A DNA stretch of 36,855 nt from a virus. The stretch spans positions 1-36,855 of IMG/VR virus record IMGVR_UViG_3300035698_000419; one strand, 5' to 3'. How positions within the stretch are numbered: position 1 is the first letter of the stretch; each line of letters starts with the position of its first letter. Shown one piece after another: positions 1 through 36,855 of the stretch. A program made the position numbers and the translations under genes. The notes below the pieces were generated by a model that was not told the origin of the DNA, did not search any database, and saw nothing but the letters and a program-made list of their open reading frames with translations.

Positions 1-752
1 AGAGCGCCATCGAGACGCCCAAGCAGTGTGAATACGTCAGCCGCATTACAGGGAGAACTGTCACCGCAACTGCGTCGGACAGTTATTACTTTCCAGTCTA
101 CAACGGGTACGGGTTTCGCGGCGACTGGGACGACGGCCCAAGATACGGCACAGCAAAGGGCGGGACTACCACCCCTAAAGCCGTGGACGAAATCGACGAG
201 CCATCTGTCGCCATCAAGAAGGCAATCTTGGAAAAATCGGGAAACGCATCGCATCGCAAAGTTGCGAAAGCAGAAACCAGCCCCGGACAAACCGATTACG
301 AAGTTTGTCAAAACGGCGCGGCGTCGGTCGCCCAGTCTAAATACATTTCTGATCTGGGTGGCACCGTGGACTCCGAGAGCGATGAAGAAGCGATGGGCAC
401 GGAGGCTGCGGAGATTTTCGACAGCCTGTCTGCGGACGCGATGATCCAATTCTGGGAGGCGGCGTCTGATATGCCCCACCCAGTTGTCTACGCGTACGTC
501 AACGCTGTGTCCGACATGTTGGACGATCTGGAGGAGGAGGATTACGACACGTACCAGCCCATCTTCGCCGCCATCATCAATGACATGCGCGATGTGATCG
601 AAGGCAACGCCTCTGCGTACAGCCCGAAGACACTACACGAAGCGGAACTTGAAGCGCTGGAAGAAGAACTCGAACAGATGCCGGATGATATGGTGTCCAA
701 CGATATCCGCGCTGCTGCTGCGGCCAACCCTGACCTCCTGAAAGGAGCCTGA
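1..752 (+). CDS. Acidic early protein, 5'-truncated by the window edge
   Basis: The reading frame is open from base 3 to the TGA at 750-752, so the true start lies upstream of the window; an internal GTG at 183 is only a fallback start. About 249 residues are visible. The first 60 are rich in Thr, Tyr and Gly (around YYFPVYNGYGFRGDW). The last 130 are strikingly acidic, with roughly 33 Asp/Glu and only about four Lys/Arg, and are predicted to be helical. I recognise no family. It lies leftmost, before the integrase and RNA polymerase, where T7-like phages keep host-takeover genes. The charge recalls DNA-mimic proteins such as T7 Ocr, but that is analogy only. The stop is followed two bases later by the next start, so the two are co-transcribed. 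Confidence 0.7.
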   Translation, partial: SAIETPKQCEYVSRITGRTVTATASDSYYFPVYNGYGFRGDWDDGPRYGTAKGGTTTPKAVDEIDEPSVAIKKAILEKSGNASHRKVAKAETSPGQTDYEVCQNGAASVAQSKYISDLGGTVDSESDEEAMGTEAAEIFDSLSADAMIQFWEAASDMPHPVVYAYVNAVSDMLDDLEEEDYDTYQPIFAAIINDMRDVIEGNASAYSPKTLHEAELEALEEELEQMPDDMVSNDIRAAAAANPDLLKGA

Positions 753-754
753 AT

Positions 755-967
755 ATGACAGCCAAGAAAAAGAAGCCCCCTACCGGTGATTTTGCTGGTA
801 GCATCGAAGACTTCGCTGCCCGGATGAACGCTGCCAAAGTGGAGATCGCCACCCAGCGTGACGTCCTTCGGGAAATGGTGGACGAGGCGAACGGGTACAT
901 TGACGACCTTGAGAGCGCCTTGGACGACATCGAATCCGCAGCGGACGCCATGTCACGGTGGCTCTGA
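755..967 (+). CDS. Small helical hypothetical protein
   Basis: A 70-residue protein with a lysine-rich N-terminus (AKKKKPP) followed by one long amphipathic, probably coiled-coil helix (residues about 15-68) rich in Ala, Glu and Asp. The start is ATG 755, with AAGGAG ten bases upstream inside the end of the preceding gene. Its TGA (965-967) overlaps the integrase ATG by one base, so the integrase is translationally coupled to it. No family recognised; oligomerisation through the helix is the only inference available. Confidence 0.7.
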   Translation: MTAKKKKPPTGDFAGSIEDFAARMNAAKVEIATQRDVLREMVDEANGYIDDLESALDDIESAADAMSRWL

Positions 968-1804
968 TGCCCGCCAATGACATATCAGAGTGGTACTTCT
1001 ACGACACCATTGCGCTCACGGAGAGCCTCCACTGGAACACAACGGCGTGGGGGCAGACGGCGGTGAATTACGCGTGGGAGTTGTTTGAGTTCATGAACGC
1101 AGGTTCGGAAACACCACTGAACGACGTGACCACGCAGCGCCTCGACGCGTGGGTCAATGATTGTGGCCCTGCAACTTCCAATCGTAGGCTCGCTGCTATC
1201 TCCAAGGTGTTCACGGTCGCCCGACAGCGCGGCTACACGGGGTCCGTCCCGTACTTCCCGCGCAAGAAGGAACCCCAACACCGGGAGAGATACCTTACGG
1301 ATATGGAAGTCAGTTCACTGTGCCGTCGCATCGGGGCCATTGATCCTGACGCGGAGGACGTAGTGTCCCTGCTTCTGTATACCGGGCTGCGTCTGGGTGA
1401 GTTGTACGCCCTACAGCCGAAGGACATCAACTGGTCAACAGGAATGTTGACAGTCATGGAGTCCAAGGGTGGCAAAGCCCGGTCGGTCCCGATGATCGCC
1501 GCCGTACGCGATATCCTCAACGTCACGCCGTCCAAGTTCCCGCTACCGTCCGGTGCGCTCTGCGTTCCGGGCCATGTGGGACAAGGCGCGCATGACGATG
1601 GGGGAGAGTGGCGACCCTGCCTTCGTCCCTCACATACTCCGGCACACTTGCGCCTCACGTTTGGTGCAAGGCGGAGTCCCGATGAAAGTCGTGCAGGAGT
1701 GGCTCGGCCATTCCAGCATGGACATGACACAGCGGTACGCCCATCTGGCACCACAGAACCTAGAGGCCGCTGCGGCGGTCCTCGAAACCCGAGGAGATCA
1801 CTAA
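967..1804 (+). CDS. int: Tyrosine integrase, reading frame broken by a +1 shift near 1540-1562
   Basis: Phage integrase of the tyrosine recombinase family, which catalyses site-specific integration between attP and attB. The first frame (ATG 967; an in-frame GTG at 958 is less likely because ATG 967 overlaps the previous stop) carries a SAM-like N-terminal domain and the catalytic Arg in TGLRLGEL (about residue 142) and the beta-hairpin Lys in SKGGKAR (about residue 167). The rest of the active site, HILRHT, LGHSS and the nucleophile Tyr in QRYAHL (codon 1736-1738), is in the next (+1) frame, which runs to TAA 1802-1804. If translation stays in the first frame the product ends at 1842 with an unrelated tail and no nucleophile. 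All catalytic residues survive, and no stop lies between the halves. This could be a recent inactivating indel, a sequence error or a recoding event; the sequence does not decide. Confidence 0.85.
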
Positions 1805-2029
1805 ATGTCTATCCAACACAAGACCCTCGTGCTCAAGCGTAAAGAACTTGATAACCTCACCGTGACGGCGATGGCGTCCAAACTCCGGGCGCGCTCTGTC
1901 ACCAACTTCATGGCCCGCTTCGGGCGCTTCGACGAGGAGGAGTGGAAACTCTCTCAGGAGTTTATGAACTGGCGGTTCATGATCCGCGAGCAGCAGGAGT
2001 ATTGCTGGGACGGAAAGGTAGCTGAATAA
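1805..2029 (+). CDS. Small hypothetical protein, 74 aa
   Basis: Begins at ATG 1805, immediately after the integrase stop, and its TAA (2027-2029) overlaps the next ATG. The sequence is basic in the N-terminal half (KRKELDNL, SKLRARS) and aromatic and charged in the second half (FGRFDEEEWKLSQEFMNWRF), suggesting a compact helical protein. No family recognised. Its position just after the integrase in a string of tiny overlapping genes suggests an early regulatory or host-directed role, without proof. A DNA-binding, excisionase-like role is possible but I see no clear helix-turn-helix. Confidence 0.65.
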   Translation: MSIQHKTLVLKRKELDNLTVTAMASKLRARSVTNFMARFGRFDEEEWKLSQEFMNWRFMIREQQEYCWDGKVAE

Positions 2030-2208
2030 TGGCCGACCGATTTGAACTCAGCAAGTCCCCGGTGGACAACCGCGTCCGCCGATGGGAGTACCTCTGGGCC
2101 AGCAAGGTGTCTGGCATGGAAATGGAGGAGGGTCACGACTACCAGTTCTGGTGCGTGACCGGCGTGTACGCTACAAGGCGCGAAGTGTTCGCAGGAGGTG
2201 GCAAGTGA
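2029..2208 (+). CDS. Small hypothetical protein, 59 aa
   Basis: ATG 2029 overlaps the previous TAA by one base (TAATG). Translates to a 59-residue protein beginning MADRFELSKSPVDN, with an aromatic centre (RRWEYLWASK, YQFWCVTGVY) and a Gly-rich end. The TGA at 2206-2208 overlaps the GTG start of the next gene. No family recognised. The tight coupling on both sides is the main support for it being a gene. Confidence 0.6.
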   Translation: MADRFELSKSPVDNRVRRWEYLWASKVSGMEMEEGHDYQFWCVTGVYATRREVFAGGGK

Positions 2209-2393
2209 AACAGGTTGCGTACCTCTCACGCGAGGAACTGTGCGATGCAGTTCATCTGTGGATCACCGCTAACCGCCCGCACCTCGCGGCCCCGACCACA
2301 CCGTCCCTCCACACAATAATTAGAGACACCCTCGGGGTGGGGTCACAGGACTCACAGAGCATCCAGATCATACTGGAAGATCATAAGCCGTGA
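2205..2393 (+). CDS. Small hypothetical protein, 62 aa, GTG start
   Basis: Starts at GTG 2205, chosen because a near-perfect Shine-Dalgarno sequence (AGGAGGTG, 2192-2199) sits five to six bases upstream; the frame is also open upstream but has no comparable start. The protein begins (M)KQVAYLSREEL and looks soluble and mainly helical. Its TGA (2391-2393) overlaps the next GTG. No family recognised. Confidence 0.6.
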   Translation: MKQVAYLSREELCDAVHLWITANRPHLAAPTTPSLHTIIRDTLGVGSQDSQSIQIILEDHKP

Positions 2394-2569
2394 TTGGCTA
2401 CAGCATAGCGTTCTTCGTACCGGGAAACCCTGCCGTCCGCCACATGTTCGTGGAAGTGGACGATATGGTTGACCCGGTGAGTATGGTTGAGACGGTGGAG
2501 GGTAAGGGCGCAGAAGTCACTTGGATGATGTCCCTTCCCACTGTCGGCTTGGCCCCACGATTAAACTAA
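2390..2569 (+). CDS. Small hypothetical protein, 59 aa, GTG start
   Basis: GTG 2390 overlaps the stop of the previous gene (GTGA) and the frame runs to TAA 2567-2569, three bases before the promoter-like motif at 2572. The protein reads (M)IGYSIAFFVPGNPAVRHM, then an acidic, Val/Met-rich segment, ending in APRLN. No strong ribosome binding site is visible, so expression would depend on coupling. No family recognised. It fills what would otherwise be a 200-base gap before the RNA polymerase gene. Confidence 0.5.
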   Translation: MIGYSIAFFVPGNPAVRHMFVEVDDMVDPVSMVETVEGKGAEVTWMMSLPTVGLAPRLN

Positions 2570-2571
2570 AC

Positions 2572-2592
2572 GTACCACACGTGGTACCTTTG
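2572..2592 (+). promoter_or_regulatory. Putative phage RNA polymerase promoter, copy 1 (or operator)
   Basis: The 16-mer GTACCACACGTGGTAC (2572-2587), then CTTT and G2592. The same layout occurs at 8041 and 19492: 16 conserved bases, four AT-rich bases, then G. This matches T7-type promoter architecture (recognition block, melting block, initiating G). This copy is a perfect dyad (GTACCAC/GTGGTAC around two bases), so a repressor operator is an alternative. If G2592 is +1, the RNA polymerase leader is only 11 nt and begins with the Shine-Dalgarno sequence GAGGAG. Confidence 0.65.
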
Positions 2593-2602
2593 AGGAGATA
2601 AC

Positions 2603-5043
2603 ATGGATCGTATCCAGCGACAGAAAGACCTTGAAGTCACGATGGTGTCCCGTGGTATCGAAAGATACATGGGGGCCATCAAGGAGAATGAAGACAAAGG
2701 CCGTCGCCTTGATAACTCAGCGGAACAGAAGGTGGTCCGCGACATGCTCAACCTGTTCATCCCCGCCGTAGAGGAACACCAGCGGTTGGCCCGCGCTAAA
2801 CTGGTGGAGGCACAGACCAGCGGGCGGCGTCTCTCCGGGTGGGAAATGCCCTTCGCCCTCAGTGACCCTGCGGCGATGGCGTACATCACCATCCGGTGTA
2901 CCCTCAACACACTCAACCCGGCGCGTCAGCTACACACCATCAGCCGGGCGGTGGGCACCGTCGTCAACCAAGAACTGAGGTGGCGGGAACTACGAGAGGC
3001 GGAGAAGGAGCGCGCAAAGACAGCGCCCCCGAACCGGCTCGCGTACCTCAAGAAGACGGTCAAGGCCATCAACCCCAAGTCCCTGAACAAGTGGCTCAAG
3101 AAGATGGACGACGTGGAGACGACCCTGTGGGACAATGAGACGCGCGTTCGGGTCGGCATGGAACTGATTGGTCTGATGTCAGAGTCGTGCGCTGATTACG
3201 TGGACCTCACGTCGTATAAGAAGACGACCAACTACCGCATAACCACGGTGACGTCTATCGCCATCCAGCCAGATGTGGAGGAGATCATTCGGGCGCGCAA
3301 CGCCAACTCCGCTGCGTCGAAGCCGTTTATTCTACCGATGGTTTCACCGCCCACCCCGTGGGTCGTGACGGCTGACGGTGTGACAGGAGGGTATCTCACG
3401 CTCGAAATGCCCCTCGTCAAGCGCGGCATTGACCCACATACCTCGGTCTTGTCTGCGTACGACACGGTGTCCCCGGTGTGTGTCCGTGCGCTCAATGCCA
3501 TCTGTGCCACGGAGTGGAGGATCAACACGCGGGTACTGGACGTGGCAGAGGAGGTTGTGTATGGCGGTCACGCGGACCTGTCCCCTGTCCCGCCAGAACG
3601 GGGGAACTTCGAGCGTGTCAAGGACGCTGAGTGGGACGCCATGCCCCCGACTGAACGCACGGTTGTCCTCGCGAAGCGGCGGCAGAAGTACGACGAGGCA
3701 CACAAGGCTGAGAGCAAGCGCCGCGCGCTGTTCCGTGCCCTTGAGGTGGCGAAAGAGTTTGCGGAGGAGCCAGTGATATACTTCCCCCACAACCTTGACT
3801 TCCGGGGTCGCGCGTACCCCCTGCCGCAAGACCTCAACCCACAGGGTCCAGCCCTTGTCCGCAGTCTGCTGACGTTCGCGAAGGCCAAGCCTCTCGGTTC
3901 GTCTGGCCTGATGTGGCTGGCCTACGCTGCGGCGTCGGCGTACGGGCTGGACAAGGAGTCTCGCACCGCGCAGTCCGATTGGGTGGTAGCGCACCTGAAC
4001 GAGATCAGCACGGTAGCCACAGACCCACTGGGGGCGGGCAGGGAGTTCTTCGTCGCGGCGGACGAGCCGTGGGAATTCCTTCCCGTCGCCTTCGAGTTGG
4101 AGAAGGCGTTCAACTTCCCCGCTGGACCGGAGGCGTACCCCTCGTCCTTGCCAGTCCACGTTGACGGCTCATGTAATGGGCTGCAACACCTGAGTGCGAT
4201 GGGGCTGGACCCTGCCGGTGCGTACGCTACGAACCTGACAGCCGAACCTGTTCGACAGGACATCTATCAGATCGTGGCGGACAAGGTGGACGAGCAAGCT
4301 ACGTTGGACTGGCGGGCTGGTGAGAACTTCGCGGAAGCCACCGTGTGGGCGGGCAACGTCACACGTAAGACCGTGAAGCGTGGTGTCATGACCACCCCGT
4401 ACGGCGTCACGCGTATCGGGATGCGGGACCAGTTGATACAGAACGGGTTCACGAATGACGTGAAGTCCGCCAACTACCTCCGCGACCTGATGCAAGTGGC
4501 TATCAGTGATACGGTGGTCAAGGCGGGTCACATCATGGAGTGGATGCAGGACAACGCGCGTATCCTCGCAGCGGACGACCACCCAGTTGAGTGGACAACC
4601 CCGTCCGGTATGCGCGTTGTCCAGCAGTACCGCAACCCCACGTCCAAGCGCATCACGACGTTGCTTGGCACAGCGGTCATGCTGTCTGCCAACCACGATA
4701 ACGCCACGCTGAAAGCAGGGAAGCAAGGCATCGCCATCGCACCGAACGTGATCCACTCGTTCGACGCGGCACACATGATGCTCACCATCGACCGGGCGTC
4801 ACGCAGCGACCTGTCGTCCTTCGCCGTCATTCATGATAGCTTCGGGTGCCACGCATCAGACGTGAACTACCTCGTTGATGTTCTCCGTGAGGAGTTCGTC
4901 AGCATCTACTCGACCGACTGGTTCACTGCCCTACAAGCAGAGTTCCAAGCCACAGCCGGGCCGAACGTGCGAATGATCCCGCCCCCAAACGGGGTGACTT
5001 TAACATTGAGGAGGTGCGAAACGCAGAGTTCTTCTTCGCCTGA
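2603..5043 (+). CDS. T7-type single-subunit DNA-directed RNA polymerase, C-terminus in the -1 frame
   Basis: Transcribes the phage middle and late genes. Start ATG 2603, with GAGGAG (2592-2597) upstream. Palm motifs match T7 RNAP: motif A DGSCNGLQHLSAMG (metal-binding Asp at residue 521), motif B KTVKRGVMTTPYG (Lys592, Tyr600) and motif C IHDSFG (Asp745). In the start frame the ORF continues to 5143 with an unrelated Ser/Pro/Arg-rich tail that runs into the SSB gene. In the -1 frame the sequence reads RGDFNIEEVRNAEFFFA then TGA (5041-5043), which is the typical T7 RNAP ending; T7 ends in FAFA, a foot important for catalysis. The frames meet at a canonical slippery heptamer, C CCA AAC (4984-4990), inside a C5 run. 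The corrected protein is about 813 residues, versus 883 in T7. Either programmed -1 frameshifting or a missing C in the sequence explains this. Confidence 0.95.
4984..4990 (+). other. Candidate -1 ribosomal slippery heptamer CCCAAAC
   Basis: In the RNA polymerase frame the codons are CCC CCA AAC, so the heptamer has the canonical X XXY YYZ phase. A one-base backward slip re-pairs on CCC AAA and continues CGG GGT GAC into the conserved C-terminus. Downstream, GCGAA (5016-5020) could pair with TTCGC (5035-5039), and GGGGT (4991-4995) with ACCCC (5043-5047); both stems are weak. No Shine-Dalgarno stimulator lies 10-14 bases upstream. A homopolymer error (five C read instead of six) would give the same picture. 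Confidence 0.45.
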
Positions 5044-5097
5044 CCCCAAACTGTCCCTCTCGCCAACCATACCATACACTTCCCGAAAGGATGCTAT

Positions 5098-5733
5098 ATG
5101 TCAAAGACGAAACTTCCCATTCAGGTCACGCCGAAGGGTGTAGCCGCGTTCGCTTGGCTCTATAAGAAAGACGTCAAGTTCGCGAAGAAGGGTGAAGACG
5201 GCAAGCACAAACTGTCCCTTATTATCCCGAAGACGGAACTCGCTGGCTTGCAAGCGGGTATCAACGGCGGTTCGGAACGCATCGGCGGAGAGGACTGGAT
5301 GAAGTCCATCATGGAACTCCATGAAGCCAACGGTGGTGACGCAGCCAACTGTCCCATCAAGGACGGTGACAAGCCTGTTGATAAGAAAGGCAAGCCCAAG
5401 GAGGTGAAGGAAGAATTCGCCGGTACTTGGGAGATCAAGTTCACGTCGGGCTTCATGCCTCAGTTCGTGGACACTCAGAAGAACGACCTCCCGGCCAAGA
5501 TTAAGATCATGTCGGGTGACGAGATCAAGGTCGCCTTCCGACCGAACGTCTACGACGAGGGCTGCAATCTGTACATGAACGCGGTCATGCTCGTCGAGAA
5601 GAACGCATCGGGCGGCGGAGCCAACGCCTTCGGTGACGACGAAGAAGGTTACGTGGCTGACCGAGGCGCTGCCGACTCATTCGGTGACGACGAGGGTGGC
5701 GACGACCAGAAGTCGTCGTCTGGTGATTACTGA
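5098..5733 (+). CDS. Single-stranded DNA-binding protein, T7 gp2.5-like
   Basis: 211 residues, close to T7 gp2.5 (232). It coats ssDNA at the replication fork and coordinates polymerase and helicase through its acidic tail. An OB-fold-like body (residues about 1-165) begins MSKTKLPIQVTPKGVAAFAWLYKKD and includes FRPNVYDEGCNLYMNAVMLVEKN. It is followed by a strongly acidic C-terminal tail with two FGDDE copies and ends SSSGDY, an aromatic terminus as expected for this family. The start is ATG 5098, with GAAAGGA upstream; it lies 54 bases after the corrected RNA polymerase stop. The tail's two FGDDE units are encoded by a 14-base direct repeat (5629 and 5680). Confidence 0.88.
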   Translation: MSKTKLPIQVTPKGVAAFAWLYKKDVKFAKKGEDGKHKLSLIIPKTELAGLQAGINGGSERIGGEDWMKSIMELHEANGGDAANCPIKDGDKPVDKKGKPKEVKEEFAGTWEIKFTSGFMPQFVDTQKNDLPAKIKIMSGDEIKVAFRPNVYDEGCNLYMNAVMLVEKNASGGGANAFGDDEEGYVADRGAADSFGDDEGGDDQKSSSGDY

Positions 5734-5737
5734 GCAT

Positions 5738-6160
5738 GTGAAGAAGACAGGCGGTGAGTGGACAGTAACGATCCCACTCGCCCCTGTCCCTGCTTCACGA
5801 CCACGTGTCAGTCGGTGGGGTACCTATTACCTCAAGACGTACGCCACGTGGAAGAAGGAAGCGGAAGAACTCCTCGGAAGATACAAAGCACGTGCGCCGT
5901 TTGAAGGTGACGTCGTGGTCTACATGGAGTTTGTCTGCAAGCGACCGAAGAAGCTGACCCGGCATTGGCCACGCGGTGACGTTGACAACTTTGTCAAAGC
6001 CGCAGCCGACGCTATCACGAAGGCTGAGTGCGTATGGAAGGACGACGACCAGATCGTTGATCTGCGTTGCGTCAAGAGGTACGCGGGTGTGGACGAGAAG
6101 CCACATACAGCCATCACAATATCGGAGAACGAATATGACAGCAAAACTTGCTCTCAATAA
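5738..6160 (+). CDS. rusA: RusA-type Holliday junction resolvase
   Basis: 140-residue endonuclease of the RusA family, which cuts four-way and branched DNA in pairs. The family's metal-binding acidic residues are visible: GDVDN at about residues 80-84, then WKDDDQI about 20 residues later. The N-terminal strand TIPLAPVPASRPRVS is also typical. It occupies the slot where T7 carries endonuclease I (gp3), so it likely resolves branched replication intermediates before packaging. The start is uncertain: GTG 5738 lies five bases after the SSB stop, GTG 5723 is an alternative, and neither has a strong ribosome binding site, suggesting coupling to the SSB gene. Confidence 0.85.
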   Translation: MKKTGGEWTVTIPLAPVPASRPRVSRWGTYYLKTYATWKKEAEELLGRYKARAPFEGDVVVYMEFVCKRPKKLTRHWPRGDVDNFVKAAADAITKAECVWKDDDQIVDLRCVKRYAGVDEKPHTAITISENEYDSKTCSQ

Positions 6161-6221
6161 TGCAAGAGACAGGCATCATGCAACCAGTCAACATCGAAGG
6201 GAAATAACATGCACATCATGA
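6135..6221 (+). CDS. Possible 28-aa peptide
   Basis: ATG 6135 has GGAGAACGA just upstream and opens a 28-codon frame (starting MTAKLALNNARDRHH) that overlaps both the RusA end and the next start. Basic and His-rich. The ribosome binding site is its only support; it may be a leader peptide or nothing. Confidence 0.25.
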   Translation: MTAKLALNNARDRHHATSQHRREITCTS

Positions 6222-6409
6222 CGCCAGTCTTTGGAACGAACATCGACCACATCATGCGCGACTTCAGCAAGACCATCGAGCGCCTCGACGTACATCAGGA
6301 AGTTCGGGAAGGTCAGGCGGAAGTTGCCGAAGCGGCGGCGGCCCGCTGTCAAGACGACGCCCGTCGGGCTGGCGAGATCAGCGCCAAGCTGAAAGAACTG
6401 ATTGGGTAG
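6209..6409 (+). CDS. Small helical hypothetical protein, 66 aa
   Basis: ATG 6209 has AAGGGA at good spacing. The protein begins MHIMTPVFGTNIDHIMRDF and continues as an amphipathic Ala/Glu/Arg-rich helix (residues about 28-64), probably coiled coil. The TAG (6407-6409) overlaps the GTG start of the primase-helicase by one base. No family recognised; co-expression with replication proteins is certain from the layout, but function is unknown. Confidence 0.6.
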   Translation: MHIMTPVFGTNIDHIMRDFSKTIERLDVHQEVREGQAEVAEAAAARCQDDARRAGEISAKLKELIG

Positions 6410-8031
6410 TGTCTGACTTTCGGGAGACACATCTTCCTTGCCCACTTTGTGGGAGCAGTGACGCATTGTCCGTCTACGACAGCGGCGTACGTCACTGCTT
6501 CTCGTGTGGTGAGAGTCTTCCCCCCGAAGGACAAGAGGACAACACCCCCATGACTCAGCGCGAAACTCCCGACACTCCACTCATTACTGAATTGGAGTTC
6601 ATCCCCCTCAAGGCACGTGGTATCTCACAAGAGACGTGCCAGAAGTACGGCTACGGCGTGGCCGTGGACGATGGGGGCAAGGTGCAGGTCGCACCGTACA
6701 CTGACAACTCAGGGCGCATCGTCGCTCAGAAGGTGCGCGGTCCCGACAAGCGGTTCTACTGGACCGGACTACCGAAGAACGCCCGACTGTTCGGCCAAGG
6801 ACTGGCGCGCACAGAGGGCAAGATGATCGTCGTTACCGAGGGGGAGATTGACGCTCTCTCCTGCTTTGAAGCACTTGGTAAGACGTGGCCGTGCCTCAGC
6901 GTACAGAACGGGGCACAGTCAGCGGTGGCGGCAATCCGCGCACAGCTTGAGTTCCTCAACAGCTACGACAAGATCGTGATCTGCTTTGACTCAGACGAGC
7001 CGGGCCGTGAAGCTACGCAGGAGGTGGTCGAACTGTTCACCCCCGGCAAGGTGGCCATCGCGGACCTCGGCGGGTTCAAGGACGCGAACGATATGTTGCT
7101 GAACGACAGCCCCGCCAGTCTACGCGCTGCTCTCTGGGGTGCCCAAGTGTGGCGACCAGATGGTGTGGTGAACATGGCTGACATGAGGGAACGCGTGGAG
7201 AAACGCCTGACGATGGGTACCCTGTACCCGTGGGACGGCATGAACAAGATGCTGTTCGGCTACCGCCCTGCCGAACTCATTACGTGGACAGCGGGCACCG
7301 GGGTGGGTAAGACCGCCATCGTGTCCGAGGTCGTTCACTCCATGATTAAGCGCGGCGAAAAGACAGGTATCATCTACCTTGAAGAAGGACTCGACCGAGC
7401 AGGTAAGCGGTTCGTTGGGATTGAAATGAACAAGCCCATCCATCTGCCCACCGTAGAGTATTCGGACGACGAGTTCGACAAGGCGTGGGAGGCGACCATC
7501 GGTCAGGGCAACCTGTTTGCTTACGACCACTTCGGCTCACTCGACGAGGATATCCTGCTCAACCGTATCCGGTACATGGTGAAGGGCCTCGGTTGTCAGA
7601 CCGTGATCCTCGACCACATCAGTATGATGGTATCTGGCGCGGACCTCAATGCAGACGAGCGCCGTATGCTCGACCACGTGGCGACGTCCCTCGCCTCACT
7701 GTGTCAGGAAACGGGTGTCACCATCCACATGGTGTGTCACCTGCGGCGACCGGGTGGGTCGTCGGCCAGCCACGAAGAAGGAGGCCGCGTGTCCCTGTCT
7801 CACCTCCGTGGTACGCAAGCTATCGCGCAACTGTCTCATACTGTGATCGCGTGTGAACGTGACCAGCAGGCTGAGGATTTAGCTGAGCGCAACACGACAG
7901 TGATCCGTGTCCTCAAGAACAGGTACGCCGGGCTGACTGGTCCAGCCTGTTCCTTGACGTACGATCATGAAACCGGACGCATCCGAGACGCTGACAGTGG
8001 CGTCGCTGCGATGTCGTCGGAGGACTACTGA
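6409..8031 (+). CDS. DNA primase-helicase, T7 gp4-like
   Basis: 540 residues (T7 gp4 is 566). It unwinds the fork and makes RNA primers. Domains in order: zinc-binding domain with Cys11, Cys14, Cys30 and Cys33 (CPLC, CFSC); TOPRIM primase core with VTEGEIDALS (Glu144) and CFDSDEPGRE (Asp194, Asp196); RecA-like DnaB-family hexameric helicase with Walker A AGTGVGKT (about 295-302), Walker B-type TVILDHISMM, and the ssDNA-binding motif region LSHLRGTQAIAQLSHTVIACERD near the C-terminus. The start is GTG 6409, overlapping the previous stop; full-length homology at the N-terminal zinc finger supports it. An internal ATG at 6550 would give a shorter helicase-only form like T7 gp4B, but lacks an obvious ribosome site. 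Confidence 0.95.
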   Translation: MSDFRETHLPCPLCGSSDALSVYDSGVRHCFSCGESLPPEGQEDNTPMTQRETPDTPLITELEFIPLKARGISQETCQKYGYGVAVDDGGKVQVAPYTDNSGRIVAQKVRGPDKRFYWTGLPKNARLFGQGLARTEGKMIVVTEGEIDALSCFEALGKTWPCLSVQNGAQSAVAAIRAQLEFLNSYDKIVICFDSDEPGREATQEVVELFTPGKVAIADLGGFKDANDMLLNDSPASLRAALWGAQVWRPDGVVNMADMRERVEKRLTMGTLYPWDGMNKMLFGYRPAELITWTAGTGVGKTAIVSEVVHSMIKRGEKTGIIYLEEGLDRAGKRFVGIEMNKPIHLPTVEYSDDEFDKAWEATIGQGNLFAYDHFGSLDEDILLNRIRYMVKGLGCQTVILDHISMMVSGADLNADERRMLDHVATSLASLCQETGVTIHMVCHLRRPGGSSASHEEGGRVSLSHLRGTQAIAQLSHTVIACERDQQAEDLAERNTTVIRVLKNRYAGLTGPACSLTYDHETGRIRDADSGVAAMSSEDY

Positions 8032-8040
8032 TGCCAAAAA

Positions 8041-8061
8041 GTACCACACGTAGCACATATG
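8041..8061 (+). promoter_or_regulatory. Putative phage RNA polymerase promoter, copy 2
   Basis: GTACCACACGTAGCAC (8041-8056), ATAT, then G8061. Thirteen of the 16 bases are identical in all three copies. It lies in the only gap between the primase-helicase and the accessory/DNA polymerase block, exactly 11 bases before the next ATG, as in copy 1. The dyad is imperfect here, which favours direct protein-DNA recognition over an RNA hairpin. Confidence 0.65.
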
Positions 8062-8071
8062 AGGAGACTAT

Positions 8072-8245
8072 ATGACACCGACAGGCTTCAAGCGAGAGAC
8101 CCCGCTGACTGACACCATCACGGCGCTCATGTCAGACGGAGAGAACGACCTTGAGAACGTGCTTGACGAGTTCACCAACTGGCTGATGCTTGGCAATAAC
8201 GTAGACGAAGCGGACGAACACACACGGGAGGCATACAGCTTATGA
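8072..8245 (+). CDS. Acidic mini-protein, 57 aa
   Basis: ATG 8072, preceded by GAGGAG (8061-8066), opens a 57-codon frame ending at TGA 8243-8245, which overlaps the next ATG (ATGA). The protein begins MTPTGFKRETPLTD and is then acidic and helical (SDGENDLENVLDEFTNW, EADEHTREAYSL). It is the first gene after promoter-like copy 2, so it should be strongly expressed. No family recognised. Confidence 0.65.
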   Translation: MTPTGFKRETPLTDTITALMSDGENDLENVLDEFTNWLMLGNNVDEADEHTREAYSL

Positions 8246-8823
8246 ACAGGCGGCCTTACTACAAGGATAACCCCGAGACAAAGCGGAAAGCCAACGCGCA
8301 ACGCCGCACAGTGGACGGAGTGACCCTGTACCCAAGCAACCCCGAGTACCCCGGAGAGAACGACATAAAGTTCCCGAAGGTGTACAAGCAAGGGGGAGCG
8401 CCGCACGTCATTACGCAGACCGTCAACACCACCGTGCGCCCCGGCCAAGCGAAGTTCCGCAAGGCCATCCTCCTGCGTGACCTCCAATGCGTCGTGACAG
8501 GCACCCCGATGTCTGAATACATCTACTCGGAGGGACGCAAGACCAGCCTACTACACGCGGCGCACATCAAGCCGATTACTATGTGTAGTGGAGACGAATA
8601 CTTCGATCTGGACAACGGCCTTACCATGCGCGGTGACATGCACCTCGCCTTCGACAGCGCCCTGTTCACTATCGGAGACGGCGGGCAAATCCTCCCAAGC
8701 CGGTGGATGCAGAAAGACTACCTGCCCCCCGTCATAACCACTGATCTCACTGATGGCCAGCGCGCGTACCTCGCGGGCCACCGTAAGTGGGCAATGAGGA
8801 ACTGGACGCGATGGGCCTTCTAA
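8242..8823 (+). CDS. HNH endonuclease domain protein
   Basis: 193 residues. The C-terminal half carries an HNH-type pattern: AAHIKP (first His), DNGL (Asn) and DMHLAFD (last His), resembling the HNH_2-like nucleases found with restriction systems. The N-terminal 60 residues are basic (RRPYYKDNPETKRKANAQRR) and could contact DNA. Metal-dependent DNA cleavage is inferred from the family. It may be a host-genome degrading nuclease, a homing-type nuclease or a packaging nicking enzyme; the free-standing position before DNA polymerase does not separate these. Start ATG 8242 overlaps the upstream stop. Confidence 0.8.
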   Translation: MNRRPYYKDNPETKRKANAQRRTVDGVTLYPSNPEYPGENDIKFPKVYKQGGAPHVITQTVNTTVRPGQAKFRKAILLRDLQCVVTGTPMSEYIYSEGRKTSLLHAAHIKPITMCSGDEYFDLDNGLTMRGDMHLAFDSALFTIGDGGQILPSRWMQKDYLPPVITTDLTDGQRAYLAGHRKWAMRNWTRWAF

Positions 8824-8993
8824 GTGACATGGCCACGCACGTCATATCGACCCTTGACGAAAAGGGTGGGTACACTACCAAGACGTGCGTGGGCTGCGGC
8901 GATACTTACATTCGCGTAAACACCAAGTGGGTTCCACTATCAGTGTGTCGGCCTTGTCCGACCGCTGCGGAACCGAGGAGTGCCAATGACTGA
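8811..8993 (+). CDS. Small zinc-ribbon protein
   Basis: About 60 residues, with two CxxC knuckles (CVGC and CRPC, about 19 residues apart), forming a likely zinc ribbon. Start ATG 8811 has GAGGA ten bases upstream and overlaps the HNH gene by 13 bases; GTG 8787 and ATG 8829 are alternatives. Its stop overlaps the next start by eight bases. Zinc ribbons of this size often bind DNA, RNA or RNA polymerase; the actual partner is unknown. Confidence 0.6.
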   Translation: MGLLSDMATHVISTLDEKGGYTTKTCVGCGDTYIRVNTKWVPLSVCRPCPTAAEPRSAND

Positions 8994-9516
8994 CATCTAT
9001 ACCCTACCCCCCAACTACGACCGTGTCCTCAAAGCCTTTCCTGCCATCGCAGGTCGGAAGGTTCTGTTTGCATGGGGGGAAGACATCTACAACCCCGAGC
9101 GTGTTGCTATCCCGTTTGAACTCCGCGCACATGAGGCCGTGCATGGGGACCGACAGTCCGCCCTTGATGGCGGCGTCGAGGCGTGGTGGGAGTGCTACCT
9201 TGTGGACCGTGAGTTCCGTGTAGCTGAGGAACTTGAGGCCTTTCGGATGGAGTACATCGTTGGGTCCACACTGCCCGGAGTGAACCGGCACGTCCGTCGT
9301 GGACTGCTGCTCGCCACGGCAAAACGGTTCGCTGATCCCATCTACGACAGCGGGCTTCGCCTTCGTGAAGCCAAACGTGAACTGAAAGCGAGGATCAAAG
9401 ATGGCTCTAGTTACCAGACACCAGTTGATGAAGGCGTGGAACGAGCTTCCTCCGAACCCGATGTTGGGGGACGAGCAAATGGAAGTGTACTTCCCGCTTC
9501 ATTTGATGTCGTGTAA
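8986..9516 (+). CDS. HExxH-containing putative zinc metallopeptidase-like protein
   Basis: 176 residues from ATG 8986 (GAGGAG upstream). Contains HEAVH (His49, Glu50, His53), the zincin signature, followed by a helical segment GVEAWWECYLVDREFRVAEELEAF with several Glu residues that could supply the third zinc ligand. No signal peptide or membrane segment, so it should act in the cytoplasm. The last 40 residues look low in structure and overlap the next gene by 116 bases. Proteolysis or de-AMPylation-type chemistry is not shown; only the metal motif is. Similar small HExxH proteins occur in other phages without assigned function. Confidence 0.6.
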   Translation: MTDIYTLPPNYDRVLKAFPAIAGRKVLFAWGEDIYNPERVAIPFELRAHEAVHGDRQSALDGGVEAWWECYLVDREFRVAEELEAFRMEYIVGSTLPGVNRHVRRGLLLATAKRFADPIYDSGLRLREAKRELKARIKDGSSYQTPVDEGVERASSEPDVGGRANGSVLPASFDVV

Positions 9517-9607
9517 GTCTGTCAACCCGACGAAGAAACCCGGTCCGTCACCACACGTGTCGTTCTTGTGGAACTCCGCCCTACACGAATGGGTGATGCG
9601 CGCATGA
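9401..9607 (+). CDS. Small hypothetical protein, 68 aa
   Basis: ATG 9401 has GAGG at good spacing, and the TGA (9605-9607) overlaps the DNA polymerase ATG. The protein begins MALVTRHQLMKAWNEL and ends SFLWNSALHEWVMRA. It overlaps the 3' end of the HExxH gene by 116 bases, which is long for this genome; a start at ATG 9428 would shorten that slightly. No family recognised. Confidence 0.5.
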   Translation: MALVTRHQLMKAWNELPPNPMLGDEQMEVYFPLHLMSCKSVNPTKKPGPSPHVSFLWNSALHEWVMRA

Positions 9608-11481
9608 GTATCCTCGTAGCAGACATCGAGGCTGACGGCCTCCTGCCTACAGTCGCGATCATTCATCAGATCAGTATCGTTGACGACGACAGCCCTGACG
9701 TGGTTGAAAGCTACAACGACCATAACCCTCTGGCCAACGGCTCCCTTGCCACCGGCATCAAGAGGATGGAGAACGCTGACAAGCTGGTGATGCACCACGG
9801 CATCGGGTACGATCTGCCCGCCCTCAAGATCGTGAAGGGCGTGAACTTGGACTGGCGCAAGGTTATCGACACGCTGGTCCTGTCTCGGCTCGGGAACCCC
9901 TCCCGACCGACAGGTCACTCCCTCAAGGCGTGGGCACCGCTGCTCGGTGAGGACGTTGAGAAGGTGGAGAATGAGGACTGGTCCGTGTGGACTCCGAACA
10001 TGGAGTTCCGCTGCGGCGAGGATTGTCGTCTGACCCACCGCCTCTACACGCGATTGAAACCAATGCTTGACCTCATGCCTGTGGCCGTGGAGATTGAACA
10101 CGCCGTAGCTGAGGAGGTACGGAAGACAATCGCGCGAGGGTTCATGCTCAACGTGGACTACGCCGTTGACCTGTGTGGTCAGCTTATGACTGAACTCGAA
10201 GGCCAAGTAGGCTACCTACGCGACATGTTTGCTCCCATCCTCGTCCCGAAGAAGTCGAGCGAGTTGGCGAAGACACTCAGCGTTGTCAACAAAGCACACG
10301 CCCTGTACGGGCAACTGGACCCCGGTGTTGAATACTGTCCTCTCAAGGTGGAGGAGTTCAACCCCGGCTCTGATATGCAAGTGGCCAAGCGGCTGATCCG
10401 CAAGTACAAGTGGAAGCCCGCCGTGTTTACAGGCACCGGCCTCGCCTCAGTTACGGAAGATATCCTGCGGGAACTACCGTACCCCGAGGCGGAGAAGCTT
10501 GCCGACTACATGCACGTACACAAGATGGTTGAACAGATCAACTCCAAGCCGAAGTCAAACGGCATGGGGGGCGGCTGGCTCCACCACGTGGGTGCGGACA
10601 ATATCGTCCACCCGAACCTCAACCCACTCAAGGCGATCACTGGTCGTCTGTCCTGCTCAGGTCCAAACTTGCAGCAGGTCAGCACTGACAAGCGGATGCG
10701 CGGAGCGTGGATCGCGAGGCCGGGGTACAAGCTGCTCGGCAACGATGCGGAAGGACTGGAACTCCGGTGCTTGGGACACTACCTGCAACCTCACGACGGC
10801 GGCGCGTACATTCGTATGCTGCTCGAAGGGGACAAGTCGAAGGGGACGGACGTTCACTCCGTTGTCATGCGGCTTATCGGTTTCTACGACCGAGACAATA
10901 CCAAACGTGCTGAGTACGGCTGGCTCTACGGGGCTGGTGATGCGAAGCTTGGGCGGATCGCCTTGCAGGATGCGCAGGAGGCTGGACAAGAAATAAGGTA
11001 TGAACATCTTGGGATCACTATTAACGCCAATGGTCGAAGGCCCGCTGACTCTACTGTCGGGAAGGCAATCCGAGAGGCACTTCAAGAAGGACTTGACGGC
11101 CTCGATTTCCTCGCAAATGACGTCAAGGAACTCAGCAAGCGCAACGGGAAGCTTCGGGGCCTCGATGGACGGACACTCTGGTCACGGTCTGACCACTCCG
11201 CCCTCAACCTCATTCTTCAATCGGCTGGTGCAATCCTTGTTAAGAAGGCTTGGACGCTCGTTCCTGATCTTCTTGGGGCGGCTTCACTGGTAGAAGGTGA
11301 CGACTACGCTTGTGTCCTTCAAGTCCATGACGAGTTCCAGTACGAGGTTCGTGAGGAACACATTGACTTAGTAGGTCAGACGATATCCGACGCCATCCAG
11401 CAGGCTGGCGAACAGCTTAACTTTCGATGCCCCCTCGCCGGGGACTACAAGTCCGGCGACACTTGGGCGTCCACACATTAG
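9604..11481 (+). CDS. Family A DNA polymerase with 3'-5' exonuclease, T7 gp5-like
   Basis: 625 residues. Replicative polymerase. The start ATG 9604 is chosen because it gives MSILVADIEADGLL, matching the T7 gp5 N-terminus, and overlaps the previous stop; the frame is open further upstream. The exonuclease domain has Asp7 and Glu9, then HHGIGYDLPAL and EDCRLTHRLY. The polymerase domain has motif A NDAEGLELR (Asp381), motif B KRAEYGWLYGAGD and motif C VHDEFQYEV (Asp576). It is about 80 residues shorter than T7 gp5 (704), and the segment corresponding to the thumb insertion that binds thioredoxin in T7 looks much reduced, so processivity probably does not rely on thioredoxin in the same way. This last point is inference from length and motif spacing. 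Confidence 0.95.
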   Translation: MSILVADIEADGLLPTVAIIHQISIVDDDSPDVVESYNDHNPLANGSLATGIKRMENADKLVMHHGIGYDLPALKIVKGVNLDWRKVIDTLVLSRLGNPSRPTGHSLKAWAPLLGEDVEKVENEDWSVWTPNMEFRCGEDCRLTHRLYTRLKPMLDLMPVAVEIEHAVAEEVRKTIARGFMLNVDYAVDLCGQLMTELEGQVGYLRDMFAPILVPKKSSELAKTLSVVNKAHALYGQLDPGVEYCPLKVEEFNPGSDMQVAKRLIRKYKWKPAVFTGTGLASVTEDILRELPYPEAEKLADYMHVHKMVEQINSKPKSNGMGGGWLHHVGADNIVHPNLNPLKAITGRLSCSGPNLQQVSTDKRMRGAWIARPGYKLLGNDAEGLELRCLGHYLQPHDGGAYIRMLLEGDKSKGTDVHSVVMRLIGFYDRDNTKRAEYGWLYGAGDAKLGRIALQDAQEAGQEIRYEHLGITINANGRRPADSTVGKAIREALQEGLDGLDFLANDVKELSKRNGKLRGLDGRTLWSRSDHSALNLILQSAGAILVKKAWTLVPDLLGAASLVEGDDYACVLQVHDEFQYEVREEHIDLVGQTISDAIQQAGEQLNFRCPLAGDYKSGDTWASTH

Positions 11482-11490
11482 GAGAAAAGT

Positions 11491-11868
11491 ATGTTGAACC
11501 ACTTAGAAAAAGCGCGCCGCCATATGCTGCGTATACAGTTCGGGCTGATAGCCGTCCTCTCACTGGTACTCATTACGGGGCTGGTCAACGAGGCTCAGTC
11601 CAAGGTGATGGCTTCCCCACAAGCCAACGGGACGCTGATGATGGGCAACCCTGACCTCGGCATGAAGTGCATCTTCCTCGTCTCCTCCACTGAGGCGGCG
11701 GATCGCACGAACCTTCTCCTCAGCGGTCTGCTGAGTTTCGACGCGTTCATGGATAGCATCCGTGAGCAATACGGTAAGACCCCCGAAGGGTTTAAAGCGT
11801 GGGAGGGGAACATGCGAGCGTACTGGAACGAGAACTGCGTACCTGAAACAGTAGGGGACGGCGTATGA
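11491..11868 (+). CDS. Small membrane-anchored or secreted protein
   Basis: 125 residues from ATG 11491 (AGGAGA upstream). Basic N-terminus, then one hydrophobic segment (FGLIAVLSLVLITGLV, about residues 17-32), followed by a roughly 90-residue domain expected to be periplasmic. That domain has exactly two Cys (MKCIF and NENCVP), which could form a disulfide. The segment could be a signal peptide (possible cleavage after NEAQS) or an uncleaved anchor. The stop overlaps the exonuclease start. No family recognised; superinfection exclusion and a lysis-related role are both possible. Confidence 0.65.
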   Translation: MLNHLEKARRHMLRIQFGLIAVLSLVLITGLVNEAQSKVMASPQANGTLMMGNPDLGMKCIFLVSSTEAADRTNLLLSGLLSFDAFMDSIREQYGKTPEGFKAWEGNMRAYWNENCVPETVGDGV

Positions 11869-12722
11869 CAGCACTGCTAGATGCAGACGTGGTGGTTTAC
11901 CGGGCGATTTCGGTGAACACCTCAGAGGTGGACTGGGATGGTGGAGGAGCCACCCCTCTCCACAACCTGCCCGCCGCCAAGCAGGTGGCTGACAGCATCA
12001 TCCGAACGTGGGTCAAGCTGACCAAGCAGAAGAAGTACATGCTGGTCTTCTCCGACCGGACCAAGGAAGACGCATCGTTCCGCCACCTGATCCACCCGCA
12101 CTACAAAGGGAACCGGGGCGGAGAGAAGCCGCCGATGCACGACCTGATCCATGACTACCTGTACGACGCACACCCCTCGGTGTTCTTCAAAGACCTTGAG
12201 GGTGACGACGCGCTCGGACTGATGGCCACGGACAACACGGCTCACGTCATTGTGTCTATCGACAAGGACATGCTGACCCTGCCGTGTAAGCAACTCAACC
12301 CGATGGACAAGGAACCTGTGGTCCGCAAGCTGTCCCTTCGTGAAGCCAACTACAACTGGATGTACCAGACGATCTGTGGTGACACGGTAGACAACTTCAA
12401 GGGCGCACCGGGGGCTGGTGACAAGAAGGCCATCGCTGCCCTCGCGGGCGGACAGAACTTAGGGGACTTCTCGCAAGCAGCGGCGGAGGTCTTCTGGTCC
12501 ATGTCCAAGAAGAAAGACGCGGATCAGAAGTTCGTCAACGTCAACAAGGACGGTATCGACTGGTTCGCTGAGTTCGTGATGAACGCCCGGTGTACGCGTA
12601 TCCTACGCACCGGAGACTACGACAAGATTGCACACAAGGTCCGCCTGTGGCACCCGGAGAAGTCGGGTTCGTGGATCAACCCTCGCACACCAATGCGGGG
12701 GGCTGCCGATGGAGTTGCTTGA
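11865..12722 (+). CDS. 5'-3' exonuclease, T7 gp6-like
   Basis: 285 residues (T7 gp6 is 300). FEN/PIN-like nuclease that degrades host DNA and removes primers. Conserved features: DADVVVYR near the N-terminus, VFSDRTKEDASFRH, HYKGNRGG, LEGDDALG (acidic metal ligands), SIDKDM, and the helix-three-turn-helix DNA-binding loop GDTVDNFKGAPGAGDKKA. The start ATG 11865 overlaps the previous stop (ATGA). The gene order DNA polymerase then exonuclease is as in T7. Confidence 0.93.
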   Translation: MTALLDADVVVYRAISVNTSEVDWDGGGATPLHNLPAAKQVADSIIRTWVKLTKQKKYMLVFSDRTKEDASFRHLIHPHYKGNRGGEKPPMHDLIHDYLYDAHPSVFFKDLEGDDALGLMATDNTAHVIVSIDKDMLTLPCKQLNPMDKEPVVRKLSLREANYNWMYQTICGDTVDNFKGAPGAGDKKAIAALAGGQNLGDFSQAAAEVFWSMSKKKDADQKFVNVNKDGIDWFAEFVMNARCTRILRTGDYDKIAHKVRLWHPEKSGSWINPRTPMRGAADGVA

Positions 12723-12981
12723 ATGGCCAGCCGTTATACTAACGCTCTTAGCCGTGAGGCTCTACTCGAAAGGGAACGTGAGAAGCGGAAACTGTCTGCA
12801 AGTAGCAGCAGCGACAACGTGGATAGCTTTCGCTCTGTCACAAAGTATGTGGGGGATCGTGACAGTAAACGCCCTACTCGGCGCACTCGCCGCATCCAGT
12901 CTATGGGTGGCAAGTCGAAACAGCTCAAGTTCAAGTTCCCTTTCCCTACTAAAGAACAGAAGGATAACTACGCATGGTTGA
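12709..12981 (+). CDS. Small three-helix membrane protein, 90 aa
   Basis: Starting at ATG 12709, 13 bases before the exonuclease stop, the frame encodes MELLEWPAVILTLLAVRLY, then VAAATTWIAFALSQSMWGIVTVNALLGALAASSLWV: probably three transmembrane helices followed by a Ser-rich, basic tail. The layout (short helix, basic turn, Trp-containing helix, Gly-Ile-x-x-x-Asn helix) is like the small membrane proteins many phages carry. The stop overlaps the next ATG (12974) by eight bases. A competing frame (12723-13142) exists but looks like a shadow. The ribosome site is weak (GGGGGG). Confidence 0.6.
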   Translation: MELLEWPAVILTLLAVRLYSKGNVRSGNCLQVAAATTWIAFALSQSMWGIVTVNALLGALAASSLWVASRNSSSSSSLSLLKNRRITTHG

Positions 12982-13570
12982 CACCTACACCCGTCTGCAC
13001 CAGCAGATCACCGAACGTGGACCTTGGATGCAAACCGCCTCGGGTAATAGCTTTACCATTCTCTGCCCCGACCCAGATGATGTTCGTTTGGGGGACGTCG
13101 CCACTGCCCTCTCTAACCAGTGCCGATACAACGGACACGTAAAGCACTTCTACTCAGTGGCGCAGCACGCGTACCTCGTCGCGAAGTGGATGCGTGAAGA
13201 CAACTGGCTCCCCGGGTATTGCCTCGCGGGACTCCATCACGACAGCGCGGAGGCGTACACAGGGGACATCGTGTCTCAGGTGAAGCACGTCATCCCGCAG
13301 TTCAAGCGCCTTGAGAACGAGGTGGAAGAAGCCGTCGCGGCTGCGTTCGGTCTCCCGAAGACGGAGGTTGTCCACGGCATCATCAAGCGGTACGACTTCG
13401 TGGCATTGGCCACTGAGGTGCGTGACGTACTCGGGAAGAACAAGACCCGGTACTCTTGGGGCGACCTGCCTCATCCACGCGCTGAGACTATCACTGCATG
13501 GCCACCGGAGACGGCGCGTGAGAACTTTCTCGCCATGCACGAAAGCATCATGGAGGACTTGAATGTCTGA
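12974..13570 (+). CDS. HD-domain nucleotide phosphohydrolase, DatZ/YfbR-like
   Basis: 198 residues from ATG 12974, with AGAAGGAT upstream. HD-superfamily signature: His58 and His65 in HFYSVAQH, then LHHDSAEAYTGDI with His89-Asp90, and an Asp in KRYDFVALATE. The motif set, including WMQTASGN and NGHVKHFYSVAQHA, places it with 5'-deoxynucleotidases of the YfbR type and with DatZ, the dATP triphosphohydrolase of phages that replace adenine by 2-aminoadenine. Likely substrate: a dNMP or dNTP, cytoplasmic. It overlaps the next gene, a MazZ-like nucleotide diphosphohydrolase, by eight bases, so the two form a nucleotide-pool pair. Substrate choice cannot be read from the sequence. Confidence 0.8.
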   Translation: MVDTYTRLHQQITERGPWMQTASGNSFTILCPDPDDVRLGDVATALSNQCRYNGHVKHFYSVAQHAYLVAKWMREDNWLPGYCLAGLHHDSAEAYTGDIVSQVKHVIPQFKRLENEVEEAVAAAFGLPKTEVVHGIIKRYDFVALATEVRDVLGKNKTRYSWGDLPHPRAETITAWPPETARENFLAMHESIMEDLNV

Positions 13571-14103
13571 TCTACGCGATAACCGCCCCTTCCCGAAATA
13601 CGGCCGCGCTCCCTTCACTGAGGACACCGTGTTCAACCCGATGACTGGGCGCACCGCTACCAAGGACGGGAGCCGCTGGTTCAACGACGCGCTCGGTATG
13701 TGGGTGGACGTAGTGCCCGGTGTCTCCTGGGTGGACGTATTTCCCAGTGACGACACTGAGCCTACTCCCGCCGCAGCCAAGGGTGCCCTCAAGGACGACG
13801 CGGGTAAGGCCCCCGTCTACCCAAGGGTTCCTCACGTACTTCCCTCGGGCCATCAAGGAAGTGGCCCGCGTGTCCGCCTTCGGGAAGGACAAGTACAAGG
13901 CGGAGTTCACTGACAAAGGCTTCTTGAAGCTGGCGGCGGTGCGCTACGCAGACGCAGGTGCCCGACACCTACTGGACGAGATCATCGAAGGCACGGTCTA
14001 CAACGTGAACGACGGTGGCGTACGACATGACGCGCAGGTAGCGTGGGATGCACTGGCTCGATTGGAGATAAATCTGATCGAGGAGGAGAAAACGGCCAAG
14101 TAA
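13563..14103 (+). CDS. MazZ-like dATP/dGTP diphosphohydrolase, frame broken near 13810-13821
   Basis: ATG 13563 overlaps the HD gene. The first frame gives an unfamiliar N-terminal segment of about 80 residues ending in DDAGKAP and stops at 13913. The conserved domain continues in the +1 frame: QGFLTYFPRAIKEVARVSAFGKDKYK, RYADAGARHLLDEIIEG, GGVRHDAQVAWDALARLE, to TAA 14101-14103. These are the hallmarks of the phage dATP/dGTP diphosphohydrolase domain (MazG-like all-alpha fold, MazZ relatives), which hydrolyses dNTP to dNMP. The break lies in or just after a C5 run (13810-13814). Removing one C joins the halves into about 179 residues. Sequence error, true mutation or +1 recoding on a proline codon are all possible. 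Confidence 0.75.
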
Positions 14104-14126
14104 CACTGGCCATACAGTATCTAGTT

Positions 14127-14172
14127 GCCCCGGCAGAATAGGCTAACCCCCTGTTCTGTCGGGGCTTTTTTT
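14127..14172 (+). terminator. Strong intrinsic terminator closing the replication/nucleotide block
   Basis: GCCCCG (14127-14132) pairs with CGGGGC (14160-14165), a G-T wobble follows, and CAGAA (14134-14138) pairs with TTCTG (14154-14158). The loop is about 15 bases and seven T follow (14166-14172). This is the cleanest rho-independent terminator in the window and separates the replication genes from the virion genes. Confidence 0.88.
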
Positions 14173-14218
14173 CGTTTCTGCAACCGTACCCTCTTGCCAA
14201 GAGATACGAGGAGAAAAT

Positions 14219-14572
14219 ATGAGTGACTATGAGACTTTCCCCCGGTTCGCCTACGATCTTGTAGACGCGCTGGATGATATGATTAAGTCCCCGGCTGTGC
14301 CTACAACGGCCAACGGGTTCGCAGGGCTGGATGAAGCTGCCCTCCGAAAGCTGGCCTTCACGGCTGGCGCGCGTGAACTGGTAGACACACTGGTCGCATG
14401 GCGCGAGCAGGAGGAGGAGGACCATGAGTACACCGAGCAAGTCGAGGTTGTTGAAGAAGAACGTGTGGCTGACGAAGCCACTGGAATATTCCCCAGACTC
14501 TTTGACACGGCTGGACGAATTCGTGAAATCCTATCACCCCTCCGTATGGCCCCGAATGTGTCTAGAGATTAG
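14219..14572 (+). CDS. Hypothetical protein at the start of the virion block
   Basis: 117 residues from ATG 14219 with GAGGAG upstream. Helical and acidic: MSDYETFPRFAYDLVDALDDMI, AGLDEAALRKLAFTAGARELVDTLVAW, then a Glu-rich stretch. First gene after the terminator at 14127. Its last 49 codons overlap the next gene in another frame, which is unusually long, so the natural C-terminus may be shorter or altered. No family recognised; small proteins of this type often precede the GNAT and portal genes in related phages. Confidence 0.6.
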   Translation: MSDYETFPRFAYDLVDALDDMIKSPAVPTTANGFAGLDEAALRKLAFTAGARELVDTLVAWREQEEEDHEYTEQVEVVEEERVADEATGIFPRLFDTAGRIREILSPLRMAPNVSRD

Positions 14573-14945
14573 CTGGGCGGTGGAGATTGAGCAAGACGGT
14601 GAACTAGAAGCCGTCGTGTGGTTCTCCCCCATCCCTGATACCACAGTGTTAGAGTGCCACTTCGTGGCGCACCCGAGAGTCCGGCATCGCTGGCTCTCAC
14701 GGGAACTATTTGACCTGATTGCCTTGAGCCTCCACGAAGAAGCAGGATGCTCCGCAGTCATAGCTCAGATGGCCACCCCAGTCCTCCCTCGGCTATGTCG
14801 CAAACTCGGGTGGGATGTCTACCCCTTATTTGCGATCCTGAAATTGGAGGACGAAGATGGGCAGCCTATTTGGCGGCGCTCAAGCAGCACCGATAATCCG
14901 AACCCCGATTACCCCCGTGAAGGACGAGACGACCCGGTCGCTTGA
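14424..14945 (+). CDS. GNAT-like acyltransferase-fold phage protein
   Basis: 173 residues. Start ATG 14424 has a strong GAGGAGGAGG upstream. The central part (residues about 45-145) reads like a GNAT fold: EISWAVEIEQDGELEAVVWFSP, LECHFVAHPRVRHRWLSRELFDLIALSLHEEAG, then LPRLCRKLGWDVYP. The acetyl-CoA pyrophosphate loop (Q/RxxGxG/A) is not clear, so it may be a structural or inactive member. T7-like phages of aquatic bacteria often have such a protein a few genes upstream of the portal. It overlaps the following gene by 89 bases. Confidence 0.55.
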   Translation: MSTPSKSRLLKKNVWLTKPLEYSPDSLTRLDEFVKSYHPSVWPRMCLEISWAVEIEQDGELEAVVWFSPIPDTTVLECHFVAHPRVRHRWLSRELFDLIALSLHEEAGCSAVIAQMATPVLPRLCRKLGWDVYPLFAILKLEDEDGQPIWRRSSSTDNPNPDYPREGRDDPVA

Positions 14946-15090
14946 TCCGAACCACGGCGAGGCAGTTGAGAACATCAAGAAGAAGCGAAGCGCCGCAGCC
15001 AAGCGCGCCGGTCGCGATAGCCTACGAACACGCCTGTCTACCCCCATGAGTGGTATTCGACAGGGCGTCTCCATTCAAAAAGGACAGTAA
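14857..15090 (+). CDS. Small pre-portal protein 1 (MGS...GVSI family)
   Basis: 77 residues, ATG 14857 with GGAGG upstream. Begins MGSLFGGAQAAP, has a Pro-rich N-terminal part and a basic middle (KKKRSAAAKRAGRDSLRTRL), and ends RQGVSIQKGQ. The next two genes share the MGS start, the basic Ala/Arg-rich middle and a C-terminal GVSI. Small disordered proteins with this layout are common immediately upstream of portal genes in podoviruses; a role in head assembly is inferred from position. Confidence 0.7.
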   Translation: MGSLFGGAQAAPIIRTPITPVKDETTRSLDPNHGEAVENIKKKRSAAAKRAGRDSLRTRLSTPMSGIRQGVSIQKGQ

Positions 15091-15091
15091 C

Positions 15092-15358
15092 ATGGGAAGT
15101 GTTGTATCATCCGTATTTGGCGGGGGCGGTAAGAAGTCTGGTACCCCTGTACAAGCAGCAGTGAACCCGAACCCTCGTCGGGACAAAGGCGCGAGCACAG
15201 ACGGAACAGCCGCTGCGTCCGACCGCGAACGTAAGGCGGCCACGCGCAAGCGTGTCCTATCCCAGTCTGGTGACACCAACCGTGGCTCCACGTCACGGGC
15301 AGGGCTGAACACGAACATTAACGCGAAACCCACACGCTCCGGCGTGTCGATCTCGTAG
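15092..15358 (+). CDS. Small pre-portal protein 2 (MGS...GVSI family)
   Basis: 88 residues from ATG 15092 (AAAAGGA upstream; the frame is open back to 15050 but this start has the ribosome site). Begins MGSVVSSVFGGGGKKSG, has a basic middle (DRERKAATRKRVLSQ) and ends RSGVSIS. Low complexity, probably disordered. Paralogous by pattern to its two neighbours. Confidence 0.7.
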   Translation: MGSVVSSVFGGGGKKSGTPVQAAVNPNPRRDKGASTDGTAAASDRERKAATRKRVLSQSGDTNRGSTSRAGLNTNINAKPTRSGVSIS

Positions 15359-15367
15359 GAGGACAGA

Positions 15368-15634
15368 ATGGGCAGCCTCAACTTCGACAAGCTACTCGAC
15401 CCGGCTGGGTTGTTCTCCAACGACGACAAGGGTGACGACAAGCCCGCACCGCTTCCGGTCTCTACGCCCAAGGCGGCACAGGTGGACCAAGGTGCGCTTG
15501 ACGCGAAGAACGCTGAGAAGGCCGCTGAGAAGCGCCGCTTACTATCACGCACTGCCACGCAGACGAAGCGTACCGCAGTCAGCGTACGCAGCGAAGACAA
15601 CTCTAATGGACGCGTAGGCGTCTCAATCAGATAG
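15368..15634 (+). CDS. Small pre-portal protein 3 (MGS...GVSI family)
   Basis: 88 residues from ATG 15368 with GGAGGA upstream. Begins MGSLNFDKLLDPAGLF, has an acidic then Lys/Ala/Arg-rich middle (AEKAAEKRRLLSRTATQ) and ends RVGVSIR. Same length as the preceding gene product and the same terminal motif. It lies directly before the portal. Confidence 0.7.
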   Translation: MGSLNFDKLLDPAGLFSNDDKGDDKPAPLPVSTPKAAQVDQGALDAKNAEKAAEKRRLLSRTATQTKRTAVSVRSEDNSNGRVGVSIR

Positions 15635-15641
15635 GTGAAGT

Positions 15642-17159
15642 ATGGCTGTAGGAACACACAAGGCAACCTACGAACGGCGCGCTCAGGTGCGCTCCCAGTT
15701 CTTGCAGCGGGCGCGGCACAACGCGCTGCTCACGATCCCGTCCCTGCTCCCGCTTGAGGGGCACACTGGGTCTTCGCATCTGATTGAACCGTATCAGGGC
15801 ATCGGCTCGATGGGCACCACGCACATGTCCTCACGGATCACAATCGGTCTACTCCCGGCTGGCCGCCCGTACATGCGCCTCGATCTCCCTGCTCAGGTTA
15901 AGATGCAAATGGGCGGCGAGGTTGATGTTAATGGCCAGAAGCAACTTGCGATGGTCGAACAGTTGATCCAGTCCAAGGTGGAAGGTGCCGGTTGGCGCAC
16001 GACCACCCTACAGTCTGTACAGCAGTTGATCGTGGCAGGTAACGTCGTTGAGTTCGTCATGGACGATGGCGCGATCCGACTGTACCGGCTTGACCAGTTT
16101 ACTGTCCGCCGCGACTGGCGCGGACGGTGGGTCGAACTTATCATCCAAGAGAAATTCCCCCGCGACGTGGCCCCTGATGGTGCGCCCGGTGACAACGGGG
16201 ACAGTGAAGAAGAAGTCGAACTGTACACCAAGATTGAGTTGGTGCAAGAGGGCGACACAGAATTCTACCGACGCACCCAGCAGTGGGGTGATGGTTCCCC
16301 CCTCGATAGCCAGACGATCTGGGATATGGAGGAGGTGCCGTACCTCGTACTGCGGTGGATGGCCACCCCCGGCGAAGACTACGGTCGCGCCAAGGTGGAA
16401 GAACATATCGCGGACCTCCGGTCACTCGACGCGCTTGATAAAGCTGCGCTCGAAATGGCGGGCATGGGGTCACGCAACTTCGTAATGGTCCGGCCCGGTG
16501 CCAACGCCTCAAGTATCAAGCGGCGTCTTATGCTCGGCATCAACGGTGACCTTCTGGTTGGCGACCCTGACTCAGTGGAACTCAAGTCCTTTGACAATCA
16601 GGCGGGCTATCAGATCACGGAGACGCAATCAAACAAGCTGCGTACAGGGCTGGCTCAGGCCTTCCTGTTGTCCTCCGCTGGACAGCGCAACGCTGAGCGC
16701 GTCACTGCGACGGAGATCGAACGTGACCTCGCGGAACTGGAAGCTGCCCTCGGCGGCGTGTTCAGTTCACTCGCGCAGGAAATGATGGAGCGCCGCACGA
16801 AAATCCTTATGGGACAGATGCGCGCGAATGAAGAACTCCCGCCGTTTGAAGACGGTCAGTTGGTTCCGGTGATCCTCACGGGTCTGGAAGCACTGTCCCG
16901 AGAGCGTGACGTGAGCCGTGCGATGCAGGCCTCTCAGGTCGTGCAAGCGTTCGGTGAGAGTGCGATGGATGTGGTCAAAGCTGACGTGATCCTCGGACGG
17001 GCGTTCATTGGTCTTGGTTTCCCCGGCGCTATCAACAGCCCCGAGGAGGTCGCACAGATCAGAAACGCGCGCGCACAGCAGGCGCAGCAGCAGTCTATGG
17101 TAGACAAGGTTGCCCCCGGTGTCGCGAAAGAAGCGGTGAAACAAGCAGGAGAGCAATAA
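15642..17159 (+). CDS. Portal (head-tail connector), T7 gp8-like
   Basis: 505 residues (T7 gp8 is 536). Forms the dodecameric ring through which DNA enters and leaves the head. Features: N-terminal helix with basic residues (TYERRAQVRSQFLQRARHNALLTIPSLLP), the Gly-rich SHLIEPYQGIGSMGTTHMSSRITIGLLP, the central LRWMATPGEDYGRAKVEEHIADLRSLD, and the late AQAFLLSSAGQRNAERVTATEIERDLAELEAALGGVFSSLAQE typical of this family. The C-terminal tail is Gln/Ala-rich. Start ATG 15642 with GGTGA upstream; the stop overlaps the next ATG. Confidence 0.93.
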   Translation: MAVGTHKATYERRAQVRSQFLQRARHNALLTIPSLLPLEGHTGSSHLIEPYQGIGSMGTTHMSSRITIGLLPAGRPYMRLDLPAQVKMQMGGEVDVNGQKQLAMVEQLIQSKVEGAGWRTTTLQSVQQLIVAGNVVEFVMDDGAIRLYRLDQFTVRRDWRGRWVELIIQEKFPRDVAPDGAPGDNGDSEEEVELYTKIELVQEGDTEFYRRTQQWGDGSPLDSQTIWDMEEVPYLVLRWMATPGEDYGRAKVEEHIADLRSLDALDKAALEMAGMGSRNFVMVRPGANASSIKRRLMLGINGDLLVGDPDSVELKSFDNQAGYQITETQSNKLRTGLAQAFLLSSAGQRNAERVTATEIERDLAELEAALGGVFSSLAQEMMERRTKILMGQMRANEELPPFEDGQLVPVILTGLEALSRERDVSRAMQASQVVQAFGESAMDVVKADVILGRAFIGLGFPGAINSPEEVAQIRNARAQQAQQQSMVDKVAPGVAKEAVKQAGEQ

Positions 17160-17386
17160 TGGCTGAACTAGTGAATGGCTTCGCCGGTTGGGACAACGGA
17201 AAGTTCAACGAGAAGAATCCGTTCGGTAAAGGCTCTGTAGTGGGCGGGGATAATATCCCGTTCTCACAGGACCGATGGGCAGCGATCAAGGCCGTCAAGG
17301 CCCGCACCGCGACCCCCGAGCAGACACAGTTGGTGATGGACACCGACATTATTATCCAAGAAGCATTGGAACTTAGAGAGGAATAG
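17159..17386 (+). CDS. Small hypothetical protein between portal and scaffold
   Basis: 75 residues from ATG 17159, overlapping the portal TAA. Begins MAELVNGFAGWDNGKFNEKNPFGKG and ends with a helix (TDIIIQEALELREE). The position between portal and scaffold suggests a head-assembly accessory; no family recognised. Confidence 0.65.
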   Translation: MAELVNGFAGWDNGKFNEKNPFGKGSVVGGDNIPFSQDRWAAIKAVKARTATPEQTQLVMDTDIIIQEALELREE

Positions 17387-17390
17387 CCAC

Positions 17391-18266
17391 ATGGCTGAGG
17401 AGAAAGTTACAATCGACGCGAGTACCGTTCAGGGTAGTCAGTCCGCCAACATCGACGGAAGTCTGGCTGAACACGCAGAGGCCGCTGCTAAAGCCGCTGA
17501 CGCCGAAGGCCGCCTGACGGCAGAGACACTTAGCGTCACCCCACAACAGTTCGCGAAATTCTATGACCCCAAAGGAAACGCGTACAACTGGCAGGCCCAC
17601 GCGGTCGAAGCTGATTTTCGGTCCAAGGGTGAGCCAAAGCAGGGCGCTGACGCTGACGCAACGAAGGACGCTGACGCGATCCCTGATGCGGACAACGCCA
17701 CCGAAGGCGAAGTGCAGACTGCCGTGGCCCAAGCTGGCCTCGACTTTGATGCGCTGGGTCAACAGATCGTCAACGAAGGTGACATTGACAAAGAGTCTTA
17801 CGAAGCGCTGGCGAAGATTGGTATCCCGGCTGACGTCGTGGGTGCCTACATCGACGGCATCAAGTCCAGCGCGGAAGGCCAAGTCGCCCTCGTGATGGAA
17901 GCGTTCGGCGGTGACAAGGGCCTCGACGCTGTGAAGGCGTGGACGAAGGACAATTACACCGAGGAAGAAAAGCTTGAGATCGACCAGAAGCTCGCTGACC
18001 CGAACCGTTATCTTGCCACCGTGCAGATGCTCCGGGGCGAAGCTGGCCTCCCGCCGATGTCACATGGTAAGCCGCTGGGTGCGCCAAACAACGCAGGTGG
18101 GGCAGACCCCGCTGCGGAGAAAGGCTACGACACTCAGGCTCAGATGGTCGCGGATATGCGAAACCCCAAGTACCGGACTGACTCCGTATTCCGGCAGGGC
18201 GTGACTGCCAAGGTCGCCGCTTCCCAGTTTGACATGAACCCTCGCGCCCATTCCGGTGGCTTATAA
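17391..18266 (+). CDS. Capsid assembly (scaffolding) protein, T7 gp9-like
   Basis: 291 residues (T7 gp9 is 307). Guides procapsid assembly and leaves before DNA packaging. Very acidic, low-complexity N-terminal and central parts (ADADATKDADAIPDADNA), helical EAFGGDKGLDAVKAWTKDNYTEEEKLEIDQKL, and a C-terminal region with basic residues and LGAPNNAGGADP, which in this family contacts the coat. Start ATG 17391 with GAGAGG upstream. Assigned from position between portal and capsid together with composition. Confidence 0.85.
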   Translation: MAEEKVTIDASTVQGSQSANIDGSLAEHAEAAAKAADAEGRLTAETLSVTPQQFAKFYDPKGNAYNWQAHAVEADFRSKGEPKQGADADATKDADAIPDADNATEGEVQTAVAQAGLDFDALGQQIVNEGDIDKESYEALAKIGIPADVVGAYIDGIKSSAEGQVALVMEAFGGDKGLDAVKAWTKDNYTEEEKLEIDQKLADPNRYLATVQMLRGEAGLPPMSHGKPLGAPNNAGGADPAAEKGYDTQAQMVADMRNPKYRTDSVFRQGVTAKVAASQFDMNPRAHSGGL

Positions 18267-18267
18267 G

Positions 18268-18981
18268 ATGGTGGCGAAAGCCTCCACAAAGAAAAGCAAG
18301 AAGCCCGAACGGACAGCCCAAGACACCTTCCCCCCTGAATGGACAGCCCAACATGCCTTCCCTACCGTGATGATCTCGCGGGACTGGGAGGACGTAGACA
18401 AGCTTAACGACGAGTTGCGTGAAGGCGTCTGGCGTCAACGCGCACTCAACCCTGATGGCCTCTACCGTTCCAATCAGTCTGGTACGTGGCACTCGGACGA
18501 CACCCTATTTGAAACCCTCGGTGAACAGGGGGCGGCACTCCGGTCCATGTTTGGAAAGGCGTTCGTCACTTGGGGGGAACAGCACGGCCTCGATGCGACT
18601 TACGGAGTGAACCTCCGCATGGCAGCGTGGGCTATGGTGTACTCCGACCGAGGTTATGCTGCGGTACACACCCACCCAAACTGTGACGCCAGTGCTGTCT
18701 ACTACGTGGACGACGCAACGGCCAACACGGAAACAATAATGGCAACGGGTGTACCTGTTCGGTCTGGTGACATTGAGTTCATCGACACTCGTACAGGGGG
18801 CCAGCGACAGTCCTCGCTGCTGCGCCTGAACTCCTCGATGATCGTCCCCTTCAAGAGAGGCCGGATGATCGTCTTCCCGTCCTCCCTCCCGCACTATGTG
18901 CATCCCGTAAGGGGGCCGGGTGAACGTATCTCAATAGCGTGCAACTGCACATTCACCTCCAAACCAAAGGCAACAAAATGA
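18268..18981 (+). CDS. 2OG-Fe(II) oxygenase-type protein in the head module
   Basis: 237 residues. Start ATG 18268, just after the scaffold TAA; GTG 18256 is an alternative that overlaps it. Matches the phage/bacterial 2OG-Fe(II) oxygenase group with the pattern HTHPNCDASAVYYVDD (His134, His136), GDIEFIDTR, then GRMIVFPSSLPHYVHPVRG (His209) and GERISIACN, where the Arg would bind 2-oxoglutarate. It would hydroxylate a protein, nucleotide or small molecule using O2 and 2-oxoglutarate; the substrate is unknown. N-terminus is Lys-rich, followed by two near-identical segments (ERTAQDTFP and EWTAQHAFP). Location between scaffold and capsid is notable. Stop overlaps the next start. Confidence 0.8.
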   Translation: MVAKASTKKSKKPERTAQDTFPPEWTAQHAFPTVMISRDWEDVDKLNDELREGVWRQRALNPDGLYRSNQSGTWHSDDTLFETLGEQGAALRSMFGKAFVTWGEQHGLDATYGVNLRMAAWAMVYSDRGYAAVHTHPNCDASAVYYVDDATANTETIMATGVPVRSGDIEFIDTRTGGQRQSSLLRLNSSMIVPFKRGRMIVFPSSLPHYVHPVRGPGERISIACNCTFTSKPKATK

Positions 18982-19484
18982 CAATCACTGGTAACGTAAA
19001 GTTCGTCGGTCAGAAAGACCACGGCGTAGTTCCCGAAGCCGCACTCGTAGAACCGGGCGCGAACGAAGCAGAGGCCGTTCCGGTCACGATGTCGAACATC
19101 GCTAACACTCCCGACTGGACTTATAGCGCCACCGCCGAAGACAATGGCACCGCAGGTATCGTTGATGCCCAGCCGGGCCTGACCTACAGCGGCCCCAGCG
19201 GCGTCGGCTTCCGAGTCAACGTCACGAACTTCGACACCATCGAGCATGCAATTACGCCCCCGGAGGCGACGGACAAGTCAGTCATGGCTGTGTTCAAGAA
19301 CTCCGAAGTGGTCGCGTTTGCTGATGAAGGCTTCGTGACTCAGGTTGCGGAAATCGCAACTGAATTCAATGTTGACACGTACGTCCAGCTTGACGCTGGC
19401 GACGTCCTCCGCGTAGGCGTGGTCTTCAACGGGGAAGCCAACGCTGACCTCGACCTCGCTCCCGGCGAAATCAACATTTCGTAA
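18978..19484 (+). CDS. Beta-rich putative head decoration protein
   Basis: 168 residues from ATG 18978, overlapping the oxygenase stop (ATGA). Almost entirely beta-strand by composition, with few Lys/Arg and many Val/Thr/Asp/Ala. The last 90 residues (from GVGFRVNVTNFDTIEH to LDLAPGEINIS), including YVQLDAGDVLRVGVVFNG, resemble a jelly-roll sandwich of the C1q/TNF-like type often used in virion surface proteins. It lies directly before the capsid gene, so a decoration or spike role is likely, but no family is firmly recognised. Confidence 0.6.
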   Translation: MTITGNVKFVGQKDHGVVPEAALVEPGANEAEAVPVTMSNIANTPDWTYSATAEDNGTAGIVDAQPGLTYSGPSGVGFRVNVTNFDTIEHAITPPEATDKSVMAVFKNSEVVAFADEGFVTQVAEIATEFNVDTYVQLDAGDVLRVGVVFNGEANADLDLAPGEINIS

Positions 19485-19491
19485 TCCAAAG

Positions 19492-19512
19492 GTGCCACGC
19501 GTAGCACTTTTG
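19492..19512 (+). promoter_or_regulatory. Putative phage RNA polymerase promoter, copy 3 (capsid)
   Basis: GTGCCACGCGTAGCAC (19492-19507), TTTT, then G19512. Compared with copy 2 only two A-to-G changes occur in the 16-base block. It opens the 185-base gap before the major capsid gene, exactly where T7 has its strongest late promoter. A transcript from G19512 would have a 158-nt leader with a GC-rich hairpin near its 5' end. Confidence 0.65.
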
Positions 19513-19522
19513 TCAACGGTTC

Positions 19523-19543
19523 GGGGGGCACCGCAAGCCCCCC
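19523..19543 (+). other. GC-rich 5' leader hairpin upstream of the capsid gene
   Basis: GGGGGGC (19523-19529) and GCCCCCC (19537-19543) form a perfect 7-bp stem with loop ACCGCAA. No T-run follows (ATTCTC), so it is a poor terminator. Lying 11 bases after the putative transcript start, it could protect the capsid mRNA 5' end, or attenuate read-through from upstream. The rest of the gap (19544-19657) shows nothing clear. Confidence 0.55.
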
Positions 19544-19669
19544 ATTCTCAACTATCGTAAGGCGTTTGACCCACTCGACCCGCTGCGGCGGACAATCTAG
19601 CTGGACAATCAAATCAACCGGAGACGCGTTGTGTTCATACCATAACCTCTACGATAAGGAGAAAGCCAA

Positions 19670-20692
19670 ATGGCTCTATTCGTAGGCGACCCGTCTGCCC
19701 CGACTCGCTTCGGTACGGACGTCGCGGACACTTCTGACGCAACCGGCCTGTTCCTCAAGCTGTTCGGCGGCGAAGTGTTTGCTGCTTTCAGTGAAGAAGT
19801 TCACACGATGGACAAGCACTTCGTGCGGGAGATTGCCTCTGGCAAGTCCGCACAGTTCCCCAAGACTTGGAAAGTCTCAGCCTCGTATCACACTGCCGGT
19901 CAGGAAATGCTCGGTCAGGATACGGACGAAACTGAGCGCGTGATCTCGATTGACGGCCTGTTGGTTGCTCATATCGGCATCTACGATCTCGACGAAGCCA
20001 TGTCCCACTTCGACATCCGTTCTCGCTACACGCAGGAACTGGGTCGCGCACTGGGCCGTGTCTTTGACACCAACGTCTACCGCACCATCGTTAAGACTGC
20101 GCGTGCTGACGCCACCCTCGCGGGTGCTGCCTCCACGTCGCCGTTCCCCGATGGCACGATCATCACCTCTGCTGACGTCTCTGGTACCCTCGCGGCTACC
20201 GGAGTTGGCGCTCAGTGGTGGGAGGCCCTCCGCGCGATGCGTATCGACGCGGGCGAAGCCAACATCCCTGATGGTGATCCGCTGTGGGTTGCAGTGCCGT
20301 ACGCTACCTTCGACAGCCTCAAGTACGCGCAAGTCGCGGACACGGCGACCAATGCCTTTATCTTCACCAATCGTGACTACACGTTTGGCGGACAGGGCAG
20401 CGCCGGGGTGGACTCGTCCATCGCTGTTGACGGTATCAATGTCTATCGAACGAACCTGTTGCCTCAGTCTGACGACTCGGCCAACGGTGACGTTAAGGCA
20501 AAGTATCGTGGTAACTTCACGACCACGCTCGGCATTGGCTGGCATCCCGACGCTGTCGGTACTGTCAAGCTGATTGGCATGGGTCTTGAACAGACCCGTG
20601 ACGTCCGTCGTCAGGAAGACTTCATCGTGGCGAAAATCGCGGTCGGTCATGGTCCTGTGCGGAACGAGGGTTCGTGGGAACTTACTGCGTAA
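19670..20692 (+). CDS. Major capsid protein, T7 gp10-like
   Basis: 340 residues (T7 gp10A is 344). HK97-fold coat protein. Recognisable segments: LFLKLFGGEVFAAFSEEVHTMDKHFVREIASGKSAQFPKTWK (N-arm and E-loop start), IDGLLVAHIGIYDLDEAMSHFDIRSRYTQELGRALGRVFD (spine helix), ADTATNAFIFTNRDYTFGGQGSAGVDSSIAVDGINVYRTNLLP, and LGIGWHPDAVGTVKLIGMGLEQTRDVRRQEDFIVAKIAVGHG. Start ATG 19670 with AAGGAG at 7-8 bases. A strong terminator follows, as after T7 gene 10. Confidence 0.95.
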   Translation: MALFVGDPSAPTRFGTDVADTSDATGLFLKLFGGEVFAAFSEEVHTMDKHFVREIASGKSAQFPKTWKVSASYHTAGQEMLGQDTDETERVISIDGLLVAHIGIYDLDEAMSHFDIRSRYTQELGRALGRVFDTNVYRTIVKTARADATLAGAASTSPFPDGTIITSADVSGTLAATGVGAQWWEALRAMRIDAGEANIPDGDPLWVAVPYATFDSLKYAQVADTATNAFIFTNRDYTFGGQGSAGVDSSIAVDGINVYRTNLLPQSDDSANGDVKAKYRGNFTTTLGIGWHPDAVGTVKLIGMGLEQTRDVRRQEDFIVAKIAVGHGPVRNEGSWELTA

Positions 20693-20706
20693 CATCGGAG
20701 TAACTT

Positions 20707-20735
20707 CTGCACTCTCCTCCTCTCCTCTAGTGCAG
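20707..20735 (+). other. Inverted repeat with pyrimidine-only loop after the capsid gene
   Basis: CTGCACT (20707-20713) and AGTGCAG (20729-20735) form a perfect 7-bp stem enclosing a C/T-only loop of 15 bases. It sits between the capsid stop and the terminator at 20738, and could stabilise the capsid mRNA 3' end or be an RNase processing site. Confidence 0.55.
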
Positions 20736-20737
20736 CC

Positions 20738-20766
20738 GGGGGTGTCTTCGGGCATCCCCACTTTTT
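20738..20766 (+). terminator. Intrinsic terminator with UUCG loop after the major capsid gene
   Basis: GGGGGTGTC (20738-20746), loop TTCG (20747-20750), GGCATCCCC (20751-20759): nine pairs including two G-T wobbles, closed by the very stable C(UUCG)G tetraloop and followed by ACTTTTTC. It corresponds in position to the T7 late terminator after gene 10, reducing expression of tail genes relative to capsid. Confidence 0.88.
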
Positions 20767-20780
20767 CATAAGGAACCGAA

Positions 20781-21440
20781 ATGGTAACTCTCGAAGGTCA
20801 CATGACCAAGCTAGAAGCCGTCAACTCCATGCTGTGGACGATTGGTGAACTCCCTGTCCAGAGCTTGTCGAGTGGGCTTCTCGACGCTGAGATTGCTGAG
20901 GATGTCCTTGATCGCGTGAGCCGGGAAATTCAAATCCGTGGCTGGCACGTGAACTCCCGCTTCGGCGTGGTGCTGACGAAGAACGGCTCTGACCAGTTCG
21001 CCCTCCCGGTGGACACACTCAAGGTCGATACGTCAAACCCCCGGTCTGGCCGACAGACCAGCACGCCCACCGCCAGCGCGTTCGTAAACGCAGGCATGCG
21101 CCGGTCACAGGATAACACCCAGTGGCTCCTATACGACAATGACAACAACTCCGAGAACTGGGTCAGCGAGACAGCCCTGACTGTAGACATCGTACAGATG
21201 GCTGAGTTCGCGAACCTGACGCCCGCCCTACAGATGTTCATCTGGACGGCAGCGGCGCATCGCTTCCAGAAGGGAGCAATGGGTTCTCGCGTACTCCATC
21301 AGTTCACCGTGGACGACGTTGTCCAGTCAGAGGCTCAGGCCACACAAGAAGACTCTGAGAACGAAGACCTCAACATGGTCAGACAGAGCGCTCACGTGCG
21401 GCAGATCGCATACCGCTACAACCCCGGCTTCAACATATAA
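20781..21440 (+). CDS. Tail tubular protein A (gatekeeper), T7 gp11-like
   Basis: 219 residues (T7 gp11 is 196). Connects portal to nozzle. Begins MVTLEGHMTKLEAVNSMLWTIGELPVQSL, with LDAEIAEDVLDRVSREIQIRGWHVNSRFGVVLT and LTPALQMFIWTAAAHRFQKGAMGS, all typical of this family. Start ATG 20781 with AAGGAA upstream; ATG 20802 is a possible alternative. Next gene begins eight bases after its stop. Confidence 0.9.
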   Translation: MVTLEGHMTKLEAVNSMLWTIGELPVQSLSSGLLDAEIAEDVLDRVSREIQIRGWHVNSRFGVVLTKNGSDQFALPVDTLKVDTSNPRSGRQTSTPTASAFVNAGMRRSQDNTQWLLYDNDNNSENWVSETALTVDIVQMAEFANLTPALQMFIWTAAAHRFQKGAMGSRVLHQFTVDDVVQSEAQATQEDSENEDLNMVRQSAHVRQIAYRYNPGFNI

Positions 21441-21448
21441 GGTGACAC

Positions 21449-24181
21449 ATGGGACGCATCGTAGAACAGCCTATCGCTACCCTATTTGGTGGCGTCTCAC
21501 GGCAGCCCGCATCGGTGCGCCGCCCCAACCAGACTGAGACGTCAACCAACGCGCTGTCCAGCGTGGTCACGGGTGGTTTTGAGAAACGGCCCAACACGCA
21601 GTTCCTCGCATGGCTGTCCTTCCTCGCGTCCAACACGACCTACGCGACCCACGACATTGACCGGGACTCCACGGAGCAGACGTTCATCCTCGCCAACGCC
21701 AACGGCATCAACGCTGTCAACGCCATCACGGGCACGGAGATCACTGTCAACATTGGGGACTCCAAGAAGTATTACCTCGTGGAACAGGTGGACCTCGACG
21801 GCACAGGCATCGTACAAATCGGCGGTGCCAACATGTCTGCCTTCACGCAGTTCGCTACAGCGGAGACGACCTTCGACTGGGGCTGGAAGCTTTCCGATGG
21901 GACCACTGGCCGCTTCAAGGTCGAAGGCTCCATCGACGGCGTCACTTGGGGTGACATCCAAGCTGCCACAGGCGGCGCAGGCTCGGGCACGTTCTCCACG
22001 ACCATCGGCGCTGTGGCCACTGGGGATCACAACTACCTCCGCGTGAACATCACGACCGGCATGGCCGGGGCGGACGACACGCTGACCCTCTGGGCCACCT
22101 TCGCTGACATGACGTATCTCGCCAGCGCGGACCCCGACGACTTCCGGTTCGCCACGGTGGCAGACACGACCTTCCTCGCCAACCGCGTGGTCGTCACCCG
22201 CATGGCTGAGTCTGGCAGCGGCACCATCACCGCGTCCTATCAGGACTTCGCGGCACTGGAAGCTGCGGTCACGGCCTCTGGTTCTGGCAACATCTACCGG
22301 ATCATTGGCAACGACGCTGACGGCTTCGGCACGTACTACGTGATTGACGACGCCACCACCAACCTGTTTGAAGAAACTGTAGACCCTACCGGTGCCAACA
22401 GCTTCGACGCCTCCACCCTCCCACACATCCTCGTGCGCGGCGCTGACGGGACGTATACGTTCTCACAAGCAGCGTGGGGCGCACGGTCAGCCGGTGACAT
22501 CATACTGATTGAGCCGCCGCCCTTCATCGGGCACGAAATTCAGGACGTCTCGTTCTACCGTAACCGCTTGGCTATCGTCTCTGAGGAGCATGTGTACACC
22601 AGCCGGGTTGGTGACGTGTACGAACTGTTCCCTGAGAAGGCCATCGAAGTTCTCGACAGTGACCCTGTGTCTCGGTCGGCAACCAGCACGGACATCAACG
22701 TCCTCAAGTTCGCCACCGTGTTCCGTAAGATCATGTTCACCACCTCCGAGCGAGCGCAGTTTGAACTGTCCTCGTCCGGGGCTTTCACGCCCACCAGCGC
22801 ACTGTTCGACCTCGCTACGTCGTACGCCGCGTCCCCGGTGGCGAAGCCCGAGGCGGTTGGTGACATCCTCTACTTCCCCGCGAAGACTGAAAGCCACGCG
22901 ATCTTCTACGAGTATTTCTTCGAGGACTCCTCCCTGTCCAACACGGCAGCGGACGTCTCGAAGCACGTGGTCGATTACATCCCGAACGACATCCTTTCCA
23001 TTGCGGGCGACCCCGCGACGAACACGCTGTTTGTGCTGACCACTGGTGAGCAGAACAACCTGTTCGTGTACCGGACGTTCTTCGACGGTGGTGAGAAGCT
23101 GCAATCCGCGTGGAGCAAGTACACCTTCGGTGCCACTGAGGCTGACGCGTTCATACATGGTATCTCCGTCATGTCAGGCTACCTCGTCCTCGTTATCGAG
23201 AGACAAGACGGCGGCATCTACCTTGAGCAACTCCCCATTGAACGTGAGACGAAGAACGCCACGCTTGGCTTCGCACCCCTCATGGATCAGCGGGAAGTCG
23301 TGACAGGGACGTACAACTCCACGTACAACTGCACTCACTGGGACTTGTCGTTTGAACACGACGACGACGCGCAGATCATCCTTGGCCCCTCATTTGACGA
23401 GCCGGGACGACAGCCGGGTCCGTGGTATCACGACCGCTACGTTCTGACGCTACAGTCCATGACCGCAGGGCAGACCGTCATCGTTGACGGGCTGACTTTC
23501 ACAGGTCACGCCTCCGCCACGACCGTGGCCAACCGTGAGTTTGACATCAGCGGCAACAACGTCGCAGATGCCAGTGAACTGGTGACAGCACTCAACGACG
23601 CCACCTACGGCATGCAGAACGCCACGGCTACCGCCCTCGGCCTTGGCCTCGTGCAGATCGACATCGACAATAAGTGTACTGATCCGCTGACCCTCGCTCT
23701 GCCTACGGGCACGGGGATCGACGGCGGCACCGTGACCCTCACTGAACTCAAGGACGGGGTGTCCGCCAGCGGCGATCTCTCAGCCTACTCTGTGTGGGTC
23801 GGTCGTCCGTACACCATGTCCGTACAGTTGTCCGAGCAGTTCTCGCGCGGGCGTAAGAACGAAGCGATCCTCACGGGTCGCCTACAGATGAAAGACATGT
23901 CCTTCTTGCTCAGTGACACTGGGTACATCAAGGCTATCGTGGCCCCCGATGGCCGCGCCAGTCGTACGTATCCGTTCGAGGGGAAAATCCTCGGATCATC
24001 TGACACCGCTATCAGTTCGCCGTCAATCGCGGACACCGCAGCGTTCAAAGTCCCTATCTGGACGAAGTCTGACAAGCACACGATCACGCTGGAAAACGAC
24101 CAGCCGCAGCCGTGTGTTGTCGAGTCCGCCTCATGGCGCGGCTTCTTCAACGAGATCAGCAGACAGGACGCGTCCCTTTAG
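21449..24181 (+). CDS. Tail tubular protein B (nozzle), T7 gp12-like
   Basis: 910 residues (T7 gp12 is 794). Forms the hexameric tail nozzle. The N-terminus MGRIVEQPIATLFGGVSRQPASVRRPNQTETSTNALSSVVTGGFEKRPNT is diagnostic. Later motifs include PPPFIGHEIQDVSFYRNRLAIVSEEHVYTSRVGDVYELFPEKA, RKIMFTTSERAQFELSSSGAFTP and HVVDYIPNDILSIAGDPATNTLFV. Extra length relative to T7 includes a beta-rich segment around residues 105-220 (gaps in T7) and another around 660-770 (TAGQTVIVDGLTFTGHASATT). Start ATG 21449 with AAGGTGA upstream. Confidence 0.93.
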   Translation: MGRIVEQPIATLFGGVSRQPASVRRPNQTETSTNALSSVVTGGFEKRPNTQFLAWLSFLASNTTYATHDIDRDSTEQTFILANANGINAVNAITGTEITVNIGDSKKYYLVEQVDLDGTGIVQIGGANMSAFTQFATAETTFDWGWKLSDGTTGRFKVEGSIDGVTWGDIQAATGGAGSGTFSTTIGAVATGDHNYLRVNITTGMAGADDTLTLWATFADMTYLASADPDDFRFATVADTTFLANRVVVTRMAESGSGTITASYQDFAALEAAVTASGSGNIYRIIGNDADGFGTYYVIDDATTNLFEETVDPTGANSFDASTLPHILVRGADGTYTFSQAAWGARSAGDIILIEPPPFIGHEIQDVSFYRNRLAIVSEEHVYTSRVGDVYELFPEKAIEVLDSDPVSRSATSTDINVLKFATVFRKIMFTTSERAQFELSSSGAFTPTSALFDLATSYAASPVAKPEAVGDILYFPAKTESHAIFYEYFFEDSSLSNTAADVSKHVVDYIPNDILSIAGDPATNTLFVLTTGEQNNLFVYRTFFDGGEKLQSAWSKYTFGATEADAFIHGISVMSGYLVLVIERQDGGIYLEQLPIERETKNATLGFAPLMDQREVVTGTYNSTYNCTHWDLSFEHDDDAQIILGPSFDEPGRQPGPWYHDRYVLTLQSMTAGQTVIVDGLTFTGHASATTVANREFDISGNNVADASELVTALNDATYGMQNATATALGLGLVQIDIDNKCTDPLTLALPTGTGIDGGTVTLTELKDGVSASGDLSAYSVWVGRPYTMSVQLSEQFSRGRKNEAILTGRLQMKDMSFLLSDTGYIKAIVAPDGRASRTYPFEGKILGSSDTAISSPSIADTAAFKVPIWTKSDKHTITLENDQPQPCVVESASWRGFFNEISRQDASL

Positions 24182-24202
24182 GCCCGAACAATAGGAGACA
24201 CT

Positions 24203-24811
24203 ATGGCACCAGCAATGATCGTCCTCATGGTCATCGGTATCGCTATGGCCGCCAAGGCCACTGATGAACAGAACAAGGCGCTCGAAGCGCAGACGAAAGC
24301 CGCAGGGGTACAGGCCGAACTCGAAATTCAAGAGTTGGACCGCCAGCGGGACTTCGTCAACGACAAGTCTGCCGAAGACAAAGCCGAGACGGTACGGGAA
24401 GCTGACCGTGCTACCGCCCGCGTCTTCGTGGCTATGGCAGACATGGGTGGTGCCGGTACGCAGAACGAGAAGCGCATCAACCAAGAGGTGGACTACTACG
24501 AGGGACTTGACCTCTCCCGCCTCGAGGGCAACCGTGGCCGACAGAACGAGTCCCTCCGGTCTCAGCAGGTCGTGTCCAAGAACACGGCGCTGAACATCGG
24601 AACGCAGAACAAGCATGCGGCCAAGGCGAACACGTACCAGTTCCTCTCAAGCTCAGCCATGACTGCCGCCAGTGCGTTCGGTGGCGGTGCAGCCGGTGCT
24701 CCCTCCTCAGTGGGCACAGGCAGCTACGGCAACGGAACCCGTATGTCCGGTCAGACCTCAAGTGGTAAGTTCATCTACAGCAACAACGGTCGTCTAGGAG
24801 GCGGTGTATAA
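24203..24811 (+). CDS. Internal virion protein B, T7 gp14-like
   Basis: 202 residues (T7 gp14 is 196). Ejected first to form the outer-membrane channel. N-terminal hydrophobic helix (APAMIVLMVIGIAMAAKA), then a long Gln/Lys/Glu-rich coiled coil containing RATARVFVAMADMGGAGTQNEKRINQEVDYYEGLDLSRLEGN, and a Gly/Ser-rich C-terminus. Start ATG 24203 with AGGAGA upstream; stop overlaps the next ATG (TAATG). Assignment is from position and architecture. Confidence 0.82.
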   Translation: MAPAMIVLMVIGIAMAAKATDEQNKALEAQTKAAGVQAELEIQELDRQRDFVNDKSAEDKAETVREADRATARVFVAMADMGGAGTQNEKRINQEVDYYEGLDLSRLEGNRGRQNESLRSQQVVSKNTALNIGTQNKHAAKANTYQFLSSSAMTAASAFGGGAAGAPSSVGTGSYGNGTRMSGQTSSGKFIYSNNGRLGGGV

Positions 24812-27800
24812 TGGCTACACGTGTAACTCCCGTTGACGTAGCGGGTTCGACAGTCAACCGCCCGTCACGCTCCGGGCGCTCAAGAGCCACCCCGCTGGCG
24901 TCCCCGAAGACGAACGTATCAAGCCGGGACTTCGCGCGCCCGCAGTTGGCCCTCCAGACCAGTGGCCGCCCGCAAGACATGGGCGCACTGTTCGAGGGGT
25001 TCAGCAACTTCTTCGGACAACTGACGACCGAGCAGAAGAAAGCAGACGCTCTCACCAACAAGCGTGAGAACATGCTGGAAGAAGCGAGCATCCAAGCCAA
25101 GGTGGCTGGTGATCGCGAAGGCGCACTGGAAGCCCTCCGCACGAACAACTTCACCGGCTTCATTGCCGATGGCCTACAGGAACGGGCAACCGTTGTTGAC
25201 TTCTTCCAGCAGGCAGTGGCACGATCCTCTGCCGTGGCTGATGCAGAAGGCGAGGGGCGAGAAGCCCTCCGCGACCTCGGGCCGACTGGTGATCCCGCGC
25301 AGGCGATGCAAGACATCGTTGATGCGAACACTGACGGCGGCGGCCCTCTGTTCAAAGCAGAGTACGGGGCTGCCTTCCACCGTGCTACCCAGCAGGGCGT
25401 CAAGGACTTTCGCACACAGCGCGCAGCGCAGGTGAAGTCTGAGGCGATCCAGCAGGCTGGCGTCACGGCCAAGGCGTTCCTCTCAGGCAACGTCGTGCCC
25501 TCCACCCCGGAAGGCATCCAGTCCTACAAGCTCCGCATCCAAGGCATGCTCCCCCTCGCGGGACCAGAGCGTGTCATGGAGTCCCGCGCAATCTGGGACC
25601 GGGAGTTGTCTACCGCAGCGGCCAAGGGTAACACCAACGCCATGAAGTTGATGGAGGTCAAGGAGCCTTCGGAGAACGGTACGAGTGCTGCCGACCGCCT
25701 CGGTGAACTGGGCTGGGCCAAGTTGGTCACAGCGTACAGCGCCGCCAACGCGCGGGAGAAATCCGTCAAGGCCAACAGTGACCTCTCGGACCTCAGCAAC
25801 GACATGGAAGCTTACAATCAGGGGAAGGGCGGAACTCTCGCTGCGTTTCAGACCCGCCTCATTAAGATGAAGGAAGGCACCAACGGCGAGGGCACGAAGT
25901 GGAAGGCCCTCAACGCGAAGCTGACCACAATGATTAACAGCCGTGGCATCAGCGAAGGCATGCTGACGTCCGTGGCGCAAAACAAGTGGCCCAGTGGGTC
26001 ACAGGCTGATTACGCCAAGGTGGCACCCGCCCTGCTCGATCCCAAGACGCATGCGCGCGTGGCGGAGAAGACAGGCCAGCGCCCCGAGGCCGTACAGTTC
26101 AACATGATGTCCTACTACGCGCGACGTGGCGGAGGCAAGACTGCCCAGCAGTCGAACTCCCAGTTGCTCAAGACGCACACCAACCCCGAGGAGATCAAGG
26201 GCAAGTTCGCCCAGTTGAAGATGCTCGACCGGATGCGTACCGGACGGATCGATGCGGCTGACAACGGACACGTTGACGAAGAAGGCGGGTTCATCTACCA
26301 CATGATGCTCTTTGAAGAAAAGCGTGGGGGCGATCCGATACAGGCTCTCCTCAACTGGCGCAAGGTTTCAAGTGAGAACGTGGGTCGGGTGGACTTCAAG
26401 ACGTACTACTCCCGCCTCAAGGACAACGACGGTAAAGAGAACGGCCCCGCTGGGGTGATCGCTGTTGCACAGGAAGCGTGGGAAACACAGGAACTTGAAG
26501 ACGACATCAGCTACAAAGAACTCGGCCCCGCTGCGAAGGCGCACCTCGCTTACCTCGTGAATGCGGGCGCAGCTATGATGTCCAGCCGAAACTTCTCTCC
26601 CGCTGATCTCTCTGAGTACGTGGGGGGCATGCTCAAAGGCCACTTCGCGGCTGAGCTAGGGGCGGATGGTAAGATTGAACTTGGTCTCAACAACATCCCT
26701 GCCATGAGCCTCGGCGCTGGCGGTCTACCCATGCCCACTGCGGCCTCCACTGCGGAGACCATTGAACGGGCGCGGGACTACTTCGAGGACGGTAGAGGTG
26801 CCGAACTCACGAGCGTCTTCGGTGACATACGCGCACGGATGGACGACATGACGCGGCGACAGAACGGCGGGTTCGCTGTTCAGGTCCAAGCGGGTGGCGT
26901 TGAAAAGCCCGTGACCATCGCACCGGGAGCCATCATAGAAGTAGACAGTGACAACCTTGAGTCCAACGTCCATTCCAATTTCTGGTCGGACATCAAGGTG
27001 GACGCCGGTAAAGGCACCACCACGTACAAGTCACCCCCGGCTCCGCAGCCCGGTGATCCCCTCGTCAAGGGCTTTGATGATGGTCAGGTCACTATGATGT
27101 GGAACACAGACACGACCCGGTGGCACATGCGGTATGCAGACATCGGCCTCCCTAAAGAGACCATCGCTGCGCTGACGAAACGCAACAACGCCTTCAAGGC
27201 AAAGGTTACGGCACAACGCCCGGACTCAACGCACACCCGTTCGCGGGACACGCTGAGTAAAGTGGGGGCACTGCCCGGTGACGACGTGTCACAGCGGCTG
27301 CCATCCTCCGTGCAACTGGACTTGAACCCCGAGGGCGCACAGCCGTCCGTCGCTCTAGACCTCACACCAGATGACACTCCTCTGGACCTTGAGGCCCCTA
27401 TCGGTGGCGGCAGGTGGGAACTCCCCTCGCCCGTGACGTCCAACCAGCTTGAGGAGACCCAGAACATCGTGGGTGAACTTATCCTCGGACTACAGGACAG
27501 CGGCGTCGTCTCAGCGACGGCAGTTCAACAGGAGAGCGTGATCTACGGAAACGCGGAAGACGCCCCCAGTAAGCAGGAGCGTATTGACACAGTGGTTGGC
27601 AGCGAGAAGAACCTCGGTGGTGATCTCAACGATGTCAACTCCGCCCCCGAGGCGAACCTCATGGGTATGATCCGAAAAGACCTCAATGAGTCAGAGGCCT
27701 TCGTTCCCTACCAGTATGACGATCACTCCTCCACACGCGCTCTGTGGAAGAAGGGTTCTGCTGGTGATCCCACAGTGGGCTACGGGTTCAACCTGACGCG

Positions 27801-28212
27801 AGCTACGGCTCGTGCCGAACTCAAAGCCGTGGGTCTCGACTTCGACAAGGTGATGTCTAGAAAGCAGCGCGTCTCTCCCTCACAGGCGGACGAACTGCGG
27901 GACAACGCTGTGCAGCCCCTCGTCAACTGGCTCCGTAAGGAGTTCAAGGCGGACTCGCTGACCACAGGTCAACTAGCGGCCCTCACCTCCATGACGTACA
28001 ACTCCCGGTGGAAGAACGGACGTCCGACCCTGATTGGCCCCATACTCACGAAGGCCATCAAGGAAGGGCGACTGATCGACGCTGCTCGTGAAATCGCGTT
28101 CAACTCAGAGAACGTCCCCGCCCATCTCAAGCGTGGCATCCATGCCCGCCGCTTGCGTGAGGCGCGCCGTTTCCTCGGTAACGAGGTTGCGGATACACTC
28201 GACTGGCTATAA
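24811..28212 (+). CDS. Internal virion protein (gp15-position) with C-terminal lysozyme domain
   Basis: 1133 residues, far longer than T7 gp15 (747). Residues about 1-900 are helical and repetitive, as for core-stack ejection proteins. Residues about 950-1133 form a lysozyme-like domain: RKDLNESEAFVPYQYDD (Glu962, Asp970), then DPTVGYGFNLTR, giving the Glu/Asp/Thr set of T4-type (GH24-like) lysozymes, then LTTGQLAALTSMTYNS and RREARRF-like helices. It would cut peptidoglycan during genome entry. In T7 the murein-cleaving domain is at the N-terminus of gp16, so the activity has moved. A middle segment (about 680-760) looks beta-rich. Start ATG 24811 overlaps the gp14-like stop. Confidence 0.82.
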   Translation: MATRVTPVDVAGSTVNRPSRSGRSRATPLASPKTNVSSRDFARPQLALQTSGRPQDMGALFEGFSNFFGQLTTEQKKADALTNKRENMLEEASIQAKVAGDREGALEALRTNNFTGFIADGLQERATVVDFFQQAVARSSAVADAEGEGREALRDLGPTGDPAQAMQDIVDANTDGGGPLFKAEYGAAFHRATQQGVKDFRTQRAAQVKSEAIQQAGVTAKAFLSGNVVPSTPEGIQSYKLRIQGMLPLAGPERVMESRAIWDRELSTAAAKGNTNAMKLMEVKEPSENGTSAADRLGELGWAKLVTAYSAANAREKSVKANSDLSDLSNDMEAYNQGKGGTLAAFQTRLIKMKEGTNGEGTKWKALNAKLTTMINSRGISEGMLTSVAQNKWPSGSQADYAKVAPALLDPKTHARVAEKTGQRPEAVQFNMMSYYARRGGGKTAQQSNSQLLKTHTNPEEIKGKFAQLKMLDRMRTGRIDAADNGHVDEEGGFIYHMMLFEEKRGGDPIQALLNWRKVSSENVGRVDFKTYYSRLKDNDGKENGPAGVIAVAQEAWETQELEDDISYKELGPAAKAHLAYLVNAGAAMMSSRNFSPADLSEYVGGMLKGHFAAELGADGKIELGLNNIPAMSLGAGGLPMPTAASTAETIERARDYFEDGRGAELTSVFGDIRARMDDMTRRQNGGFAVQVQAGGVEKPVTIAPGAIIEVDSDNLESNVHSNFWSDIKVDAGKGTTTYKSPPAPQPGDPLVKGFDDGQVTMMWNTDTTRWHMRYADIGLPKETIAALTKRNNAFKAKVTAQRPDSTHTRSRDTLSKVGALPGDDVSQRLPSSVQLDLNPEGAQPSVALDLTPDDTPLDLEAPIGGGRWELPSPVTSNQLEETQNIVGELILGLQDSGVVSATAVQQESVIYGNAEDAPSKQERIDTVVGSEKNLGGDLNDVNSAPEANLMGMIRKDLNESEAFVPYQYDDHSSTRALWKKGSAGDPTVGYGFNLTRATARAELKAVGLDFDKVMSRKQRVSPSQADELRDNAVQPLVNWLRKEFKADSLTTGQLAALTSMTYNSRWKNGRPTLIGPILTKAIKEGRLIDAAREIAFNSENVPAHLKRGIHARRLREARRFLGNEVADTLDWL

Positions 28213-28222
28213 GGAACAGAAC

Positions 28223-31200
28223 ATGGCAGAAGAAACTCTCGGCCTCGACTCTCTCGACTCCACTCTGGCGAAACCGGAGATACTGAACTCGGGACAACTC
28301 GACGCTGCTTCTGCTATTCTGGATGCGTCCGTCCCGTCTGCACCCCCGAAGGGCACTGGTCTCGAACAGGCCACTGACCTCTCGGATGCAGACGGCACTG
28401 ACCACCCGTGGTTCGGCACCCTCAAGGACGGGCTGACGGACTTCGGCATCATCACAGGCGGGTACAAGACGGTGAGCAAGCAGCCGGTGTCCAAGCGCGT
28501 GGACCCGGAGGCGACACTGTCCCGGTACTTCGACCGCACTCCCGACGACCTCAAGGTTCTCAAGCCATACCTCGACAACTCCGAAGTCGGGGCGTCCATC
28601 ATCGGACGACTGGAAGAAAGCCGTAACGACGAAGAAACCGCAGCCATCATCGAGCGACTCCGCGTGGCCCAAAGCCACATGGAGAAAGCCGGGGTCAATC
28701 CGTTGGCCTACGGCATAGGAGCCATTGGTGGTATTGGACTGGACGTACTGGCATCCGTGGGCCTGACGATTGCTACGGGTGGTGGGGCGTTCCCGACCAT
28801 CCTCGCAAACGGTGCCCGCGCCCAGCGTCTCATTTCAGGTGGCCGTCTCGCCGCGATTGCCGGTGCCGAAGGTGGCATCGAGCGCGCTGTGCAGCAGGAC
28901 ACCAATCCCCTTATCTCGACTGAAGACATCCTCGAGGCTGCTGGTATCTCAGCGGCTATGGGTGGCGCTCTCGGTCTGGCCTTCCCCTCCTTCATCGGAG
29001 GCGTGAAGCGCATCAACGCGGACCTCGAAGTCCGTGGGACAACTCAGGAGGTGCTTGACGCCGTCATTGACGCCCGTCGTGGGCGCGTGAAGGCACCTGA
29101 CGAAAGCACCGCAGGCGCACAGCAGGTCAAACGACCGGACGTTGTGCTCTCTCCTGCCAAGCATGCGGGCACCTTACTCGCCCGCCGCGTTGCCAAAATC
29201 CCCTACCTCGGTAAAGTCATGGGGCCTCACATCCTCCGCAGCCCCAAGCGTGTCACCACTGACATCGGGGTCGAAGGTGACAAGGCCTTTCGGACGAAGG
29301 GTCTCACGGGCGGCCGCGTGTTCTACGATAAGATGTCACGCATCTTCTCCCTCGGTACGCTGAACAAGTCTGAACTCAAAGGCATCGCTCGCCCTGAGTC
29401 CATCACGGATGTCATTGACGACCTCCGGCTCCGTCGCGTCACGCGCGAAATGGAGTCCCGTCAGGAATACGTCACCGCCATGTCAGACGTTCTCGACCAA
29501 GGCGCTCTCGTCAGCCGGGCCATCAGCGACTCCAAGTTCGCACAGCGGGCCACTGGCAACGGGAAGATCACCGAAGAACAGTACGAGGCGATGGCTGACG
29601 AATTGGCCATCATACGCGGCAGCACGACCGTCAAGGGCGGGGAGTACATCCAGCCGGAGATACTCAACAACCTTTCAGTCGAGCAGGTCAAGAAGCTTCG
29701 CACGCACCTCAGCAAGACCGCCACGTCCGACGATGAATATTATCAGGCCCTCGGCCAGATGGAAGTGGACATGGGCCTTCTCAAAGCAGAAGACCTCCTC
29801 CCCGGCTACCGCCCGCAACGGTGGAACGCAGCGGAGATCGAACTAGACATCCACGGCTTCAACCTCTGGATGCGGGATGTCCTGTCCAAGAACCCCTCGG
29901 ATACGTGGATCAAGCAGAACTTCAAGTTCGTAGACGAAGACGGTGTGGAGACCTCCCTGTTCAAACCGGGCGAGACCTTCGCTGACTTCGCCAAGCGCGA
30001 GCCAGAAGAAGCTGAGGAGATCGCTGACATCTGGTCGGCAGCTACGCGTGACGCTGCGGCTGAGGACGCCTTCAAGGCTACCAAGGCTTACGAAGACGAA
30101 CTCACCAAGCTCCGTGCGGGCACCGCTGACGACATCCTTGAGAAAACCCTCGAGCGTCAGAGGCGCTCCCTCGCGCACCGTGACCGACTGGAACGTCAGC
30201 TACAGAAGCTGAAAGACAGCGACGACGTGATCGAAGACTCAGTTCTCACCGAACTCAGCCGGAAGATCAGCGAGCAGGAGAACAAGTGGGTCAACCTCGA
30301 AATGAAACTGGAAGGCCTCAAGACCGCCCGCAAAGCTGTGGACGAACTGGACGCCTTCATCCGTAAGAACGCCAACAACGAAGCACGTGCTGCCATTAAA
30401 AAGGCCACGCGCAAGGTCAACGCCGCTGTCGCTAAAGAGGCACGTGTGATGGCCCGGAGGTTGGTGTCGGAGGAGATCGACGAAATTCGGAACTCCCTCC
30501 TCGCGGGACGTGACCCCTACGGTTACATTTCGCCTGACCTCGTGACCTCAAGTCCCCGCTTCAAGCGCCGGACAATCGACCTACGTGACAACCGCTTCTC
30601 GCCAGAGGCTCGCCGGTTCCTCAAGACCAACTCACGGAACCAGCGCGCGGCGTACGATCACTCGACCGGACATCACATCGGTGTCAAGTCGATCTTCGGT
30701 CCTGACGCCAGCCGCAAGTCCGTCACTGATGGTGCCCTCCAAGGGTACATCGACGACTTGTCAAAGGCTACGGACCCCAAGATCAAGAAGCGTATTCACC
30801 GGGAGATGAAGGTCGCATCCCAGATCATCAATGAGTCGATGGACGAGATCACCCATACCAAGTTCATGTCTATGACGGACTGGAACATGTCTACTGCGGA
30901 ACTCGCTGCGATGGCCAACACCTTCACAGCGGCGTCCTCACTCGGCACCGTTCTAGCGTCCAACATGGGCGACTTGGTCATGGCCAATGTGGCTGGTGGG
31001 AGTCTCGGTGTGGGCATCAAGGGTATGATGCGGTCAGGCCGGATGAAGCGTGCTTGGCGAGAGATCGCTGAGGACGACGCTGAAATGGCGATCCTCATTC
31101 GGGGCATGCACGTCGTTGACGCCTCACGCTTCCGGCAGTTCGCTGAACTCGATGACCTCGGGTTCGACGTACCGGGTGGGAAGTTCAAAGGAATGGCGCG

Positions 31201-32149
31201 CATACTCGATAAGACAGCCGTCATCGAAGGCTGGGCCAACTTCATGCACCCGTGGAACAAGTGGGTACGTGGGTCGTGGGGCATGTCCAACATGCACACC
31301 ATCACCAAAAACCTCGCAGGCTACGACGGCCTGTCTGTTCACGCCCGGGCCTTCTACGCGAAGCTCGGGTTCGACAGCAAGGACGCCGCTGACTTCACTG
31401 CGATGCTCAAGGCTGACGGCAAGGACGTACTCGACGGCTACATGCGTATCCCGAACTCCGCCTCGTGGGCCAAGACACGCCCGGACCTTCTTCGCAAGTT
31501 TCGTATCGCCATGAACCGTTCAGGTGACGAAGCGATGATTCAGCCCGGCGTGGGCGACCGGCCCTTCCTGCGTAACAACCCCGCAGGCCGGATGCTCCTC
31601 CAGTTCCAAGGCTTCATGTTCACGGCCAGTGACCGCTTCATCGGACCACTGATCCAAGACATGCTGCTCAACCCAACGTCTATCCGCCCCATCGCTGGCC
31701 TCCTTACGGCTATGTCTATGGGCATCGTGGTGGACGGCTTGAAGGCCGTGATGAACGGTCGGATTGAGGAGTGGCTGGACGACTGGGACACAGAGAATGG
31801 CATGCGGGAGAACATCTGGGGCGCGGTTATTCGTTCCCCTCTGATGGGCGGCCCGTCTTCTATGCTGTTCGATCAAGCGCTCACGCAACTAGGCTCGTAT
31901 GCCAATGATGGCTTGAGTCGTATGGGTGCGCCAGAACCCTTCAAGGAAGCCTCGGTCAAGTACCGGCAGGGGCAGGGCGGCTGGGCTTTACTCGGCCCGT
32001 TCGCTGGACTGGCAGGTGGCACCGCGTTCACCGTCAAGGATCAGTTCCTCCGGGGTGACTACCAGAAAGCCGCAGACCAAGTGGCTCGACGGACCCCAAT
32101 CATGAACACCTTCTGGGCACAGTACCTCTACAACTTAGGAAAAGAATAA
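28223..32149 (+). CDS. Internal core protein, T7 gp16-like, without N-terminal transglycosylase
   Basis: 1308 residues (T7 gp16 is 1318). Start ATG 28223 with AAGGAA upstream, chosen over an upstream in-frame ATG (28088) inside the previous gene. N-terminus (MAEETLGLDSLDSTL) shows no lytic transglycosylase motif, consistent with the lysozyme in the preceding protein. Residues about 163-195 are hydrophobic and Gly-rich (GIGAIGGIGLDVLASVGL), residues about 630-755 are a long charged coiled coil, and the C-terminal part (from AELAAMANTFTAASSLGTVLASNMGDLVMA to LLGPFAGLAGGTAFTVKDQFLRGDYQKAA) resembles the conserved end of gp16-class proteins. It would form part of the trans-periplasmic DNA-ejection tunnel. 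Confidence 0.85.
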   Translation: MAEETLGLDSLDSTLAKPEILNSGQLDAASAILDASVPSAPPKGTGLEQATDLSDADGTDHPWFGTLKDGLTDFGIITGGYKTVSKQPVSKRVDPEATLSRYFDRTPDDLKVLKPYLDNSEVGASIIGRLEESRNDEETAAIIERLRVAQSHMEKAGVNPLAYGIGAIGGIGLDVLASVGLTIATGGGAFPTILANGARAQRLISGGRLAAIAGAEGGIERAVQQDTNPLISTEDILEAAGISAAMGGALGLAFPSFIGGVKRINADLEVRGTTQEVLDAVIDARRGRVKAPDESTAGAQQVKRPDVVLSPAKHAGTLLARRVAKIPYLGKVMGPHILRSPKRVTTDIGVEGDKAFRTKGLTGGRVFYDKMSRIFSLGTLNKSELKGIARPESITDVIDDLRLRRVTREMESRQEYVTAMSDVLDQGALVSRAISDSKFAQRATGNGKITEEQYEAMADELAIIRGSTTVKGGEYIQPEILNNLSVEQVKKLRTHLSKTATSDDEYYQALGQMEVDMGLLKAEDLLPGYRPQRWNAAEIELDIHGFNLWMRDVLSKNPSDTWIKQNFKFVDEDGVETSLFKPGETFADFAKREPEEAEEIADIWSAATRDAAAEDAFKATKAYEDELTKLRAGTADDILEKTLERQRRSLAHRDRLERQLQKLKDSDDVIEDSVLTELSRKISEQENKWVNLEMKLEGLKTARKAVDELDAFIRKNANNEARAAIKKATRKVNAAVAKEARVMARRLVSEEIDEIRNSLLAGRDPYGYISPDLVTSSPRFKRRTIDLRDNRFSPEARRFLKTNSRNQRAAYDHSTGHHIGVKSIFGPDASRKSVTDGALQGYIDDLSKATDPKIKKRIHREMKVASQIINESMDEITHTKFMSMTDWNMSTAELAAMANTFTAASSLGTVLASNMGDLVMANVAGGSLGVGIKGMMRSGRMKRAWREIAEDDAEMAILIRGMHVVDASRFRQFAELDDLGFDVPGGKFKGMARILDKTAVIEGWANFMHPWNKWVRGSWGMSNMHTITKNLAGYDGLSVHARAFYAKLGFDSKDAADFTAMLKADGKDVLDGYMRIPNSASWAKTRPDLLRKFRIAMNRSGDEAMIQPGVGDRPFLRNNPAGRMLLQFQGFMFTASDRFIGPLIQDMLLNPTSIRPIAGLLTAMSMGIVVDGLKAVMNGRIEEWLDDWDTENGMRENIWGAVIRSPLMGGPSSMLFDQALTQLGSYANDGLSRMGAPEPFKEASVKYRQGQGGWALLGPFAGLAGGTAFTVKDQFLRGDYQKAADQVARRTPIMNTFWAQYLYNLGKE

Positions 32150-33105
32150 TGGCATTTGCACGCGACTCGGAAATAGCCTCCGCCTCACAGACTGACTTCT
32201 CACTAAGCTTTCCGTACATCGCGGAGGTGGACGTGCTCGTCTACGTGGACGGAACACTTAAGACTCAGGGGTCGGGGAATGACTACACCTTCTCCGACTC
32301 CACTACCGTCCAGTTCAACGCCGGTCTCACTGGTGGTGAAGTGGTGCTGCGCGTCCGGTCTACCTCTCAGTCCTCACGGCTGGTCACGTACACCGCAGGT
32401 GAACTCTCAAAGGCTGACCTGAACAACGACAGCAAGCAGGCTTTCTACATGGTGCAGGAGAGCATCGACACCGCCGCCACAGCCCTTGGCCTCGACGCCA
32501 CGGACAACTGGGATGCTGTCTCGAAGCTTATCAAGAACGTCCCCACTCCCGTCTCAGACAGCGACGCAGCCAATAAGGCGTACGTGGACCTCGTGGCTCT
32601 GGGCGCTTTCCCCAGCCCACTCAGCATCGCCAGTGGTGGCACCAACGCTGCCACAGAATCCGCCGCCCGGACCAACCTCGCTCTCCGGTCCACCACGGAA
32701 CAGGATGCCACAGTCGGCGTCTCTGTCCAAGGCTACGACGCTGATACGGCGAAGACAGACGTCGCCTACGCATGGACCGCAGGTCAGCGGTTCACACCGC
32801 AGGCACTCTCCTCGTCCTCCAATGTCCTCACGGTCAACTTCGCGACCAGCAACTATGTTGAGGTCACGCTGACGGAGAACATCACGACCTTCACTCTCTC
32901 CGGTCTCGACGCCGGACGGACCTGTAAGATCAGGTTCAAGCAAGCCGCTGGCTCCGCCTACACGATTACAGGGTGGCCCGCGAGTATCGTCTGGCAATCC
33001 GTAGATGTGGACCCGGTTATGAACGCTACCAATGACAAATACACCATCGTGACCATCGAAGCTGGAACGACCGAAGACCTCGGGTTCTACGCGGACGCTG
33101 GCTAA
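32149..33105 (+). CDS. Tail fibre adaptor with T7 gp17-type N-terminus
   Basis: 318 residues. The N-terminal 130 residues (AFARDSEIASASQTDFSLSFPYIAEVDVLVYVDGTLKTQG, YTAGELSKADLNNDSKQAFYMVQESID) match the T7 tail-fibre attachment domain that binds the tail hub. A trimer-type linker follows (PVSDSDAANKAYVDL, ASGGTNAATESAARTNLALRS), then a beta-sandwich C-terminus (VNFATSNYVEVTLTENITTFTL to DLGFYADAG). It lacks a large receptor-binding region, so it likely anchors the next gene product. ATG 32149 overlaps the previous stop; AGGAA upstream. Confidence 0.88.
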   Translation: MAFARDSEIASASQTDFSLSFPYIAEVDVLVYVDGTLKTQGSGNDYTFSDSTTVQFNAGLTGGEVVLRVRSTSQSSRLVTYTAGELSKADLNNDSKQAFYMVQESIDTAATALGLDATDNWDAVSKLIKNVPTPVSDSDAANKAYVDLVALGAFPSPLSIASGGTNAATESAARTNLALRSTTEQDATVGVSVQGYDADTAKTDVAYAWTAGQRFTPQALSSSSNVLTVNFATSNYVEVTLTENITTFTLSGLDAGRTCKIRFKQAAGSAYTITGWPASIVWQSVDVDPVMNATNDKYTIVTIEAGTTEDLGFYADAG

Positions 33106-36008
33106 TGGTGTTCAACGGCTCAGTTAACGGGGCGGCGGCAGCGTCGCTCGTCCTGCCCTACTCCCTCATGCTGGAACCTGACGACTCTCAGACCCTCCGG
33201 TATACCCCCGGTGTGGCTGAGAGCGACCTCCTGAACTGGACCCTCGATTTCCACATCAAGCGTACCGAACTCGGTACAGAGCAGTGGATCAAGACTGGCG
33301 GAACGGGGAGTGCCGACTTCGAGTCCCTCCGGTTCGACACCAGCAACCGCCTCCAATACAGACTGACCGTTGGTAGCTCTCTCAAGTCTGACATGGTCAC
33401 GACGATGGTGTTCGCGGATACCACGGACTTCTACAACATCAACATCAGTCGCGCGGGCGCAGTTATCAGCATGGTCGTCAACGGCGTAGCCATTGCTGCC
33501 TTCGACACGACTGACCAGCCCGGCGCATCTGACGCGAGCCTCTGGGGTTCGGCAGTTCGCACGACCCTGTTCGGGGACTTCTCCACCACACCTGTCAACC
33601 GACTGGCGGGGTACTTATCCCGGTTCATCTTCGTCTCTGGCGATTCTGTTGCGGCGACTGAGTTCAGTGAATTCAGCGGATCGTACCCCACGTTCTGGAA
33701 GCCCAAGGCATTTGCCGGGGCTGTAGGAACCGCTGGGTATCACCTCGACTTCTCCGACGCCAACGAGCTTGGTAAGGACGCCTCCCAGAACCTGAACTTC
33801 TTCAGTGACCTTACCGGGTGGAGCTGGACGGGGACCGGAACGTACACTGACGCCTACGGCACGGGTATTGACGGGGAAGAAAGCCATAAGTTTGAGGATA
33901 CCGACTCGGGTAATCGCTCGAACTTTGGGACGACCGCAGTTGGCATGGATAATTCCACATACTACACCTACGCCTGCGATCTGAAATACATTGATAGCAA
34001 GACCGTCCTCATTCTTGCCGGCGGTAGCGCCGTCGAGGCGAACGCCTTTCTGTATTGCCACCCGGAAGACGGGACTCTGTCACTTGACGGATCAAATGAT
34101 CCCGACTTCTCTGGCGTCACTGCTCTCGGGGGCGGCTGGTATCGCTACTGGTTCACGCTGAAAACGACGGCGTCAGGCACTGGCTCAAACGTCAACATCT
34201 ATCCGTCATGGAACGCAGCGGCGAAGTCCACTTCTGGCGTCAATGCCGGTCTTGGCTCCTGCGAAGGTGCCCGGTTCGTTCTGGCATCAGGAACGGTTGA
34301 TGACGGGGAGTGGGTGCCTTACGGGACCAAAAACCACAATGACTTCCTCGATACCGGCATGTCCACCGCTGACCAGAGCCTCTCCTCTCCGACCCAGAAT
34401 TACCCGACGCTCAACGGCAACGGGGCAATCACTGGGACGTTGAACGAGGGCAACCTCAAGTACAACAGCACTGGCGGCTGGACGAACGTGCGCCTGAACA
34501 TCCTCGTCCCCGAAACGGGGAAGTGGGCTTTGCGTGTCAAGGCGTCGGGGTCGCAACAGATCATGTGTGGTCTGTGCGAGCCGGGAGCCAAGACGATCTT
34601 TGGAGAGCTTGACACCACGTCCTACAAGTTCCTCCGGTACAACACGACTGATGGCGACTTCAAGGTCCGCTGGAACGGCGTCGAGACTGATACCGGTCCT
34701 TCGACCGTGGCCGTTGATACGTGGTTCCAACTGCTGTTCGACATGGATAACGGAAAGATGGGCATCGCTGCTGATGGCACCGACAGCCCGGAATACGCAG
34801 ACATCGCTACCTATACCGGAATGGACTTGCACGGCAATCTAACCTTGGCCCGCGAGCCGTTCCTGCACGTCAATTCCACTAATGACGGCTTCATGGATTG
34901 CGGCCACACGGGTTGGGAGCCTTCTGTTACCGGCTTCCTCGCGCTCAATCATGTGAACGTCGATGCGGCTGACGCTGCGATCAAGAACCCAGCGGTTCAC
35001 TTCGACATCGTAACGCGTAACGGGACAGGGGCCACGGCGTCTGTGACCGGGAGCCTTGCTGCTGATCTCGTAATCACGAATAGTCTCGCAACGCGGGATT
35101 GGTTATTCCAAGACCGTCTTCGTGGTGTCGGTAATTCTCTCTATCCCAGCAACACGAACGTGCAGGATTTCAACGCACAGAAGCTCACCGCGTTTAACTC
35201 TGACGGATTTACGATGGGCACGGCAGCGGAGATCAACGACACCGGCGGCGAAGCGTATGTTGATTATCTGTTCAAAGCAGGTGGTGCCGCTGTTACGAAC
35301 ACCGAAGGCTCCATCGACAGCGAGGTGAGTGCAAACACCACGGCTGGGTTCAGCATCGTGACGTTTGACCACGACACCACGACCGCACCGGGTTACACCG
35401 TTGGTCATGGGCTGATCGAGCGTCCCGACTTCTTTATTGAAAAGTCCTACGAGACGGACGCTGACAACTGGCAGGTCTGGCATAAAGACTTGGCGGCGGT
35501 GGAGAAGCGCGTACTGATGACTACTGGCGTAGAGGTTGCCTCCTACTGGGCAGACCCAACCGACGTGACTGACATCGCAACTGGGGAATACCCTGTCACC
35601 GCCACCCTGTTCGGGCAGCAAGACGGGGCACACTCCACGGACGAGAACGGATGTGTCGGCTACTTCTGGCACAGCGTTCCGGGCTACTCCCTGTTTGATT
35701 TCTACATCGGCTCCGGCGCTGATATGTATGTCAACTGTGGGTTCCGCCCGCGCTTCCTGATGATTAAGAACGTCACAGGGGCGGATGGCTGGGTCATGTT
35801 TGACGCCGTGCGCGATACTTACAACGTCATGGTTGGCCGACTATGGATGGACCTGAGTTCTGCTGAAAACACAGCACAAGAAAGCGTCCACTTCACCAGC
35901 AATGGCTTCGAGATCGTCACGACCAACGGGGAGGTCAACACTTCCTCCTCCCGCTACATCTTTGCAGCCTTCGGCGAAAGCCCCACACCATTCTCAACCG
36001 CGAGGTAA
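33105..36008 (+). CDS. Large receptor-binding-type tail protein with inserted domain
   Basis: 967 residues, ATG 33105 overlapping the adaptor stop. The N-terminal 225 residues form a concanavalin/LamG-like sandwich (YSLMLEPDDSQTLRYTP, LNWTLDFHIKR, GYLSRFIFVSGDSVAATEFSEF). LDFSDANELGKDASQNLN (about 213-230) and NDFLDTGMSTADQSLSSP (from about 412) read like one continuous conserved module split by about 180 residues that look like a carbohydrate-binding sandwich (FSDLTGWSWTGTGTYTDAYG, WYRYWFTLKTTASG). The C-terminal third has two related repeats: RPDFFIEKS...NWQVWHK (about 773) and RPRFLMIKN...GWVMFDAVR (about 881). It probably recognises the host surface. The inserted part and the 3' third use more A/T-ending codons than neighbouring genes. 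Confidence 0.8.
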   Translation: MVFNGSVNGAAAASLVLPYSLMLEPDDSQTLRYTPGVAESDLLNWTLDFHIKRTELGTEQWIKTGGTGSADFESLRFDTSNRLQYRLTVGSSLKSDMVTTMVFADTTDFYNINISRAGAVISMVVNGVAIAAFDTTDQPGASDASLWGSAVRTTLFGDFSTTPVNRLAGYLSRFIFVSGDSVAATEFSEFSGSYPTFWKPKAFAGAVGTAGYHLDFSDANELGKDASQNLNFFSDLTGWSWTGTGTYTDAYGTGIDGEESHKFEDTDSGNRSNFGTTAVGMDNSTYYTYACDLKYIDSKTVLILAGGSAVEANAFLYCHPEDGTLSLDGSNDPDFSGVTALGGGWYRYWFTLKTTASGTGSNVNIYPSWNAAAKSTSGVNAGLGSCEGARFVLASGTVDDGEWVPYGTKNHNDFLDTGMSTADQSLSSPTQNYPTLNGNGAITGTLNEGNLKYNSTGGWTNVRLNILVPETGKWALRVKASGSQQIMCGLCEPGAKTIFGELDTTSYKFLRYNTTDGDFKVRWNGVETDTGPSTVAVDTWFQLLFDMDNGKMGIAADGTDSPEYADIATYTGMDLHGNLTLAREPFLHVNSTNDGFMDCGHTGWEPSVTGFLALNHVNVDAADAAIKNPAVHFDIVTRNGTGATASVTGSLAADLVITNSLATRDWLFQDRLRGVGNSLYPSNTNVQDFNAQKLTAFNSDGFTMGTAAEINDTGGEAYVDYLFKAGGAAVTNTEGSIDSEVSANTTAGFSIVTFDHDTTTAPGYTVGHGLIERPDFFIEKSYETDADNWQVWHKDLAAVEKRVLMTTGVEVASYWADPTDVTDIATGEYPVTATLFGQQDGAHSTDENGCVGYFWHSVPGYSLFDFYIGSGADMYVNCGFRPRFLMIKNVTGADGWVMFDAVRDTYNVMVGRLWMDLSSAENTAQESVHFTSNGFEIVTTNGEVNTSSSRYIFAAFGESPTPFSTAR

Positions 36009-36012
36009 ACTC

Positions 36013-36621
36013 ATGTTCGCTAAACTCACTTCCAACGGCAACGGAGGCTGGCAACTGCCGGTCGTCCGTGCCGCCTCGCGGCTCACTCACGAGTACGAGG
36101 GGCAACAGAACGTTTCCGCTTTCTCCCCAGAAGACCGCCTGAGCGCCTTCGGCTGGGTTCCGCTTATGGACACACCAGTCAAGGACGTCCTACGCACACG
36201 GGGCGCTCCTGTGGACACATTGACCCCTTCGGGCGTCACCCGGTCCTACCCAATGACCCTCAAGTCTGACGAAGACATGAGAGAGGTAATCTGGGGACTC
36301 CTTGCTGTCGAGCGCACTGCGCGTGAAACAGCGGGCATCACCGTCAGTGGCATCGCTGTCTCGACGGACCCTGACTCCCTTGGTAAGATCACGGGCGCGG
36401 CGGAGTACCTTCGGAGGTTCCCGTCCAACACCGTGTCCTTCAAAGGGACTGCTGGTGCTCCGGTCACGTTGAACAAGGCAGCGCTCGACGCTGTGTTCGA
36501 CGCGGTGGCTACACACGTGCAGGGCACCTACGCAGCGTATGCAACTCACTACGCACAGATCGCAGCCAAGACAGGTGCGGCACTCGCTGCCCACGACCTG
36601 TCGGCTGGCTGGGTCGCATGA
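36013..36621 (+). CDS. DUF4376-like tail-associated protein
   Basis: 202 residues from ATG 36013 (GAGGT upstream; the frame is open further upstream within the tail gene). The C-terminal part (ERTARETAGITVSGIAVSTDPDSLGKITGAAEYL, then VSFKGTAGAPVTLNKAALDAVFDAVATHVQGTYAAY) matches the DUF4376 pattern found in phage tail-fibre assembly or tail accessory proteins. N-terminus is a short domain with WVPLMDTPVKDVLRTRGAPV. Likely a chaperone or tip component for the preceding tail protein. Stop overlaps the next ATG. Confidence 0.7.
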   Translation: MFAKLTSNGNGGWQLPVVRAASRLTHEYEGQQNVSAFSPEDRLSAFGWVPLMDTPVKDVLRTRGAPVDTLTPSGVTRSYPMTLKSDEDMREVIWGLLAVERTARETAGITVSGIAVSTDPDSLGKITGAAEYLRRFPSNTVSFKGTAGAPVTLNKAALDAVFDAVATHVQGTYAAYATHYAQIAAKTGAALAAHDLSAGWVA

Positions 36622-36809
36622 CGCCCTCGACGCATGACCTTCAAACGGTCGCGGATAGCCTCCTCGCGTCGGGAGCGATCACGTCGCCGTTATGGCTCGT
36701 CCACCTTGAGGAAGGTCTCGGAGTATACGTCCTCGTCGGGGGCGCACTCCTCGTCACCCTCCGCATCGTAAAGCTTGTCAAAGACCTCCGAAAGAAGGAC
36801 CAACTATGA
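36618..36809 (+). CDS. Small single-span membrane protein, holin candidate
   Basis: 63 residues, ATG 36618 overlapping the previous stop. A soluble N-terminus (TPSTHDLQTVADSLLASGAITSP) precedes one strong hydrophobic segment (VYVLVGGALLVTLRIV) and a basic tail (KLVKDLRKKDQL). In T7-like phages the holin (gp17.5) follows the tail fibre, and the charge layout suits a class II/III holin. Position supports this, but other small membrane proteins occur here too. Confidence 0.6.
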   Translation: MTPSTHDLQTVADSLLASGAITSPLWLVHLEEGLGVYVLVGGALLVTLRIVKLVKDLRKKDQL

Positions 36810-36855
36810 CGTTCGGTATTCCTCTGGAACTTATGACCATGCTCGGCTCAGGACT
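36806..36855 (+). CDS. Start of a further gene, cut by the window end
   Basis: ATG 36806 overlaps the previous stop (ATGA) and opens MTFGIPLELMTMLGSGL before the sequence ends. The start (short, hydrophobic, Met-rich) resembles small conserved proteins placed before the large terminase gene in several aquatic T7-like phages. Only 17 codons are visible, so function cannot be assigned. Confidence 0.5.
   Translation, partial: MTFGIPLELMTMLGSG

Follow-up and report, generated by a model that had tools for sequence, protein, structure and literature searches.

Three dyad-symmetric intergenic repeats as putative promoters of the T7-type RNA polymerase of an uncultured temperate-type phage

Three copies of one intergenic motif in a phage of an uncultured temperate-type T7-like lineage are very probably promoters for the T7-type single-subunit RNA polymerase (RNAP) that the phage itself encodes, as judged from the sequence and from comparison with related phages. 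The window, i.e., the whole analysed stretch of 36,855 nucleotides, contains exactly three copies of the consensus GTRCCACRCGTRGYAC-NTWT-G, starting at positions 2572, 8041 and 19492, all on the + strand, where the preliminary description had placed them. As described there, the four bases after each copy are mostly AT (CTTT, ATAT and TTTT) and a G comes next, and the copies stand at module boundaries, before the RNAP gene, the block leading to the DNA polymerase and the capsid gene. All three are wholly intergenic, although intergenic DNA makes up 675 of 36,626 bases (1.8% of the window); the probability that three random 16-mers all fall wholly within gaps is about 3e-6.

A search of the window with the pattern GTRCCACRCGTRGYACNTWTG gave three forward matches and no reverse ones, with none in 200 shuffles. 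When up to three mismatches were allowed, five matches were obtained (the three sites and the reverse reading of two of them), compared with a mean of 1.1 in 100 dinucleotide shuffles, none of which reached five. A weight matrix built from the three sites and scored over both strands of the window gave them 30–31 bits, the next site on the + strand 9.3 bits and, the sites' own reverse readings set aside, the best site on the - strand about 12 bits. The non-random occurrence of the motif, always on the same strand and in gaps, supports its assignment as a promoter. Besides, no other repeated motif was found in the true gaps of the window, and a promoter motif is required in a phage that encodes such an RNAP, which points in the same direction.

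Table 1. Predicted sites and surrounding features of the window
Feature	Position	Strand	Remarks
Tyrosine integrase gene	958..1804	+	Apparent frameshift near 1500-1560; second part is ORF 1553-1804
Left AAA flank, mirrored by downstream TTT	2568..2570		10-12 from axis; sites 2 and 3 and G010 show an equal offset
Putative promoter site 1	2572..2592	+	GTACCACACGTGGTAC-CTTT-G; predicted +1 is G2592; occupies the gap of 33 nt upstream of the RNAP gene
Single-subunit RNA polymerase gene	2603..5042	+	phrog_414 E 6e-186; T7 RNAP structures E 3e-78
gp2.5-like ssDNA-binding protein (SSB)	5098..5733	+	
Primase/helicase	6409..8031	+	
Putative promoter site 2	8041..8061	+	GTACCACACGTAGCAC-ATAT-G; predicted +1 is G8061; occupies the gap of 40 nt between primase/helicase and the block that leads to DNA polymerase
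DNA polymerase	9568..11481	+	Downstream of site 2
Strong intrinsic terminator	14127..14172	+	16-bp stem, T run; closes the replication block
Putative promoter site 3	19492..19512	+	GTGCCACGCGTAGCAC-TTTT-G; predicted +1 is G19512; capsid ATG 158 nt downstream
Major capsid protein	19670..20692	+	Downstream of site 3
Likely intrinsic terminator downstream of the capsid gene	20738..20767	+	GGGGTGTCTTCGGGCATCCCC-ACTTTTT; read from the sequence by eye

Site 1 forms an inverted repeat of 7+7 bp centred on AC. The G predicted as start base also opens, at sites 1 and 2, a GAGGAG Shine-Dalgarno sequence and lies 11 nt 5' of the ATG, and the predicted 11-nt leaders are GAGGAGATAAC (ATG at 2603) and GAGGAGACTAT (ATG at 8072), respectively; site 3 has no ribosome-binding site. 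CAC occupies positions -7 to -5 at sites 2 and 3, which also carry, in register, ACG or GCG at -13 to -11; site 1 has TAC at -7 to -5, and relatives vary there. The recognised genes all run in one direction (Table 1). The contig is without the early left end and the right end of the genome, and the final codons of the RNAP gene stand in a different frame in this contig.

In the proposed scheme, the first RNAP would be made by host polymerase entering from the left, from the part missing from the contig. The RNAP would read a recognition block extending from about -20 to -5, melt the AT-rich stretch of four bases that follows it (-4 to -1) and begin transcription at the G. From site 1 the RNAP would amplify its own gene, from site 2 it would drive the DNA-replication block, and from site 3 the capsid gene. 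That this RNAP recognises the sites, which bases are +1, in what order the events follow and that the feedback operates are all predicted from sequence data. A self-feeding loop via site 1, whose predicted start lies 11 nt upstream of the ATG, is likely, as proposed in the preliminary description, which had set it apart from T7; gene 1 of T7 is not known to be directly preceded by a phage promoter. The arrangement is nevertheless not new. A promoter directly before the RNAP gene is already known from Pseudomonas phage LUZ100 (OP329100), where promoter phi1 lies immediately upstream of that gene (PMC10134795).

Motifs were sought in relatives from each genome's own repeats, pairwise and in gaps only; an earlier motif finder was abandoned because it was swamped by coding repeats. 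Most relatives examined possess their own multi-copy, mostly same-strand motif adjoining the RNAP gene or located at shared boundaries. Judging from these genomes, the motif sequence turns over together with the polymerase. The window motif itself, with up to three mismatches, occurs in relatives at background level only, since each phage has a motif of its own. A scan of IMG/VR with the exact motif and start region yielded 67 matches, about the chance number, and none of these loci encodes relatives of window proteins.

The relative G010 is complete and syntenic, with RNAP 51% and capsid protein 79% identical, and a stem with a T run similar to the terminator closing the replication block stands at the matching place. 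It carries about ten copies of a homologous motif, AAATCGGTCACGCGTGACCGATTTG, in which the CACRCGT core of the window sites recurs, likewise 9 nt before the start base; of 10 copies only 4 have G at +1, and the high symmetry of the sites makes their direction ambiguous. The copy at contig position 25197 occupies the orthologous place before the capsid gene, the counterpart of site 3. The places before RNAP and before 8072 hold no copy in G010, so that one of the three window places is occupied there. The expectation that close relatives would have the motif before the same genes was thus borne out only partly. No copy of a relative's own motif was found at the pre-8072 place in the other relatives examined; a site shortly before RNAP is present in G001, G003 and LUZ100.

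The own motifs of G001 and G003 stand both before and after the RNAP gene, that of G028 after it, and those of G015 and G017 just after it and before the homolog of the gene at 14219; in G033, a multi-copy motif adjoins the RNAP gene, in copies without a clear AT-rich box. Reverse-strand copies were not found in G001, G015, G017 or G028. In G015 and G017, whose RNAPs are 77% identical, the same element occurs at corresponding places, every copy differing in the same way between the two phages (CCCTAAGCC versus CCCTCTGCC), which is the mark of one trans-acting reader. The RNAP specificity-loop segment is highly divergent beside the conserved TLLG and IAPNVIHSFDAAH, a further point in favour of the promoter assignment. 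A clear promoter family was not found in G034, G029, G012, G014, G025 and G004; G024 has a two-copy palindrome TTGACCGSSCGGTCAGCT plus CACCCAAANTGNCCNTATGGG, which resembles the G017/G001 motif, and no convincing family.

In LUZ100, promoters phi1–phi8 were mapped by ONT-cappable-seq before the RNAP, SSB and capsid genes (PMC10134795), and their location at corresponding places supports the assignment of the window sites as promoters. Together with the relatives' own motifs beside RNAP, SSB or capsid genes and the concerted change in G015 and G017, this lends strong comparative support to the earlier proposal that the motif is the cognate promoter of the phage's polymerase. Against it count the single place shared with G010 and the RNAP–SSB gap, which carries a predicted promoter copy in several relatives and is used by most relatives, and which is empty in the window phage. 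Also on the negative side are the scarcity of G at +1 and the ambiguous direction in G010, the left half of the sites, conserved as well as the right one and past the T7 footprint, the G033 copies without a clear AT-rich box, and the relatives in which no convincing family was found.

A feature unnoticed in the preliminary description is the dyad symmetry of the sites. The pattern AAAnnnnCACR|CGTRnnnnTTTG reaches beyond the T7 footprint and is strong in G010. Consensus dyad pairs number 8 of 13 in the window (P 0.002), 12 of 13 in G010 (P < 5e-5) and 10 of 13 in G033 (P 1e-4). The mirror-symmetric promoter form is unusual, and a plain T7-type promoter, read by RNAP alone, leaves the symmetry unexplained; a second protein may bind the same spots. 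A tentative explanation of the symmetry over 24–26 bp in this clade would be a double use of each site, by the phage RNAP as a monomer and by a phage regulator as a dimer (or by another RNAP molecule facing the opposite way).

Such dual use, in which RNAP promoters are overlapped by the site of a dimeric regulator or are bidirectional, with symmetry selected additionally, is compatible with the promoter assignment and, though conceivable, is rather doubtful. It agrees with the conservation of the AAA and the arm on the left side, reaching about -24, which in the window and G010 is in step with that of the right half and as strong, and with a G at the mirrored start position in 5 of 10 G010 sites, read from the alignment. 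The LUZ100 authors have also proposed MarR control of phi1 and seen antisense RNA (PMC10134795). However, no regulator was found among the small window genes and the early G010 genes that were scanned, the common direction of the recognised genes does not favour it, and the mirrored G is present in the window at site 3 only.

It is improbable that the sites are instead operators of a dimeric regulator, such as an immunity repressor, acting at the short gaps or as road-blocks there, like the stoperators of mycobacteriophage L5, with the RNAP promoters elsewhere. The symmetric consensus in the window, G010 and G033 is as expected for a dimer (L5 stoperators are asymmetric), the integrase suggests a temperate phage, and many lineage-specific copies are compatible with diverging immunity. 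Yet a DNA-binding regulator was not found among the small genes of the window, which is incomplete, or those early genes of the complete G010 genome that were scanned, although small repressors can be missed in such scans. Moreover, G017, G015, G003, G028 and LUZ100 carry non-palindromic motifs at similar kinds of place, those of LUZ100 being mapped promoters, and operators would leave no repeated motif as the RNAP promoter.

It is very unlikely that the sites are sigma-70 promoters of the host, or leader elements for translation that are conserved on account of the ribosome-binding site: GAGGAG directly adjoins sites 1 and 2, but site 3 lacks such a site, its start codon being 158 nt away, and none of the sigma-70-like matches (5 found, 6.3 expected, i.e., chance level) coincides with the sites. 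Hairpin promoters extruded from supercoiled DNA, of the N4 virion RNA polymerase kind, are the least credible, since, despite an inverted-repeat axis about 12–13 nt before the start, similar to the spacing in N4, a base that deviates from the consensus in one arm is matched by a compensating change in the other in 0 of 37 cases in G010 and 2 of 42 in G033, which argues against such a hairpin, and site 2 does not fold while sites 1 and 3 fold barely better than shuffles.

The predicted promoters provide a concrete RNAP–promoter pair from this uncultured lineage, their activity being predicted. With G010, G033, G001, G015/G017, G003, G028 and LUZ100, the window forms a natural series where promoter and polymerase change together, useful for deciphering the code by which single-subunit RNAPs recognise promoters and for finding orthogonal pairs. 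The symmetric form raises the question of how integrase-bearing T7-like phages silence the polymerase in the lysogen. If each site does have two readers, one protein could silence every phage promoter at once in the lysogen, and it would have to co-evolve with the promoter specificity of the polymerase.

Among known systems, N4 virion RNAP promoters resemble the window sites in an inverted repeat 5' of the start; in the window sites arm pairing is not conserved, and the polymerase is T7-type, not a virion polymerase. The non-T7 promoters of Syn5 (ATTGGGCACCCGTAA) and CD23823 (AATGTATACCCCTATATACAC), used by single-subunit RNAPs and tested in vitro, also contain short inverted repeats, but differ in sequence and have a shorter symmetry, which is not discussed in the passages of PMC3950665 and PMC12272871 concerned; known non-T7 promoters such as that of Syn5 are, like site 1, without the CAC core. 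T7, T3, SP6 and K11 promoters share with the window sites a length of 17–23 bp, an AT-rich stretch from -4 to -1 and G at +1. The T7-like layout noted in the preliminary description thus stands, while its statement that the sequence differs from T7 needs narrowing: sites 2 and 3 keep the ACG/GCG triplet and the CAC that is part of the T7/T3/SP6/K11 core (PMC13029058), and the recognition block is otherwise different, extended to about -24 and twofold symmetric. The LUZ100 motif AATTACCACACAGTYTTGGA is non-palindromic, and the RNAPs are 31% identical. It contains ACCACAC, as the window motif does, 5 nt closer to the start; aligned in the LUZ100 register, the window sites would lack an AT-rich stretch in front of the start, and the resemblance, with its offset of 5 nt, is therefore uncertain. 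LUZ100 is like the window phage in being a temperate-type T7-like phage with a multi-copy same-strand motif, copies before RNAP and capsid genes, and four mostly AT bases followed by G, and T7 and LUZ100 have a terminator after the capsid gene, as the window phage likely does.

The preliminary description had taken three copies of a motif in the window for possible promoters of the phage's own single-subunit T7-type RNA polymerase (RNAP), one of them before the RNAP gene, and had placed them in the gaps between genes. Both the number and the location were confirmed: the motif occurs three times and nowhere else in the window, and all copies are wholly intergenic, gaps making up 1.8% of the sequence. 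The gaps of sites 1 and 2 are almost wholly taken up by the sites themselves; transcription is predicted to start there at the G that opens GAGGAG, which would give a leader of 11 nt. The capsid ATG is located 158 nt downstream of site 3. It is very probable that the three sites are promoters.

Pseudomonas phage LUZ100 is a temperate-type T7-like phage with mapped transcript starts (PMC10134795), and its RNAP and capsid rank with the top phage-collection matches for the window proteins. In its record, phi1 is located directly upstream of RNAP, phi2 and phi3 precede the gene of the gp2.5-like ssDNA-binding protein (SSB), and phi7 precedes the capsid region; the motif extracted from these promoters is AATTACCACACAGTYTTGGA. 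Thus, where the window has sites 1 and 3, a relative has mapped phage promoters. A loop of RNAP transcribing its own gene was proposed earlier for LUZ100 (PMC10134795). LUZ100 also contains a second repeated element, distinct from the mapped promoters, found mostly at gene ends and in some cases close to annotated terminators.

The window encodes an integrase, RNAP, SSB, RusA-like resolvase, primase/helicase, DNA polymerase, exonuclease, portal, scaffold, 2OG oxygenase, capsid and tail genes, all on the + strand, and is most of a T7-like phage genome. Set against G010, a complete syntenic relative (46,193 bases, short terminal direct repeat), it is without the terminase end and without several kilobases to the left of the integrase. 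The last RNAP codons lie in another frame than the main ORF, reflecting a frameshift that belongs either to the contig or to the phage itself, and the integrase, read in two frames, has an apparent second one.

G010 possesses its own motif family. Aligned on a common axis, the sites of both phages show AAA 10-12 left, CACR|CGTR around the axis and a T-rich stretch 10-12 right, with G at 13 right in the window sites; the core CACRCGT is identical, and most differences fall within -9 to -5. Both phages have a copy at the pre-capsid position, whereas G010 has none at the window's pre-RNAP and pre-8072 positions, and the window has none between RNAP and SSB. The capsids are 79% identical and the RNAPs just 51%, with many neighbouring replication and capsid proteins at 58-79%; the polymerase thus seems to have diverged more rapidly than the proteins encoded around it.

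Six further relatives also have their own repeated motif, with no reverse-strand copies in G001, G015, G017 and G028. Between G015 and G017, whose RNAPs are 77% identical, every copy is altered in concert. Consistent with promoter turnover, the relatives differ strongly in the stretch of RNAP flanked by the conserved TLLG and IAPNVIHSFDAAH, a stretch that aligns with the specificity-loop region of T7. In the more distant relatives G034 (L157-L158), G028 (L146) and G029 (L150-L151), RNAP is encoded by two separate ORFs (275-324 and 550-565 aa) about 0.2-1.5 kb apart, an arrangement reminiscent of the two-subunit RNAPII of N4; it may be a T7-type polymerase that is naturally split.

Motif copies and other features in the window and related phages (G003, G015, G017 and G033: coordinates refer to the stored contig read as its reverse complement)
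Genome	Feature	Sequence	Position
Window	sites 1-3, + strand	GTRCCACRCGTRGYAC-NTWT-G	2572 (before RNAP), 8041 (before 8072), 19492 (before capsid)
G010	motif, about ten copies	AAATCGGTCACGCGTGACCGATTTG	1372, 2346, 2531, 3341, 3366, 4226, 5371, 6968, 10753 (between RNAP and SSB), 25197 (before capsid)
G001	motif, five copies	GGGGGTARAGCCCCC-TATG	including one before RNAP, one just after RNAP, one before ORF 14219 homolog
G017	motif, five copies	CCCAAAAnGnnCCCTAAGCC	including just after RNAP and before 14219 homolog
G015	motif	CCCAAAAnnnCCCCTCTGCC	places corresponding to those of G017
G033	motif, about eleven copies	ACnnGTCCACnnGTGGAC	including just after RNAP, before SSB, before DNA polymerase
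G003	motif	TAAAACACCCACAATTGCTATGA	just before and just after RNAP
G028	motif	TACAGTGACAACGTAAC	one just after RNAP, three upstream
LUZ100 (L134)	second element	ACTATCCACYAGCGCATAGG	371, 572, 3934, 3990, 6684, 6960, 11564, 22145 and others
Window	RNAP gene end	RGDFNIEEVRNAEFFFA	4930-5042 (stop at 5042; main ORF to about 4996)
Window	integrase, 958-1804	HTCASRLVQGG..GHSSMDMTQRYAHL (C-terminal motifs, second ORF)	ORFs 958-1842 and 1553-1804
Window and most relatives	capsid leader element	AAGGCTTC ... GTCAACCAnnGATAACCAGAG	about 19560-19669 (window); upstream of capsid (L081-L103)
L100	interrupted capsid gene		15-597
G033	interrupted capsid gene		27449-28070
G024	interrupted capsid gene		
G001 (L117)	about nine tandem 11-bp units	ATAATCACAAG	18682-18800
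G029 (L149-L151)	repeated leader	CACAACGGAGAACCAC	before several genes
G014 (L122)	repeated palindromic leader	GCCTGAGGAGGC	before genes

The consensus sequences of the window, G010 and G033 demonstrate dyad symmetry (8/13, 12/13 and 10/13 pairs; shuffle P 0.002, < 5e-5 and 1e-4), and the G001 motif a short one. By eye, symmetry is absent from the G017, G015, G003, G028 and LUZ100 motifs, which indicates a trait of this clade and no part of the general mechanism. The symmetry and the conserved left AAA, at about -22 to -24 and so beyond a T7-type footprint, might be explained by bidirectional firing or by a dimeric regulator that shares the site; this explanation is still hypothetical, because no regulator gene was recognised among the small window ORFs and the scanned early G010 ORFs. 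Hairpin recognition is opposed by the one-arm changes, compensated in the other arm in 0/37 cases in G010 and 2/42 in G033, and by site 2, for which single-strand folding gave no fold; these results favour reading of the site as double-stranded DNA, with each half recognised separately.

Other non-coding elements were also detected. The leader element before the capsid start is loosely conserved in most relatives (upstream of capsid in L081-L103), and neither it nor the rest of the window has an Rfam match. In L100, the capsid interruption matches the group I intron family of Rfam at 71 bits. The tandem units of G001 lie in non-coding DNA ahead of the RNAP region and are possible origin iterons, and the repeated leaders of G029 and G014 contain a ribosome-binding site.

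With G as +1, sites 2 and 3 read ACG (or GCG) in positions -13 to -11 and CAC in positions -7 to -5, in common with the T7 promoter (TAATACGACTCACTATAG; PMC3950665), and match in part the conserved core of the T7, T3, SP6 and K11 promoters (PMC13029058). Promoters of the same kind are already known from LUZ100, T7 and Syn5; the sequence family of the window motif is new relative to this comparison, and, on account of its extended twofold symmetry and of a start predicted to coincide with the ribosome-binding site, it is a variant that merits testing.
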